Positions 1 to 61,650 of a stretch of 61,650 bases of DNA are shown piece by piece. Made by a program: the position numbers and the translations under genes. Under the pieces are notes generated by a model that had not been told where the DNA came from, did no database searches, and saw only the letters and a list, made by a program, of their open reading frames with translations. Each line of letters starts with the position of its first letter. The first letter of the stretch is position 1. The DNA is taken from positions 1-61,650 of the forward strand of contig JAFSXU010000030.1 of assembly GCA_017443895.1 (NCBI GenBank), written 5' to 3'. Source of the DNA: Clostridia bacterium. GTDB taxonomy: Bacteria; Bacillota; Clostridia; UBA1381.

Positions 1-145
1 AAATTCCGCAACCGAGCTTTTGAATGATGGAAAAAGCGTTACAGAAACGGCTGAAATATTAGGCTTTTCATCACAGGCTCACCTGTCAAAGGTCTATAAA
101 AAGATGATGGGCAAGAGCCCAAGTCAGATCAAAAGAGAAGGCTGA
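1..145 (+). CDS. AraC-type regulator, C-terminal fragment (5' end outside window)
   Basis: The open frame enters from the left edge (codons from base 2) and stops at 143-145. The ~47 visible residues are the second helix-turn-helix of an AraC/XylS DNA-binding domain: a TAEILGFSSQAHLSKVYKK stretch followed by the usual G-K-S-P-S-Q-I segment. It would bind a promoter, most plausibly that of the downstream DUF4886/fucose genes, which start 31 bases later on the same strand. The ligand-binding part is not in the window, so the inducer cannot be guessed. Family assignment is firm; the target is inference. Confidence 0.85.
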   Translation, partial: NSATELLNDGKSVTETAEILGFSSQAHLSKVYKKMMGKSPSQIKREG

Positions 146-175
146 TAAAGTATATTAAAATAGGGGGACAGATAA

Positions 176-901
176 ATGAAGATTTTAAGCATAGGTAACA
201 GCTTCTCGCAGGATGCAACCAGATATTTACACGGCATAGCAAAAAGCGGGCAGGTGGATATGAAGGTAGTAAATTTATATATCGGCGGATGTTCTTTGTA
301 CAGACATTATGTAAATATTCATAACGATGCCAAGGATTACGGCTTTGAGTTTAACGGCTGTGATACGGGAATAAAAGTATCTGTTCGTGAGGCACTTAAA
401 AGCGATGTATGGGATATTGTAACCCTACAGCAGGTAAGCCATGAGAGCTTTGACTATAACACATATCAGCCGTATCTTAATGCTCTTGCTGACTATGTTT
501 ATATTCATGCGCCAAAGGCGAGGATTATGCTTCATCAGACATGGGCATATGAGGAGGGGAGCGACAGGCTTATAAAGGAGCTTGGCTTCACAAACCGCAG
601 GGCTATGTTTGACAGGATAAAAGAAGCATATCAAAAGGCATCAAACGAGCTTGGAGGGGTAGAAATAATACCTTGCGGTGAAGCGTTTGAAAATCTTATT
701 GAAAACGGTATACAGAATATACACAGGGACACATTCCATGCATCGTTAGGAGTCGGCAGATACACACTTGGCTGTGTGTTTTATGAAAAGCTTACAGGCA
801 ATAGCTGTATAGGTAATACATTCAGGGATTTTGATGAATTTATATCCGAAAAGGATATCCGACTTGCGCAGGAAAGCGCACACAAGGCATCAAATATGTA
901 A
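176..901 (+). CDS. DUF4886 family SGNH/GDSL-like hydrolase
   Basis: A 241-residue protein without signal peptide, so cytoplasmic. It begins with the SGNH block I (GNSFS, candidate nucleophile Ser9) and ends with a D-T-F-H block (Asp185, His188) that would complete the triad. This pattern is typical of DUF4886 proteins, which lie close to carbohydrate esterases and occur in glycan-utilisation loci. A role in removing acetyl or other ester groups from imported sugars is inference. The start is preceded by a purine-rich AGGGGGA site. It sits between an AraC gene and the L-fucose isomerase gene, spaced 52 bases from the latter, so co-transcription is likely. Confidence 0.8.
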   Translation: MKILSIGNSFSQDATRYLHGIAKSGQVDMKVVNLYIGGCSLYRHYVNIHNDAKDYGFEFNGCDTGIKVSVREALKSDVWDIVTLQQVSHESFDYNTYQPYLNALADYVYIHAPKARIMLHQTWAYEEGSDRLIKELGFTNRRAMFDRIKEAYQKASNELGGVEIIPCGEAFENLIENGIQNIHRDTFHASLGVGRYTLGCVFYEKLTGNSCIGNTFRDFDEFISEKDIRLAQESAHKASNM

Positions 902-953
902 ATAAATAATCAGTAAAAAATATAAAAAATATATATTCAGGAGGGACACAAAA

Positions 954-2735
954 ATGAAACCAAGAATAGGCATAAGACCTACAATTGACGGACGCTGGGG
1001 AGGCGTAAGAGAAAGCTTGGAGGCAAAGACCATGGCAATGGCAAATGCCGCAAAGGAGCTGATTGAGGCAAATGTACACTATCAGGACGGAACAAGTGTT
1101 GAGTGCGTTATCTCACCCTGCACAATAGGCGGAGGTGCAGAGGCCGCAAAGTGTGCCGAATACTTTGCAACACAGAATGTTTGCGCATCATTGGCAGTTA
1201 CGCCGTGCTGGTGCTACGGCTCAGAAACAATGGACTTATCGGGTGATACCGTAAAGGCAGTCTGGGGCTTTAACGGAACGGAAAGACCGGGCGCTGTGTA
1301 TTTGGCGGCAGTAATGGCGGCATTTGCACAAAGAGGCCTGCCTGCATTTTCAATGTACAGCCATGATGTACAGGATATTGATGATAACACCGTTCCATGT
1401 GATGTTGCGGAGAAAATGATACGCTGGGCAAAGGGTGCAATTGCGGTAGGACAGATGAAGGACAAGGCATATGTAAACCTTGGCGGTGTTGCAATGGGCA
1501 TTGCAGGCTCATACTGCGATATGTCCTTTATGCAGAAGTACCTTGGTATAAGAGCTGAATTTGTTGACTTAACAGAGATTTTAAGAAGAATTAACCTTGA
1601 AATCTTTGACAAAGAAGAATATGAAAAGGCACTTGCATGGATAAAGGAAAACTGCAAGGAGGGCTTTGACAAGAACGCAGGAAAGAACTTCCCTGAAATC
1701 ATCACAAAGTCAAAGTTTATCCCTGCCGATAAGGATTGGGAGTTTATCGCAAAGTTTACTATCATTGTAAACGATATATTATACGGAAATCCAAAGCTTG
1801 ACGATTTGGGCTGGCATGAAGAGGCGCTTGGAAAGAATGCAATAGTGGGCGGTTTCCAGGGACAGAGGAACTGGACAGACTGGCTTCCCAATGCTGACTT
1901 TACAGAGGCAATAATGGCGACCTCATTTAACTGGAACGGTAAGAAAATGCCTACACCGTTTGCAACGGAAAACGATACCTTAAACGGAATATCAATGATG
2001 TTTGCAACACTTTTGACAGGTAAAGCGCCTGCATTCCATGATGTTCGTACATATTGGTCGCCCGAAAGTGTAGAAAGAGTTACAGGCAAAAAATTAACGG
2101 GCAATGCCGCAAACGGTATTATCCACCTTATAAATTCAGGTGCTACAGCGCTTGACTGCACAGGTGCCTCAAAGGACGAAAATGGAAACGGCACACAAAA
2201 AGAATGGTGGAATATGACAGATGAGGATATCAAGGCTTGCCTTGAAGCAACGGACTGGTGCAGAGCTGATTATGAGTATTTCAGAGGCGGTGGATTTTCA
2301 AGTCATTTCAGAACCCATGCCGAGATGCCTGTTACAATGTTAAGAGTAAACATAGTAGAGGGAATAGGTCCTGTTATTCAGATTGCAGAGGGTTATACCT
2401 GTGATTTACCTGATGAAATACATGAAAAGCTTGATAAGCGTACAGACCCGACATGGCCTACAACATGGTTTGCACCGATTTTAACAGGCAAGGGTGCGTT
2501 TAAAGATGTGTACTCTGTTATGGCAAACTGGGGAGCAAACCACGGTGTAACAATAGGCGGTCATGTGGGTGCGGATTTAATCACACTTTGCTCAATGCTT
2601 CGCATACCTGTAACAATGCATAATGTACCCGAGGAAAAGGTATACCGTCCGCACGCATGGTCGGCATTCGGAACAGAGGATATGCAGGCTGCCGATTATG
2701 CCGCTTGCAAGAAGTACGGACCGATGTACAGATAA
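954..2735 (+). CDS. fucI: L-fucose isomerase
   Basis: A 593-residue cytoplasmic enzyme converting L-fucose to L-fuculose (also D-arabinose to D-ribulose) with Mn2+. Length matches E. coli FucI (591). The N-terminus has the family's PRIGIRPTIDGR-type opening. The metal/catalytic residues are visible: Glu339 in ATENDTLNG, Asp363 in DVRTYWSPE, and His530 in NWGANHG. These are each two residues later than Glu337, Asp361 and His528 of the E. coli enzyme. A GGAGG site lies just upstream of the ATG. With the mutarotase at 6620 it supplies the first steps of L-fucose use. A canonical fuculokinase or FucA-type aldolase is not adjacent; the kinase and aldolase at 12-15 kb may serve instead. Confidence 0.95.
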   Translation: MKPRIGIRPTIDGRWGGVRESLEAKTMAMANAAKELIEANVHYQDGTSVECVISPCTIGGGAEAAKCAEYFATQNVCASLAVTPCWCYGSETMDLSGDTVKAVWGFNGTERPGAVYLAAVMAAFAQRGLPAFSMYSHDVQDIDDNTVPCDVAEKMIRWAKGAIAVGQMKDKAYVNLGGVAMGIAGSYCDMSFMQKYLGIRAEFVDLTEILRRINLEIFDKEEYEKALAWIKENCKEGFDKNAGKNFPEIITKSKFIPADKDWEFIAKFTIIVNDILYGNPKLDDLGWHEEALGKNAIVGGFQGQRNWTDWLPNADFTEAIMATSFNWNGKKMPTPFATENDTLNGISMMFATLLTGKAPAFHDVRTYWSPESVERVTGKKLTGNAANGIIHLINSGATALDCTGASKDENGNGTQKEWWNMTDEDIKACLEATDWCRADYEYFRGGGFSSHFRTHAEMPVTMLRVNIVEGIGPVIQIAEGYTCDLPDEIHEKLDKRTDPTWPTTWFAPILTGKGAFKDVYSVMANWGANHGVTIGGHVGADLITLCSMLRIPVTMHNVPEEKVYRPHAWSAFGTEDMQAADYAACKKYGPMYR

Positions 2736-2804
2736 TGAAAAATGGTATATGCTAAGGGGACATAAAAAACATTTTATAGTTCTCACTATTTGATGATTTA
2801 ACTA

Positions 2805-2844
2805 AAGTCGCTTGTATACTAACAACAATAATACAAAGCAACTT
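2805..2844. promoter_or_regulatory. Imperfect inverted repeat upstream of the GH13 gene, possible operator
   Basis: The arms AAGTCGCTTGTAT (2805-2817) and ATACAAAGCAACTT (2831-2844) are imperfect inverted complements, with one extra base in the right arm. The left arm runs into a TATACT hexamer that could be a -10 element. The repeat ends 22 bases before the GH13 start codon. A regulator binding site is a plausible reading but is not demonstrated. Confidence 0.3.
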
Positions 2845-2866
2845 AACGAATAGGAGGTACGGAAGA

Positions 2867-4408
2867 ATGAAAGACTGGCTTAAAACCGCAGTATTTTATG
2901 AGATATATCCTCAGAGCTTTAAAGATACAAATGCCGATGGTATAGGAGATTTTAATGGGATTATTGAGAAGCTTGATTATATAAAAAGCGTGGGATTTAA
3001 TGCAATATGGCTCAATCCTTGCTATAAATCTCCGTTTAACGATGCGGGCTACGATGTAACAGATTATTATACTGTAGCTGAACGCTACGGAACAAACGAA
3101 GACTTAAAAAGACTTTTTTACGAAGCACACACCAGAGGAATGCACATAATTCTTGATCTTGTACCGGGTCATACCTCGCTTGAATGTGAATGGTTTATCC
3201 AATCTCAGAAAGCAACTCCGAATGAGTATTCCGGAAGATACATATGGACCGATAGCGTTTGGACAGATGTTACAGGTATTAGTGGCATAACCGGTTCATA
3301 CAGAGGGCTTTCGGAGCGTGACGGAAGCTGTGCGGTGAATTTTTTTACCTGTCAGCCTGCGCTTAATTATGGCTTTGCAAAGGTAACAGAGCCGTGGCAG
3401 AGTTCTATGGATTCTCCTGAGGCACTGCAGACAAGGACAGCAATGATAGATGTAATAAAATTCTGGATAGGCATGGGCTGTGATGGATTCAGAGTTGATA
3501 TGGCAGGCTCACTTGTAAAGAATGATGATGAGGAACAGTCTGCGACTGTACGGCTTTGGCAGGAGATTTTTGCCGAAGTTAAGAAACACTATCCCGAAGC
3601 AGTTTTTGTATCTGAATGGGGTGAGCCTGACAGAGCGCTTTGTGCCGGCTTTGATATGGATTTCTTGTTACATTTCGGTTCAAGCCATTACATGGATTTG
3701 TTCCGTACAGATAAACCGTATTTTTCGTATGACGGACGGGGAAATCTTGAAGAATTTTTCAAAAGCTATCTTGAAAATCTCAAAAAGACAATGGGGAATG
3801 GTTATATATGTATTCCGTCCGGAAACCATGACATGGAGCGCATAAGTAGGGCACTTGATAATGAGCAGATAAAATTAGCATTCGCATTTTTGATGTCAAT
3901 GCCGGGTATTCCCTTTGTATACTACGGTGACGAGATTGGAATGAAATATCTCAAAAATATAGCATCGGTTGAAGGCGGGTATTACCGCACAGGAGCAAGA
4001 ACTCCTATGCAATGGGATACGAGCTCTAACTGCGGATTTTCCGCAGCAAGCCCGAATAAACTCTATATTGCAATTGACCCTGATGAGGGCAGGCCAACCG
4101 TGGAGGAGCAGATGCTTGATGACACTTCAGTTCTGAATGAGCTGAAAAGAATTATAACTGTGAGACATTCATGCAAGGAGCTGGGCAGTGATTCAGATTT
4201 TGAGCTTATAAGTTGTGGCTATCCGCTTTTATATAGGAGAGGAAAAAAAGTTCTTGTAGCTATCAATCCGACGCAAGAAGAAAAAACTGTGGAATGTAGC
4301 GCCATAGCTTCGGAGATTATATACTCATATAACGGCGGCGCAGTGCTTGAAGACGGTAAAATCACTGTAAAGCCTGCAAGCGTTGCATATATTCGCTTGG
4401 AAAACTAA
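2867..4408 (+). CDS. GH13 family alpha-glucosidase/alpha-amylase-type enzyme
   Basis: A 513-residue cytoplasmic (no signal peptide) GH13 enzyme with a (beta/alpha)8 barrel and C-terminal beta domain. It opens with the F-Y-E-I-Y-P-Q-S-F-K-D segment followed by DADGIGD-like spacing. The catalytic set is visible: nucleophile Asp211 in GFRVDMAG, acid/base Glu250 in VSEWGEPD, and transition-state stabiliser Asp322 in SGNHDMER. Size and layout fit oligo-1,6-glucosidase or alpha-glucosidase-type members acting on imported alpha-gluco-oligosaccharides; the exact linkage cannot be read. The start follows a strong AGGAGG site. It lies in the fucose-enzyme cluster, 131 bases after fucI. Confidence 0.88.
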   Translation: MKDWLKTAVFYEIYPQSFKDTNADGIGDFNGIIEKLDYIKSVGFNAIWLNPCYKSPFNDAGYDVTDYYTVAERYGTNEDLKRLFYEAHTRGMHIILDLVPGHTSLECEWFIQSQKATPNEYSGRYIWTDSVWTDVTGISGITGSYRGLSERDGSCAVNFFTCQPALNYGFAKVTEPWQSSMDSPEALQTRTAMIDVIKFWIGMGCDGFRVDMAGSLVKNDDEEQSATVRLWQEIFAEVKKHYPEAVFVSEWGEPDRALCAGFDMDFLLHFGSSHYMDLFRTDKPYFSYDGRGNLEEFFKSYLENLKKTMGNGYICIPSGNHDMERISRALDNEQIKLAFAFLMSMPGIPFVYYGDEIGMKYLKNIASVEGGYYRTGARTPMQWDTSSNCGFSAASPNKLYIAIDPDEGRPTVEEQMLDDTSVLNELKRIITVRHSCKELGSDSDFELISCGYPLLYRRGKKVLVAINPTQEEKTVECSAIASEIIYSYNGGAVLEDGKITVKPASVAYIRLEN

Positions 4409-4423
4409 TAAAATAATAATAGC

Positions 4424-4452
4424 TTGACTTAGCAAATAGTCATTTTTATAGA
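4424..4452 (+). promoter_or_regulatory. Probable sigma-A promoter for the GH36/fucU genes
   Basis: TTGACT (4424-4429), a 17-base spacer, then TATAGA (4447-4452) lie in the 75-base gap before the GH36 start at 4484. The spacing is ideal, and the position suggests a second transcription start inside the cluster. Confidence 0.5.
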
Positions 4453-4483
4453 TGTTTAGAATGTTGCAGAATAGGAGTAGATA

Positions 4484-6589
4484 ATGAAATACACTTATAA
4501 GGATTATGAATTTGGCAAAACGCTTTTAAGATATGTAATTTCAAATGAAACAGGAAGAGTGTTTTTAAATCTTTTGCCCGTTGATGCACAAGTCCCTGTA
4601 AATGAGTCTTTCCGTAGTTTTAGTGCGGGTAATGATTTTGATGATCAATATGATTGGTATGAGGGTGTATTGTTCCATGTCAGGCTTTCGCATCATGCAA
4701 TACCGCCGTATCCAAACAGCTATAAGCTCGGTGATTCATACGATGATATGCACTTCAAGGAACAAAATGTAATAAGCTATGAGGACAGGGCGGTAATCAA
4801 AACCTGTCTTGCATCTGACGAGGGGTATGAGGTTTGGCATATCCTTACACATTATCGTGGCGAGGACGGGTTTGAGGTTTATTCTGTATTTAAAAATAAT
4901 TCAGGGAAAGATCTCACACTTGAGATGTTTGAGGGAGTGAGCCTTGATAATATAAGTCCGTATATGAATGACGACGGCTCTGAGGATTTATCGGTTCATG
5001 TATTCAAATCAGGCTGGGCAAGCGAGGGCAATAGGTTTGAATACACATTACCTCAATTAAATATGGCAAAGGCATGGAGCGGAAATTTTGAAAACTATAA
5101 AATAGGAACAAGGGGCTCCCGTCCTACTGCGGACTATTTTCCGCTTGTAGCGGTAGAGGATAAAAGAGCCGGTGTCATATGGGGTATGGAGCTATACTGT
5201 GAAGGCACATGGCAGGCGGAGCTGTCAAGAGTCGGGTGGAAGCTTTCGCTGTCCGGCGGACTTGGCGATGCTGATTTTGGCAGCTGGACAAAAACCGTCA
5301 GAAACGGTGAAGAATTTTCGACTCCAAAAGCACTTATTGGCGCAGTTTGCGGCGGTATAGCAGATATTTGTAATGTATTTTTGAAAATGCGTGATAAGGA
5401 TATAAATGCTTACGGTGAGAGTGGTATGCCTATAATGTTTAATGAATGGTGTACTCACTGGGGCAAAACCTCGCATGAGGCGAATGTAAAGCTTGCAAGA
5501 AGGCTCTCAGACTCAAAACTTAAATATTTTGTTATGGACGACGGATGGCAAAAAGGGATAGGAGACTGGGAGGAAAGGCCTGAGCTTTTTCCAAACGGTA
5601 TAAAGGCGTATACCGATGAGATAAGGAGTATGGGCTTTATACCCGGTATATGGATGGAACTGGAATGTACAAACGAAGGCACAAAATATTTCTCCGCCGA
5701 ATATGACGATATGCACTTAAAGCATAACGGAGCGGTAATTCTCGGCAGAGCAAACCTTAGCAGGCGTGAGAGCTTTTGGGATTTTACAAATCCTGATACC
5801 GTGAAATTTCTTGAAGATAAGATTATAAAATTCTTAAAGGAAAATGGATTTGGTTATTTGAAGGTGGATTACAACGCCAATGTAGGTCCTGTATGTGACA
5901 GTAAAGACGGGGGTGGCGAGGGCTTGAGACAGCATATGCTTGGCGTGCATAGCTTTTTCAAAAAAATTAAGGCAGAAATCCCCGGAATGATAATAGAAAA
6001 CTGTTCATCGGGAGGCATGAGGCTTGAACCCACTATGATGGCACTTAGTGCGATGAGCTCTTTTTCCGACGCACATGTGGCGGCTGAAACACCTGTTATT
6101 GCGGCGAATATGCACTACCTAATTCCCCCATGCCAGAGTCAGGTATGGTGTACTCTAAGACCGCAATTTGGCAAAAACCGATTTGCATATGCCGTTGCGG
6201 CAGGTTTTTTGGGCAGACTCTGCTGGTCGGGAGATATTATGGGATTGAGCGATGAACAGATGAATGAAATTTACAGGGTGGAAACCTTTTATGAAGAGGT
6301 ATCGCATATTATCAGACATGGAAAGAGTATAGTTTTAAGAACTGAAGAGCTTGTAAATTACAGACATCTGAAAGGTACTCAGGCGGTTATAAGATACTCG
6401 GATAAAGGAGATACGGCTTTGCTGGTATATCATTGCTTCACACGCCCTCAAAGACTTGAAATCCCATTAAACGGCAGGTGGGAAACAGAAAAATCACTTT
6501 ATGATACCAATATCGTAATAAGCGACAGAATGGTTATAGATGAGAATAAAGAGTTTTTCGGTAATGCCGTACTTTTGAGAAAGAAATAA
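4484..6589 (+). CDS. GH36-type alpha-galactosidase
   Basis: A 701-residue intracellular enzyme of the alpha-galactosidase superfamily. An N-terminal beta-supersandwich (~1-290) precedes the barrel, which shows Y-F-V-M-D-D-G-W-Q. The nucleophile is Asp462 in YLKVDYN. The C-S-S-G-G-M-R block follows, and the acid/base candidate is Asp529 in FSDAH. The family hydrolyses terminal alpha-galactosides, and some members act on alpha-N-acetylgalactosaminides. The start follows AATAGGAG. It is followed 30 bases later by the fucose mutarotase gene. A second GH36 gene lies at 49991; the two are clearly diverged rather than a recent duplication. Confidence 0.88.
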   Translation: MKYTYKDYEFGKTLLRYVISNETGRVFLNLLPVDAQVPVNESFRSFSAGNDFDDQYDWYEGVLFHVRLSHHAIPPYPNSYKLGDSYDDMHFKEQNVISYEDRAVIKTCLASDEGYEVWHILTHYRGEDGFEVYSVFKNNSGKDLTLEMFEGVSLDNISPYMNDDGSEDLSVHVFKSGWASEGNRFEYTLPQLNMAKAWSGNFENYKIGTRGSRPTADYFPLVAVEDKRAGVIWGMELYCEGTWQAELSRVGWKLSLSGGLGDADFGSWTKTVRNGEEFSTPKALIGAVCGGIADICNVFLKMRDKDINAYGESGMPIMFNEWCTHWGKTSHEANVKLARRLSDSKLKYFVMDDGWQKGIGDWEERPELFPNGIKAYTDEIRSMGFIPGIWMELECTNEGTKYFSAEYDDMHLKHNGAVILGRANLSRRESFWDFTNPDTVKFLEDKIIKFLKENGFGYLKVDYNANVGPVCDSKDGGGEGLRQHMLGVHSFFKKIKAEIPGMIIENCSSGGMRLEPTMMALSAMSSFSDAHVAAETPVIAANMHYLIPPCQSQVWCTLRPQFGKNRFAYAVAAGFLGRLCWSGDIMGLSDEQMNEIYRVETFYEEVSHIIRHGKSIVLRTEELVNYRHLKGTQAVIRYSDKGDTALLVYHCFTRPQRLEIPLNGRWETEKSLYDTNIVISDRMVIDENKEFFGNAVLLRKK

Positions 6590-6619
6590 AATACATCAGT
6601 ATTATAGGGGAGAAAGCGT

Positions 6620-7036
6620 ATGTTAAAAGGAATACCGAGTATAATTTCACCTGAGCTTTTAAAGATAATGGCACAGATGGGACACGGTGATGAAATAGTA
6701 ATTGGTGACGGTAATTTTCCGGGTGAGTCAATAGGGAAAAGAGTAGTAAGATGTGACGGACACGGTGTGGCGGAGTTACTCTCCGCCATACTTACCCTTT
6801 TTCCACTTGATGTATATGAAAAGCCTGTATATCTTATGGAAAAGGTACTCGGAGATGCTGTAAAAACGCCGATATGGGACGAGTATAGGAAGATAATAAA
6901 ACCCTATACAGATGAAGAGCCTGAATTTATAGAACGGTTTGCGTTTTATGAAAGAGCGAAAAATGCCTATGCGGTAGTAATGACGGGCGAAAAAGCGTTG
7001 TACGCCAATGTAATTCTAAAAAAAGGCGTAGTTTAA
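6620..7036 (+). CDS. fucU: L-fucose mutarotase (RbsD/FucU family)
   Basis: A 138-residue cytoplasmic protein (E. coli FucU is 140) that interconverts alpha and beta anomers of L-fucose so that the isomerase receives its preferred form. The N-terminal MGHGDEIVIGDGNFP carries the family's His22 and Asp24, and the C-terminal T-G-E-K-A-L-Y-A-N-V-I-L-K-K-G carries the expected tyrosine. A GGGGAGA site precedes the start. Its presence with fucI at 954 in the same run of genes supports L-fucose or a stereochemically related sugar as a real substrate. Confidence 0.93.
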   Translation: MLKGIPSIISPELLKIMAQMGHGDEIVIGDGNFPGESIGKRVVRCDGHGVAELLSAILTLFPLDVYEKPVYLMEKVLGDAVKTPIWDEYRKIIKPYTDEEPEFIERFAFYERAKNAYAVVMTGEKALYANVILKKGVV

Positions 7037-7050
7037 ACGGTGGCGGACTT

Positions 7051-7347
7051 ATGTCGGAAGTTTTTGAAGTAATTATGATTATAGGTTTTGGTGCGTCATG
7101 GCCGTTAAATGTTATTAAGTCATACAAGGCACGCACCGCAAAAGGAAAAAGCGCAGGCTTTTTATACCTGATTTTTTTCGGGTATATCGCAGGTATAATA
7201 TCAAAATTTACAAACCATGAATACATGGCACATATTCATGAAAAATGGTATGTTCTGTTTTTCTATTTTTTAAATTTGTTAATGGTAAGCGCAGATTTGG
7301 TTTTGTATTACAGAAACACAAAAATAGATAAAAAGGCAGAAAAGTAA
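7051..7347 (+). CDS. Small three-TM PQ-loop/SemiSWEET-like membrane protein
   Basis: A 98-residue protein with three predicted membrane helices (about residues 4-22, 36-52 and 66-86). A W-P-L-N-V-I-K-S-Y-K-A-R-T-A-K-G-K-S segment sits at the end of helix 1. That arrangement resembles the PQ-loop/SemiSWEET fold, in which a Pro-containing helix 1 is followed by a K-S-Y-K-T/A-x-S/T-x-G-x-S motif. SemiSWEETs are dimeric sugar facilitators, so a sugar or deoxysugar transport role next to fucU is attractive but inferred. It starts 15 bases after fucU and ends just before the GH2 stub. Confidence 0.6.
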   Translation: MSEVFEVIMIIGFGASWPLNVIKSYKARTAKGKSAGFLYLIFFGYIAGIISKFTNHEYMAHIHEKWYVLFFYFLNLLMVSADLVLYYRNTKIDKKAEK

Positions 7348-7364
7348 TAAAGGGGCAGTTGCTT

Positions 7365-7556
7365 ATGCGAAAATACGAAAATCCTCGTTTGCTGTGCGAG
7401 GGGAGATTGTCACAGCGTTCATATTACATACCCGAAAATTCATATATGAGCCTGAACGGAATATGGAAATTTGATTTTTACAGCAGTGATTTTGACAAAA
7501 AGAGACGATTTCAAGGCGTTTCAGGAGGCGAGAATATGTTATTCGAGAAATCATGA
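7365..7556 (+). pseudogene. GH2 beta-galactosidase N-terminal stub (truncated)
   Basis: The ATG at 7365 opens about 45 residues that look like the start of a GH2 enzyme: an E-N-P-R-L-L-C-E-G-R opening, then S-L-N-G-I-W-K-F-D-F-Y, the sugar-binding-domain signature. After about 7500 the similarity stops and the frame closes at 7556. The rest of the enzyme (normally 600-1000 residues) is missing. The next recognisable sequence is GH39, in another frame. This is a deletion junction, not a working gene. Confidence 0.65.
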
Positions 7557-8193
7557 CGCATCGTTATGCGGTGGCTATGGTGGCGAACATATAGTTGATT
7601 TTCATGCGGTGTTCCCTGATTTGGACAGGATGCGGGTGATCCTACATCGTATGATTTTACATTGACGGATATTTTTCTTAAAAATATTCTTGATGCCGGT
7701 ACACAGATTTTTTTACAGACTTGGCTCAAAAATAGAGCATTGTGAGAAAAAGTACGGAACTCTTGTGCCTAAGAATTATAAGAAGTGGGTGATTATATGT
7801 GAGCATATCATACGCCATTACAATTGCGGTTGGGCGGAAGGCTTTTATTGGAACATTGAATACCGTGAGAGATGGAACGAGCCGAATCTTGATGCGGACG
7901 ATGCTCAGAATAAGCGAAACTGGAGCGGTACGGCACAGGAATTTTACGGATTTTATGATGCTTCATCAAGAAATCTTAAAAGCGTATTTCCGGATTTAAA
8001 AATCGGCAGAATAGGCTTTGTATTAACAGGAAATACATATAACTGGCTTGATGGATTTTTTGCGTATCTTACAAGGACCGATGATAGAGCACCCATGGAT
8101 TTCTTTTCGTGGCACATTGGTATGGATATAGAAAAGTATCTGGGTGCAGATGCTTTAACATTGACGCTTAATCAAAGCTCATATGGCATGTAA
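7520..8193 (+). pseudogene. GH39 beta-xylosidase-like remnant with two frameshifts
   Basis: Three overlapping frames together read as one GH39 segment. The first runs from H-D-A-S-L-C-G-G-Y-G-G-E-H to the F-P-D-L-D at about 7626. The second (7629-7710) continues D-P-T-S-Y-D-F-T-L-T-D and L-D-A-G-T-Q-I-F. The third, from about 7712, gives Y-R-L-G-S-K-I-E-H, C-E-H-I-I-R-H-Y-N and W-N-E-P-N, the GH39 acid/base motif. The second shift falls in a run of seven T at 7708-7714. The copy also lacks the true N-terminus and the nucleophile-bearing C-terminal half, ending at 8193. Functional loss is near certain even if one shift were a sequencing error. Confidence 0.75.
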
Positions 8194-8564
8194 ACCACAA
8201 TGCACAAAACCCTTGACATCGAGCAAGGGTATATAAATATTCAAAATGCACAATTTTGCATAAGTGGTTGCAGTTGTGCATTTTTAAATTGAATTGTGCA
8301 ATTTTCTTTCGGAGTTGTGCATTGTACCAGATAGATTTACCGCTCATTCTTACGAAAAATTGAGCCAAAAACTGTTCTCCAAAGTCAATAATATTTGCAA
8401 GAAAACGATTACAGGGTGAAATAAAACGATAACCTGCAAGAAAACGGTTAGATTTGATAAAAATAGCAAAAACCAATAAATACCGCTTTGATTTTTTGTA
8501 TCAGGGCGGTATGCTTTTGCATACAAAACTCTAAAAATGGCTTAAAATAAGGCTTTTCGAGGCT
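8194..8564. other. Non-coding stretch with hairpins and TTGTGCA repeats
   Basis: No gene is visible. CCCTTG (8210-8215) and CAAGGG form a short hairpin. Several TTGTGCA/TGCACAA words lie between 8199 and 8325, including a TGCACAA...TTGTGCA inverted pair ending in a T-run (about 8248-8287) that could terminate transcription. From 8402 the conserved 209-base repeat begins. Short open frames here have no recognisable product. Confidence 0.5.
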
Positions 8565-8610
8565 AAAAAAAGAACACTGAATTTTTATCAAAATCAGTGT
8601 TCTTATATGG
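8402..8610. repeat. 209-base hairpin repeat, copy 1
   Basis: This segment recurs in direct orientation at 60970-61178 with the same length and no net gaps. It contains three AAAACG-R-T-W-A words near its start, then hairpin I (8480-8492 pairing with 8500-8512) and hairpin II (8572-8580 pairing with 8594-8602). Differences between the copies preserve both stems. Read on the minus strand, hairpin II is followed by seven T, a terminator. Confidence 0.8.
8565..8602 (-). terminator. Rho-independent terminator within repeat copy 1
   Basis: On the minus strand GAACACTGA pairs with TCAGTGTTC and is followed by TTTTTTT (8571 down to 8565). It is placed to end transcription from the IstB remnant at 8814-9478. 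Confidence 0.65.
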
Positions 8611-8813
8611 CAAAGGACTACACCTTTTGATTTCGCTTTTTTTGCGCACGAAGGGAGGCGCCCGTTAGGGGAGAAAATACCCGTAGAGATATGACTCCCC
8701 CCTTGCATATATATAAATATTATCACCTATTCACCAATTATTAGGGAGTTGGTGATAATTATAACTTTCATAGTAATTCTTAAAAAGAACGGTGAAATGA
8801 ATGCCTTTTTACA

Positions 8814-9478
8814 TTATCCCAAATGTATGAGCTGTGCATTTGTCATTATCCTCTGACGCAAGGTTGATATGATATGTTTGTCCACATTCATGTTATCCCA
8901 CTCGGACAGTGGTCTGTTTGTTACAAATACAAAGCTTCTCGCTTCTGATAAAAACATAGTGATTTTGTATAACAGTTTTAAATTTTCGTCTGTGGGAGTT
9001 AAATAAAAAAGCTCATCCAAAACAATCAAATCTGCTTTCAAGATTTTCTTCCACACACCTTTTTGCTTTTTATATTCCATAAGTAAATCTTCTTCCGTAA
9101 CATAGACAACAAGATTGCGTTTGTCTATTGCGTCTTTTGCTATTTTTGTGGCAAGAGATGTTTTGCCTGTTGCAACATCACCGACGATCATAATCTTTTC
9201 ATTCGTCTTTGAAAAATTCATTTGTTCGATTTTATGTAATTGCCATCTCATTCCTTGTGTGATTTTTGCAGTATCAAAAATCTTATTGATTGGAATATGC
9301 GAACCCTTTTGGATTGCCTTTTTTTATTATCACTTCGAATATCTACCTCTTGTTTTAAAATATTGTATAGATAATCGAGATTTGATATCTTTTCATCAGT
9401 CAAATCAATATTACCGTTGTAAATATTCATAAGGTTAAGCGTATGTGCCAGCTTTTTAATTTCAGATATGTCTGCCAT
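8814..9478 (-). pseudogene. IstB/DnaC-type ATPase, frameshifted, IS21-like helper remnant
   Basis: The minus-strand frame starts at 9478 behind a GAGGAGG site. It encodes an IstB-like N-terminus (~60 residues) and then loses frame near 9325 in an AAAAAAA run. The second frame resumes as K-G-S-H-I-P-I-N-K and carries Walker A (GDVATGKT), Walker B (LIVLDEL) and an F-V-T-N-R-P-L-S-E-W segment, ending at 8814. Joined, the product is ~220 residues, near the IstB length. IstB assists the IS21 transposase IstA, but no istA is found upstream, so the element is incomplete. It may instead be a stray DnaC-like loader. Whether the shift is mutation, read error or programmed slippage is open. Confidence 0.7.
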
Positions 9479-9554
9479 TGCTTTCCTCCTCTTTTATTTC
9501 AAACTTAAACGGTAATATTATTTGTGATAGCGTGGAATGGAGGTGTATAGAGAG

Positions 9555-9710
9555 ATGAATAATAGTGAAAAAGCGCAGGCACTAAAAAGTCTGCTTCGTA
9601 ATGATGTTATTCACATGGAAGATTGTTATACCGTATTGGAGCAGACTGAAATTCTGAAGAATAACTATGTGGGTTATGTCATTATATTACACTCCACGGT
9701 GTTTTTGTAA
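9555..9710 (+). CDS. Small hypothetical open frame, possibly a remnant
   Basis: A 51-residue frame behind GGAGG (spacing about 12), reading M-N-N-S-E-K-A-Q-A-L-K-S then a mixed hydrophobic tail. It ends one base before the stop of the convergent AraC gene. No family is recognised. It may be the N-terminal leftover of a gene cut by the rearrangement that left the IstB fragment. Low confidence that it is expressed. Confidence 0.25.
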   Translation: MNNSEKAQALKSLLRNDVIHMEDCYTVLEQTEILKNNYVGYVIILHSTVFL

Positions 9711-10550
9711 CTACATAGTATTTGTATTTTTGAAATATTTTTTTGTTGAAACTCCAAACTCCTTTTTAAAACAGCGCAAGAAATAGTTATAGTCCGAAAA
9801 TCCGACAGCGTATGCAATTTCAGACGCAGACATATCGGTGTTTTTAATAAGCTGTTTTGCCTTTTCAAGCCTACGGTGGCGGATAAATGCTGAAATTCCG
9901 CCTTTTTGGTATTCTCCCATAAGCTTATACAGCTTTGTGCGACTTATATTAAATTCCCTGCACAGTCGCTCTACAGATATTGGCTCGCTTATATGAGCAT
10001 CAATATAGGTTTCAATTGGTTCTATAATTCGTTTTCCTGAAAGCTGTACCATTCCTTTTAAATGTATGTATTCAGTAAGGGAATCAAGTATTTTTGCGGC
10101 GGCACGAATTTGGCGGTCACTTCTGTATTTTATTTTTTTTATCTTTTCTGAGATATTTTCTGCCACATCATATTTTTTTGCCAACTCCTCAAGCTTTAAG
10201 GAAAACTGCTCTTTATTTTTATCTCCCGTTACCTGACCGAACATCATATACCCTATAACCCTGTCATTTTCAATTATAGGCGCAGTTGCTTCTGTAAGTC
10301 CGGCGTGACATTTGTAGACATAGAGGCTTTTTGTTTTGCGACACGCCTCAAACGAGGCTGTATCGCTTGCAAGACATTGCTTTTTGAATTTAGAATTTTT
10401 CTTCATGCATGAGCAAAAGGTTTCTTTATTGTTTGGATATGAAATAAGTATTTCGCAATTCTCATCATACAGAGCAATTCGTATTCCTGTAAGAATATAA
10501 AAATCCTCCATAAGCTCTGTCAATTCCTTATCATGAAACAAAAGTGTCAT
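9711..10550 (-). CDS. AraC-type regulator with PocR ligand-binding domain
   Basis: A 279-residue regulator. Residues ~10-165 form a PocR domain, with the characteristic cysteines in C-S-C-M-K, K-K-Q-C, E-A-C and K-C-H-A-G-L, and the A-P-I-I-E-N-D-R-V-I-G-Y segment. Residues ~178-277 are an AraC double helix-turn-helix with E-I-A-Y-A-V-G-F-S-D-Y-N-Y-F-L-R-C-F-K. PocR domains are named for the regulator of 1,2-propanediol/cobalamin genes, and the family senses small metabolites. It is divergent from the isomerase operon 111 bases away, which it most likely controls. A good minus-strand promoter lies in that gap. Confidence 0.9.
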   Translation of the reverse strand: MTLLFHDKELTELMEDFYILTGIRIALYDENCEILISYPNNKETFCSCMKKNSKFKKQCLASDTASFEACRKTKSLYVYKCHAGLTEATAPIIENDRVIGYMMFGQVTGDKNKEQFSLKLEELAKKYDVAENISEKIKKIKYRSDRQIRAAAKILDSLTEYIHLKGMVQLSGKRIIEPIETYIDAHISEPISVERLCREFNISRTKLYKLMGEYQKGGISAFIRHRRLEKAKQLIKNTDMSASEIAYAVGFSDYNYFLRCFKKEFGVSTKKYFKNTNTM

Positions 10551-10604
10551 AAAAATCCCTGCCTTAGTACAATTTTACAGTTTTTGAGTATGTTATTGCA
10601 TATA

Positions 10605-10632
10605 ATTATACCACAGCTTGTGATAAAATCAA
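10605..10632 (-). promoter_or_regulatory. Promoter for the PocR/AraC gene
   Basis: Read on the minus strand: TTGATT (10632-10627), 16 bases, TATAAT (10610-10605), 55 bases before the start codon at 10550. The 111-base divergent gap must also hold the plus-strand promoter and operator for the isomerase operon. A TATAAT at 10601-10606 is a candidate -10 on that strand, without a good -35. Confidence 0.5.
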
Positions 10633-10661
10633 GAAAACAATAATAGAAATGGAGGCAACAC

Positions 10662-12065
10662 ATGAAAAAACAGACATTTGCATTGTATTTTGGAAACCGT
10701 GGCTTTATGCCGGCGGAGCTTATTGAGGGTGCAAGAGAAGATATGGTTAAGGCTGTTACAGATGCAGGCTATGATTATATTATGATGGACAAGGATGCAA
10801 CCCGTTACGGAGCAGTTGAAACCCGTGACGAGGGCAGAATTTATGCAAAGTGGTTAAAATCCCATGAGGGTGAATATGACGGAGTTATACTTTGTATGCC
10901 GATATTCGTTGATGAAAACGGTGCAATAACAGCATTACAGGATGCAGGAGTGCCTATTCTTATGCAGGCATATCCCGATGAGATAGGCAAAATGGATTTT
11001 GCGCACCGCCGTGATGCGTATTGCGGTAAGTTCTCGGTAACAGATGTATTTGAGCAGTACCGTGTGCCGTATACTGTTATGAAGCCTCATGTGGTGCACC
11101 CGTTATCAACAGAATTTAAACAGAATTTAAATGATTTTGCAGCTGTATGCAGAGTTGTAAACGGAATGAAGCGTTTTAATATCGGTTGTATCGGCGCAAG
11201 AACAACGGCGTTTAAGACCGTAAGATTTGACGAGCTTACTATGCAAAGACATGGCATAAATGTTGAGAGCTTTGACTTATCGGAGCTGTTTGAACTGGTA
11301 CGGGCAAAATCGGATAATGACGAAAAAGTGATTGCAAAGAAAGCTGCACTTGAGGCATACACTGATTTTTCAAATGTGCCTGAGGATAAAAAAATAATGC
11401 TTTCAAAAATAAGTGTTGTGATTGATGAATACATAGAGGAATATCATCTTGATGCGATTGCGCTTCGGTGCTGGAACGAGATGGAGACATATTTAAGGGT
11501 TTGCCCTTGCGTGTTGCTGTCTGAACTAAATGACAGAGGAATTACCGCATCATGTGAGATAGATATGTGCAGTGCGATTACCATGCGTGCATTATCGCTT
11601 GCAACGCAGGGTGCGGCGGCGTGCCTTGACTGGAACAATAACTACGGTGACGATCCTGATAAGGTTATACTCTTCCATTGCGGATCAACTGCACAGTCGC
11701 TTATGCGAGAAAAAGGAACGCTCACATCGCATAAGATGTTTGATAAAACAGACCCCGGCAGTGGCTGGGGCACAAACGAGGGACGAATAGCATCATTCCC
11801 GATGACTTTTTCAAACTGTAAGACCGAGGACGGAAAGATAACTATATACTTCAGCGAAGGCGAATTTACCGAAGATGAAATTGAAAAGGACTTTTTCGGC
11901 TGTGCCGGCGTTGCAAAAATCGATAACTTGCAGGATAAGCTGATACGGCTTGCAAGGGGCGGTTTCAAGCATCACACAACGGTTGCAAACGGTCATGTGA
12001 AAAATGTGCTTGAAGAGGCATTTAAGTATTATCTTGGCTATGATGTTGTATCGATAGAGGGTTAA
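10662..12065 (+). CDS. L-fucose/L-arabinose isomerase-family sugar isomerase
   Basis: A 467-residue cytoplasmic protein of the FucI/AraA-like isomerase fold, shorter than true FucI and only distantly related to the fucI at 954. The C-terminal metal site is visible as Glu299 in S-C-E-I-D-M and His339 in L-F-H-C-G, with the R-C-W-N-E segment before it. It should interconvert an aldose and a ketose, and the next gene encodes a sugar kinase. It starts behind GGAGG and ends 3 bases before the kinase start. Substrate not determinable; a 6-deoxy sugar or a pentose are the main options. Confidence 0.82.
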   Translation: MKKQTFALYFGNRGFMPAELIEGAREDMVKAVTDAGYDYIMMDKDATRYGAVETRDEGRIYAKWLKSHEGEYDGVILCMPIFVDENGAITALQDAGVPILMQAYPDEIGKMDFAHRRDAYCGKFSVTDVFEQYRVPYTVMKPHVVHPLSTEFKQNLNDFAAVCRVVNGMKRFNIGCIGARTTAFKTVRFDELTMQRHGINVESFDLSELFELVRAKSDNDEKVIAKKAALEAYTDFSNVPEDKKIMLSKISVVIDEYIEEYHLDAIALRCWNEMETYLRVCPCVLLSELNDRGITASCEIDMCSAITMRALSLATQGAAACLDWNNNYGDDPDKVILFHCGSTAQSLMREKGTLTSHKMFDKTDPGSGWGTNEGRIASFPMTFSNCKTEDGKITIYFSEGEFTEDEIEKDFFGCAGVAKIDNLQDKLIRLARGGFKHHTTVANGHVKNVLEEAFKYYLGYDVVSIEG

Positions 12066-12068
12066 GCT

Positions 12069-13541
12069 ATGTATATAGGCGGACTTGATGTAGGAACAAC
12101 AGGCTGTAAACTTACGGTTTGTAAGGAAAACGGTGATTTTGTATATAACTCGTATCAGGAATACGAAGCAAACCGTTGTGGCGGTGAGCATGAGATAGAC
12201 GCAGAGAATATATTTAATGCTGTATGCCATGTAATAAGTGATACGGCTAAAAAATATGAGTTAAAGGCAATAGGCGTTACAACATTCGGAGAAACATTTA
12301 CAGCGCTTGATAAAAATGATAAGCCTCTTATGCCCTCGATGCTCTATACCGACCCAAGAGGAGCAGAGGAAACCAAGGAGCTTTGTAACAGGCTTGGCGA
12401 GAGGACTGTTACAGATATAGCCGGAGTAAAGCCAAACAGTATGTACAGTATACCTAAAATTATGTGGATAAAAAAGTATAAGAGTGAGGTATATAAAAAC
12501 ATATGCCGTATTATGCTTATGGAGGACTATATCGTGTATATGCTCACTGGCATTGCGCAGATAGATTATTCCTTGGCGGCAAGGACAATGGGCTTTGATA
12601 TACGGAAAAAGTGCTGGAGCGAGGACATATTTAAGGCGGCAGGTGTAGATGTTTCTCTTATGTCAATGCCTGTAAAAACCGGCACGGTAGCAGGGGAAAT
12701 AAAGCCTGAAATAAGGGAGCGACTTGGTATAGATTATACAATACAAATAGTAAGTGGTTGTCATGACCAGGTGGCTGCATGTGTCGGTGCAGGTGTGTTT
12801 ACACCGGGTGAGGCAGTTGACGGAACAGGAACGGTGGAATGTATAACTCCCGTGTTTGACAGTATTCCCAAAAGCCCTGAATTTTACGATAAAGGCTACT
12901 GTGCAGTTCCGTATGTATTTGACAATACATATGTGTGCTACGCATTCTCGTTTACGGGCGGTGCGGCGGTTAAATGGTTTCGTGATAATTTCGGGAAAGA
13001 ACTCTCTTATAGCGAGCTTGATAACAGTACAGGCAAAGAGCCTACGGGAATACTTATAATGCCACATTTTGCAGGAGCGGCAACACCGTATATGGACAGT
13101 GGTTCAAGGGCAACAATTATAGGACTTACACTTGAACATAGCAGGGGTGATGTATACAAGGCTGTTATGGAGGGCGTAACCTATGAGATAATGTTAAATA
13201 TTGATACGCTCAGAAAATTCGGAGTAACTCCTCAAAGCCTGTATGCAACAGGCGGAGGTGCAAAAAGCAGGGCATGGCTTCAGATTAAAGCGGATATTTT
13301 AAACAGACAAATTACCGCATTAAAGGCAGAGGAGGCAGGTGCGTGCGGAACTTGTATGCTTACCGCAACTGCGATAGGCATATACAAGGATTTAGTATCT
13401 GCAAAAGAGGCATTTGTAAAGTTAGGCGAGACATTTATTCCCAATAAAGAAAAAACGGCAAGATACGGACAATTATATAATGCGTATAAAAAGATATATA
13501 TTCCTGTCCGTGAGATTATAAGGGGGACAGAAAATGAATAA
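12069..13541 (+). CDS. FGGY-family carbohydrate kinase
   Basis: A 490-residue sugar kinase of the xylulokinase/fuculokinase/rhamnulokinase group. The N-terminal phosphate-binding loop is G-L-D-V-G-T-T-G-C-K (residues 5-14), G-C-H-D-Q-V-A-A is the sugar-domain aspartate region, and A-T-G-G-G-A-K-S (~393-400) is the C-terminal nucleotide motif. It would phosphorylate the ketose made by the isomerase immediately upstream. No clear ribosome site is seen, so translation is probably coupled to the isomerase gene. The end overlaps the next start by 8 bases. Confidence 0.9.
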   Translation: MYIGGLDVGTTGCKLTVCKENGDFVYNSYQEYEANRCGGEHEIDAENIFNAVCHVISDTAKKYELKAIGVTTFGETFTALDKNDKPLMPSMLYTDPRGAEETKELCNRLGERTVTDIAGVKPNSMYSIPKIMWIKKYKSEVYKNICRIMLMEDYIVYMLTGIAQIDYSLAARTMGFDIRKKCWSEDIFKAAGVDVSLMSMPVKTGTVAGEIKPEIRERLGIDYTIQIVSGCHDQVAACVGAGVFTPGEAVDGTGTVECITPVFDSIPKSPEFYDKGYCAVPYVFDNTYVCYAFSFTGGAAVKWFRDNFGKELSYSELDNSTGKEPTGILIMPHFAGAATPYMDSGSRATIIGLTLEHSRGDVYKAVMEGVTYEIMLNIDTLRKFGVTPQSLYATGGGAKSRAWLQIKADILNRQITALKAEEAGACGTCMLTATAIGIYKDLVSAKEAFVKLGETFIPNKEKTARYGQLYNAYKKIYIPVREIIRGTENE

Positions 13542-14505
13542 ATATATAGGACACCCACTCCAGCTGTGGGGTGTAGAGGAGATGCGTCTTATCGGTGGTA
13601 AAGGAGACGGTATGAGGATACTGCGTGTAAGAAACGCCAAAGGCTTGAATTTTGAAATATCGCTTGACCGTTGCGGGGACATATCAAGGCTGAATTTTAA
13701 AGGTGATAATTTCGGTTACTTTGCACCGTGCGGTTATGTGTCCCCTAAATACTATGACAGCAAGGGTACAGGTTTCTTAAAATCGTTTACGGCAGGTTTT
13801 TTTACCACCTGCGGACTTACAGCGGTAGGCTCGCCATGTACGGACAGCGGTGAGGATTTGCCACTGCACGGTACCATATCAAATACACCGTGTGAAAACT
13901 ATTCATATTGGACGGAAAATGATATGATGCATATACGGCTTACGGTACGGGATGCGTCGTTGTTTTCACATAAGCTAATACTTCAAAGAGAATACATATG
14001 CGGTATATATGAGAATGTTATAACCTTAAAGGACAGAGTTATAAATATCGGCTCTTGTGATACTCCGTTTGAAATACTGTATCATTGTAATATGGGATAT
14101 CCTTTGCTCTCGGAAAACGCTGTTGTCAAAATACCGTCATCTGAGGTAAAGGCAAGAAATGACCATGCAAAAGAGGGGATTGAGGATTGCCTTAAAATGG
14201 AGAAACCGCAAAGAGGGTATGAGGAAAAATGCTATTATCATACCATGAGCGGAAAAACGACAGTGTCAATATATAATCCCGACATAAGCAAGGGACTTGC
14301 TATTTGCTATAATGCCGATGAGCTTAAATATTTTACCGAATGGAAGATGATGGGCGAATATGAATATGTTCTCGGACTTGAGCCGGGAAACTGCCTGCCC
14401 GACGGCCGTGATGTTATGAGAAAGAGCGGTATTTTAGATATCATAAAGCCTGATGATACAAGAAGCTTCACTGTTACATTTGAATTTTTGACGGAGGATA
14501 AATAA
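13534..14505 (+). CDS. DUF4432 aldose-1-epimerase-like protein
   Basis: A 323-residue all-beta protein of the DUF4432 family, related to galactose mutarotase. The N-terminus has R-V-R-N-A-K-G-L and the D-R-C-G-D-I-S segment, followed by H-G-T-I-S-N-T-P with the expected histidine. The E-I-L-Y-H-C-N-M-G-Y-P segment lies mid-protein. It probably equilibrates anomers of the sugar handled by the neighbouring isomerase and kinase. A GGGGGACA site lies inside the end of the kinase gene, and its stop codon shares one base with the aldolase start. Confidence 0.85.
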   Translation: MNKYIGHPLQLWGVEEMRLIGGKGDGMRILRVRNAKGLNFEISLDRCGDISRLNFKGDNFGYFAPCGYVSPKYYDSKGTGFLKSFTAGFFTTCGLTAVGSPCTDSGEDLPLHGTISNTPCENYSYWTENDMMHIRLTVRDASLFSHKLILQREYICGIYENVITLKDRVINIGSCDTPFEILYHCNMGYPLLSENAVVKIPSSEVKARNDHAKEGIEDCLKMEKPQRGYEEKCYYHTMSGKTTVSIYNPDISKGLAICYNADELKYFTEWKMMGEYEYVLGLEPGNCLPDGRDVMRKSGILDIIKPDDTRSFTVTFEFLTEDK

Positions 14506-15347
14506 TGTTAGTTGATTTAAAGGAAATTTTAGAAATTGCCGAAAAAAATAAATGCGCCATTGGCTCATTCAACACACCAAACCTTACGAGTATAAAAGCG
14601 GTAATATCGGCAGCAGAGGAGCAAGGTATGCCTGTTATAATAATGCACGCACAGGTGCATGAGGAAATGGGACTATGCTTTATGGACGAGATAGCACCGA
14701 TAATGCTGTTTATGGCGGACAGGGCAAGGGTGCCTGTATGCGTACATCTTGACCATGGCACGGATATGGATTATGTAAAAAGAGGTATGGAGTTAGGCTT
14801 TACATCTATAATGTATGACGGCTCGGAGCTTACAAATGAGGAAAACTATAAGAATACTGCCGTCATTTGTGAGCTTGCACATAAAAAAGGCATATCCGTA
14901 GAGGCGGAGATCGGCTCAATGGGCGCAAGAGAGAGCGGTGAGAAAGGCAATGAAAGCATATACACCGACCCTGATGTGGCATATGATTTTGTAAAGCAGA
15001 CGGGTATAGATGCGCTTGCCTGTGCATTCGGCACAGCTCACGGACTGTATTTAAAACAGCCAAAGCTTGATTTTGAACGACTTAAAAAAATACATAATAC
15101 AGTATCTGTTCCGCTTGTAATGCATGGCGGTAGCGGAGTAAGTCATGAGGATTACAGACGGGTTATAGAGCTTGGCATAAGGAAGATAAATTATTATACA
15201 TATATGGCAAAGGCAGGTGGGGCTGCTGTTACACAAATGAGCGATAAGACATTTTTCCATGATATGGAGGTTACGGCGCAAAAAGCAATGAAGGAAGATG
15301 TAAAACAGGCAATTAAAATTTTTTCGGCAGCAGAATATGCCGACTAA
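14505..15347 (+). CDS. Class II (zinc) ketose-bisphosphate aldolase family protein
   Basis: A 280-residue enzyme of the fructose/tagatose-bisphosphate aldolase family (FbaA/GatY/KbaY). The active-site aspartate and first zinc ligand are seen as Asp83 and His84 in V-H-L-D-H-G-T-D. H-G-L-Y and M-H-G-G-S-G-V supply the later histidines and the phosphate-binding glycine loop. It would split the phosphorylated ketose into DHAP and an aldehyde. In this operon a ketose-1-phosphate is the expected substrate, which is unusual for the family and is inference. It starts behind CGGAGG with TAATG coupling to the epimerase gene. Confidence 0.9.
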   Translation: MLVDLKEILEIAEKNKCAIGSFNTPNLTSIKAVISAAEEQGMPVIIMHAQVHEEMGLCFMDEIAPIMLFMADRARVPVCVHLDHGTDMDYVKRGMELGFTSIMYDGSELTNEENYKNTAVICELAHKKGISVEAEIGSMGARESGEKGNESIYTDPDVAYDFVKQTGIDALACAFGTAHGLYLKQPKLDFERLKKIHNTVSVPLVMHGGSGVSHEDYRRVIELGIRKINYYTYMAKAGGAAVTQMSDKTFFHDMEVTAQKAMKEDVKQAIKIFSAAEYAD

Positions 15348-15367
15348 GTATGAATAGGACAGTATTC

Positions 15368-15396
15368 TTGACGGTTGAAATTTTTTATGCTATACT
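15368..15396 (+). promoter_or_regulatory. Promoter for the cupin/AraC gene
   Basis: TTGACG (15368-15373), exactly 17 bases, TATACT (15391-15396), 41 bases before the start at 15437. A close match to the vegetative consensus, indicating the regulator is transcribed separately from the aldolase operon. Confidence 0.65.
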
Positions 15397-15436
15397 GGCA
15401 TATGAAGTCAGATAGATTTGATTTGGAGGGGCATTT

Positions 15437-16300
15437 ATGCGAGTGTACACCGAATCGGAAATGATAAATTCCGCTGAGGATATATTTGTTCAAAAAAACA
15501 CGATACATGCAGATGTAGTTGAAGATGTGCATAATCATGAGTTTGTTGAGCTTGTGTACATACTTTCAGGCAGGGCGGAACATTTTATAAACGATAAGAG
15601 ATATGAGCTGTCAAAGGGGAATATACTGTTTATAAATTATAATCAGACCCATAGCTATAAGGCGCTTACAGAGCTTGAATTTGTAAATCTGCTCCTAAAG
15701 CCTGAGTTTATGAGCGATAGCCTGTTAAACAGTAAAAATATATACGAGATATTTTATTTATTCTTATCCGATGAATTTAACAATATTGAGGATATTATTC
15801 CCGTTGTCAAGTTAAACGGCAAAGAAATGGTAATGATAGAGCGAGTTATCAATAATTGTATTGAAGAATTCAATGCAAAAGAAACGGGGTATTTGAATAT
15901 TTTAAAAGGGTATATGCAAATAGTGTTTAATATGATAATACGGAATATGCATCAAAATACCGAAAGCGTAAAATATATCCATTCAACCCTTGATAACATT
16001 ATCAGCTTCATAGATAAGAATTACGGTCAGAAAATAACGGTTGAAATGCTTGCAGAAAGATGTTTTTATAACACTGCATATTTTAGCCGTGTATTCAAGG
16101 AATGTTACGGACAAAGCTGTTCCTCATATATAAAGCAAAAACGGCTTACCGAGGCGATACGCCTGTTAAAAGAAACGGACCTTTCTGTGGAAAATATCAT
16201 AGAAAAAATAGGCTACAGCGATAAGAGTGTTTTCTACCGACACTTAAAGGCGTTCACCGGTCAGACACCGTCGTCAATCAGAAAAAATGTCAAAAAATAA
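15437..16300 (+). CDS. AraC-type regulator with cupin sensor domain
   Basis: A 287-residue regulator. The N-terminal cupin domain (~20-105) contains V-H-N-H-E-F-V-E-L-V-Y-I-L-S-G and the N-Q-T-H-S-Y second cupin motif. The C-terminal AraC helix-turn-helix pair (~185-285) has Y-F-S-R-V-F-K-E-C-Y-G-Q and I-G-Y-S-D-K-S-V-F-Y-R-H. Such proteins bind a sugar and activate nearby catabolic operons. It has its own promoter and is closed by a strong hairpin terminator, so it may control genes on either side (the isomerase operon or 16429 onward). Ligand unknown. Confidence 0.9.
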   Translation: MRVYTESEMINSAEDIFVQKNTIHADVVEDVHNHEFVELVYILSGRAEHFINDKRYELSKGNILFINYNQTHSYKALTELEFVNLLLKPEFMSDSLLNSKNIYEIFYLFLSDEFNNIEDIIPVVKLNGKEMVMIERVINNCIEEFNAKETGYLNILKGYMQIVFNMIIRNMHQNTESVKYIHSTLDNIISFIDKNYGQKITVEMLAERCFYNTAYFSRVFKECYGQSCSSYIKQKRLTEAIRLLKETDLSVENIIEKIGYSDKSVFYRHLKAFTGQTPSSIRKNVKK

Positions 16301-16319
16301 ATAACCTTTTGTAGTAAGT

Positions 16320-16367
16320 AAAAAAATGCAACATTGAGGTAAAATAAGCCCATTGTTGCATTTTTTT
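16320..16367 (+). terminator. Strong hairpin terminator after the cupin/AraC gene
   Basis: AAAAAAATGCAACA (16320-16333) pairs perfectly with TGTTGCATTTTTTT (16354-16367). The T-run on either strand allows bidirectional use, but only the plus-strand gene ends here. Confidence 0.8.
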
Positions 16368-16428
16368 GCTTGTGCTAAGATTATTGTAGAAATAATTGTG
16401 CATATTTAACAAAAAGGAGGGTTTCAAT

Positions 16429-17985
16429 TTGAATATCAGAGATTACAGGGAAAAAGTTCAAGGCTGTTGGTTAGGAAAAAACATTGGGGGAACACTTGGC
16501 ACTCCTTTTGAGGGCTACAGGGGAGCGCATGATATAGACTATTACACGCAGGATATGTCAAAAGGTGCATTACCTAATGACGATTTGGACCTTCAGCTCA
16601 TCTGGTTAAATGCTGCGGAAAAGTATGGCAGGAGCGTTAATTCGACTATTTTAGGCGATTATTGGCTTACATACATAGTAGGAAATTGGGCAGAATACGG
16701 AGCTTCTAAAAACAATATGGCAAACGGCATTTTGCCACCTGTATCGGGCTGGTATAACAACCATAACCGTAACAGTGACGGAGCGTTTATAAGAAGTGAG
16801 ATATGGGCGTGCCTTATGCCGGGGCATCCTGAGCTTGCGGTAGAATATGCATACGAGGACGCATCTGTTGACCATTTCGGCGAGGGCATATACGGTGAAA
16901 TTTTTACGGCTGCAATAGAGAGTGCGGCTTTTTCTGAAAATGACATTGATAAGCTTATTGATATAGGACTTAGCTATATCCCGTCAGATTCCGATACTGC
17001 ACGGGCAGTAAATCTTATAAGAGCTTGTTATAACAGCGGACTTAGCTGGAGAGATGCAAGAAAAAAGCTTTTAAAGAGTATTCCGTGTGCTTTTGGTACA
17101 ATTTTGGAGGATAAAACCAATATACCCGAGCCTGATATACCAACGGGAACTCCGGGTTATGATCTTCCTGCCAATATAGGCTTGTTGATTTTGGGACTCA
17201 TATATGGCGAGGGTGATTTTGGTAAAAGCATATGTATCTGTGCGGGAAGCGGAGAGGACGGCGACTGTACAGCGGCAACGGCAGGTGCAATTTTAGGTAT
17301 AATAAACGGTGCAAAGGATATTCCTAAAAAGTGGATAGAGCCTATAGGTGATGAGATAAAGACTTTATCCATTAACCTTGCAATGAACTCAAATGTATCG
17401 CCAAAATCCATAGTAGTACCGCAGACAGTTACGGAGACTACGGACAGAGTGTGTAACACTATGCCGATATTTATGTATGGCTTATATGATATTTTCAGCA
17501 GTGAAATAACCATGTGCGACAGCGATAAAATGATGTGCAAGGAGAAATACAGGGCAACTTTTATATCTGAAAATTTCAGAGATATATTCAGTGTAAATGC
17601 ACCGGTAATGAGCTTTCAGAATATGTTCTTAAAGGCTTTGTTAAAATGCACTGACGGCATCAATATAGAAGAGGAAAAGCCTTTGGGCTTCACATTGGAA
17701 ACAATAAATCTTATCCCGTCTCAGCAATGGCTTAATGTAAGAATATTCATGCCGTCTGAATGGGAGTGCAGTGCAGGAAAAGAGTTTGCAATAAATCTTG
17801 ACCAGCCGCACGCAGGCTTTGGAAGAGAAACGGTTTCGTTTGAGCTTATCCCGCATAATATAACGGCATCAAAAACGGAAATAGTTATCGAAATCAGCTC
17901 GGTAGGCAAGCTTGGCAAGCTATATATTCCTGTTTCGCTGTTCCGTGCACCGCAAACATTCAGAGAAATACCGAATAAGCTTTAA
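16429..17985 (+). CDS. ADP-ribosylglycohydrolase-family protein
   Basis: A 518-residue protein. The chosen start is TTG at 16429, because AAAAAGGAGG lies 8 bases upstream. An earlier in-frame TTG at 16396 would put that site inside the gene. The N-terminal helical domain is ADP-ribosylglycohydrolase-like: G-C-W-L-G-K-N-I-G-G-T-L-G, then P-N-D-D-L-D-L-Q and, later, G-E-D-G-D-C-T-A-A-T-A-G-A-I, whose aspartates would bind the paired Mg2+ ions. About 150 C-terminal residues form an extra beta-rich part. Family members in glycan clusters may hydrolyse N- or O-glycosidic bonds of sugars rather than ADP-ribose. That role is inference. Confidence 0.85.
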   Translation: MNIRDYREKVQGCWLGKNIGGTLGTPFEGYRGAHDIDYYTQDMSKGALPNDDLDLQLIWLNAAEKYGRSVNSTILGDYWLTYIVGNWAEYGASKNNMANGILPPVSGWYNNHNRNSDGAFIRSEIWACLMPGHPELAVEYAYEDASVDHFGEGIYGEIFTAAIESAAFSENDIDKLIDIGLSYIPSDSDTARAVNLIRACYNSGLSWRDARKKLLKSIPCAFGTILEDKTNIPEPDIPTGTPGYDLPANIGLLILGLIYGEGDFGKSICICAGSGEDGDCTAATAGAILGIINGAKDIPKKWIEPIGDEIKTLSINLAMNSNVSPKSIVVPQTVTETTDRVCNTMPIFMYGLYDIFSSEITMCDSDKMMCKEKYRATFISENFRDIFSVNAPVMSFQNMFLKALLKCTDGINIEEEKPLGFTLETINLIPSQQWLNVRIFMPSEWECSAGKEFAINLDQPHAGFGRETVSFELIPHNITASKTEIVIEISSVGKLGKLYIPVSLFRAPQTFREIPNKL

Positions 17986-18007
17986 AATATTTGTGAGGTA
18001 ATGGATA

Positions 18008-19288
18008 ATGTATGATGTGTTTTCATTAAAGGATTTTACATTTCCCGATAACTTTATCTGGGGCAGCTCTTATGCCGGACATCAGGTTGAGGGTAACAAT
18101 AAATTCAACCAATGGTGGGATAGGGAGCAAGAGGGCAAAACCGAGCAAAAATCGGGTATGGCTTGTAACAGCTATGAATTGTATGAAACAGATGCAAGGT
18201 TAGTTCAAGAGCTTTCGCATCAGGCATTTCGCACATCTGTTGAATGGTGCAGAATTGAGCCGCATATGGGCGAGTTTAACGCTGAGGCGGCAGAGCATTA
18301 TATACGCTTTTTTGCAAGCCTTAAAGAAAAAGGAATAAAGGTTTTTGCCACGCTTGTTCATTTTACACACCCAAGCTGGTTTGAAAAGATAGGACATTTC
18401 AAAAAGCGTGAAAATCTTAGCTATTTTGAGAGGTATCTTGAATATATAGTTCCCAAAATTGCACCGTATGTGGATATATGGAATGTAATGAACGAATTTA
18501 ATATGGGAAATGACGAGGATAGGATAAACAGTAAAACAAATTCCGTTGTGTTCCATGCTCTTGGGTACAGGGTAATAAAAAAATATTCAAAAGCACCTGT
18601 AAGCTCTGCGCATGCACTTGTGCAGTATATGCCATACCGTCCGTATGATGAGTGGGATAATATGCTTGCAAAGCTTTTTGATATGCGTGATAACGAATAC
18701 TTTTTTCACGCTATACGGACAGGCGAGATAATATATCCCGGCAGAGATGTGATTGTGGCGCCTGAGGTAAAGGACACGGTTGATTACTGGTCAATAAACA
18801 GCTATACAAGGGATATGGTGGACTGTCGCAGAGCGCGTGGAAACGGCGACAAGTATATTCATAAAAATCTTGATATGATAGGCAGGAAATTTTTTGCAAA
18901 CGAAATGTATCCCGAATGTATGATAGCTAATCTTGACAGATTGAGGGATAAGGCTGTATTTATATCGGAAAACGGTTGCGCTTGTCATAATGACGATTTT
19001 AGAATTGTGTATCTTAGCCTTTATCTGAGCGCTATATATGAAGCAATTAAAATGGGTGTAAATGTTATCGGGTATATGCACTGGTCATTGCTTGATAATT
19101 TTGAGTGGGGCTCTTATGTGCCTACATTCGGCTTGTGCAGTGTTGATAGCAAGACTTTTAAAAGAACACCTAAAAACAGTGCATATTTCTATAAGGAAAT
19201 AATTGAGAATAACGGGTTTAGTCAGGGAATACTAAGACGGTATTTAAAAAAATTGCCGACCTTGGACAACCATGATAACAACTCGTAA
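18008..19288 (+). CDS. GH1-family beta-glycosidase
   Basis: A 426-residue cytoplasmic (beta/alpha)8 enzyme. The N-terminal F-I-W-G-S-S-Y-A-G-H-Q-V-E-G signature is present. The acid/base is Glu163 in N-V-M-N-E-F-N (the family norm is N-E-P, so Pro is replaced by Phe), and the nucleophile is Glu321 in I-S-E-N-G. M-H-W-S-L-L-D-N-F-E-W-G-S is the family's C-terminal signature. It hydrolyses beta-glucosides, galactosides or fucosides; specificity is not readable. It is slightly shorter than typical (~450). It sits 22 bases after the ADP-ribosylglycohydrolase-like gene. Confidence 0.88.
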   Translation: MYDVFSLKDFTFPDNFIWGSSYAGHQVEGNNKFNQWWDREQEGKTEQKSGMACNSYELYETDARLVQELSHQAFRTSVEWCRIEPHMGEFNAEAAEHYIRFFASLKEKGIKVFATLVHFTHPSWFEKIGHFKKRENLSYFERYLEYIVPKIAPYVDIWNVMNEFNMGNDEDRINSKTNSVVFHALGYRVIKKYSKAPVSSAHALVQYMPYRPYDEWDNMLAKLFDMRDNEYFFHAIRTGEIIYPGRDVIVAPEVKDTVDYWSINSYTRDMVDCRRARGNGDKYIHKNLDMIGRKFFANEMYPECMIANLDRLRDKAVFISENGCACHNDDFRIVYLSLYLSAIYEAIKMGVNVIGYMHWSLLDNFEWGSYVPTFGLCSVDSKTFKRTPKNSAYFYKEIIENNGFSQGILRRYLKKLPTLDNHDNNS

Positions 19289-19418
19289 ATTTTAATGTAT
19301 TATACAAAAACAGATTTATTATTATAAAAACAGATAAAAAAGTAAGAGGGTAATGTAAATTCCAAAAATTGGTATTATTCTACATCTGATTTTATAAGTT
19401 ATTGTCGGGTTTTGTAAA

Positions 19419-19447
19419 TTGAAAGGGTTATTTAGTTTTGCTATAAT
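19419..19447 (+). promoter_or_regulatory. Promoter of the long transporter/lyase block
   Basis: TTGAAA (19419-19424), 17 bases, TATAAT (19442-19447), 57 bases before the permease start at 19505. It lies in a 216-base gap with no other visible gene. No strong terminator was found between here and 54350, so this promoter may drive most of a ~35 kb unit, helped by internal starts. Confidence 0.65.
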
Positions 19448-19504
19448 ATAGTTAAATAAAGCTTGAATTTTTGTGCAAAACAGTTAAAAACAGGGGGTTA
19501 TATT

Positions 19505-20440
19505 ATGAAAAAGCTATCCGAAACAAAAGAAAAGCGAAGCAATCTATCAAAACGGATATGGGCGGATAGACAACTGTATTTTATGCTTATTCCGTTCCTG
19601 CTGTTTTATGTGATTTTTGTATATAAACCTATGTGGGGATTGCAGGTAGCATTTAAAGACTACAATATTTTTAAAGGCATGAGCGGCAGCCCGTGGGTGG
19701 GCTTTGAAAATTTCAAAACGATATTCGGAAATCCGTATTTTTTCAGAATTTTGAGAAATACACTTCTGATAAGCACATATTCTCTCATTTTTAGCTTTCC
19801 CATGCCGATAATTCTTGCACTGTTGTTGAATGAGGTCAGGATAAGAAAATTTAAATCCCTCGTCCAGACCTGTACATATTTGCCGTATTTTATATCTACG
19901 GTTGTTGTTGCGGGTATGGTAACGAGCTTTTTGGCACCGTCAACGGGAATGGTCAATCTTATACTTGCCAAATTAGGCTTTGAAAAGATTTATTTTTTGT
20001 CAAAGCCCGAATATTTCAGAACAATATTCATTACGCAGGGCATATGGCAAAACGCAGGCTATTCATCAATTGTGTACATCGCGGCGCTTGGCGGAATTGA
20101 TATGGAGCTATACGATGCGGCAATGGTTGACGGGTGCGGAAGGTGGAAACAGACACTTCATGTAACATTGCCAGGACTTTTGCCGACAATTGTAACACTG
20201 TTTATAATAAGTGTGGGTAATATTTTAAATGTCGGTTATGAAAAGATAATCCTTTTATATCAGCCTGCAACTTACGAAACAGCCGATGTAATAAGTACAT
20301 ATGTATACCGTTTGGGTGTTGAGCAGGCAAATTACGGAGTATCAACGGCGATGGGATTGTTTAACTCGGTAGTCGGATTTGTATTCGTATATGCCGCAAA
20401 CAAAATAAGTAACAAGATAAACGGAATGGGACTCTGGTAA
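19505..20440 (+). CDS. ABC oligosaccharide permease, LplB type
   Basis: A 311-residue integral membrane subunit of a carbohydrate ABC importer. The start is the ATG at 19505 behind CAGGGGG; an upstream in-frame TTG at 19463 has no ribosome site. Six membrane helices are expected from the hydrophobic pattern, beginning with the F-M-L-I-P-F-L-L-F-Y segment. The cytoplasmic EAA-like loop is Y-D-A-A-M-V-D-G-C-G-R, which contacts the ATPase. It pairs with the next gene. LplB/YtcP-type importers usually carry oligosaccharides released by extracellular lyases, in keeping with the downstream genes. Confidence 0.92.
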   Translation: MKKLSETKEKRSNLSKRIWADRQLYFMLIPFLLFYVIFVYKPMWGLQVAFKDYNIFKGMSGSPWVGFENFKTIFGNPYFFRILRNTLLISTYSLIFSFPMPIILALLLNEVRIRKFKSLVQTCTYLPYFISTVVVAGMVTSFLAPSTGMVNLILAKLGFEKIYFLSKPEYFRTIFITQGIWQNAGYSSIVYIAALGGIDMELYDAAMVDGCGRWKQTLHVTLPGLLPTIVTLFIISVGNILNVGYEKIILLYQPATYETADVISTYVYRLGVEQANYGVSTAMGLFNSVVGFVFVYAANKISNKINGMGLW

Positions 20441-20454
20441 AGAGAAGGGGTGTA

Positions 20455-21330
20455 ATGACAATGAGAACAAGGGGCGAAAAAATATTCGGTATTTTCAATG
20501 CCATACTCTTAACAGCTATTGCTATGGTATGCATTTACCCGTTTATATATATACTTGCCGTATCGTTAAGCGATGCAAAAAGTGTTAATATGGGAGCCGT
20601 TTGGTTATTGCCAAAGGGTATAAACCTAAACTCATATTCACAGATAGTGCATAAGGAGGGCATATGGACAGCATATTTAAACTCTTTCTTCTATATGTTT
20701 ATGGGAACTGCGGTAAGCATGGCACTTACAACCTTGGGTGCGTATGCGCTTAGCAAAAAAAGACTTGTCGGACACAGATTTTTGAATTTATTTGTTGTAT
20801 TTACAATGTGGTTTAACGCAGGTATGATCCCGATGTATTTAAACTTCAAAAACATGGGAATGCTTGATAACCGCTGGGCAATAATTTTCGGATTTGCAAT
20901 CAATACATATAATTTTGTTATTTTACGAACATACTTTGCAAATGTTCCTCAGGCACTTGAGGAGGCGGCAAAGATTGACGGTGCAAGTGATTTTAAGGTG
21001 CTGTTAAAGATTTATCTTCCGCTTGCTGTTCCGTCTTTGGCGACAGTTGCTCTGTTCTATGCGGTTGAAAGATGGAACAGCTATTTCTGGCCGATGATAT
21101 TATTAAAAAGCGACAGTAAGATACCGTTGCAGGTGGTATTGAAGAAAATGGTTGTTGATATGAGCAGCCGTATGGACAGCCTTAACTATGGGCGAGATAT
21201 GACAGGTACCTCAGAGGACGGCTTTATATACAGCACCATGGTAATAGCCATGATACCGATGCTTATACTTTATCCGTTTATTCAGAGATATTTTGTAAAG
21301 GGAGTAATGGTAGGCTCTGTAAAGGGCTAA
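20455..21330 (+). CDS. ABC oligosaccharide permease, YtcP type
   Basis: A 291-residue partner permease with six predicted helices and the EAA loop E-E-A-A-K-I-D-G-A-S-D-F. The P-M-I-L-L-K-S region precedes a long loop characteristic of YtcP proteins. It follows the LplB-type gene by 14 bases. Either ATG 20455 or 20461 could be the start; both lie close to AGAAGGGG. No ATP-binding subunit follows. The solute-binding lipoprotein of the set appears to be the gene at 40982, almost 20 kb away. Confidence 0.92.
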   Translation: MTMRTRGEKIFGIFNAILLTAIAMVCIYPFIYILAVSLSDAKSVNMGAVWLLPKGINLNSYSQIVHKEGIWTAYLNSFFYMFMGTAVSMALTTLGAYALSKKRLVGHRFLNLFVVFTMWFNAGMIPMYLNFKNMGMLDNRWAIIFGFAINTYNFVILRTYFANVPQALEEAAKIDGASDFKVLLKIYLPLAVPSLATVALFYAVERWNSYFWPMILLKSDSKIPLQVVLKKMVVDMSSRMDSLNYGRDMTGTSEDGFIYSTMVIAMIPMLILYPFIQRYFVKGVMVGSVKG

Positions 21331-21345
21331 AGGAGGCAAAAGCTG

Positions 21346-22956
21346 ATGAGAAAAACTGTATATGTGGCTTCTGTGGCGGTAATGTCAAGTCTGATATTCA
21401 CTACTGCTGCACAGGCGGACGATATATATGCCAAATATAACTTCAGCACAGATACCGTTAGCGTTTGGGGTAACACAGAGAGCTATAAGGAGCTTATGTC
21501 GTTTATGGTTTTACCCGACGGTGTGACACCGGAGAAGTTGACACCCGATACGGCAGACAAATACATTTTTTACGAGCTAAGGAATGAAAGTGATGGCTCG
21601 TTTGATTTTGATGTACAGCTTCCAAAGGATACAGATGCAGGGAAATACAATGTGTACGCATTTTATGATGACGATGTGATGAATACAGAGTTTACATATC
21701 TAAAAGATGACGACCTTAGGGACTTTGCCCAAAAGATAAATTCAATGAATGTATCGGGGGTTTGTGAGCTTTTAAAGAATAACAGTACCCAAATTGGACT
21801 AAAGGACGATAGTCTGCCGTATAGCGATCAAATTGCAGATTTTATAAAGTCGGCACAACCCTCAGGTGGCTATTCCTCAAATACACTTTTTGAGGAGCTT
21901 GGAAGAAGCTCGGCTCTTGCGAGGCTTATAAACGGTGCTGATATTAGTGATATTATGCGTGAGTACGGCGAGTATTTTGGCAAAGATGCATCGGATATTA
22001 TAGCTTCAATGTCCGATAATCAGAAGAATACATTTACAGAGTATCTAAAAAACAATCAAAAGACAAAGAACACAAAGCAGCTTTTTTACAGAGCCGTAAT
22101 GATGAGCGGTATCATAAACTCAGGTAACTATGTTGTCATGAGTGAGTATATAACAAAGTACAGAGCAAGTACAGGTCTTAGTGCGGATTTATCAAGGGCA
22201 ACGCCAAATACATATAATCAGCTCTATACCGCAATCAAAAATTCGGGAATAGCCACATTTGAGGCAATGGAGTCAAAGCTAAAGAGCCTTTTGTCTGCAA
22301 ATAATCAAAGCGCAGGCACAGGCGGCGGTGGAGGTGGCGGAGGTACAGTGAGTACCGGAGCTACACCGTCAGGCAGTGGCAATGCGGTTATTGCAACAAC
22401 AAGCGCAAATGATACAAGCGTTGTGCGCTTAACATACAACGATATCCAAAGCCATTGGGGAAGAACATATATAGAGAAGCTAAGTAAGCAGGGGATTATT
22501 GCAGGCTATGATGACGGAAACTTCCGCCCTGATAAGAATGTAACCCGTGCCGAATTTACAAAGCTTGTGGTTTCAACACTGGGTGAAAAATCAACAGCGG
22601 CAGTATCGTTTGGAGATGTATCACCAAGTGATTGGTACTATTCATATATATGCGCAGGCTATAGTAGCGGACTTATAACAGGTGATAACGGTAAATTCAG
22701 ACCAAATGACTTGATAACAAGGCAGGATGCGGCTGTGATTTTGTACAGAGCAATAAATGGGAATATAAACGGTGATGCTACACTTACTTACAGCGATGCA
22801 CAGAATATATCCGATTATGCAAAAGATGCTGTTTCATATCTTAGTGACAGAGGTTTGCTAAGCGGAAGTGACGGTAAGTTTCTGCCTAAGAACAATACAA
22901 CACGGGCACAGGCTGCAACAATGCTGTGTAAGCTGATAGAAAACATGGGGAGGTAA
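21346..22956 (+). CDS. Secreted S-layer homology (SLH) protein
   Basis: A 536-residue protein with a signal peptide (cut near A-Q-A-D, ~25). An N-terminal region (~26-320) of unknown function ends in a helical stretch. Then come a Gly-rich linker (eight glycines near residues 326-333) and three C-terminal SLH repeats at about 365-410, 422-468 and 480-530. The repeats show W-x-x-x-Y-I-x-x-L-x-x-x-G-I-I-x-G-Y and F-R-P-x-x-x-x-T-R-A-E patterns. SLH triplets bind pyruvylated wall polysaccharide, so it is wall-anchored. It follows the permease gene by 15 bases and abuts the next SLH-like gene. A scaffold or docking role for the adjacent lyases is inference. Confidence 0.88.
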   Translation: MRKTVYVASVAVMSSLIFTTAAQADDIYAKYNFSTDTVSVWGNTESYKELMSFMVLPDGVTPEKLTPDTADKYIFYELRNESDGSFDFDVQLPKDTDAGKYNVYAFYDDDVMNTEFTYLKDDDLRDFAQKINSMNVSGVCELLKNNSTQIGLKDDSLPYSDQIADFIKSAQPSGGYSSNTLFEELGRSSALARLINGADISDIMREYGEYFGKDASDIIASMSDNQKNTFTEYLKNNQKTKNTKQLFYRAVMMSGIINSGNYVVMSEYITKYRASTGLSADLSRATPNTYNQLYTAIKNSGIATFEAMESKLKSLLSANNQSAGTGGGGGGGGTVSTGATPSGSGNAVIATTSANDTSVVRLTYNDIQSHWGRTYIEKLSKQGIIAGYDDGNFRPDKNVTRAEFTKLVVSTLGEKSTAAVSFGDVSPSDWYYSYICAGYSSGLITGDNGKFRPNDLITRQDAAVILYRAINGNINGDATLTYSDAQNISDYAKDAVSYLSDRGLLSGSDGKFLPKNNTTRAQAATMLCKLIENMGR

Positions 22957-22959
22957 TTT

Positions 22960-25536
22960 ATGAAAAAAATACTTATTGTATTAACAGCAATTTCAATATT
23001 TGCCTCTTTAGCTGATTTTTCTGTTTTTGGTGCCGATACGGAGGTTAATACAAATTCAGAAATAAATGATGAATATTACGGCTTAATATCGTCAATATCC
23101 GATGCGGAGGAATATTTGCCCTATGATAGCCAAACTGTAACGAGGGGCGAATTTATAGAGGCGTTTGTAAGTGCCATGGGCTTTAGCAAAAGCATAGGCA
23201 AGGACATAAGCTTTTCAGATGTCCAAAGCGGTACATACTTATACGATGCACTGTCAATCGCAGTCGGTGCAGGGCTTATAGGAGATGGAGATAATTTCAG
23301 ACAAGACGATGCAATAAAAATAAACGAAGCGCTTAAAATCTGTGTATGCGCAACGGGGTACGGAGTGTACGCAAACCGTGGCGGCGGCTATCCTGACGGA
23401 TATATTGCAACAGGTACAAGTCTGCATCTGTTTGACGGTATAACATCATCCGGCGTGCTTAGCGGCAAGGATGCATACAAAATGATATATAACACTCTTG
23501 AGTCCGATTATTTGGAATACACAAACGGAAGTTACGAAAAGGGAAATGATAATGTTTTGTATGCATACAGAAACATTAAAAAGATAAAGGGCATTGTAAC
23601 CTCAAACAGTACCGCCGCAACGGGCAGTATTTCAGATTCACAGATTTCACCTATGAAGCTTGCAAATACCATAGGTATCGACTATGTAAGGTATAAAACC
23701 CAAACCGAGGAGTTTGACAAATACTTAGGCTATAGTGTTACAGCATATATTTGCGATGACGGTGATGATGTGTATGCAGTGTATCTGCACCCCAAACGGG
23801 ATAATAGTGAACAGACCTTTAAAGGTAAGACCTTTACATTCAAAGACAGCAAAATTGAACTGAAAAAGAATGAGGGCAAAAAATACACCATAAGTCCCGG
23901 TGCAGAGGTGATATATAACGGCAGAGCCGATTACGGGTATGACCTTTCAAACCTTGAAAAAGTCTGCGGCACTGTACGAATAGTAGATAATAACAGTGAT
24001 AATAAATACGATTATGTAATAATTGATGATTATTACTATATGAAGGTCGCAAGCTTTGATAAGGGCGATATAGTAATAAGAGATACAGAGGATAAAGACA
24101 AGGAAATAAATCTTGACGATCATTATATAAAATACAGCATATATAATGACGAAGAGCAAGCACCGGCGGAGCTTGGCGACATTATACAAGGCTCAATTCT
24201 TGCGATAAGGCGCTCGTCGGATAAATTGGTTGTGGATATAGTAATTATCGGAAGAATACTAAGCGGAACTGTAGAGCGGTCTTTTAATGACAGTGCAATA
24301 ATAAATAATGAAGAATACACGCTGTCGGATTACTTCCTGTCAAGCAGCCAAAACGGGCTTGGCGTAGGCAAGTATTCGGATTTCTATATCGGTATAAATG
24401 ATGAAATAGTAGCTTTGAGCTATGTGGAAAGTGCAATGCAGTATGCATATCTGATACGCACCTTTGATAAAAGTGATGAAGAGAGCTCAGGGATAAGGCT
24501 GTTTAATCAAAAAGGTAAAATGCTTGTTTTGGACCTTAGCGAAAAGGTAATTCTGGACGGAACAAGCCTTAGTGCAAAAAATGCCTGTGCAAGAGTGAAC
24601 GATAAACAGCTCATACGCTACGGTACGGACAGTGACGGCAAGGTGAAATGGATAGATACCGCCGTAAGTATAAGCTCATATGTTGATGATACAAAGCCTC
24701 TTGATGAATACAATCACCTTGTAAGACAGCGTTTTGCAGCGTCGTATTATTACAGGTCGGCGCAGTTTTATCCGTATTTTAATATACAGGACACCATTAT
24801 ATTCAGAATACCCAAAACGGTTGACGATTACGACGGATATGAGATAGGCTATTCATTTGTTGACGGTACCATAGCTGACGGAGATGTTGAGGCATACGAT
24901 GTAGGTCTTGACGGAACGGCGGAGGCACTGGTTGTATATGCTGACAGAGATGATGCAAATATTGACAGGGTAAATCCGAAAATCATGCTTGTCGAGGAGG
25001 CATATGTTGAGCGAAACGATGAAGGCGAGATGCGAAGAAAGGTATCGGGCTGGGTAAATGGCGAGTTTCGTGAGCTTTATTTAAAGGACGACCTTACAAT
25101 ATTAAAGCACAAGCAAAAATCCGTTATCGAGTCGGGCGACATCATAAGATATACGGAAAATGACGGCGAGATAACGGCGGCGGTTGTTGAGTTTATGGGA
25201 CAGACTCTTAGCCAGAACTCAGGCGATAACTTAGGATATTTCAATATCCGAAGCACCGATTGTCATTATCAAACAGGCAGTGTGTACTCGTTTGAGGGTG
25301 CGTGGGTATTGCTTTCGCATACCGAAACAGAGGACGGCTACAGCTACGAAACCAAAAATCTTGTGAATGTAAAGGTTCCTGATAGGATAGCAATATATAA
25401 CCGCACTTCAAAGAGCATAAGAACGGGTACAAAGGACGATATAAAAACCTATCGCAATTCAGGCAAGGATGCGAGCTATATACTTATAAAACAGTATTAT
25501 GCAAGATCGGATTTTGCCATAATATTTGAAAAGTAA
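22960..25536 (+). CDS. Large secreted protein with N-terminal SLH-like repeats
   Basis: An 858-residue protein with a signal peptide (about 1-24). SLH-like repeats lie around residues 45-170, with V-T-R-G-E-F-I-E-A-F-V and F-S-D-V. They are followed by ~680 residues, mainly predicted beta, that I do not recognise. They are rich in Tyr, Asp and acidic turns and carry repeated G-x-V and V-D-D-x-D-Y-V-I-I-D-D patterns. No catalytic motif is seen. It begins 3 bases after the preceding SLH gene and ends 18 bases before the first lyase gene. It is probably a wall-attached structural or binding partner of the lyases. Confidence 0.75.
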   Translation: MKKILIVLTAISIFASLADFSVFGADTEVNTNSEINDEYYGLISSISDAEEYLPYDSQTVTRGEFIEAFVSAMGFSKSIGKDISFSDVQSGTYLYDALSIAVGAGLIGDGDNFRQDDAIKINEALKICVCATGYGVYANRGGGYPDGYIATGTSLHLFDGITSSGVLSGKDAYKMIYNTLESDYLEYTNGSYEKGNDNVLYAYRNIKKIKGIVTSNSTAATGSISDSQISPMKLANTIGIDYVRYKTQTEEFDKYLGYSVTAYICDDGDDVYAVYLHPKRDNSEQTFKGKTFTFKDSKIELKKNEGKKYTISPGAEVIYNGRADYGYDLSNLEKVCGTVRIVDNNSDNKYDYVIIDDYYYMKVASFDKGDIVIRDTEDKDKEINLDDHYIKYSIYNDEEQAPAELGDIIQGSILAIRRSSDKLVVDIVIIGRILSGTVERSFNDSAIINNEEYTLSDYFLSSSQNGLGVGKYSDFYIGINDEIVALSYVESAMQYAYLIRTFDKSDEESSGIRLFNQKGKMLVLDLSEKVILDGTSLSAKNACARVNDKQLIRYGTDSDGKVKWIDTAVSISSYVDDTKPLDEYNHLVRQRFAASYYYRSAQFYPYFNIQDTIIFRIPKTVDDYDGYEIGYSFVDGTIADGDVEAYDVGLDGTAEALVVYADRDDANIDRVNPKIMLVEEAYVERNDEGEMRRKVSGWVNGEFRELYLKDDLTILKHKQKSVIESGDIIRYTENDGEITAAVVEFMGQTLSQNSGDNLGYFNIRSTDCHYQTGSVYSFEGAWVLLSHTETEDGYSYETKNLVNVKVPDRIAIYNRTSKSIRTGTKDDIKTYRNSGKDASYILIKQYYARSDFAIIFEK

Positions 25537-25554
25537 AAGGAGGGTGCAGGATAT

Positions 25555-28500
25555 ATGAAACAAAAGCTTAAACAAATTTTATCCGTAATTCTTGCCTCCT
25601 CCATGCTCATTATCGGAGTGCCTGCCTTTGCGCAGGATATATATCTTGTAGACATAGGCTTTGACGATGTTGTAACAAACGATTCCTCGCCTTATGTTTC
25701 CGTTGACGGATCAAGCAGTGCAAGGGTTGTCGAGGACGGTAAGAATAATAAATCATATACAGTGGAATGTGAGAATGCGGATAATACCCTAAAGGTGTTC
25801 CTGCCCGAATATATTGCTCCAAAGCAGTATGCGTTGCAGTTTGATATGCGAATTGAAGGCGCACCTGTGGAGGGAAAGATAACATTGTCAAACCCAGAGG
25901 GAATAGAAGAGGACTTAATAACCTTAGACGATAAAAGCGGTTTAAGGGCAGGGGACAATAAATTTTTGGGTTATGCTACATCAAAGCGTATGCAAACCGT
26001 AACCATCATGATTAACAATGAAATGAAATCCCATTCCATAGGTGTAAACGGAAAAATATACTATTTCAGACATGATATGGGCGTTGCACTTAGTAATGTT
26101 TCGGAGATTGCAATTTCTACCTATGCGGCAAAGGCAAAATCAAATCTGTATATAGATAATGTACGGATTTATGGCGGTACAAACTATATAAATAAGCCGA
26201 CAAAATCAAATTATAATGACAGCTCATTTGAGTACATACCTGAGGATGAGTCAGGTCTTGCGGACAAGGTATACTATAAGAACATATTAAACTCGTCATC
26301 TGCAATGTCTATGACAAAGCTTCAAAAGCGAAACACCATAGAATGGATTGGTGAGGGTGACGGAGGATTTTGCAGGATAACCAAAACAACGCCTGACGAT
26401 GCCATGATAGATATGAATATCGGTCAAACCACAAAAAGACTGATTGTTCAGGCCGATATAAGATTTAATAAGAGTGCTCCCGAAACGCTGTTCTATTTAA
26501 GAGATAACTCACAGGGTGCAACGGTTAATGTAGCACCGGCGACTGTTACGGGCGACAGGGTGGTTGCTCAGGGACACTCAAAGCAACTGAGAAAAAATGT
26601 ATGGTATACCGTTAGCGTGCAGTTAGACATTGCAAAGCACAAGTATAATGTCTGGGTAGACGGGGAGAAGATTGCCGAGGATTTGAGCTTTAGTACAGAT
26701 TTTCAAAATATTTCGGTCTGGAGAATGTATGTGGGCGGAAGCTCATACGGTTCAGTGGATATAGACAACCTTGCCCTGTACGGCGGTACAGAGCCAAGGG
26801 ATATTACAAACGATACCGTAACGGCAAAGAGCAGGTATTCGGATAAAACGGCACTTTCAATCCTTAACGGAAAGCGTGCTTTGGAGCTTTATGCAAGTAC
26901 GGAGTTTATAAACGGTGTAAAAACCAAGCTTGAAACACCCATAATTATCGAGCACTCAGATGCACTTGTTCCAAAAGATGTGTTTGAAAGATTTTATGGA
27001 GTAACGGTATCTCAAAACGGAAATGCTGTTTCTATTGGCGATACGAAAATGTCGCTTAACTCAAAAACCATAACCGTAGGCTCAAAATCATACACAATGA
27101 CCTGTGCGCCAAAGACCGAGAACGGTATTTTATATATACCCGCTCGTGCGTACGGTAAATATGCCGAGCCTAAGGGCTTTGTTGATGACGGACACGGAAT
27201 GTTGATTATCGGCAATAACCTCGATAAAAACGATGCAAGACTAAAGCAGGCAAATCTGTATATGTTCTTTGACAGAAAGAGTGCCGATACCTTAAAGGAG
27301 CAGTTTTTAAACAATACCGATAACGGTAATATGCACCCAAGGCTTATTGCAACAAAGGACGATTTTAACAGATTAAAGACTGAGGTAAGGACTGACAGCC
27401 AAAAATCCGAGTGGCATCAGAAGATTATAAATCAGGCAAATAACTATATAACCCGTGATCATCTCGAGTATAAAATAACTGACGGCAGACTGTTAGATGT
27501 TGCAAACGGCGCACTCCTTAAAATGGAGTGGTTAGGTTATGCGTATCAGATGACGGGGGACAGAAAATATGCAGATTACGGTATAGCCGAGCTTTTAAAT
27601 CTGTGTTCCTTCTCCGACTGGCACCCCGACCATTTCCTTGACACGGGAACACTTGCCTCAGCAGTTGCCATAGGCTTTGACTGGCTCTATGATGCAATGA
27701 CGGATGAAGAACGAGAGACCATTTCAAAATCGGCACAAAAGCTTGCTTTGGAGCCTGCAAAATCGGCGTATTTTGCAAGCGCAACCTTCAATGATTTCTG
27801 GGCGGATACCGAAACCAACTGGGGAATTATAGTAAACGGCGGTATTGCAAACCTTGCCATAGCAACCGGCGAATATGATACCGACGAGAAAATGGAAATT
27901 CTCTATAATGCGCTAAGGTCAATAGAGATACCGTGGTACAGAATAGCGCCTGACGGAGCGTGGTACGAGGGTACGGGCTACTGGGGTTATCTGCTTACAC
28001 ATCTTAGCCTGTTTATGAGCGCTTATAAGACCTCAATGGGCGAGACCTTTGGCGAGAACTATATGGGAATGCGAGAGTACGGATATTTCCAGGCGTATTT
28101 CCAAGGCCCTGACGGCTTGTCAAATAACTTCCATGATGCCGATGAGGTAACGGTTGATAATCCGGGACAGTTCTACCTTGCAGGCGAATTTGATGATGAA
28201 TCGCTTATGCTTTACAGGCTTGACCAAATGCGGAAGTTCAATATTGCGCCTACGATATTCGATGTTATATGGTGTGATGCCGGGCTTTCGGATAAAAAAT
28301 CGTCAATTGAGCTTGAAAAGGAAAAATATTACGGCGAAACGGAGTTTGTAGCATTAAGGGGCGACTGGAACGATGACAATTCATCATGGCTTTCGTTCCA
28401 TGGCGGTTATTCAAACAATGCGCATGACCATGTTGATGCAGGAACTTTTGTGTATAACATAGGCGGTGTAAGGTGGGCAGTTGAAACAGGCAGAGAAATG

Positions 28501-29838
28501 CTAAGTTATGTAAGCGACGCTCAGAACCCGTCAATTCTGGCAGGCTATACCTCAAAATATTTCTACAGGCGAAAGGGCGAGGGACATAACATAGTTGTAA
28601 TTGACCCTGACGCAAACTTAGAGCAGGATATATCACAGTTTGCAGAGGTGTCCCGTCCTGTAGGCGGAGTAAGTGGTTCATATGCAACAATAGACCTTAC
28701 AAGTGCATATAACCAAAAGGTAAATAAATATGTACGGGGCTATATGCTTACCGATAACCGGCGCACATTAACTGTTCGTGACGAGATAGAGTTAAAGGGA
28801 AAGTCCTCAATGCATTGGTTTATGCATACAAGGGGCGATATAAGGATAATTGATAACAATACCGCCCTCATATATCAGGACGGAAAAATCCTTAAGCTCA
28901 AATTCCTCTCAAATGCCGAGAGTGCGAATTTAAAAGCTGTTGAGGCAAAGTCTCTGCCGACAACTCCGCAGTTTGAGAATACACCAAATCTTGAATTTAC
29001 AAAGATTGACTACGAGGTAACGGGCTCCGGTGCGGTAAATATAACCGTAAAAATGTCGTTACTCGACGAGATCGGTTCACAGAGCGGAGTGGATGATGTA
29101 AGTATTTCCGATTGGGGTACGCTTATAAATAAGCCTGCACAGGCTTTTGATACCAAAGACGGCAGTGCATACTTATCGGGTATTTATGCTGACGGTGAAA
29201 TGATAAAGGACTTTTCACCAAATAAATACAGCTACACCGTATCAAAGCTTGAAAACGGCAGATCGCCTGAGATTACCATTGGTAACGGCGACAGAGCCGA
29301 GCGTGATACTTATACAAGGTTTGACGGCAGTGAGGCTGTGGTATTCACACTTACAGATACAAACGGTAAAAAGACGGCATATACCGTAAATATTACAGAC
29401 TATAATATAAGAAGTCTCACGGTATATAACAAGTACTCACTTACAGCTATTGATGCAAGCAGTGAGCAGGTAACCGAGGATATAGACAACTGTAAGGAAC
29501 ACAGTACCGATAACGACTATACCACACGCTGGAGTGCTAACGGACCTAATGAATGGTGTATCTATGACTTGGGTGAGGTAAAGACAATCGATGCATTTGC
29601 GGCAGCATTCTGGATGGGCAGTCAAAGACATTTCAAGTTTGAGATTGCCGTATCTGATGACGGGCGTAACTTTACCAAGGTTTTAAATACCGTATCAGAT
29701 GTATATACCGAGGACGCTTTGGTGTATGTACCGGACAGCACTGTACGGGCAAGGTATATCAAATTTATCGGACATGGCTCCAATGCAAACGATTGGAACA
29801 ATGTCATTGAGTTTATGGCATTAACGAAGAAAGAGTGA
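25555..29838 (+). CDS. Secreted heparinase II/III-family polysaccharide lyase, multi-domain (lyase 1)
   Basis: A 1427-residue secreted enzyme. Order: signal peptide (~1-26); two LamG/jelly-roll-like domains (~30-215 and 235-415, each ending in a D-N-x-x-x-Y-G-G segment); a Cu-amine-oxidase-N-type stalk domain (~455-560). Next is the alpha/alpha-toroid of heparinase II/III/DUF4962 lyases from H-P-R-L-I-A-T (~593), including N-T-E/T-N-W-G and E-G-T-G-Y-W-G-Y. Then come the beta-sheet domain with A-H-D-H-V-D-A-G-T-F (~955) and R-R-K-G-E-G-H-N, a cadherin-like domain (~1190-1275) and an F5/8 type C domain (~1290-1420). The family cleaves uronate-containing polysaccharides by beta-elimination. Substrate unknown. 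Paralogue at 37427. Confidence 0.88.
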   Translation: MKQKLKQILSVILASSMLIIGVPAFAQDIYLVDIGFDDVVTNDSSPYVSVDGSSSARVVEDGKNNKSYTVECENADNTLKVFLPEYIAPKQYALQFDMRIEGAPVEGKITLSNPEGIEEDLITLDDKSGLRAGDNKFLGYATSKRMQTVTIMINNEMKSHSIGVNGKIYYFRHDMGVALSNVSEIAISTYAAKAKSNLYIDNVRIYGGTNYINKPTKSNYNDSSFEYIPEDESGLADKVYYKNILNSSSAMSMTKLQKRNTIEWIGEGDGGFCRITKTTPDDAMIDMNIGQTTKRLIVQADIRFNKSAPETLFYLRDNSQGATVNVAPATVTGDRVVAQGHSKQLRKNVWYTVSVQLDIAKHKYNVWVDGEKIAEDLSFSTDFQNISVWRMYVGGSSYGSVDIDNLALYGGTEPRDITNDTVTAKSRYSDKTALSILNGKRALELYASTEFINGVKTKLETPIIIEHSDALVPKDVFERFYGVTVSQNGNAVSIGDTKMSLNSKTITVGSKSYTMTCAPKTENGILYIPARAYGKYAEPKGFVDDGHGMLIIGNNLDKNDARLKQANLYMFFDRKSADTLKEQFLNNTDNGNMHPRLIATKDDFNRLKTEVRTDSQKSEWHQKIINQANNYITRDHLEYKITDGRLLDVANGALLKMEWLGYAYQMTGDRKYADYGIAELLNLCSFSDWHPDHFLDTGTLASAVAIGFDWLYDAMTDEERETISKSAQKLALEPAKSAYFASATFNDFWADTETNWGIIVNGGIANLAIATGEYDTDEKMEILYNALRSIEIPWYRIAPDGAWYEGTGYWGYLLTHLSLFMSAYKTSMGETFGENYMGMREYGYFQAYFQGPDGLSNNFHDADEVTVDNPGQFYLAGEFDDESLMLYRLDQMRKFNIAPTIFDVIWCDAGLSDKKSSIELEKEKYYGETEFVALRGDWNDDNSSWLSFHGGYSNNAHDHVDAGTFVYNIGGVRWAVETGREMLSYVSDAQNPSILAGYTSKYFYRRKGEGHNIVVIDPDANLEQDISQFAEVSRPVGGVSGSYATIDLTSAYNQKVNKYVRGYMLTDNRRTLTVRDEIELKGKSSMHWFMHTRGDIRIIDNNTALIYQDGKILKLKFLSNAESANLKAVEAKSLPTTPQFENTPNLEFTKIDYEVTGSGAVNITVKMSLLDEIGSQSGVDDVSISDWGTLINKPAQAFDTKDGSAYLSGIYADGEMIKDFSPNKYSYTVSKLENGRSPEITIGNGDRAERDTYTRFDGSEAVVFTLTDTNGKKTAYTVNITDYNIRSLTVYNKYSLTAIDASSEQVTEDIDNCKEHSTDNDYTTRWSANGPNEWCIYDLGEVKTIDAFAAAFWMGSQRHFKFEIAVSDDGRNFTKVLNTVSDVYTEDALVYVPDSTVRARYIKFIGHGSNANDWNNVIEFMALTKKE

Positions 29839-29843
29839 TTGAT

Positions 29844-32519
29844 ATGAAAAGAATAACAATCAGTATACTTCTTGTAGTGGCAATGTTTATGCCCTCTCTC
29901 TCTAATTTTAATTGCAGGGCGCAAAGCGCTTGGGAGTGCACTGCACTCCCGGCAGGCTCTGCCAAGGCAGAGGCAGAGGAGGACAGCTTGTATTTATCAT
30001 ACGCTACAACGCAGGACGACGGAGAGGCGACGGCAATAAGGGGTTATGACCTGTCGGAGAACGGCAGTATATACATATCCTTTAAAAGTAAGATGAGTAC
30101 AAAAAGGGGCACAGCAAGACGCCAGCTTATTATAAAAAGCGGAAGTAAATTCCAAAAGAAAATAATCAATATAAACGGATCAAATATGCTCCTGTTTGAC
30201 GAGAAAAAGGCAACAAGACCTCTTGAAGACAGTAAAGAATATCAGGTGGATATAGGTCTTGATAAGGAAACGGGCAATACTGTAGTATGGCTTGATAGTC
30301 AAAAGGTTTATGAGGGTAGCGACCTCACAAAATGGAGCGGAGTTGATTATTCGGACATCAGAGTGCTTTTCCAGAACACCAGTAACGATGATGAAACCGA
30401 GGCTGACTGGGAAATTACAAACTATACATTATCAGATAACAAAGCAGGCTATACATCAGCACCCGAGAATGGGAATATGTTTGCCGAATATGATGCGGAG
30501 CGTATCGATATAAAATATGCGTCTGTAAAATCTCCTGCTACATATGAGGCTTCAAATTATGAGCTTTTAAAAGGCAGTGAAGCGATAGATTTTACGGTGG
30601 AAAGAAAGGGCTCAGAGCTAAATATCATTCCAAAGGACGGATTTTTAGAAGATACTCAATACACCGTAAAAATCAAGACAATATCCGATTTGTTTTTAAA
30701 TACAGAGTCGGAAAACGAGGAAATCACCTTTAAAACCGCAGGCTCTGACTATGAAAGAGCGCAAATTACAATAAGCACTGAAAATACCGAGATATATGAC
30801 AGCCAAACAGCAACGGTTGCCATTGATGCAAAATCAGGCTCGGGAATAGACAAAATAACAGTATATTCTGACGGCAGCGAGTATTTAACACTTTTGGGTG
30901 ATGCTAAGAGCTTTGAGTTTTCGGGTGATTTTGGGACACATACACTGTATGCCGAAGTCCTTGATTTAAACGGAGCAAAGGCGACATCTCAAAATATTAC
31001 AATAAATGTTTTGCATAACGATCCGCCAAAAATCAGCGTAAGCGGTATAGCATCGGGTGGAAAATACGATGCCAAAAAATTAAGCAGTGTATTAGTATCT
31101 GCAAGTGATACAAACGGAATTGCAAGCCTCTTTTTAGAAGTTGGGGACATAAAAAAGGAGCTTGTGTCGGACACAGAAAATTCGGTTGATTTGAGCACCC
31201 TGTCACAAGGTATATATACACTTAAAATTACGGCAGAGGATATGTTGGGCGCAAAGACGACCGAGAATATACCGTTTACCGTAAAATCGGGGTATACAAC
31301 ACAGCCCACCTTTGAGTCCGACTTTAACTCATATTCAAGCGAGGGCGATATAAACCCGGGCATAGTGTTTACCCTTGCAGGCGATGCAAAAATTCTGTCA
31401 GATGATACATTGGGGGAAGAGCATGGCACGGCGGTTGTATTTAAAACTGACGGCGGTGAAGTCGGCGGCAAGAACGCTGGTGGTTCATGGGGCAGAATAC
31501 CGACCGTAAACGCAACGGACGGATTTATCGTAGGAATGGATATGTATCTGTTTGACGATGTCGGCTCGTACGAGTTTTATCTGAAAAACCCTGCTACATC
31601 ACCTGTATCCGTTGATGTAACCATTAAAAACGGAGTCCTTTCCTTAAAGAACAAGGGCGGGCAGGGAAAAACCGTAAAGCTTGATACAAACCGCTGGTAT
31701 AAAACGGTGTATCAGGTTGATATAAAGGCGCAAACCTATAGCTATTGGCTTGATGATGAGCTTGTTGCAGAGGATTTTAAGATTGACAATCCTGCAATAG
31801 ACAGGGTAGATGTAAGACTTGTTATGACATTTACCGACGGCACTCCAAAGGCACAGGCAATGGCGTTTGACAATATGAAAATTGAATATATAACGCCAAT
31901 TCCGCAGATAACTTCTGTTACGGGTGATGACAAGGTGGCGGTATCAAAGATTTCGCCGTATTCAAATACCTTAAATGCAACCGTAAATGTGGGACTTTCA
32001 CAAAATACCGTAAACCGTGAAAGTGTACAGCTATATTGTGGCAATGAGCGGGTTTATTATGACAGTGTAGACTATGATACACAGAACAGGGTTCTATCTC
32101 TTACATTGTCTGAAAAACTACGCTCCGACCACAGCTACAGGCTTGTTATAACCAATAAGGTTACCATGTCTGACGGAACAGTTATACCTGACGGAATCAG
32201 CGTACCGTTTGATGTATCATATAACAATGTCGATGTATCATCACTTTTATTTGATAAATCGGAAAATACCGTAAAGATAACGGGCGATATTTATAACTCT
32301 ACAGGCAAAAGCGGTGAATGTTATCTTATTATAAGCGTTGTAAACGGGAAAAGGATAGTAAGTACGGCTGTTAAGAAAATTAACTACACCGCCAAGGAAA
32401 AAACAGGCTTTGTATCCGATAATATAAGTATCGGTAACGGCGATAGCGTAAGAGCGTATGTATGGTCGTCGCTAAAATCGCCAAAACCTGTTTCATCAAG
32501 GATTTACACAATGCAATAA
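29844..32519 (+). CDS. Secreted multi-domain Ig/LamG-like surface protein
   Basis: An 891-residue protein taking the ATG at 29844; the GTG at 29835 overlaps the lyase stop and is a less likely start. A signal peptide (about 1-28) precedes a LamG-like domain (to ~200) and an SbsA-type Ig domain with the Y-T-V-K-I-K pattern (~210-310). Two bacterial Ig-like domains (~315-480) follow, then a second LamG-like domain (~490-690) and a C-terminal module ending V-R-A-Y-V-W-S-S. No catalytic residues are recognised, so it is probably a glycan-binding or scaffolding protein. Two perfect palindromes lie in the coding sequence right after the signal peptide. Translation is coupled to lyase 1. Confidence 0.78.
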   Translation: MKRITISILLVVAMFMPSLSNFNCRAQSAWECTALPAGSAKAEAEEDSLYLSYATTQDDGEATAIRGYDLSENGSIYISFKSKMSTKRGTARRQLIIKSGSKFQKKIININGSNMLLFDEKKATRPLEDSKEYQVDIGLDKETGNTVVWLDSQKVYEGSDLTKWSGVDYSDIRVLFQNTSNDDETEADWEITNYTLSDNKAGYTSAPENGNMFAEYDAERIDIKYASVKSPATYEASNYELLKGSEAIDFTVERKGSELNIIPKDGFLEDTQYTVKIKTISDLFLNTESENEEITFKTAGSDYERAQITISTENTEIYDSQTATVAIDAKSGSGIDKITVYSDGSEYLTLLGDAKSFEFSGDFGTHTLYAEVLDLNGAKATSQNITINVLHNDPPKISVSGIASGGKYDAKKLSSVLVSASDTNGIASLFLEVGDIKKELVSDTENSVDLSTLSQGIYTLKITAEDMLGAKTTENIPFTVKSGYTTQPTFESDFNSYSSEGDINPGIVFTLAGDAKILSDDTLGEEHGTAVVFKTDGGEVGGKNAGGSWGRIPTVNATDGFIVGMDMYLFDDVGSYEFYLKNPATSPVSVDVTIKNGVLSLKNKGGQGKTVKLDTNRWYKTVYQVDIKAQTYSYWLDDELVAEDFKIDNPAIDRVDVRLVMTFTDGTPKAQAMAFDNMKIEYITPIPQITSVTGDDKVAVSKISPYSNTLNATVNVGLSQNTVNRESVQLYCGNERVYYDSVDYDTQNRVLSLTLSEKLRSDHSYRLVITNKVTMSDGTVIPDGISVPFDVSYNNVDVSSLLFDKSENTVKITGDIYNSTGKSGECYLIISVVNGKRIVSTAVKKINYTAKEKTGFVSDNISIGNGDSVRAYVWSSLKSPKPVSSRIYTMQ
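29932..29972 (+). repeat. Two adjacent perfect palindromes inside a coding sequence
   Basis: GGGAGTGCA (29932-29940) and TGCACTCCC (29942-29950) form a 9-bp stem around one base. CTCTGCC (29957-29963) and GGCAGAG (29966-29972) form a 7-bp stem around AA. Both lie about 30 codons into the gene at 29844, after the signal peptide, and are much more GC-rich than their surroundings. Confidence 0.7.
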
Positions 32520-32676
32520 AAATAGAAATACTGTTTTCGACACCTTAAATTTAAACCGGAGAGGAGATGAGAGACGAGGGCATTTAATAACTTGGGTGTC
32601 GGTTGGAGTATTTAATATATAACATTCCATATTATACAAAAGAAATTTTACGATTTCAGAAAGGAGAAATAATTTA

Positions 32677-33891
32677 ATGAAAACAACAGTATTAAAGAAA
32701 GTCACAGCAATAGCCTGTGCATCGGCAATGAGCGCATTGCTTTTGCCTACAGCATTTGCGGCAGCTCCGTTTTCAACAAATTTCAATGACGGCACTGTAC
32801 CGAGTGAAGTAGTGGTTGCCAACGCAACGGCAACAAATGTTGACGTCCCGGGCTGTGGACGGTTTGCAGACGATAAGTCATACCACATTATGGCAAAAAA
32901 CGCTGCTTATGCAGAGCCGAACGTTGAATTTGATTTTTATAAAGGTGTAAAAACTTTGGGTAATCAAGCTATACAGTCTGCAACATTGGAATTTTCAATG
33001 CTATACAGCAATATAGGAGACTGCGAATTGTTACTGCATGAAGATGTGTCTACTAATATCGACACATTGGGTTGGATTGCCAATTTAGATTATTTAAAAA
33101 TACAGAGCGGCAAGGTTTACGCAATGGCATCTGATAAAACAGCAAGTGTTGACACAGGAATTGCTGTTGAGGAAAACAAGTGGTACAGAATAGCCGTAGA
33201 GCGTTTTGAAGACGGAGGCAGAAAAGTAAATGTATATTTTAACGGACAGAAAATAGTTGATGGTTTTGACACAGGCGGCAATGGTGCATATGACAAATCA
33301 ACGTATTTCAAACTTAAATCACCGTCAACAAACGGTATTGTAAGAAGCGTATATCTTGACGATGTATCCGTATATGAGGGCAGATACAGTGCGGCAGCAG
33401 ATGCTCCGACATATACGTCAAGCGGTGTATCAAACGGCACACTTTCGGTTCCTGTAGGCACAACTGCAGCCCAGGCAGCCGCAATGGTAACACCCACAGG
33501 CAGCGGCACACCGTTTGTTATGAAACAGCAGACAGGTGCTGCACAGCTTGTTACAGGTGCGGTATCAACGGGTAATGTGATTGTAATACCGTCAACAAGC
33601 GGTAAGGCAATGAGCTATGTAAATATCGCTACATATGATGTAGCTCCTACATTTGTAGGCACACCTGAAAAGGTAACAGCTGACGGAATAGATGCGGTTG
33701 CATTCTTCGGCGAAATAACCGACGCAGGAACATCATCTGATTGGGGTATCACAGTATCGTTGCCTGAGCTTGGAAGCCGTGATATTGTAATTGGCAAAGA
33801 GGTAAAAGAGGGCGGTTTGCCGTTTGGCGTAATTCTTACAAATTTAAAGGACGGTTGGCGCGAAGCTATGACGGCAGCCTATAAAAACTGA
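32677..33891 (+). CDS. Secreted protein with one copy of the cysteine-pair module
   Basis: A 404-residue protein with a signal peptide (ends near A-F-A-A, ~27). One copy of the repeated module (~32-235) has P-G-C-G-R-F, F-D-F-Y-K-G-V, I-G-D-C-E-L, K-W-Y-R-I-A and D-D-V-S-V-Y-E-G. The companion module follows (~245-320), with G-T-T-A-A-Q-A, then a C-terminal domain (~325-404) with A-F-F-G-E-I-T. No catalytic site recognised. AAAGGAG precedes the start. The 157-base upstream gap has no gene. It holds a weak CGACACC/GGTGTCG inverted pair (32538-32601) and could carry an internal promoter. Probable role: surface glycan binding. Confidence 0.72.
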   Translation: MKTTVLKKVTAIACASAMSALLLPTAFAAAPFSTNFNDGTVPSEVVVANATATNVDVPGCGRFADDKSYHIMAKNAAYAEPNVEFDFYKGVKTLGNQAIQSATLEFSMLYSNIGDCELLLHEDVSTNIDTLGWIANLDYLKIQSGKVYAMASDKTASVDTGIAVEENKWYRIAVERFEDGGRKVNVYFNGQKIVDGFDTGGNGAYDKSTYFKLKSPSTNGIVRSVYLDDVSVYEGRYSAAADAPTYTSSGVSNGTLSVPVGTTAAQAAAMVTPTGSGTPFVMKQQTGAAQLVTGAVSTGNVIVIPSTSGKAMSYVNIATYDVAPTFVGTPEKVTADGIDAVAFFGEITDAGTSSDWGITVSLPELGSRDIVIGKEVKEGGLPFGVILTNLKDGWREAMTAAYKN

Positions 33892-33909
33892 TAAGGAGGT
33901 CATAAGATA

Positions 33910-34074
33910 ATGAAAAAGATTTATGAAAGACCTGTTGCAGAAATTGAAAAATTTGCAGCAGAGGATATTTTAACAACATCTACTATTGACAACCTTTCGG
34001 AACAGCTTGTGAAAAACGGTGTTGAGGTCCAAGATATAACAACGGTTGATGCACAGAGCTTATTTGGCGAATAA
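33910..34074 (+). CDS. 54-residue small protein of the Y-x-x-P / D-I-L-T-T-S type
   Basis: The ATG at 33910 follows AGGAGG with 9-base spacing, a strong start, and the frame runs 54 codons to TAA. The product begins M-K-K-I-Y-E-R-P-V-A-E-I-E-K-F, continues A-E-D-I-L-T-T-S, and ends in an acidic, cysteine-free tail. Short proteins with this kind of opening occur widely in Clostridia without assigned function, from general recollection. The Y-x-x-P start recalls leader peptides of some ribosomal peptides, but no maturation genes are present. It sits 18 bases after a module protein gene, so co-expression is likely. Confidence 0.6.
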   Translation: MKKIYERPVAEIEKFAAEDILTTSTIDNLSEQLVKNGVEVQDITTVDAQSLFGE

Positions 34075-34091
34075 TATAGCATCTGACATTT

Positions 34092-34199
34092 TGTAGGGCA
34101 GGGGCTTGCTCCTGCCGTCATATACCTGTATGTATGACGGGAGCAAGCCTAACCCTGTAAAGGATATGTTATAAGTGCAAGCAATGTTTATTGCTTGCA
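34092..34199. repeat. Inverted-repeat element plus perfect hairpin in a 218-base spacer
   Basis: The arms 34103-34122 and 34133-34149 are inverted copies (GGCTTGCTCC...CGTCATA), extended outward to 34092 and 34159 with mismatches. The left arm also folds on itself (34097-34116). Just downstream TGCAAGCAAT (34176-34185) and ATTGCTTGCA (34190-34199) form a perfect 10-bp stem with a 4-base loop. There is no T-run, so these look like REP/MITE-type or mRNA-processing elements rather than terminators. Confidence 0.65.
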
Positions 34200-34292
34200 G
34201 TTACAACAAATCTTACAAAGTACCCAAGCAAGGTGCAAAATACATCTTGTATATATAAAGTTATAAAAAATGAGAAAGGAGCGGGGTTAATT

Positions 34293-37200
34293 ATGAAAAA
34301 ATCTCACAGAAAAAGTATTGCGATGCTATTGTCAATGGCGTTGAGTGCGACACTCATTACCGTGCCGATAACGGCAGGTGCCGAGCCGGCAGTACGGGGA
34401 ACGGTAGTTGATGAGGATCATTTTGTTGCAAGCTCATCATACACAATGGCAGGCGATACGACCTATGCAAACAAGAAAACGGTAACGGGAGTGTTTGGCA
34501 GAGAGGATACGGACTATTCCTTTGACCTGTACACCCAAGGTCTGCCTGCAGGTACGGCCGTAAGTAACCGTTACAATTTTATGGCAGGGTACAGCTTTGA
34601 CACTCAGGACACATTTACAAGGGAATTTTCCATCGGTGCTGACGGGTATTTTGATGCTGTAAATTTCCTCATAAGATGTAACTTAAATCCTGCAACGGCA
34701 AGGAGCACATACCTTGAGGCGGCTTCGCTGTCATCTAACGGTACAGTAAAGGCAAACGGTACGGCGGTATCGGGCTTGGAGTTCAGGAAAAATCAGTGGT
34801 ACAGAATGGCAATAACTGTTTATCCGCAAACCTTAAAGTATGATTTATACTTTAACGGAACCAAGATTGTTGACAATCAGAGTATAACGCCGGGGTATAG
34901 TGACGGTTATTCCATAGCAAGCTTTGACTGGTTCCAAATTCAGCCTGTATACAACGATAGCGTTGCATTTGAAAGAGACGGCAATGTTTATATAGACGAT
35001 ACCGTTACATATATGGGCACATATGTACCTGAGGACGGCTCAGAAGCAAAAATTCAAACCGAGGACTTTGAAGTAAAAGAGGGCAGTGGTATAATAACAG
35101 TGCCAAAGGGTACGGATATATACGATTTTGACGACTGTATTGAATACGGCGATGCAACTTTAACGGTGTATACAGACGATACATATTCAGACACCGTAAG
35201 CGGAAAGTTAAAGACGGGCAATATGGCGGTAGTTGTATCTCCAAACGGTATAGTATATAATTATTATGCAATTATCCTTGAGGGCGAGAGCCCAACTCCT
35301 GCACCTGCAACTCCTGCACCTCCTACTCCGTCTCCTACGCCTACACCTGTTGTGTACTATGCAACGGACTTTAATGACGGCAAATTAGTTGACGGTGTAA
35401 CAGTTTCAAGCAATGCAACCTGGTCGGGACTTGATGAGGCGGGCTGCGGTAAGTTCGCAGGCGATAAAACATATCATTTTATCGCTAAAAATGGTGCATA
35501 TGCAGAGGTTTCATTCTCCTTTGATTACTATAAGGGAGTTGATACCTTATGCGGTGACGGAAGCATACAGCAAAAGACACTTGAATTTTCAATGCTCTAT
35601 GACAATATAGGCGATTGCGAGCTTGTACTCCATGGCGATATTGCAAGAAACAAGGCAACCCACGGCTGGGCGGGAAGCTATGATTACTTAAAAATTCAAA
35701 GCGGAAAGGTATACGCAATATCGGGAACTAATGATGCACAGACAATGGTTGATACAGGTATTACGGTTGATGCGGATAAATGGTACAGAGTAGCTTTAGA
35801 GTATATAGAAACCTCAAGCGGAAGAAATGTAAATGTATATTTTAACGGTCAAAAGGTAACCGAAAACTTTAATACCGGCGGTAACAGTGTATATGATAAA
35901 TCAACCGTATTAAAGCTCAAATCTCCGTCAACATCTGATTTAAGAAGCGTATACATTGACGATGTTGCGGTTTATGAAGGATTTTATAATGCTACTGCCG
36001 ATACTGTAGAATATTCGTCCGATACTATAGAAAACGGCGAAATAAGCGTTCAGGCAGGAACAACGGCGGATACGGTATTGGCAGGTATTACAACAACAGG
36101 TGACAAATTTGTAATCTCAAAGCTCACAGGTGTGGCACAAACGGTTACAGGAGAGATCTCAAATGGTAATCTGGTAGTTATAAAATCACCAAGCGGTAAA
36201 TCATTTGAATATATAAATCTTGATGTTGCTGAGCCTGATCCAACTCCTACACCCGAGCCGGGAAGTAATATCTATTTTGAAACAGACTTTAATGACGGTG
36301 AATTAGTTGACGGTGTAACAGTTTCAAACAATGCAGCATGGACAGGTATTGACGAGCCGGGCTGTGGTAAAATTTCGGGTGATAAAGCATATCATATGGC
36401 GGTTAAAAATGCCTCATATGCCGAGGCATCATTCGCCTTTGACTTCTATAAGGGCGTTGACACCTTAGCAGGTGGGGAAAGTATACAGCAAAAGACCTTG
36501 GAGCTTTCGTTCTTATACAATGGAATAGGCGATTGCGAGCTTGCACTGCACGGCGATATAGCAAGAAATGCCTCCACTCACGGCTGGGCAGGAAGCTATG
36601 ACTATCTGAAAGTACAGAGCGGTAAGCTGTATGCAATATCAGGAAATAATGATGCCCAAGCATTGGTTGATACAGGCATAAGTCTTGAGGAGAACAAGTG
36701 GTACAGAGCTGCGGTGGAATACAGGTTACAAGAGGGTGGAAGATATGTTAATGTATACTTTAACGGTCAAAAGGTAACCGAAAACTTTAATACGGGCGGT
36801 AACAGTGTATACGATAAATCAACCGTGTTAAGGATTAAGTCCTCCTCCACATCAACCGTAAGAAATCTCTTTGTTGACGATGTTGCGGTATATGCGGGCT
36901 TATATGATCCTACAGGCGATACTGTAGAATATTCATCAAGTGATGTAAATGACGGAAAGATAAGCACCGAAACAGGAACAGGAGCAGATACGGTATTGTC
37001 AAAAATCACGACCGATGGCGATAAATATGTTATAGAGAAGCTCACAGGTGTTGCAAAACCTGTTACGGGTAATGTATCAAACGGAAATATCATAGTTGTA
37101 AAATCACCAAACGGCAAGGGCTTTGATTATATTACAATAGATCAGTTTGACCTTGATAGTGAGATAGAAATAACGACAGATGCCGAATATGCAACAGCAA

Positions 37201-37430
37201 CCGTAAATATGTATGTCCCTGTATCATCAACGGCAAAAACAGCGGTGCTTGCAATAGCTTCATATGATGAGAATGGCTCTCTTACGGCGGTTAATTACGA
37301 GGAATATACGGTAATGGGAGGTATGATGCTTGAGGCATATATCCCTGTACCCGAGGCGGGTTCAGTTATAAAAGCAATGCTTTGGGATCAGAATATGAAA
37401 CCGTATTTACCCCAAAAGGTGTTTGAATGA
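34293..37430 (+). CDS. Secreted protein with two tandem cysteine-pair modules
   Basis: A 1045-residue protein. The chosen ATG at 34293 follows AAAGGAGCGGGG and begins with M-K-K-S-H-R-K-S and a signal peptide (ends ~30); an upstream in-frame extension lacks both. Order: a divergent LamG-like domain (~35-245), a companion-type domain (~250-330), a Pro/Thr linker (~332-350). Then module B (~352-560), companion (~570-645), a short P-T-P-T-P linker, module C (~659-868), companion (~875-950), and the C-terminal module (~955-1045) ending A-M-L-W-D-Q-N-M-K. Modules B and C are very similar at protein and DNA level. No enzyme motif; surface binding protein. Stop overlaps the next start (ATGA). Confidence 0.8.
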   Translation: MKKSHRKSIAMLLSMALSATLITVPITAGAEPAVRGTVVDEDHFVASSSYTMAGDTTYANKKTVTGVFGREDTDYSFDLYTQGLPAGTAVSNRYNFMAGYSFDTQDTFTREFSIGADGYFDAVNFLIRCNLNPATARSTYLEAASLSSNGTVKANGTAVSGLEFRKNQWYRMAITVYPQTLKYDLYFNGTKIVDNQSITPGYSDGYSIASFDWFQIQPVYNDSVAFERDGNVYIDDTVTYMGTYVPEDGSEAKIQTEDFEVKEGSGIITVPKGTDIYDFDDCIEYGDATLTVYTDDTYSDTVSGKLKTGNMAVVVSPNGIVYNYYAIILEGESPTPAPATPAPPTPSPTPTPVVYYATDFNDGKLVDGVTVSSNATWSGLDEAGCGKFAGDKTYHFIAKNGAYAEVSFSFDYYKGVDTLCGDGSIQQKTLEFSMLYDNIGDCELVLHGDIARNKATHGWAGSYDYLKIQSGKVYAISGTNDAQTMVDTGITVDADKWYRVALEYIETSSGRNVNVYFNGQKVTENFNTGGNSVYDKSTVLKLKSPSTSDLRSVYIDDVAVYEGFYNATADTVEYSSDTIENGEISVQAGTTADTVLAGITTTGDKFVISKLTGVAQTVTGEISNGNLVVIKSPSGKSFEYINLDVAEPDPTPTPEPGSNIYFETDFNDGELVDGVTVSNNAAWTGIDEPGCGKISGDKAYHMAVKNASYAEASFAFDFYKGVDTLAGGESIQQKTLELSFLYNGIGDCELALHGDIARNASTHGWAGSYDYLKVQSGKLYAISGNNDAQALVDTGISLEENKWYRAAVEYRLQEGGRYVNVYFNGQKVTENFNTGGNSVYDKSTVLRIKSSSTSTVRNLFVDDVAVYAGLYDPTGDTVEYSSSDVNDGKISTETGTGADTVLSKITTDGDKYVIEKLTGVAKPVTGNVSNGNIIVVKSPNGKGFDYITIDQFDLDSEIEITTDAEYATATVNMYVPVSSTAKTAVLAIASYDENGSLTAVNYEEYTVMGGMMLEAYIPVPEAGSVIKAMLWDQNMKPYLPQKVFE

Positions 37431-40400
37431 TAAGGGCAAGGATTTTATTATCGTATTTGCTTGCACTCACGATGCTTTTAGCATCTGTGAGTGCGGTAAG
37501 TGCCGATAATACGGAGATTTATTTTTCGGCGGATTTTAACGATGCTTCGGTGCCGTCACAAATCACGACCGCAAATGCAACATGGGCAGGGGTTACAGAG
37601 CCCGGCTGTGGAAAATTTTCAGGCGATAAGGCATATCAGTTGACAGCCAAAAATGCCAAATACAGCGAGGTATCATTTTCATTTGACTTCTACAAAGGTG
37701 TTGACACCTTGTGCGGTGAGGGCAGTATAAGGGAAAAGACTTTGGAATTTTCGTTTCTCTATAGCAATATCGGGGATTGCTCCTTGATATTACACGGCGA
37801 TATTTCAAGGAATAAATCAACTCACGGCTGGCCGGGAAGCTATGATTATCTCAAAGTGCAGAGCGGAAAAGTATATGCAATATCGGGAAATAACGATGCT
37901 CAGGAAACTGTGGATACAGGCATAAGCGTTGAGGCAAACAAGTGGTACAGGGTTGCGCTTGAATACTACGAAAATTCAAACGGAAGAAATGTAAATGTAT
38001 ACTTTAACGGCACTCCAATAGTCGAAGGTTTTAATACCGGCGGTAATACCGTGTATGACAGATCCACGGTTTTAAGACTTAACTCGTCATCGACCTCTGT
38101 GGCAAGAAATATATTTATTGACGATGTTGCGGTTTATCAAGGGCTGTACGATAAAGATGTGGAAGCACCTCAATATTCATCAGATGAAGTGTTTGACGGT
38201 GAGATAACCGTACCGGAAGGGACAACCGCAAGCGAGGTTACATCAAAAATCACATCTGACGGATCTTCATATGTTATAAAGCAATTAACAGGTGTTGCGC
38301 AGCAGGTTTTAGGCGAAGTATCCGACGGAAATATGGTTATTGTCCCGTCAAAAAACGGAAAGGCATTTGAATATATCAAAATAAATGTCAAAAAAGAGGA
38401 GATACCCGACTTTTTAAAGAACAAAACCGCCCTACAGCCGTATGCGAACAAGATTTTCTATTCAGGCCAAAAGCATGATACAAGCTATAACGCTATTATA
38501 AGTGATGACGGAGTGCTTATATCAAAGCCCGATTTTGAAACGCTGTTTAATACATCTGTTTCGGTTTCGGGAAACGATATTTTGGTAGGTCAGGGTATGA
38601 AAATGATGCTTAATACCACCGCATATACCTATAACGGCACAAGCGGTAATTTGGGCGTTGCACCCATAATAAGGGACGGAGTTTTGTATCTCCCGTTTGA
38701 AGAATACGGCTCTTTTATAAGTGGATATGTAAGCGACAGTCACGGTCTTGTAGTAGTGGGAGGTGACAGTGCAACATATCAGGAGCTTAAATCGGCAAAC
38801 AGGTATATGTTCTTTGATAGGGACACAGAAAATGAGCTGAAAGCAAAATTTTTTAACCGCACAAATTCAGGGCAAACACACCCCAGAATTATTGCAGATA
38901 AGGCTGATTTTACAAGACTAAATTCCGAGCGCAGAACAGATGCCAATAAGAAGCAGTGGTATTCAAATATTTTGTATACCGCAAATTCAATTATTGAACA
39001 AGACCCTGTAACATACACAATAAAAGACGGGAGATTGCTTGACAGTGCCAATGCCGCACTTTTACGGCTTGAATATCTGGGCTTTGCGTATCAAATGACG
39101 AAAAGTGCAAAATATGCCGAAAGAGGAATAGCGGAATTGGAGGCAATATGTGCATTTCCTGATTGGAACCCGTCGCATTATCTTGATACGGGAACATTAG
39201 CATCGGCATTTGCGATAGGCTTTGACTGGCTCTATGACGCAATGAGCGAGGAGCAAAGAGAAGCACTTGCAAATTCCGCAAAGGAAAAAGCCCTTGATAC
39301 GGCAATCCTTGCATATGAAGGAAATGCGACATTCAACAGCTTCTGGACGGATACAGAAACAAACTGGGGCGTTATAGTAAACGGCGGTATTGCAAACCTT
39401 GCCCTTGCAACGGGCGAGTATAATACCGATACTGCAATGAGGGCGCTTGGCTATGCACTAAAATCTATCGAATCAACATGGTACCGGTTTGCGCCTGACG
39501 GTGCATGGTTTGAAGGACCGGGATACTGGAGCTACAATCTTACGCATCTTAGCCTGTTTATGGCAAGCTATGAAAAGGTAATGGGTACGCCTTTTGGTAA
39601 GGACTTTATGGGACTTTCAAAATATGCTGAGTTTAAAGCGCATTTTGAGGGACCCGACGGGCTGCCGAACAATTTTCATGATTCAACCGATGCGCATGTA
39701 GAAAATTACGGTCAGTTTTATCTTGCAAAGATATATAACAATCCGTCGCTTATGATAAGCCGTATTGCAGAAATGAGCAAATATAATATACGGCCGAATG
39801 TAATGGATATTATATGGTGCGATGCAGGCTTATCGGGAGATTTGGAACAGCTTGACCTGGAAACGGATAAGTATTTTAGAGAAACGGAATTTGTGTCAAT
39901 GCGAAGTGGCTGGGACGCTGATGCCGCATGGGTATCATTCCACGGCGGAACATCAAAGGATGCGCATGACCATATAGACCCCGGCACATTTGTTTATACG
40001 GCAGGCGGAGTACGCTGGGCAATAGATTTGGGACAGGAGCCTTTAAGCTATGTAGGAAGTGCTGATAACCCGGCAATACAGGCAGGATATAACTCGTATT
40101 ATTTCTACAGGCGAAAGGGTGAAGGTCATAATATTGTAGTGATAAATCCAGACGATAAGCTTGAAATCGACCAATACGCCTTTGTGCAGGCAAAAAAGCC
40201 TGTTACAAACGGAAAAACAAGCATTTCATCGGTTGATTTGTCGGGAGCGTATGTAAAAAATGTAAACTCGTATATCAGGGGCTATAAATTATCCGATAAT
40301 AAGCGTACCTTGACAGTCCGTGATGAAATATCGCTAAAAGGTCAGTCAACTATGCATTGGTATATGCACACAAAGGGCGCTGTTACGGTGGTTGACAACA

Positions 40401-40966
40401 GAACTGCCGTTATAGCTCAAAACGGCAAAAGGCTTGTAATGAAGTTTTTGACAAATGCTCCCTCATCAACGCTTAGCATTGCGGAGGCTAAGCCTTTGCC
40501 AACATCGCCACAGTTTGAAAACACCGTGAATACAGGCGTTAGCAAAATTGATTTTTTGGTAAACGGGTCGGGAAATGTCAACATAACGGTCAAAATGGCG
40601 CTTGAAGGTGAGACAGGGGATGACGACATAGTTGATAATTCATCAATAAGCGACTGGTATGAGAATATTTACAAAAATGAGTTTAATCTGTATATAAACG
40701 GTGTAAAATCCAATACCCTAAAAAGCGGAACAATCAAGGGTGAATATATAATGTCGCCCGTTCTCCAAAATAAAGAATACAGATTTATTATGGCGGTTTA
40801 TAAAAACGGCATTTTGCAAAATGTTCTTTTGGATAAAAAATATGCAGAGGATACAGCGACCTTCTCAAAAGCATATGAGCTTACGGACACAGAAAATGTG
40901 ACGGTAAAAATGATGCTTTGGGATAATGATATGAAATACTGTAAAGAGGTAAAAGAATTTAAATAG
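37427..40966 (+). CDS. Secreted heparinase II/III-family lyase with cysteine-pair module (lyase 2)
   Basis: A 1179-residue secreted enzyme, paralogous to lyase 1 over the catalytic part. Order: signal peptide (~1-26); module D (~28-240) with P-G-C-G-K-F and I-G-D-C-S-L; companion module (~245-322); Cu-amine-oxidase-N-type domain (~340-445). The toroid runs from H-P-R-I-I-A-D (~485) with D-T-E-T-N-W-G-V and E-G-P-G-Y-W-S-Y-N. The beta-sheet domain follows, with A-H-D-H-I-D-P-G-T-F (~845) and R-R-K-G-E-G-H-N, then a C-terminal module (~1085-1179) ending M-M-L-W-D-N-D-M-K. It should depolymerise a uronate-containing glycan by elimination. It lacks the F5/8C and cadherin-like domains of lyase 1. 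Confidence 0.88.
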   Translation: MIRARILLSYLLALTMLLASVSAVSADNTEIYFSADFNDASVPSQITTANATWAGVTEPGCGKFSGDKAYQLTAKNAKYSEVSFSFDFYKGVDTLCGEGSIREKTLEFSFLYSNIGDCSLILHGDISRNKSTHGWPGSYDYLKVQSGKVYAISGNNDAQETVDTGISVEANKWYRVALEYYENSNGRNVNVYFNGTPIVEGFNTGGNTVYDRSTVLRLNSSSTSVARNIFIDDVAVYQGLYDKDVEAPQYSSDEVFDGEITVPEGTTASEVTSKITSDGSSYVIKQLTGVAQQVLGEVSDGNMVIVPSKNGKAFEYIKINVKKEEIPDFLKNKTALQPYANKIFYSGQKHDTSYNAIISDDGVLISKPDFETLFNTSVSVSGNDILVGQGMKMMLNTTAYTYNGTSGNLGVAPIIRDGVLYLPFEEYGSFISGYVSDSHGLVVVGGDSATYQELKSANRYMFFDRDTENELKAKFFNRTNSGQTHPRIIADKADFTRLNSERRTDANKKQWYSNILYTANSIIEQDPVTYTIKDGRLLDSANAALLRLEYLGFAYQMTKSAKYAERGIAELEAICAFPDWNPSHYLDTGTLASAFAIGFDWLYDAMSEEQREALANSAKEKALDTAILAYEGNATFNSFWTDTETNWGVIVNGGIANLALATGEYNTDTAMRALGYALKSIESTWYRFAPDGAWFEGPGYWSYNLTHLSLFMASYEKVMGTPFGKDFMGLSKYAEFKAHFEGPDGLPNNFHDSTDAHVENYGQFYLAKIYNNPSLMISRIAEMSKYNIRPNVMDIIWCDAGLSGDLEQLDLETDKYFRETEFVSMRSGWDADAAWVSFHGGTSKDAHDHIDPGTFVYTAGGVRWAIDLGQEPLSYVGSADNPAIQAGYNSYYFYRRKGEGHNIVVINPDDKLEIDQYAFVQAKKPVTNGKTSISSVDLSGAYVKNVNSYIRGYKLSDNKRTLTVRDEISLKGQSTMHWYMHTKGAVTVVDNRTAVIAQNGKRLVMKFLTNAPSSTLSIAEAKPLPTSPQFENTVNTGVSKIDFLVNGSGNVNITVKMALEGETGDDDIVDNSSISDWYENIYKNEFNLYINGVKSNTLKSGTIKGEYIMSPVLQNKEYRFIMAVYKNGILQNVLLDKKYAEDTATFSKAYELTDTENVTVKMMLWDNDMKYCKEVKEFK

Positions 40967-40981
40967 GAGGATTATGATAAT

Positions 40982-42514
40982 ATGAAAAAAGTTGTAAAGC
41001 TAATGAGCTTGGTGCTCTCAATTGGAATGCTGGCATCATGCGGAAGTAACACTACATCAGGGACAAAGGTTGATAATTCCGACTCGGAATTTCTTATTGC
41101 CCCGGAAATGACGGAGCTTACTCTGTTTTCAATGGCGGAAACCCGTATAGACGACACGCCTGTATGGAACAAGATAGCAGAGCTTACCAATATTAAAATA
41201 AAAACAGTTTCGTCATCGTCAAACAGCGATCCTGACACCGCACTTAACACTATGCTTATGTCCGGCGATATTCCTGATCTTATCTTTAGCACAAAGATGA
41301 AGCAGTTTGCAAACCAGTACGGTCCCGACGGTGCATTCGCAAGGATTGACGAGCTTGTAAGTGACGAAACCCCAAATCTTAACAAGCAGCTTGAAAGAAA
41401 AGAGATAAGCTCCTTTATCACAAACTATGACGGGCATAAGTATTATATGTGCGGAGTGAACCCCGATACCGTTGCGGCAGGCTGGATAATAAGACAGGAC
41501 TGGCTTGATAAGCTTAATTTAAAAGCACCTGAAAATCCTGAAGAGTTTTATCAGGTAATGAAGGCGTTTAAAACTCAGGATCCTAACGGCAACGGACAGG
41601 CTGACGAGGTGCCGTATATTTCAAGATTTGGCACGGTTGACGATCTGGACTTCATCTTTGACGCGACTCCCGAATGGGCAGTTGATGATAACGGCAAGGT
41701 TTATTACGGACCTACAAGACCTGAGTTCAAGACTGCATATGAAAATATTTCAAAGTGGTATAAGGAAGGGCTTATAGACGAGGAAATATACACAAGAGGC
41801 GCAAAAACAAGAGATAAGATGTACGGCGAGAACAAGAGCGGTATAATTCACGACTGGTTTGGCTCTACCATGCAGTTTAACGATATTTTGACCGAGGATA
41901 TCCCGGGGTTTAAGCTTGTAGCAATCGCACCGCCGAATGAGAGCAAGAAGGAATATACAAGACGAGATGTTGCGATTACTCAGGGCGTTTCGATAGGTGC
42001 AAACTCAAAGAATAAGGAATATGCAATAAAGCTTCTTGATTTCCTGTTCTCAGAAACGGGAAGCAGACTCTTAAACTTTGGTCTTGAGGGAGAGCAGTAC
42101 GATTTAGTAGATGGAAAGCCTGTTTTTAAAGATTATGTTATCCATGGTGACAAGACCGCTATTCAGGTCTTAAACGATGCAGGTGCTTGCGGTCTTGTAT
42201 ATGAACAGGATTTTGATTATGAAAGACAGTGGCTTACAGAAGAGGCACAAAAAGGCGCCGATATGTATATCAACAACGGTTATCTCATAACCAAATTCCC
42301 CGGACTTAATTATACAGAAGAGGAATACAATGAGCTTAACAAGATGATTACAAACATCGATACCTTCCGCGCCGAGCGGACACAGCAGTGGGTATTCGGT
42401 ACGGCAGATGTAGATGCAACATGGGACGATTATCTTGCCGAGCTTGATAGACTTGGAATTAAGCGTGCAACCGAAATTCAACAGACTGCATATGACCGCT
42501 ATATTAAGAATTGA
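40982..42514 (+). CDS. Extracellular oligosaccharide-binding lipoprotein (ABC SBP, LipO type)
   Basis: A 510-residue solute-binding protein. The lipoprotein signal ends in L-A-S-C with lipid-modified Cys20. The body has the family 1 fold: F-S-M-A-E-T-R, W-N-K-I-A-E-L-T-N-I-K-I, M-L-M-S-G-D-I-P-D-L, and Q-D-P-N-G-N-G-Q-A-D-E-V-P, a Ca2+-binding-like loop common in LipO proteins. It would capture oligosaccharides for the permeases at 19505 and 20455, the only ones in the window. It begins 15 bases after lyase 2 behind AGGAGG, so lyase and binder are co-expressed. Confidence 0.92.
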   Translation: MKKVVKLMSLVLSIGMLASCGSNTTSGTKVDNSDSEFLIAPEMTELTLFSMAETRIDDTPVWNKIAELTNIKIKTVSSSSNSDPDTALNTMLMSGDIPDLIFSTKMKQFANQYGPDGAFARIDELVSDETPNLNKQLERKEISSFITNYDGHKYYMCGVNPDTVAAGWIIRQDWLDKLNLKAPENPEEFYQVMKAFKTQDPNGNGQADEVPYISRFGTVDDLDFIFDATPEWAVDDNGKVYYGPTRPEFKTAYENISKWYKEGLIDEEIYTRGAKTRDKMYGENKSGIIHDWFGSTMQFNDILTEDIPGFKLVAIAPPNESKKEYTRRDVAITQGVSIGANSKNKEYAIKLLDFLFSETGSRLLNFGLEGEQYDLVDGKPVFKDYVIHGDKTAIQVLNDAGACGLVYEQDFDYERQWLTEEAQKGADMYINNGYLITKFPGLNYTEEEYNELNKMITNIDTFRAERTQQWVFGTADVDATWDDYLAELDRLGIKRATEIQQTAYDRYIKN

Positions 42515-42525
42515 GATATTCATAC

Positions 42526-42553
42526 GAGGGTTGCTGCGTTAGGAGTAACCCTC
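42526..42553 (+). other. Hairpin between the SBP and GH105 genes
   Basis: GAGGGTT (42526-42532) pairs with AACCCTC (42547-42553) around a 14-base loop. No T-run follows, so it is not a standard terminator. It may protect the 3' end of the abundant binding-protein message or attenuate downstream expression. Confidence 0.5.
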
Positions 42554-42578
42554 TATACTAAATCAAGGAGAACTTAAC

Positions 42579-43601
42579 ATGATTTCTAAAGAGGACATCA
42601 AGGACTTAATGATAAAGGTAAACGATTATTGGCAAAAGGAAAAGCCACAGTCGGGCAATTGCGCATGGGAGCGAGGCGCGTACATGATAGGAAATATCGC
42701 CGCGTATGAGGTTACAAAAAAGCGCCAATATCTTGACTATGCAATAAAGTGGGCGGACGATAACAACTGGTCGTTTTATGATAACGGTACGGACCAAACA
42801 TGGAAAAGTGCCGATAACCAGATATGTGGGCAGAGCTATTTAAGGCTTATGGAGCTTGTGCCGGGATACGGAACGGCGGATAATATGCTAAAAAGTATGG
42901 CGATTGTTTTAAATGACGCTGCCGCTGATTACTGGTGGTGGGTGGATACCATTTATATGGCTTTGCCGTTTTATAATATGATGGGTGTAAAGTTTAATGA
43001 TGAGAGGTACTTTGATAAAGTACACGCCCTGTATATAAATTCAAAGGTCGAGAGAAATTGCTATGATGATAAAGAGGGATTGTGGTACAGAGATGAGCGC
43101 TTTTTGCCGGGCAATGAGTTTGCCTCATCGGGCAATAAAATATTCTGGGGCAGAGGACAAGGCTGGATAATCGCAGGTCTTGCAAGAACTCTCGAGGTTT
43201 TGCCAAAAACCAATAAATACTATAATGAATATTTAGAGATGTTTAAGACTATGGCAAAGGCTCTTCTACCTTGGCAACAGAAGGACGGATTTTGGCGCAC
43301 CAATATCAAAGAGCCGAAGGAATTTGATTTCCCCGAAACCAGTGCGACGGTGCTTATTCTGTATGCGTATATGCTGGGTGTTAATTTAGGCATATTGGAT
43401 AAGCAATACTATAATGCTGTAGAAAAAGGCTTTAAGGGCTTAAACGAAACGGCAGTATTTGAAAACGGAAAAATAGGATATGTACAGGTTGTGGCATGGG
43501 GGCCGGGACCTGTTGATAAAAATGCATCAAATGACTATGCTGTAGGAACATATTTGCTCCTTTGCTCTGAGATAATAAAATACCTGGATAATCAATCCTA
43601 A
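42579..43601 (+). CDS. GH105/GH88-type unsaturated uronyl hydrolase
   Basis: A 340-residue cytoplasmic (alpha/alpha)6-barrel enzyme. It removes the unsaturated uronic acid left by lyases at the non-reducing end of oligosaccharides, acting by hydration of the enol ether. The two expected aspartates are visible: Asp79 in S-A-D-N-Q-I-C-G-Q-S-Y and Asp123 in W-W-V-D-T-I-Y-M-A-L-P. The W-G-R-G-Q-G-W segment (~190) is typical of the YteR/YesR group. Its presence right after lyase and binder genes supports the idea that imported products are unsaturated. AAGGAGA precedes the start. Confidence 0.88.
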   Translation: MISKEDIKDLMIKVNDYWQKEKPQSGNCAWERGAYMIGNIAAYEVTKKRQYLDYAIKWADDNNWSFYDNGTDQTWKSADNQICGQSYLRLMELVPGYGTADNMLKSMAIVLNDAAADYWWWVDTIYMALPFYNMMGVKFNDERYFDKVHALYINSKVERNCYDDKEGLWYRDERFLPGNEFASSGNKIFWGRGQGWIIAGLARTLEVLPKTNKYYNEYLEMFKTMAKALLPWQQKDGFWRTNIKEPKEFDFPETSATVLILYAYMLGVNLGILDKQYYNAVEKGFKGLNETAVFENGKIGYVQVVAWGPGPVDKNASNDYAVGTYLLLCSEIIKYLDNQS

Positions 43602-43669
43602 AAATGGCATAAATTGTGATATGATTTAAAAGAATTGAGTATTTGGATTTAATAAAGGAGACAAATAAA

Positions 43670-45451
43670 ATGATCAGACGAAAAGAGATTCATGCCGACC
43701 TTTGTGTTGTAGGCGGGGGTATGGCAGGTCTGTGTGCAGCAATAGAAGCTGCAAGGTGTGGCATAAAAGTTGTTCTCATGCATGAGCGTCCGGTGCTTGG
43801 CGGAAATGCGTCGTCGGAAATCCGAATGTGGATATGTGGTGCTTTTGGTGAAAATAACAGGGAAACGGGAATTTTAGAGGAAATTGCACTGGAAAACTAT
43901 TACAGAAATCCAACCAAGAATTATTATATATGGGATACTATTCTGTATGATTTTGTGCGCCGTGAGGTAAATATTACCCTTCTTCTTAATTGCACATGTA
44001 TGGACGCTGATGTTATAAACGGTGAATTTTCATACGGGCGCACTGTGCGGATAAACAGAGTCAGTGGGTATCAGATGACGACACAGACATTTTTTGATGT
44101 TTATGCCAAGAATTATGCCGATTGCTCAGGTGATTCCATACTTGCACCCCTTACAGGTGCGGAGTTTTCTATGGGTCGTGAGAGCACGAAGGAATTTGGC
44201 GAAAACACCCATGTAAAAACCCGTGATAATCTGACTATGGGTATAAGCTGTTTAATCCAAGGCAGAGAGACTGAAAAACCTGTAAAGTTTATTCCTCCAA
44301 GGTGGGCAACTAAATTAAATGAGGAAAATTTTAAGTACAGAAATCCTGATTTGTATAATTCTTGTGAGAATTTTTGGTATTTGGAGCTTGGCGGTAACAG
44401 AGACTGCATACATGATGCGGAGGAAATCAAAAAAGAGCTTATACCTCTTGCGTTGGGTACATGGGGTTACATAAAAAATAATCCTCAATATGATGCACAA
44501 AACTGGGAACTTGACTTTTTAAGTTTTTTGCCGGGAAAACGGGAGTCTCGGAGAATGAAAGGCGAATATATATTAACCGAGCAGGATATAACAAAGCGGA
44601 GACAGTTTGAAGATACCGTAGCCTATGGCGGTTGGCCGCTTGATGACCATTTTCCCGATGGCTTTTATCATAAAGGAGAACCAAATACAAATATTGACAC
44701 ACCGGCACCTTATTGTATTCCGTATCGCACACTGTATTCGTGTAATGTAGAAAACTTGTTTTTTGCCGGACGGAATATAAGTATGACTCACATGGCTATG
44801 AGCAGTGTCCGCGTTATGGCGACCTGCGCACTGCTGGGTCAGGCGGTTGGTGCTGCGGCGTCAATTGCGGCAAGATGTGATATTGCGCCGCATGGAGTTT
44901 ATGAAAGTGGATTGCAGGAACTAAGAGAGACGCTGTGTCGGCATGATTGTTTTCTGCCTGATATGCTCCGTCCTGTGTGTGAGCTTTGTGCTAAAACGCC
45001 AATTATAAACGGCAACAATTCTTTAAAAGACGGGACAGACAGACCGCACAAAATATATAACACTAACACCTGCGGGATTGTTGTAAATAACGGTACAGCA
45101 TTAGAGTATAATTTTGACAGGGATAGGTATGTAAATCGATTGCATATTACATTTGACAGCGATCTTTTGCGCAATACAATTGCGGGTGATTGGTGTGAAA
45201 GGACTCATATGATGCGATGCAATACTTTACTTGACAGTGCTGTTTTTGATATGCCAAAAACCTTGAGTAAAAAGTTCTATGTAGAGATTGTATGTAATAA
45301 TCAGAGTCTCCGCATTTTTGAAGAAGAAAACAATCTTAAAAGAGCATATGATATAGAAATAAACCGTTCGGTCAGTATGATAAGGCTTGTAAACCTTGAA
45401 AACTGGGGTGGGACGGACAAAACAGCGGTATTCTCTTTTGATTTTATATAA
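43670..45451 (+). CDS. FAD-dependent oxidoreductase (FAD_oxidored family)
   Basis: A 593-residue flavoprotein. The start is the ATG at 43670 behind AAAGGAG; the in-frame TTG at 43643 has no ribosome site. The N-terminus carries the dinucleotide fold C-V-V-G-G-G-M-A-G-L-C-A-A-I-E-A-A, then R-P-V-L-G-G-N-A-S-S-E-I-R-M-W-I, a signature of this PF12831-type group. N-L-F-F-A-G-R-N-I-S and a late FAD-contacting G-Q-A-V-G-A-A-A complete it. The last ~130 residues form an extra beta-rich domain. Members are frequent in glycan-degradation clusters. Oxidation of a sugar hydroxyl to ease glycosidic cleavage is a possible role, but is inference. No signal peptide. Confidence 0.85.
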   Translation: MIRRKEIHADLCVVGGGMAGLCAAIEAARCGIKVVLMHERPVLGGNASSEIRMWICGAFGENNRETGILEEIALENYYRNPTKNYYIWDTILYDFVRREVNITLLLNCTCMDADVINGEFSYGRTVRINRVSGYQMTTQTFFDVYAKNYADCSGDSILAPLTGAEFSMGRESTKEFGENTHVKTRDNLTMGISCLIQGRETEKPVKFIPPRWATKLNEENFKYRNPDLYNSCENFWYLELGGNRDCIHDAEEIKKELIPLALGTWGYIKNNPQYDAQNWELDFLSFLPGKRESRRMKGEYILTEQDITKRRQFEDTVAYGGWPLDDHFPDGFYHKGEPNTNIDTPAPYCIPYRTLYSCNVENLFFAGRNISMTHMAMSSVRVMATCALLGQAVGAAASIAARCDIAPHGVYESGLQELRETLCRHDCFLPDMLRPVCELCAKTPIINGNNSLKDGTDRPHKIYNTNTCGIVVNNGTALEYNFDRDRYVNRLHITFDSDLLRNTIAGDWCERTHMMRCNTLLDSAVFDMPKTLSKKFYVEIVCNNQSLRIFEEENNLKRAYDIEINRSVSMIRLVNLENWGGTDKTAVFSFDFI

Positions 45452-45540
45452 TAGTTGTTTCATGACGATGTTTATCATGCAGTGAAAGTATTAAGATAAT
45501 AAAATTTTAGACAACAAGTTATTTTGGATAGGAAAGACTT

Positions 45541-47343
45541 ATGAAGAATATTGAATTTTACCATGTAAAATTAAATAACGGCTACTGGAAATTGAAGCAG
45601 GATTTAAATACTGATGTTTCAATGCAGTCTGTATGGAAACGGTTTTGTGATACGGGAAGAATAGGCGCATTTGAGTGTAGCTGGAAGCCGGGCATGGAGA
45701 ATGAACCGCATTTTTACTGGGACAGCGATGTTGCAAAATGGATTGAGGGCGCATCGTATATTTTAAAGGTCAGCGACAATAAAATATTGGAGGACAGGAT
45801 TGATAACATAGTTTCCCTTATCGAAAAAAATCAGTGGAAAGACGGCTACTTTAATATTTATTATACAGTAACGGAGAATGAGCGTTTTACGGAACGGAAT
45901 AACCATGAGCTTTACTGTGCCGGACACCTTATAGAGGCGGCAGTTGCATATTATGAGGCAACAGGCAAGGATAAATTCTTAAACTGCATGATAAAATATG
46001 CCGATCTTATTTATAAGGTGTTTATGGTAGATAAGAGTGCCGCATTTGTAACTCCGGGACATGAGGAAATAGAAATGGCACTTGTACGGCTTTATAAGTG
46101 TATCGGAGATAAAAAGTACCTTGAGCTTGCAGGTTTCTTTATAAAAAACCGCGCAAATAATGATAAGGACTGGTATTGTGCGCCAAATGCAAAGGCATAC
46201 TATTGTCAGGACCATATACCGCCTGAAAAAATGGACAGTGCAGAGGGACATGCAGTAAGGGCGCTGTACCTTTACTGCGGTATGATTGACTATGCTGTGG
46301 AGGCGGGAGATAAGGAGCTAATAGACGCCTGCAACAGACTGTATAATGACATTACAGAACGGAAGATGTACATAACAGGCGGTGTAGGCTCAACATTCAT
46401 GGGCGAGGCATTTACTGTGCCGTATCATTTGCCAAACGAGAGCGCATATTCAGAAACCTGTGCTTCCATTGCACTTATAATGTTTACAAAGCGTATGCAG
46501 GAGCTTGGTAACAGCTCAAAGTATGCTGATGTTATAGAGCGTGCAATGTATAACGGTATGATGGACGGAATTTCGCTTGATGGCAGATGTTTCTTCTATG
46601 AAAATCCGTTGGAGATAAATCTCAAAAATCACAGTATAAACAGAAGCACTACCATGGAGGAGCATATTCCTATTACCGAAAGGGTAGAGGTGTTTGACTG
46701 TTCCTGCTGTCCTCCCAATATTAACAGAACATTGTCGGCTATTCAGGGCTTGGCGTATGCATATGAGGATAATACAATAGTTATAAACCAGTTTATGGAC
46801 AGCACACTTAATATTGATAATAAATGCGTAAGCGTAAAAACAAAATACCCAATAGACGGAAAAATAAATATCACAAAAGAAAATGTAGAAAAAATAAAGG
46901 TAAGAATACCGTCATGGTGTAAAAATATCCGCTGTGACTGTGAGTACACAGCTAAAAACGGGTATATGGAAATAACGGAAGATAATGTAAATATCGAGTT
47001 TGAAATGAGACCGATGTTTGTTAAAGCAAACCCCAAAATCCGTTCAAACAGAGGCTGTACTGCAGTGCAGTACGGGCCGATTGTATACTGCATCGAGGGT
47101 GTAGATAACGGCGATATATATGCCCTGTCACTTGATACAAAAAAGAATATAACCGTGGAATATTCCGATGAATACAGTTTAAATATCATAAATGCCAAAG
47201 GACGCAGGCAGTTGCCGTGTGCAGACCTGTATATGAGTGCGGAAAATGTACAGTATGAAGAAACAGATATAAAGCTCATTCCGTATAGTTGCCATGCAAA
47301 CAGAGGCGAGTCGGATATGTTGGTGTGGATAAATGAGGTATGA
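45541..47343 (+). CDS. GH127 beta-L-arabinofuranosidase-type enzyme
   Basis: A 600-residue intracellular enzyme. The zinc-cysteine catalytic set of GH127 is visible. Glu305 and Cys307 lie in S-E-T-C-A-S, and Cys389 and Cys390 in C-S-C-C-P-P-N. Glu289 in G-E-A-F is placed 16 residues before Glu305, exactly as acid/base Glu322 precedes Glu338 in HypBA1. The nucleophile would be Cys389. G-H-E-E-I-E-M-A-L-V-R-L and V-G-S-T-F are family landmarks. It should release beta-linked L-arabinofuranose from plant glycan or glycoprotein side chains; other furanosides are possible. Overlaps the next gene by 4 bases. Confidence 0.9.
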   Translation: MKNIEFYHVKLNNGYWKLKQDLNTDVSMQSVWKRFCDTGRIGAFECSWKPGMENEPHFYWDSDVAKWIEGASYILKVSDNKILEDRIDNIVSLIEKNQWKDGYFNIYYTVTENERFTERNNHELYCAGHLIEAAVAYYEATGKDKFLNCMIKYADLIYKVFMVDKSAAFVTPGHEEIEMALVRLYKCIGDKKYLELAGFFIKNRANNDKDWYCAPNAKAYYCQDHIPPEKMDSAEGHAVRALYLYCGMIDYAVEAGDKELIDACNRLYNDITERKMYITGGVGSTFMGEAFTVPYHLPNESAYSETCASIALIMFTKRMQELGNSSKYADVIERAMYNGMMDGISLDGRCFFYENPLEINLKNHSINRSTTMEEHIPITERVEVFDCSCCPPNINRTLSAIQGLAYAYEDNTIVINQFMDSTLNIDNKCVSVKTKYPIDGKINITKENVEKIKVRIPSWCKNIRCDCEYTAKNGYMEITEDNVNIEFEMRPMFVKANPKIRSNRGCTAVQYGPIVYCIEGVDNGDIYALSLDTKKNITVEYSDEYSLNIINAKGRRQLPCADLYMSAENVQYEETDIKLIPYSCHANRGESDMLVWINEV

Positions 47344-49208
47344 AAATTATGATTGAAAACAGACTAAACAGCACAGGTGAGTTTTCATATTCGGGTATTT
47401 CCGATGATATGATAAGATTTATAGAGAAAGCTCAGTTAAAGGATACAAAGCTCTGGGATTTGATTATTGAGCAGTTTTCGACCAATTCCGATGATGCAGA
47501 TGACGGCTGGAGATGCGAGTACTGGGGAAAGCTTATGCGTGGCGCCTGCGTGGTGTATGAGTATACAAAGGATAGGGAACTTTATAATATTTTGCTTGAC
47601 GCCACAAAACGGCTTATTGAAAAAGCAGATAATCTCGGCAGAATTTCCACATACAGCGTGGAGCATGAGTTTTGCGGCTGGGATATGTGGGGCAGGAAAT
47701 ATGTGCTTTTGGGACTTATCCATTTTTTTGAGATATGCCACGATGAGGAGTTTGGGCATACGGTAATAGAAACTGCAAAAGCACATCTTGATTATATAAT
47801 ATCAAAGATAGGTGAAGATAAAATTGATATAACAGAAACATCCATGGTATGGGGCGGAATAAATTCGTCCTCTGTTTTGGAGCCTGTTGTAAGACTGTAT
47901 TCAATAACCAAGGAACAACGGTATCTTGACTTTGCAAAATACATAGTGGATAGAGGCGGTGCAAAGGATTTTGATATTTTTTATGCCGCATATGAAGATA
48001 AACTCTATCCATACCAATACCCTGTTACAAAGGCATATGAACTCATGTCATGCTTTGAAGGACTTTTGGAGTATTATAAAGTAACGGGTGAGGAAAAATA
48101 TAGAACAGCGGTAATAAATTTTGCGGACAAGCTTATTGAATCCGAAATAACCATAATCGGTTCGGCAGGGTGTGAGCATGAGCTGTTTAACCATTCGGCA
48201 CTTATGCAGACTTATACAGGCTATGACGGACTTATGCAGGAAACCTGTGTAACCGTTACATGGATAAAGTTATGTCACAGACTGTTGTTGCTGACAGGTA
48301 ATATGAAGTACGCAGACGAGATTGAAAAGTCTGTATATAATGCACTTTACGGCGCAGTAAATATTGACGGTAATCTCTGCTCAGACGAGGTAAGATTTGA
48401 CCTGCCGTACTACAAGGATGTATATAAAACATATCATAGCAAAAATCCGAGGGGACAGGTATTTGACAGCTACAGCCCTTTAAGGCTTAATATCCGTGGC
48501 AAGGCAGTAGGCGGATTTAAGGCTATGGATAATAATACGGCATACTTTGGCTGTTGTATCGCAATAGGTGCTGTAGGAATAGGCTTAGTACCAAAAACAA
48601 GCGTTTTAAATGATGACAACAATTACACATTTGCACTGTATCTGCCCGGAAAAGCGGTGTTTAACAACAAAGACGGAGGCAGAGTTGAATTTGAGGTTAA
48701 TACCAAGTATCCAAGTGACAGTAAAATTGGAATTACTGTAAACACCGAAGGATATTTTTCTCTAAATTTACGGGTACCCTATTTTGCCGATAATTATAGC
48801 GTGACATTAAACAATGATATAATAAACACAGAAAATAACAACGGTGTTATTACAATAAGCAGAGAGTGGCATAAAAATGATGTGATAACCCTTGATTTAA
48901 ATATGAATTTCAGAACAGTAAGAGCACCAAAAAACCCCGATGATAAAGCCGGTAAAAACCATATTGCATTTATGTACGGGCCTCTTGTTTTGGCAAGGGA
49001 CGAAAGACTTGAAAATGCGGGTGGAGTGGTTTCGATACCTCAAATCACACCTGAGTTTATACCGGAACAATTTGATGAAGCTATGATGGCTTGCAAAAGT
49101 GTGAAAATTGGGGACAGAAAAATTAAACTTATTGACTATGCGTCTGCAGGCAGAACATGGAGGAGAAATTCACAGTTCGAGGTCTGGATAAGGACAAACG
49201 GAGGATGA
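47340..49208 (+). CDS. Second GH127-like glycoside hydrolase (divergent)
   Basis: A 622-residue intracellular protein of the same overall design as its neighbour: helical barrel then beta domains. It retains a metal/nucleophile set, Glu301 and Cys303 in Q-E-T-C-V-T, and Cys405-Cys406 in F-G-C-C-I-A. A possible acid/base glutamate lies in C-E-H-E-L-F, 20-22 residues before Glu301. Sequence is otherwise far from the gene at 45541, so it is probably a different specificity rather than a duplicate. The start is ATGA-coupled to the upstream stop; its end lies one base before the AraC gene. Placement in GH127 or a sister family cannot be settled by eye. Confidence 0.75.
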   Translation: MKIMIENRLNSTGEFSYSGISDDMIRFIEKAQLKDTKLWDLIIEQFSTNSDDADDGWRCEYWGKLMRGACVVYEYTKDRELYNILLDATKRLIEKADNLGRISTYSVEHEFCGWDMWGRKYVLLGLIHFFEICHDEEFGHTVIETAKAHLDYIISKIGEDKIDITETSMVWGGINSSSVLEPVVRLYSITKEQRYLDFAKYIVDRGGAKDFDIFYAAYEDKLYPYQYPVTKAYELMSCFEGLLEYYKVTGEEKYRTAVINFADKLIESEITIIGSAGCEHELFNHSALMQTYTGYDGLMQETCVTVTWIKLCHRLLLLTGNMKYADEIEKSVYNALYGAVNIDGNLCSDEVRFDLPYYKDVYKTYHSKNPRGQVFDSYSPLRLNIRGKAVGGFKAMDNNTAYFGCCIAIGAVGIGLVPKTSVLNDDNNYTFALYLPGKAVFNNKDGGRVEFEVNTKYPSDSKIGITVNTEGYFSLNLRVPYFADNYSVTLNNDIINTENNNGVITISREWHKNDVITLDLNMNFRTVRAPKNPDDKAGKNHIAFMYGPLVLARDERLENAGGVVSIPQITPEFIPEQFDEAMMACKSVKIGDRKIKLIDYASAGRTWRRNSQFEVWIRTNGG

Positions 49209-49209
49209 T

Positions 49210-49974
49210 ATGTTAAATTTGGAGTTTGCGGGAATGGGTTTGTTTGAATATGACGGAGAATGGATTCATCCTGAAAAAACCGAAAAAACCTTTGAATTGA
49301 TATATGTTTTGGACGGTGAAGTATATATTAAGGAGAATGACCGGTATATAACGGCAAATAAAAAGGATTTGATAATCCTCTCACCCGGGATAGCACATAA
49401 GGGATTTAAAAAAAGCGAGAGTAATACTTCGTTTTACTGGATCCATTTTTATGCCGATAAGCTTGATCTTCAGATGCCGTATCACAAGGAGTATTTCAAC
49501 GGCTCATATCTGTTCAGAGAGCTTAACCATCTTAGTAATCTCAGTGATGAAAAATGCCCTAAATATATACTTGATGCATATGTATCTTATATCATTGCAA
49601 GGCTTATTGTTGAGCAAAATCAGCATCAGTCTGCCCAAAAAATTACAGACGAGATTTATGAATGGGTAAGAGTTAATGTAGATGCAAGGCTCACAGTGAA
49701 TAAGGTTGCAAACCATTTTGGATTTAACTCAGAATACATTTCAAAGATAACAAAAAAGGCGTTTGGTGTACCGCTAAAAGGTATAATCAATATGTTTTTG
49801 ATTAACAAAGCAAATGACTTGCTCTTAAACACTAATCTGTTCGTGTCAGAGATAGGCGAGGCGTTGGGGTTTGCGAGCAGTACGGCGTTTGTCAATTACT
49901 ATAAGTATCATCAGAATATAACGCCTACACAGTACAGGAATATGTATTCAAAAACGCATATGAATAAAAAATAG
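49210..49974 (+). CDS. AraC-type regulator with cupin domain, embedded in the operon
   Basis: A 254-residue regulator: N-terminal cupin (~20-95) with F-E-L-I-Y-V-L-D-G-E-V-Y and S-P-G-I-A-H-K-G, and C-terminal helix-turn-helix pair (~150-250) with N-H-F-G-F-N-S-E-Y-I-S-K and I-G-E-A-L-G-F-A-S-S-T-A-F. GGAGG sits 5 bases upstream, inside the end of the GH127-like gene, so it is translated from the enzyme mRNA. That makes positive feedback on the lyase/GH block plausible. Ligand unknown. Confidence 0.9.
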   Translation: MLNLEFAGMGLFEYDGEWIHPEKTEKTFELIYVLDGEVYIKENDRYITANKKDLIILSPGIAHKGFKKSESNTSFYWIHFYADKLDLQMPYHKEYFNGSYLFRELNHLSNLSDEKCPKYILDAYVSYIIARLIVEQNQHQSAQKITDEIYEWVRVNVDARLTVNKVANHFGFNSEYISKITKKAFGVPLKGIINMFLINKANDLLLNTNLFVSEIGEALGFASSTAFVNYYKYHQNITPTQYRNMYSKTHMNKK

Positions 49975-49990
49975 AAAGGACAGTGCCGAT

Positions 49991-51883
49991 ATGAATAAAA
50001 GGTTGGAACCATACTATAATGTTGATGTCGAGGGCGATTTCAGTAACTGGAATATGTCGGGATTTATAGGTGGTGGTGAAGGTAAGAGTAAAGTTGATGT
50101 ACACCACATTACAAAAACTTCAGGCAATGTGTGTATAGGTCAGACAGTTGTAAAAAACATATCCGATACCGATATAGTCCTAAATCATGTAAGCTCTGTA
50201 CTTTACAGGGGTGTTGGCAGATTTGAAAAAAACAGATATACAGTTTTTATATGTAAATGCGGTTGGCAGGGTGAAATGCAGTGGATAGAGCAAGACCTTG
50301 CGAGTTTGGGTGTGTATAAGGCGTCAAATCACGCAGACACCTCGGTATTTGAAATTTCCTGCTCAGGCAGTCAGACAACTTCAGAATACTATCCGTTGAT
50401 AATGATAAGGGACACAAAATTGGGCATTACATACTATTTTGAAACAGAGCCGTTGTCTGGCTGGTATATAGAAATAGGTATTATGGGCGAGGACATATAT
50501 GTAGAAACCAATTCAGCGTTTATGGGTAACGACGGTTGGATAAAAAGATTGGCACCTGATGAAGAATATATATCGGGAAGAACATTTTATGGCTTTGCAG
50601 AGGGCGAATTTTCCGATGCAGTCAATGAGCTAAATGCCTTTAAAAGAACACAATGGAAAGCCGGGGATTTAAAAGTAGTATTTAACGATTATATGAACTG
50701 TCTTTGGGCAAAACCGACGCTTGGAAAGCTAAAACCCCTGATTGATACGGCAAAGGAGGCAGGCTGTGAAGTGTTTTGTGTTGATGCGGGTTGGTACGGA
50801 AAGGATACGAGCGATAACCACCTTGGCGACTGGTTTTTGGAAAGCCCCGATTTGGGCGAAAATGGTCTGAGTGGCATTTTTGGTTACATAAAATCAAAGG
50901 ATATGCTCCCGGGAATTTGGCTTGAAATGGAATGTTGTGCAAGCACATCAAATGTATATAAAGAGCTTAATGATTGCCTCCTTAAAAGAAACGGAATTAT
51001 AATAGGCGGATCAAGAGCGTACTTGGATTTTCGTACAGAAAAGGTGAGGGACTATACACTAAGAGCTGTTGACAGACTGTATAAAAAAGGCGTAAGATAT
51101 ATAAAAAATGATTACAACCATAATTTAGTGTTTGGCTGCGACGGTGCAGAGAGTCTTAGTGTCGGCTATGCAGAGCACAGAAAAGCATTTCTTGACTTTA
51201 TATGTAAGCTTAAAGGAAAATATACGGATTTGACTATAGAAAATTGTTCAAGCGGTGCTATGCGCTCGGATTTTTGTTTGCTAAGGAATTTTGATATTCA
51301 GAATTTATCGGACCAGGAATATTACTATAATATTCCGCCGATTTTGGCAGGAACTATGGCTGCAATTCCGCCTGAAAGATGCGGTGTTTTATCATATCCA
51401 TATCCGTTACTGTATGAAAATCAGCCGGAGAAAAAGGACTATGAAAGACTTAACATAGAATCGGATAAAGAAGAAACGGTTTTCAATATGGTAAATTCCA
51501 TGCTTGGTGCAATGTGCCTGTCGGGGCATATAGATTGTGCTGATAAAGAAAATCTTGAGCTTATTAAAAATGGTATAGAGATATATAAAGCATACAGACA
51601 TCTCATACCCAAAAGTGAAATCCTTTATTTTACTCCTAAGCTTAGAATTGGCGAAAAAGGTGTAATGGCAGTAGGATTGAAATTTAATGATCAGATTATC
51701 CTTGCGGTGTGGAAAATCGGAATTGATGATAAAACAGTAAAAATTCCTGTTTCGGAATACGCAGGGAAAAATATTGAAATAGCATACCCTAACAGTATTA
51801 AGACGGAGTATTATATTGATAGCCAAAATCTGATTATAGAAATGCCTGCTAAAAATACGGCAAGATTATTCAGGATATATTAA
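49991..51883 (+). CDS. GH36-family alpha-galactosidase-like enzyme
   Basis: A 630-residue intracellular enzyme. The N-terminal beta domain is followed by the barrel with E-V-F-C-V-D-A-G-W-Y, nucleophile aspartate in Y-I-K-N-D-Y-N, and E-N-C-S-S-G-A-M-R-S-D. The acid/base aspartate candidate is in N-L-S-D-Q-E-Y. Compared with the GH36 gene at 4484 it is shorter and only the motifs agree. Alpha-galactoside removal is the likely activity. It begins 16 bases after the AraC gene and is followed closely by GH31, so both would trim alpha-linked side chains of imported oligosaccharides. Confidence 0.85.
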   Translation: MNKRLEPYYNVDVEGDFSNWNMSGFIGGGEGKSKVDVHHITKTSGNVCIGQTVVKNISDTDIVLNHVSSVLYRGVGRFEKNRYTVFICKCGWQGEMQWIEQDLASLGVYKASNHADTSVFEISCSGSQTTSEYYPLIMIRDTKLGITYYFETEPLSGWYIEIGIMGEDIYVETNSAFMGNDGWIKRLAPDEEYISGRTFYGFAEGEFSDAVNELNAFKRTQWKAGDLKVVFNDYMNCLWAKPTLGKLKPLIDTAKEAGCEVFCVDAGWYGKDTSDNHLGDWFLESPDLGENGLSGIFGYIKSKDMLPGIWLEMECCASTSNVYKELNDCLLKRNGIIIGGSRAYLDFRTEKVRDYTLRAVDRLYKKGVRYIKNDYNHNLVFGCDGAESLSVGYAEHRKAFLDFICKLKGKYTDLTIENCSSGAMRSDFCLLRNFDIQNLSDQEYYYNIPPILAGTMAAIPPERCGVLSYPYPLLYENQPEKKDYERLNIESDKEETVFNMVNSMLGAMCLSGHIDCADKENLELIKNGIEIYKAYRHLIPKSEILYFTPKLRIGEKGVMAVGLKFNDQIILAVWKIGIDDKTVKIPVSEYAGKNIEIAYPNSIKTEYYIDSQNLIIEMPAKNTARLFRIY

Positions 51884-51896
51884 GTGAGGTTTTTAT

Positions 51897-54281
51897 ATGG
51901 GCAGAATACATGAAAAATATATCTATAAAACGACTCCAAAATCCAAAGAACAAGCAATAGTAAAAGGGGACACATATAGGTTCACTATTCTTTGTGACAG
52001 GCTCATAAGAATGGAATATAATAAAACCGGCGTGTTTGAGGACAGAGCCACTCAAACTGTTATAAACCGTGATTTTTGTGTCCCTGAATTTTCGGTTTCA
52101 CAAGAAGGCAATACACTTATTCTTGCAACGGATTATATTGAAATAACCTATCACGGCGGTGAATTTACAAAAAACAGCCTGTCTGCAAGGTTTACAGGTA
52201 AATTGGGTAATACTAAGTTTGACTGGCATTACGGTGATAGTAAATTTAACTTAAAAGGAACTGCCAGAACGCTTGACACGGTTGACGGTGAATGTGAGCT
52301 TGAAGATGGAATAATGTCAAGAGTGTGTATGACTACCTTAGATGACAGCAATTCCCTTATCCTGTCCGATGACGGATGGATTGATGTAAGGGATAGGGGT
52401 GGCGTTGATATATACCTTTTCGGGTACAGAAATGATTATAAATCCGCACTCAAAGCATACTGTCAGCTTACAGGCACAACGCCTATGATACCAAGATATG
52501 CTTTGGGTAACTGGTGGAGTAGGTTTTATAAGTACACACAGGAGGAATACTGTGCCTTGATGAACAGATTTAAGCGTGAGGGTATTCCGTTTTCCGTTGC
52601 CGTAATAGATATGGACTGGCACTATACCGACATTGCTCCTGAGTACGGCTCGGGCTGGACGGGCTTTTCGTGGAACAAAGAACTGTTCCCCGACCATTGT
52701 GCATTTTTGAAATTTTTAAATGATAACTGTATGCATCCGACACTTAATTTACATCCTGCGGAGGGAATAGCCGCACACGAGGATTGTTATGAGGCTTTGG
52801 CGGAGGCAATGGGTATTGATGCAACTACGGAAAAAACGGTTGCGTTTGATATTGCAAATCCGAAATTTGTGGAGAATTATTTTGATAAGGTCTTGCACCC
52901 GATGGAAAAAGAGGGTGTTGCATTTTGGTGGATGGACTGGCAGCAGGGTAATACTACAAAAGTTCCGGGACTTGACCCGTTATGGATGCTAAATCATTAC
53001 CATTACATAGATATGCAGGGTAGAAATATCCGACCGATGATTTTTTCAAGGTATGCAGGAGCGGGAAGTCAGCGATACCCGATAGGTTTTTCGGGTGATA
53101 CCGTAGTAACATGGGAGTCGCTTGATTTTCAACCGTATTTTACAGCCACCGCCTCAAATATCGGCTATGGCTGGTGGAGTCATGATATTGGCGGGCATAT
53201 GTTTGGATATCGTGATGATGAAATGGTAACAAGGTGGGTTGAGTTGGGTGTTTTCTCGCCTATAATGAGACTGCATAGTATGTGCAGTGATTTCCAGTCT
53301 AAGGAACCATGGAACTATAATATGCAAAGCGAGTATGCAATGCGTAAGTTTTTAAGGTTAAGGCATAGCCTGATACCGTATATGTATACCATGAACTATC
53401 GTGCATATCGTGAGAGCATTCCTATGGTAGCGCCTGTTTATTATGAATGTGACGATGATGAGGCATATACGGTTAATAGAAATGAATATTTCTTTGGCAC
53501 ACAAATGCTTGTATCTCCGATAACACATAAATCCGATTCGGTAACGGCTATGGGATCTACTACTGCATATTTGCCTGAAGGGGTATGGTTTGATTTCTTT
53601 ACAGGCAGATGCTATAGCGGAAAAAGGACAGTAAGACTGTATCGAGAGCTTGATAAAATGCCTGTACTTGTAAAAGGCGGAGGCATTGTTCCGATGGATA
53701 ATTCAGGGGTAAGGAATGGTACAGATAACCCCAAAAGCTTGCTGATACATATTTTCCCGGGTGCAAACGGCGAGTTTACATTGTATGAGGACGATGGTGT
53801 TTCAACGGACTATGAAAATGGAATATGTGTTAAAACAAAGCTTGAACTAAGGTGCGAAAACGGTATTGAATTTAATATATCGGCACCTTGCGGAGAGGAT
53901 AGCTTAAAGGTCAAGGACAGGGGATACACGCTTGCATTCAGAAGTGTTCTGGATAGCAGTGATATTACCGTTACGGAGAACGGAACAGTCAAGGAATTTA
54001 TAAAGCACTATGATGATAATACTTTGTATATCGAGATTAAGAATGTAAACAGTGAAGTTTCGGTGTATGTGAATTCTAAGCAGTGTAAAAATCCTATAAG
54101 GGAAGAAGTATTTAGAATTCTTAAAAATGCACAGTGCTCAAATACATTAAAGGAGCAGGTATATAATAAGCTTATATCGGCAAAGTCAACTTCCGATTTT
54201 GTTTGTGAGATGACGGCATTGGATATGGATTTTAACCTTTTTTCAGCAATAGTAGAGGTTGTAACGGCATATGAGCGATAA
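51897..54281 (+). CDS. GH31-family alpha-glycosidase (alpha-xylosidase/alpha-glucosidase type)
   Basis: A 794-residue intracellular enzyme with N-terminal beta-sandwich, barrel and C-terminal beta domains. The catalytic nucleophile is Asp347 in W-W-M-D-W-Q-Q-G and the acid/base Asp401 in G-F-S-G-D-T. The W-W-S-H-D-I-G-G-H and M-R-L-H-S segments are GH31 hallmarks. The W-x-D-W-x-Q form around the nucleophile is less common than in alpha-glucosidases, so specificity (glucose, xylose, galactose) is open. A ~100-residue C-terminal extension of unknown function follows the beta domains. It is the last enzyme before the terminator at 54350. Confidence 0.88.
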   Translation: MGRIHEKYIYKTTPKSKEQAIVKGDTYRFTILCDRLIRMEYNKTGVFEDRATQTVINRDFCVPEFSVSQEGNTLILATDYIEITYHGGEFTKNSLSARFTGKLGNTKFDWHYGDSKFNLKGTARTLDTVDGECELEDGIMSRVCMTTLDDSNSLILSDDGWIDVRDRGGVDIYLFGYRNDYKSALKAYCQLTGTTPMIPRYALGNWWSRFYKYTQEEYCALMNRFKREGIPFSVAVIDMDWHYTDIAPEYGSGWTGFSWNKELFPDHCAFLKFLNDNCMHPTLNLHPAEGIAAHEDCYEALAEAMGIDATTEKTVAFDIANPKFVENYFDKVLHPMEKEGVAFWWMDWQQGNTTKVPGLDPLWMLNHYHYIDMQGRNIRPMIFSRYAGAGSQRYPIGFSGDTVVTWESLDFQPYFTATASNIGYGWWSHDIGGHMFGYRDDEMVTRWVELGVFSPIMRLHSMCSDFQSKEPWNYNMQSEYAMRKFLRLRHSLIPYMYTMNYRAYRESIPMVAPVYYECDDDEAYTVNRNEYFFGTQMLVSPITHKSDSVTAMGSTTAYLPEGVWFDFFTGRCYSGKRTVRLYRELDKMPVLVKGGGIVPMDNSGVRNGTDNPKSLLIHIFPGANGEFTLYEDDGVSTDYENGICVKTKLELRCENGIEFNISAPCGEDSLKVKDRGYTLAFRSVLDSSDITVTENGTVKEFIKHYDDNTLYIEIKNVNSEVSVYVNSKQCKNPIREEVFRILKNAQCSNTLKEQVYNKLISAKSTSDFVCEMTALDMDFNLFSAIVEVVTAYER

Positions 54282-54349
54282 AATGAAGTGAGCAATCATT
54301 ACCCCACATTGAGAACATAAAAATATAAAGAAAACTTAATTTAGTGGAC

Positions 54350-54392
54350 CGACCCCCAATAGTCAGATTTTTTCTCAGACTTTTGGGGGTCG
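54350..54392 (+). terminator. Terminator of the lyase/glycosidase block
   Basis: CGACCCCCAA (54350-54359) pairs with TTGGGGGTCG (54383-54392), followed by TTTC. It lies 69 bases after the GH31 stop and is the first strong plus-strand hairpin after 19419. Confidence 0.7.
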
Positions 54393-54512
54393 TTTCAAAA
54401 TAACCACAGCTTATTCCAATCTTTTTGTTATCAATAATTGCATTATGTACAAAAATCCATATTCTCATAATTTTACATAAATCGTAAATAATCGAATTGT
54501 GCACATTGTCAA

Positions 54513-54538
54513 AAAAATAGAGTTATCACTCTATTTTT
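54513..54538. terminator. Perfect bidirectional hairpin before the restriction operon
   Basis: AAAAATAGAGT (54513-54523) and ACTCTATTTTT (54528-54538) pair perfectly around TATC. A-run and T-run flank both sides, so it can end transcription from either direction and insulates the restriction genes. Confidence 0.75.
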
Positions 54539-54539
54539 G

Positions 54540-54568
54540 TTGAATAATGCTAAAAATAATTATATAAT
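54540..54568 (+). promoter_or_regulatory. Promoter of the type I restriction-modification operon
   Basis: TTGAAT (54540-54545), 17 bases, TATAAT (54563-54568), 33 bases before the small regulator start at 54601. It begins immediately after the hairpin terminator. Confidence 0.7.
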
Positions 54569-54600
54569 GATATATATTTTATATTGGAGGGGTGTGTCAT

Positions 54601-54804
54601 ATGAGTGCGAGTTATAAGAGACTGTGGAAAATGCTGATTGACAAGGATATGAAGAAAAAAGACTTGGCAGCCAAAGCCGGAATAAGCACCTATACCATCA
54701 ACAAACTAAACCGTGGTGACAATGTGACCACCGATGTGCTTGCAAAAATATGCAAGGCACTGGATTGTACCGTTGACGATATAATGGAGTTTGTGGAGAA
54801 ATAG
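54601..54804 (+). CDS. Small XRE-family helix-turn-helix regulator
   Basis: A 67-residue protein, essentially one Cro/CI helix-turn-helix: K-D-L-A-A-K-A-G-I-S-T-Y-T-I-N-K-L followed by L-A-K-I-C-K-A-L-D-C-T-V-D-D-I. The start is the ATG at 54601, 10 bases after GGAGG; a GTG at 54592 is too close to that site. It is first in the restriction operon and probably regulates it, like a controller protein that times methylase before nuclease. That is inference. It ends 21 bases before hsdM. Confidence 0.85.
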   Translation: MSASYKRLWKMLIDKDMKKKDLAAKAGISTYTINKLNRGDNVTTDVLAKICKALDCTVDDIMEFVEK

Positions 54805-54825
54805 ACTTAATAGGAGATTATGGTT

Positions 54826-56424
54826 ATGGCAAAGAAAAAAGCTGACGAAACAATAAATTTAGACAATATTTTGTTCAAATGCCGTGATATATTGCGTAAT
54901 GCACGCAACTCAGGCTCTTTTTTTGAAAAGCGTGATATGATGCTCACTTTAGTATTTTTACGCTTTATTGGTGAAAAATTTGAACAAGGCGTAGAAAACC
55001 TTAGAAGAAGCCTTGAGGATAACGGTCTTGACATTAACGATCCGGATATAAGAATTGCATTTTTAGACGATCCCACTTTTAAGGATGGAACTCGTAATCT
55101 GCTTCCGGAAGCTCGTTGGTCAACAATTATAAACACACCTGCGCCGGAACTGAATGTTGCTCTTGACACAGCACTGCACAGCATAGCTGCAAATGACCAA
55201 GATTTAAAGGGCTGTTTTGTAGAGGGTACATTTACAACACGAAATCTGGCTCCGAACGATATAAAAAAACTTGTTGACGAAGTAAATAAAATCAGCCATA
55301 AGGCGTTTGGTGAAGAAAAAGATTTAATTGGCCATGTTTATGAATATTTCCTCAAAGAATTTGCCGTAAACGCAACTAAGGAAGAGGGTGAATTTTATAC
55401 CCCGCATGATGTTGTTGAACTGATTGCCACAATGATTGAGCCTTTTGACGGAACATTATATGATCCGTGCTGCGGCTCGGGCGGTATGTTTATACAAAGT
55501 GCAGATCTTGTTAAAGCAAAACGAGGCAATATAAGCCGTATAAATGTTTACGGTCAGGAAAAAGAAGCAGCAACATATCGACTTGCGAAAATGAATCTTG
55601 TATTACGGGGTATCAGTCATTATCTCGGTGAGATGAGTGATTCGACATTTACGCACGATCTTCATAGCGGAATAAGTTTTGATTATATCATGGCAAATCC
55701 CCCTTTCAATTTGAAGGGTTGGTATGACGAAAACTTAAAAAATGATCCCCGTTGGACAGATTATTCAACTCCTCCGGAAAGTAATGCAAATTATGCATGG
55801 ATTTTGCATATACTCTCTCATTTAAAAATAGACGGTGTTGCCGGATTTCTTCTTGCAAACGGTGCTTTAGGCGACAGCGATACTTTGGAAATCCGTAGCA
55901 AATTGATACAGAATGATAAAGTTGAGGCAATTATAATTCTTCCTCGTGAACTTTTTATTACAACCGACATCAGTGTAACACTTTGGATTTTAAATAATAA
56001 CAAAAAAGGTGGATTATATCACGAGAGAAATCTGCGAAACCGTGAAAATGAAATTCTTTTTATGGATCTCCGTACATGGACAAATAATCCTGTAAAGGGT
56101 GAGAGCAAAAAGAAAGTCCGTCTGGCTACCGAGCAAATTGAAAAAGCTGCCGACATTTATCATACATGGCAGAGTGAAGGGACAGACGGAGCTGATTACG
56201 CCATACCCGAGCTTTATAGAAGTGTCGGAATTGACGAAATTAAACAGCAGAATTGGAGCCTTGTCCCCAGTAAATATATAGAGTTTATCGACCATGATTT
56301 GGATATTGATTTTGAAAAAGAAATGAGCCGTATCCAAATGGAAATGCGAGATATTCTGGCACAGGAAAAAGCGTCTCAAAAAATGCTTGAAGATGCATTC
56401 AGGGGGATAGGCTATGGGATCTGA
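54826..56424 (+). CDS. hsdM: Type I restriction-modification methyltransferase subunit
   Basis: A 532-residue N6-adenine methyltransferase. ATG 54826 is preferred (9 bases from AGGAG); ATG 54820 is also possible. The N-terminal helical HsdM domain (~10-145) precedes the catalytic domain with motif I D-P-C-C-G-S-G-G-M-F (~214) and motif IV N-P-P-F-N (~290). With HsdS it methylates the target and with HsdR forms the nuclease complex. The 3' end overlaps hsdS by 11 bases. Confidence 0.95.
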   Translation: MAKKKADETINLDNILFKCRDILRNARNSGSFFEKRDMMLTLVFLRFIGEKFEQGVENLRRSLEDNGLDINDPDIRIAFLDDPTFKDGTRNLLPEARWSTIINTPAPELNVALDTALHSIAANDQDLKGCFVEGTFTTRNLAPNDIKKLVDEVNKISHKAFGEEKDLIGHVYEYFLKEFAVNATKEEGEFYTPHDVVELIATMIEPFDGTLYDPCCGSGGMFIQSADLVKAKRGNISRINVYGQEKEAATYRLAKMNLVLRGISHYLGEMSDSTFTHDLHSGISFDYIMANPPFNLKGWYDENLKNDPRWTDYSTPPESNANYAWILHILSHLKIDGVAGFLLANGALGDSDTLEIRSKLIQNDKVEAIIILPRELFITTDISVTLWILNNNKKGGLYHERNLRNRENEILFMDLRTWTNNPVKGESKKKVRLATEQIEKAADIYHTWQSEGTDGADYAIPELYRSVGIDEIKQQNWSLVPSKYIEFIDHDLDIDFEKEMSRIQMEMRDILAQEKASQKMLEDAFRGIGYGI

Positions 56425-57532
56425 ATATATAAGACTTGGTGACTTTATTGAACGCTCTACTATAAATAACAAAGATGAAAGATATGGGACAGATCTTATT
56501 GTCGGTGTTAATAACGAAGGTGTTTTTACGAGCCCTAAAGGTAATCCGGAAGGCGTAGATTTAAAACCATACAAAATTGTATATAACGGCGCATTTGTAT
56601 ATAATCCCTCTCGACTGGATTTGGGTTCTATTGCATACAGAACCGAGGGAACGTGTATTGTATCTCACCTTTATATCGTGTTTTATTTGAATGAACAGGG
56701 GAAAAAGAGAATAGACCCTCAATATCTATTTATGTATTTCAGACGGCAAGAATTTTATCGAGAAGTTCGATTTAGAAATTTTGGGAGTCAGCGACCGGAA
56801 TTTAATTTTAACGACATGAGTGATATTATTATGCCACTGCCGTCCATCTCCGTCCAGCAAAAATATGTAGATATATATAAAGCTATGGTAGCAAATCAGC
56901 AGAGCTATGAGCGTGGACTGGAAGATTTAAAGCTTGTTTGCGATGCATTTATTGAGGACTTACGAAGAAAAATGCCTTGTAAGAAAATAGGACAATACAT
57001 TAGGCAAAGCAATGTAAGAAACAGCGACAAATCAAATGATTTTGTTATGGGATTAAGTACCAAAAAAGAGTTTAGAGAAGCTCAAAGTCGAGTTAATCGT
57101 AATGAATTAGGTAATTATAAAATTGTGAATCCTTATGATATAGCTTTTGTTCCTACAACAGATACATGGAAGGTACTTGCATTCGCTATTAATAGATTTG
57201 ATAAACCCATAGTTGTGTCTCCAATATATGAGGTTTTTTCTGTTGATCAATCCAAGCTTCTGTCACAATATCTTGCAATGTGGCTATCTAGACAAGAATT
57301 TGACAGATATGCAAGATTTAATTCGTGGGGCTCTGCAAGAGAAAATTTTTCTTTTGATGATATGCAAAATGTTGATATTCCAATCCCTGAAGTAGAAAAT
57401 CAAAAATCTATTGTAGATATATATAATGCATATATTGCAAGGAAAAAAATAAATGAAAAAATGAAATCTCAAATCAAAGACATATGCCCCATTTTGATTA
57501 AGGGCTCGTTGGAGGAAGGAGGACAACAATAA
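56414..57532 (+). CDS. hsdS: Type I restriction-modification specificity subunit
   Basis: A 372-residue target-recognition subunit with two recognition domains. They are separated by similar helical segments, Q-K-Y-V-D-I-Y-K-A-M-V-A (~155) and Q-K-S-I-V-D-I-Y-N-A-Y-I (~335). Each recognition domain ends in a matching block (F-G-S-Q-R-P-E-F-N-F-N-D-M and W-G-S-A-R-E-N-F-S-F-D-D-M). This implies a bipartite DNA target whose sequence cannot be read here. Full length; no second hsdS or inverted repeat suggests phase variation. The gene looks more AT-rich than hsdM. Confidence 0.92.
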   Translation: MGSEYIRLGDFIERSTINNKDERYGTDLIVGVNNEGVFTSPKGNPEGVDLKPYKIVYNGAFVYNPSRLDLGSIAYRTEGTCIVSHLYIVFYLNEQGKKRIDPQYLFMYFRRQEFYREVRFRNFGSQRPEFNFNDMSDIIMPLPSISVQQKYVDIYKAMVANQQSYERGLEDLKLVCDAFIEDLRRKMPCKKIGQYIRQSNVRNSDKSNDFVMGLSTKKEFREAQSRVNRNELGNYKIVNPYDIAFVPTTDTWKVLAFAINRFDKPIVVSPIYEVFSVDQSKLLSQYLAMWLSRQEFDRYARFNSWGSARENFSFDDMQNVDIPIPEVENQKSIVDIYNAYIARKKINEKMKSQIKDICPILIKGSLEEGGQQ

Positions 57533-57534
57533 TA

Positions 57535-60500
57535 ATGCCAAAACTTCAAAACTATAACGGTCATTTTTGTGAATATGAATATGAAGAGGTCTTTCTCTCG
57601 TTTTTAGAAAATGAGGGTTGGCAGTATTTGCAAGGAAAAAATATTTTACGGGATTCTCAAAGAGATGTCTTAATTAAAGACGATATGGAACGGTTTTTGA
57701 GTAAGACGAATCATGAATTGACTGTGAACGAAATCAGACGGATTGTAGATACTGTAAGGCTTGTAGGAGCGGAAAGCAACTTTGCGACGCTTCACAAGGT
57801 GTATAGTTGGATGGTAAACGGTATTCAGTTTACACCTAAAAGCGGTATTGCCAAAATGGTCTCTCTGATTGATTTTGACACGCCTAAAAATAATATTTTC
57901 CGCGTTGTAAATCAATTAACTATTGAATATACAGTTGACGGTCAAACAGAAAACAGAAGACCCGATGTTCTTTTATATGTCAACGGTCTTCCACTATGTA
58001 TAATTGAGCTCAAAAATCCGGCAGATGCAAAGGCAACCATATATGACGCTTGGGAGCAGATTTACATCAGGTATTGGCGTGATATACCGCATTTATTGCA
58101 TTACTGTCCTTTGGCGTGCATTTCCGATGGAGTGAAAACAAGGCTTGGTACCGTTCGTACACCTTATGAACACTTTTATGCATGGCGCCGTGTAAACGAT
58201 GCCGATAAAATATCCACGCTCCCGTTTGATGAGTTGCAAACTATGATAAAGGGTGTATATAGTCCCGCAAGATTTCTTGAAATATTCAGAGATTATATAT
58301 ATTTTCAGGACAGCGAATATGACAGCAAGGAATTTGAAATTGTATGCCGTTATCCGCAGTTTTTTGCTGCTCGGCTTTTAAAACAAAGCATTATTCAATC
58401 GATAGAAGAGAAGAGTGGTAAGGGCGGAACATATTTCGGTGCAACAGGTTGCGGAAAGACATATACAATGGCTTTTCTTGCTCGTCAACTTGCTTTGCGA
58501 TGCAAAAATGTACCCGGATTTGGTTCTCCGACCATTATAATGATAGTTGACAGAGAAGAATTGCAAAAACAAGGGGCAAAGCTATTCACAAAAAGTAAAG
58601 AATTTTTAAATCTTGGCGAAGTCAGCGTTGTACCAACTCGGAATGCACTCAGAGAAGAGCTTGGTGCCAGAGAGAGCGGAGGTTTTTATATCTGTACAAT
58701 ACAAAAGTTCTGCGACCGAGCAGATGATAAAATCGGTTTAATAAACGGTCGTGCAAATATTATTTGTTTTTCAGATGAAGCACACAGAACACAGCTTGAA
58801 CGATCAAAAAGAATTCAGTTCAGTGAAGATGCTGACAAGAATATGAAAGCATTAGTTTCAAAGCCGTATGCTATTGTTCTAAAAGAGGCTTTTCCTCATG
58901 CTACATTTGTCGGTTTTACGGGAACGCCGATTGCCGAAACTTATCAGACATTCGGTGATGAAATTGACCGCTACACTATGGATCAAGCTGTTGCAGACGG
59001 CATAACTGTGCCTATCAAGTATCACCCCCGTATTGCAAAAGTTTTGCTTGATGAGGAAAAGGTTAAGCAAATTGAAGATTACTACAGGGATTGTTATGAT
59101 GAGGGCGCAACAGCAGAGGATATAGCTGCAAGTAAAAGGGCTATGAGTTCAATGGAGATTATTTTGAGTGAGCCTTCACGACTTGAGCGTTTGGCTGTCG
59201 ATATTCATGACCACTTTGTTGCAGCTCGTGCCAATGAACCTGACAGAGTTCAAAAAGCAATGATAGTTTGCTCAAGCAGGACTATTGCCTATGACTTATT
59301 AACAAAATTCAAAAATAAATATCCTGAATGGTTTGAGGAAAAGAAAGCCCCCGACGGAGCTAAAGTTTCACCTGATGAACTAAAAGCATTGAAGCCTATG
59401 CCTTTTATTGCAATGGTTTCAAGTGTCAGCAGTAATGATAAGACTGAAATGTATAATTACTTAGGTGGAGTGAAAAACGACAAGCGTTCGGCAGAACTTG
59501 ATGCGGCGTTTAAACAGGATAAATCCAACTTTAGCATAGCCATTGTTGTCGATATGTGGATAACCGGCTTTGATGTGCCAACTCTCACATACCTATATAA
59601 CGACAAACCATTGCAAAAACATCTGCTTATCCAAACAATAAGCCGTGTAAACCGAAAGTATCCGGGCAAGGAATATGGTCTTATTATTGATTACATAGGA
59701 ATTCGAGACAATATGCGAGAAGCAATGAAAATATACGGTGGTGATAATTCCGTTGCGCCTTCGCCCGACGATGTTGAACAGGCAACAAGTGTGTTTAGAG
59801 AAGAGCTTGAAATTCTTAAAGGCTATCTAAGTGAATTTGACTTGTCTTCGTTTATAGATCCAAATACTGCCCCTGAAAAGCGCTATATACTTTTAGACGA
59901 GGCAGCAAGCTTTGTCTTTAACTCAACAAAGCAGTTACACATGCAAGCAGATGGTGGGAAAAGGGTAGACACAGTAACTTTTAGGACTTATTTTCTAAGA
60001 ACAGTAAAATTTATGCGTGCGGCTTATGATATTTGTCAACCTTCAGGCGAGCTCGGAGAAGAAGAATCTGCACTCGCACAGTGCTTTATGGCAATAGCCG
60101 GCTTTGTCCGCAAAATGAGCGGAACTGAAATTGAGGTTGATACAGAAACCATGAACCGCCGTGTGGAAAAAATGGTTCAAGAGGCACTAAGATATAACAA
60201 AGTTGAAAGCATACTCGAGAATGGCGAGCAGGAAGACATATTTAGCCCTGAATATTTTGAAAAATTATCTGATGTTAAAATGCCTGCTTCAAAATTAGAG
60301 TTGCTGGTAAAAATGCTCCGTAAGTCAATTAAGGAATACGGAAAAACAAATAAAATGGCAGCAAAAAAATTCCAAGAGATGCTTGAAGAAACAATAGAAC
60401 AATATCATGAAAGGCGTAAGCATTTAACCGCAGAGGAAGCCGGAGCGACACAAGAGTATACATCTGAAGTAATTATCAAAAATGCAACTAAGCAGGCATT

Positions 60501-60867
60501 GCAAATCCTCAGAGAAATGAACGCTGACAGGGAAAGCTTTCGTAAAATAGGACTTACCTTTGAAGAAAAAGCGTTTTATGATATTTTGACTTCTTTGCGT
60601 GATGAATATGATTTTGAATACGGCGAAGATAAAATTGTAAACGGTGTCACGATCAATGAAAAATGTAAGTCTCTTGCAAAAAAAATAAAAGAAATAATAG
60701 ATACAAAATCATCTTTTGCCGATTGGCTTAATAATCAGTTAGTAAGAGATGAACTTAAATTTGATATTAAAATCTGCCTTGTTAAAAATGGCTATCCGCC
60801 ACAGTATAGTCCGGATGTTTTTCGCAAAGTCATGGAACAGGTTGAAAATTTTGAGGAGAATAATTGA
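57535..60867 (+). CDS. hsdR: Type I restriction endonuclease/translocase subunit
   Basis: A 1110-residue motor-nuclease. The N-terminal PD-(D/E)xK nuclease is seen as R-P-D-V-L-L-Y with C-I-I-E-L-K (~141-160). The helicase follows, with Walker A G-A-T-G-C-G-K-T (~301), D-E-A-H-R-T motif II (~415), F-T-G-T-P and S-R-V-N-R-K late motifs. The C-terminal helical part binds HsdM. It starts 2 bases after the hsdS stop, behind GGAGGA. All parts appear intact, so the system is probably active. Confidence 0.95.
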   Translation: MPKLQNYNGHFCEYEYEEVFLSFLENEGWQYLQGKNILRDSQRDVLIKDDMERFLSKTNHELTVNEIRRIVDTVRLVGAESNFATLHKVYSWMVNGIQFTPKSGIAKMVSLIDFDTPKNNIFRVVNQLTIEYTVDGQTENRRPDVLLYVNGLPLCIIELKNPADAKATIYDAWEQIYIRYWRDIPHLLHYCPLACISDGVKTRLGTVRTPYEHFYAWRRVNDADKISTLPFDELQTMIKGVYSPARFLEIFRDYIYFQDSEYDSKEFEIVCRYPQFFAARLLKQSIIQSIEEKSGKGGTYFGATGCGKTYTMAFLARQLALRCKNVPGFGSPTIIMIVDREELQKQGAKLFTKSKEFLNLGEVSVVPTRNALREELGARESGGFYICTIQKFCDRADDKIGLINGRANIICFSDEAHRTQLERSKRIQFSEDADKNMKALVSKPYAIVLKEAFPHATFVGFTGTPIAETYQTFGDEIDRYTMDQAVADGITVPIKYHPRIAKVLLDEEKVKQIEDYYRDCYDEGATAEDIAASKRAMSSMEIILSEPSRLERLAVDIHDHFVAARANEPDRVQKAMIVCSSRTIAYDLLTKFKNKYPEWFEEKKAPDGAKVSPDELKALKPMPFIAMVSSVSSNDKTEMYNYLGGVKNDKRSAELDAAFKQDKSNFSIAIVVDMWITGFDVPTLTYLYNDKPLQKHLLIQTISRVNRKYPGKEYGLIIDYIGIRDNMREAMKIYGGDNSVAPSPDDVEQATSVFREELEILKGYLSEFDLSSFIDPNTAPEKRYILLDEAASFVFNSTKQLHMQADGGKRVDTVTFRTYFLRTVKFMRAAYDICQPSGELGEEESALAQCFMAIAGFVRKMSGTEIEVDTETMNRRVEKMVQEALRYNKVESILENGEQEDIFSPEYFEKLSDVKMPASKLELLVKMLRKSIKEYGKTNKMAAKKFQEMLEETIEQYHERRKHLTAEEAGATQEYTSEVIIKNATKQALQILREMNADRESFRKIGLTFEEKAFYDILTSLRDEYDFEYGEDKIVNGVTINEKCKSLAKKIKEIIDTKSSFADWLNNQLVRDELKFDIKICLVKNGYPPQYSPDVFRKVMEQVENFEENN

Positions 60868-60969
60868 TTTATCTTAAATAAATGATAATATGATAAACAA
60901 TTATAATAATGTACTGAATTGCTACTGTGCTTTTATTAATTTTGCCGGAAGGCTGATATCACCTGCAGT

Positions 60970-61178
60970 AAAACGGTTACAGGGTGAAATAAAACGATAA
61001 CCTGCAAGAAAACGGTTAGATTTGATAAAAACATCAAAAACCAATAAATACCGCTCTGATTTTTCATATCAGGGCGGTATGTTTGTGTGTGCAAAACTCT
61101 GAAAATGGCTTAAAATAAGGCTTTTTGAGGCTAAAAAAAGAACACTAACTTTTTATCAAAATTAGTGTTCTTATATGG
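60970..61178. repeat. 209-base hairpin repeat, copy 2
   Basis: The direct-repeat partner of 8402-8610, equal in length. Hairpin I: 61048-61060 with 61068-61080. Hairpin II: 61140-61148 with 61162-61170. In hairpin II one stem pair has changed on both sides (G-C in copy 1, A-T here). In hairpin I a G-T pair of copy 1 is a G-C pair here. The preceding 60868-60969 holds no gene. The repeat abuts a tRNA 3' fragment. Confidence 0.8.
61133..61170 (-). terminator. Rho-independent terminator within repeat copy 2
   Basis: On the minus strand GAACACTAA pairs with TTAGTGTTC and is followed by seven T. It lies directly downstream of the minus-strand tRNA fragment at 61176-61217, as expected for an original tRNA terminator. 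Confidence 0.7.
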
Positions 61179-61217
61179 TTGCGGAGGAAGGACTTGAACC
61201 TGTGACCTTCGGGTTAT
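61176..61217 (-). pseudogene. 3' part of a Met-type tRNA (fragment A)
   Basis: The minus strand reads ATAACCCGAAGGTC, then the T-arm ACAGGTTCAAGTCC and acceptor strand CCTCCGCAACCA with encoded CCA. These match the anticodon-loop 3' side, variable loop, T-arm and acceptor of bacterial tRNA-Met. Upstream of the anticodon the sequence diverges and no matching 5' acceptor strand (TGCGGAGG) is seen nearby. It is a fragment, not a complete tRNA. Confidence 0.65.
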
Positions 61218-61403
61218 CACTTCGTGCCGCCTTGCTGTAAGCAAAAAATTATCACACATAAAGTGTTCAATTTTTTGACAGCTGCGGAACTCGACACACG
61301 CCTTCATCTGCCACAGGCAGCGGCGTGTATCTCGCCCCAACGAGCTACGCTCGCCAAACTCATAACCCGAAAGTACAATAGTTAAGCTATTTCTGTAAAC
61401 ATT
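61218..61403. other. Structured spacer between the tRNA fragments
   Basis: No protein gene is supported. A bulged hairpin pairs ACACGCC...CTGCC with GGCAG-C-GGCGTGT (about 61295-61328). A CTCATAACCCGAAAG word at 61359-61373 on the plus strand resembles a tRNA-Met anticodon arm in the opposite orientation. The minus-strand frame across here ends in residues typical of translated tRNA, so it is not a real protein. Confidence 0.45.
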
Positions 61404-61433
61404 AAAAAAATAGCCGTGGTAACCCACAGCTAT
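61404..61433 (-). terminator. Terminator downstream of tRNA fragment B
   Basis: On the minus strand ATAGCTGTGG (61433-61424) pairs with CCACGGCTAT (61419-61410) around four bases, with one G-T pair, and is followed by a T-run to 61404. Confidence 0.7.
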
Positions 61434-61441
61434 CTTTTTAA

Positions 61442-61471
61442 TGGTTGCGGAGGAAGGACTTGAACCTGTGA
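61442..61471 (-). pseudogene. 3' end of the same tRNA (fragment B)
   Basis: Thirty bases identical to the end of fragment A: T-arm, acceptor strand and CCA. Similarity stops at the base of the T-arm and AT-rich sequence follows. The second copy of a tRNA 3' end within 300 bases resembles an integration (att) duplicate or a tandem-tRNA deletion product. Confidence 0.6.
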
Positions 61472-61510
61472 GAAAATAGCCTACCTTTCTAACAAGGGAT
61501 AAAAAAACAG

Positions 61511-61650
61511 GCTCTTTGTCAACAATTGGGGTGAAATAAAATGGGATTGGTGCGGCAGCTTATGCTGCCGCATTAGTTTTTGCTTTTTCACTTTTGTATC
61601 TGAACATATTTAATATGCGTTTTCTAAATCGTTCAAAATTGCGATATCCG
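61511..61650 (-). mobile_element. End of an ISL3-like insertion sequence (continues beyond window)
   Basis: GGCTCTTTGTCAA at 61511-61523 looks like an ISL3-family terminal inverted repeat, placed just outside the stop of a minus-strand transposase frame. The other end, the direct target repeat and the rest of the transposase lie outside the window, so the family call rests on this tip and the encoded C-terminus. Confidence 0.5.
61560..61650 (-). CDS. Transposase C-terminus (ISL3-like), partial
   Basis: The minus-strand frame gives 29 residues, G-Y-R-N-F-E-R-F-R-K-R-I-L-N-M-F followed by a basic tail and three alanines before TAA. The G-Y/F-R-N-F-x-x-F-R-x-R-I signature is typical of the end of ISL3 DDE transposases. 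TGCGGCAGC/GCTGCCGCA around the stop forms a hairpin that could end plus-strand transcription (T-runs follow on that strand). The N-terminal catalytic part is outside the window. Confidence 0.6.
   Translation of the reverse strand, partial: GYRNFERFRKRILNMFRYKSEKAKTNAAA

Follow-up and report, generated by a model that had tools for sequence, protein, structure and literature searches.

SLH protein pair encoded between an ABC importer and anchorless PL35 lyases in a Clostridia polysaccharide-utilization locus

Described systems and the present locus

Bacteroidota polysaccharide-utilization loci (PULs) devote one locus to each glycan and encode paired, fast-diverging surface proteins beside an importer, together with lyases and intracellular finishing enzymes. 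The locus described here has these features in common with their surface complex of SusCD, surface glycan-binding proteins and lyase, but in place of a TonB transporter and SusD it encodes an ABC importer and wall-bound SLH proteins. Many surface enzymes are reported from the genome of Monoglobus pectinilyticus. Beyond the cellulosome and the species that use SLH or sortase anchors in cis, how Gram-positive gut bacteria keep several secreted enzymes close to one importer has been little described. A cellulosome with an SLH-anchored scaffoldin resembles the present locus in that SLH proteins other than the enzymes themselves provide the attachment to the wall. It differs in its cohesins and dockerins, which are absent from the locus, dockerins being nearly absent from the genome.

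The nearest characterised system found was that of Paenibacillus sp. JDR-2, in which the xylan, beta-glucan and starch systems carry the SLH trimer on the enzyme itself (PMC4765114). The likeness to the locus as predicted here extends to an ABC importer, a secreted multimodular enzyme with CBM-type modules, SLH wall attachment and oligosaccharides made at the surface. In contrast to JDR-2, SLH is missing from the present lyases and found on two other proteins whose genes lie beside theirs. Lactobacillus S-layer-associated proteins (PMC7090030) are secreted and held non-covalently on a surface protein layer, as the lyases here would be, but they do not form pairs tied to one locus with its own enzyme and importer. 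No description of a paired SLH cassette was found in the literature searched, which lay largely outside the subscription journals.

The locus lies in the window, that is, the whole 61,650-nucleotide stretch that was analysed, with which contig C2 of a metagenome assembly (2.72 Mb, 99.5% complete) begins. The host is an uncultured gut-type Clostridia bacterium. With a probability of roughly 55%, we propose that the locus encodes a surface stage organised around a wall-bound, non-catalytic SLH pair, which would gather the lyases and their LamG/F5-8 partners beside the importer.

Gene content, wall proteins and lyases

The first-pass annotation had described an uninterrupted run of nine genes at 21346-42514, and the open reading frames and their order were confirmed, all on the plus strand with gaps of 0-220 bp (Table 1). 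Its three module proteins, 54-residue peptide gene and solute-binding lipoprotein were likewise present. The widest gaps precede 32677 (about 160 bp) and 34293 (about 220 bp), and neither holds terminator-like sites beyond chance. An Rfam search gave no matches. Two ABC permease genes flank the run upstream and a GH88-family gene downstream, within a wider utilization cluster of about 10.6-54.3 kb. An ABC importer, a regulator and several CAZymes, the criteria for a Gram-positive PUL, occur here together, and on this gene content the locus is one. A type I restriction system comes after the cluster.

Table 1. Features of the utilization cluster, in window positions.
Feature	Position	Strand	Remarks
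Upstream sugar catabolism: fucose-isomerase-like, FGGY kinase, DUF4432, class II aldolase, AraC, ADP-ribosylglycohydrolase-like, GH1	10662..19288	+	
ABC permease A (BPD_transp_1)	19463..20440	+	Pfam; synteny upstream of SLH pair
ABC permease B	20455..21330	+	Pfam; synteny
SLH1: signal peptide, Ig/FN3-like domain, helical domain, Gly linker, three C-terminal SLH	21346..22956	+	Pfam, model
SLH2: signal peptide, divergent SLH trimer (residues ~32-204), array of OB-like small barrels	22960..25536	+	Profile, model
Lyase A (PL35): two LamG-like, stalk domain (PF07833), PL35 catalytic, F5/8C	25555..29838	+	N755/Y809/H957
Non-catalytic secreted protein, 894 aa: Big_5/Ig, LamG-like, C-terminal module	29835..32519	+	Likely start ATG 29844
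Secreted protein with single LamG-like module, 404 aa	32677..33891	+	Weak Laminin_G_3; 49% identical to lyase B LamG region
54-aa peptide gene, MKKxYxxPxxEIxxFxxEDIxTxS family	33910..34074	+	
Non-catalytic secreted protein: three LamG-like modules, C-terminal module	34293..37430	+	1079-aa ORF opens 34191; likely true start ATG 34293
Lyase B (PL35): LamG-like, stalk-like, PL35 catalytic, C-terminal module	37427..40966	+	N646/Y700/H847
Solute-binding lipoprotein (SBP_bac_1, lipobox LASC)	40982..42514	+	Pfam; N terminus inspected
GH88/GH105-type unsaturated uronyl hydrolase, without signal peptide	42579..43601	+	Pfam GH88 E 3e-72; PDB 5noa, 4q88, 4ce7
FAD-dependent oxidoreductase	43643..45451	+	
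GH127 (first)	45541..47343	+	
GH127 (second)	47340..49208	+	
AraC-type regulator	49210..49974	+	
GH36-type (Melibiase)	49991..51883	+	
GH31	51897..54281	+	

Both proteins described as SLH wall-anchored have an SLH trimer. SLH1 was recognised by Pfam (SLH E 3e-43, three stretches), and its model (pLDDT 78) matched the SLH structure 3pyw with Z 23.4 and an Ig-like domain with Z 11.0. SLH2 matched no Pfam or NCBIfam family, its own SLH region being too divergent for Pfam. Its family profile nevertheless matched the Sap/SpaA SLH entries in the PDB at E 1e-9, and the SLH2 model (pLDDT 78, pTM 0.52) contained an SLH trimer with Z 14.8 (rmsd 2.9, 140 aligned). The rest of SLH2 models as OB-like barrels; the stretch 491-567 gave Z 8.8 and 669-745 about 7, scores of the size seen for common arrangements. 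Both proteins were modelled as single chains. CsaB-type pyruvyl transferases (PF04230), which would modify the wall polymer that SLH binds, are encoded on contigs C21, C6 and C46 of the genome.

The two secreted lyases are real, and their earlier label of heparinase II/III-type was refined to PL35. A profile built from 11 lyase relatives matched PDB entries 8khw (E 1.2e-112), 8khv (2.7e-109) and 9o3q (4e-93). The catalytic triad of GAGase II, Asn192/Tyr246/His401 (PMC12088678), corresponds in both lyases to the residues given in Table 1 and is invariant in all 11 relatives. Lyases A and B share the catalytic domain, the triad and Mn ligands with GAGase II and VII (PMC12088678; PDB 8khv, 8khw), His403, Asp405 and His457 (GAGase II numbering) being kept in both. 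They differ in being large multimodular enzymes, in having Thr in place of Asn191, at a position that affects specificity in GAGase II (PMC12088678), and in the ligand Asp421, which is D867 in lyase B but E977 in lyase A.

The substrate is most likely a uronate polysaccharide, which lyases A and B are predicted to cleave by beta-elimination. Since the structures nearest to the GH88-family neighbour include one named rhamnoglycuronyl hydrolase (4ce7), a plant-type uronate polymer is as possible as a glycosaminoglycan or alginate.

Neither lyase carries an SLH domain or a dockerin according to Pfam, nor a C-terminal sorting signal or lipobox on inspection of the termini, which agrees with the earlier statement that SLH, LPXTG and dockerin are missing from them. 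No Pfam match to cohesin or dockerin was obtained for any protein of the locus at E up to 1, and no cohesin was among the structure matches listed for SLH1 or SLH2, parts of both models being barely probed by these searches. A cellulosome reading of the locus was rejected accordingly. A small set of cohesins and dockerins, including an SLH-cohesin protein (C64), does occur elsewhere in the genome and would favour cohesin- and dockerin-like pairs that have diverged past recognition and link the lyases to SLH1 or SLH2. We regard such pairs as highly improbable, since the genome holds only three dockerins, two of them beside cohesins and none near the window.

Modules common to the lyases and their non-catalytic partners, as first reported, were found again. 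They are of the LamG/ConA-like and F5/8C types, the LamG/ConA-like ones of the locus being 49-64% identical to one another, and are joined by a C-terminal module of about 90 aa in the proteins at 29835, 34191 and 37427. This module has no Pfam family, and no PDB relative of it was found. As a general rule it was rejected as a dockerin-like tag: its mean identity is 29%, and the genome holds about 18 copies, sometimes near the N terminus.

As LamG and F5/8 modules are glycan-binding types, shared glycan binding explains their presence more simply than a scaffold does. A serious alternative, though less probable than the SLH-centred stage, follows these lines. The lyases would work either unattached or on the substrate, by way of the LamG/F5-8 modules they carry, SLH1 and SLH2 would be wall-bound glycan adhesins that hold polysaccharide near the importer, and any co-localisation would run through the polysaccharide, with no protein scaffold. 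The Ig/FN3-like domain of SLH1, typical of adhesins, fits such a role. The OB-like barrels of SLH2, in which no glycan-binding module was recognised, fit it less well, and LamG-type modules are absent from both SLH proteins of the window.

Distribution and divergence of the SLH pair

A co-occurrence search across Clostridia had been set beforehand as a test of the earlier proposal, which withstood it: the pair was found together with PL35 across genera and families. Relatives of SLH2 occur in 69 of the 70 genomes of the host's family; in the class, members of the SLH2 family were detected at E < 1e-70 in 77/291 genomes from about 20 families. PL35 lies beside the SLH pair in eight genomes representing seven genera of the host's family, and in five loci from three other families of the class. 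In one of the eight genomes (G050) the pair comes after the lyase. The order PermA-PermB-SLH1-SLH2-PL35 recurs across genera of the family and in three further families, the permeases being kept upstream of the pair in loci L072/73, L077, L078, L081 and L246-L248. A scan of named genomes, anchored on the PL35 alignment, gave 13 Clostridia loci in which the pair lies close to PL35, but no such locus in Paenibacillus, Verrucomicrobiota, Planctomycetota or Bacteroidota. Operon linkage alone yields co-inheritance, which counts against co-occurrence as proof of contact between pair and lyase.

Within the host genome, an SLH-bearing gene is fused to, or lies no more than 125 bp from, 12 of 16 SLH2-family genes, where about 4% per gene is expected (binomial p of about 1e-13 to 1e-14, with 48 SLH-bearing frames and 2000-2500 genes), statistics that rest on selected stretches of the genome. 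Pair loci in this and other genomes hold PL11, alginate-lyase-like, beta-helix/GH141-type, GH38 and GH10 enzymes; ABC genes are usually present too. PL35 is the commonest partner among the loci examined, which were partly picked through PL35 or SLH2 similarity. Because the pair also adjoins PL11, GH10, alginate-lyase-like and beta-helix enzymes, a lyase-specific role for SLH2 was rejected and the name 'lyase apparatus' was too narrow; the pair is a general surface cassette for many glycans. A conserved, multicopy and fusable pair between importer and enzymes provides a marker for locating PULs in uncultured Clostridia, much as susCD marks them in Bacteroidota.

The divergence of SLH2 tracks that of PL35. 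Over 18 cassettes their distance matrices were correlated (r 0.85, Mantel p 2e-4). For 12/18, both proteins had their closest counterparts outside the genome in one and the same cassette, also in the multi-cassette genomes G055 and G011. Physical linkage accounts for joint inheritance, so this co-divergence points to a unit and not to contact. It speaks against SLH1 and SLH2 as plain glycan adhesins, though substrate-specific adhesins would fit it as well.

A tree of 62 proteins set pair-type SLH2 apart from a slow-evolving stand-alone orthologue, with 3 label changes against 19.7 after shuffling; only this broad split was used, owing to the many long branches. The stand-alone orthologue is present in many members of the family and in other families, often beside another SLH gene. 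This distribution, together with barrel arrays that suit a structural role, would agree with SLH2-type proteins belonging to the S-layer or the wall structure, with each locus supplying a version that suits the wall to exporting large enzymes but does not hold these. We consider this improbable for the pair-type proteins, which are multicopy (about 16 SLH2-family genes in the genome), fast-diverging and placed inside ABC/CAZyme clusters.

Fusions, anchors and possible retention at the surface

SLH1 and SLH2 form a single polypeptide in six loci, on four contigs from three other genomes and two in the host genome. In five further loci (L085, L252 and L254-L256) the SLH1 slot is occupied by a larger protein with Big_5 (Ig), LamG or C-terminal modules, which in the window are encoded on separate non-catalytic proteins. 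These arrangements bear on the earlier idea that wall-bound scaffolds hold the lyases by a route other than the cellulosome, which stands in part. Co-occurrence, the SLH1-SLH2 fusions, the fusion of a partner module type to SLH1 in other loci, and lyases with no cohesin, dockerin or sorting signal argue for it. Against it, no binding interface or docking motif between the SLH proteins and the lyases was found, and glycan-binding modules need no scaffold.

The placement of the pair between importer and anchorless lyases suggests a non-cellulosomal way to keep enzymes at the surface. The pair is most likely a wall platform, supplied in trans, for a glycan-specific surface apparatus, and we infer physical assembly on it. 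In the proposed surface stage, SLH1 and SLH2 would bind pyruvylated secondary wall polymer through their SLH trimers and form a platform beside the importer, at which the two PL35 lyases and the LamG/F5-8 partners would gather. What holds the lyases and partners there could be the pair, contacts among themselves, or polysaccharide captured by the partners. The lyases would cut uronate-containing polysaccharide, the lipoprotein and ABC permeases would import the unsaturated oligosaccharides, and the GH88/105-type, GH127, GH36 and GH31 enzymes would finish them. A broader and more doubtful extension is that SLH1-SLH2 serves Clostridia at large as a docking platform unrelated to the cellulosome, in one version per glycan, to which the anchorless enzymes of each locus bind directly. 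SLH2 would then be the specificity-carrying scaffold, and the whole a Gram-positive counterpart of SusCD-centred complexes.

Anchors were also compared where the pair is missing. In two Clostridia without it (L094, L095), the C terminus of the lyase A orthologue, 51-52% identical, bears a sorting signal of the sortase type (TPETG, APKTG). One PL35 of Paenibacillaceae (L140) carries SLH in cis. Judged from these sequences, a lyase without the pair may carry its anchor in cis, which was counted in favour of the platform reading. Anchor and pair are both missing for about 11 multimodular Paenibacillus PL35 lyases; surface retention is therefore not obligatory for PL35, which agrees with lyases that act freely or through their own modules. 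Two further facts weigh against the platform reading: the lyase of one pair locus (L080) also has SLH in cis, and in the host genome SLH in cis occurs on other enzymes, a PL11 (L261) and a GH42-like protein (L264). In contrast to L261, another PL11 of that genome (L196) lies in an SLH2 locus and has no anchor.

Anchoring and metal ligands of the PL35 lyases

The anchor type of PL35 lyases varies by lineage. Sorting signals were found on PL35 lyases of one Ruthenibacterium-labelled and one Lachnospiraceae-labelled genome, and a Paenibacillaceae genome encodes a PL35 lyase with SLH in cis. At the position of the Mn ligand Asp421 of the PL35 lyase GAGase II, lyase A of the window has Glu (residue 977, window 28483-28485) and lyase B retains Asp (Asp867).

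Locations of the features discussed (L, locus stretch; C, contig of the window's own genome, G000)
Feature	Location
PL35 lyases with anchors of their own	L094:7790-12757; L095:7640-12904; L140:7046-13837
Small cohesin/dockerin set	G000:C64:43281-46205; C22:12137-13204; C33:14248
Stand-alone SLH2 orthologue	L020-L025, L028, L029, L031-L034, L036, L038, L039
PF07833 examples	L196:946-3924; L202:11601-13610
54-aa peptide gene	window 33910-34074
Further stretches listed for the 54-aa family	L202:543-746; L203:2626-2847; L208-L226
ADP-ribosylglycohydrolase-family protein	window 16396-17985
Type I restriction-modification system (HsdM, HsdS, HsdR)	window 54820-60867

Wall-associated proteins and modules

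An unpaired, slow-evolving orthologue of the wall-anchored protein SLH2 was found repeatedly across the family, frequently with an opposite-strand SLH gene nearby. It is possibly a housekeeping wall or S-layer protein, kin of the pair class. The small cohesin/dockerin set of the window's genome includes an SLH-cohesin protein, and almost no enzymes of this genome bear dockerin; cohesin matches occur in 56 of the 70 family genomes. The PF07833 (Cu_amine_oxidN1) stalk domain has 40 matches across the window's genome, and SLH2 loci encode several of these on their secreted PL35, PL11, beta-helix and alginate-lyase-like enzymes.

The 54-residue peptide family and other window genes

Members of the unnamed 54-aa peptide family share the N-terminal pattern MKKxYxxPxxEIxxFxxEDIxTxS and lack a signal peptide. 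The family is present in 14/70 family genomes, with eight copies in the window's own, and its genes usually come immediately 3' of a larger, co-oriented gene.

In the sugar cluster, the ADP-ribosylglycohydrolase-family gene is flanked by an AraC regulator and GH1, and its product may act on a sugar instead of ADP-ribose. The Type I restriction-modification genes immediately follow the utilization locus.
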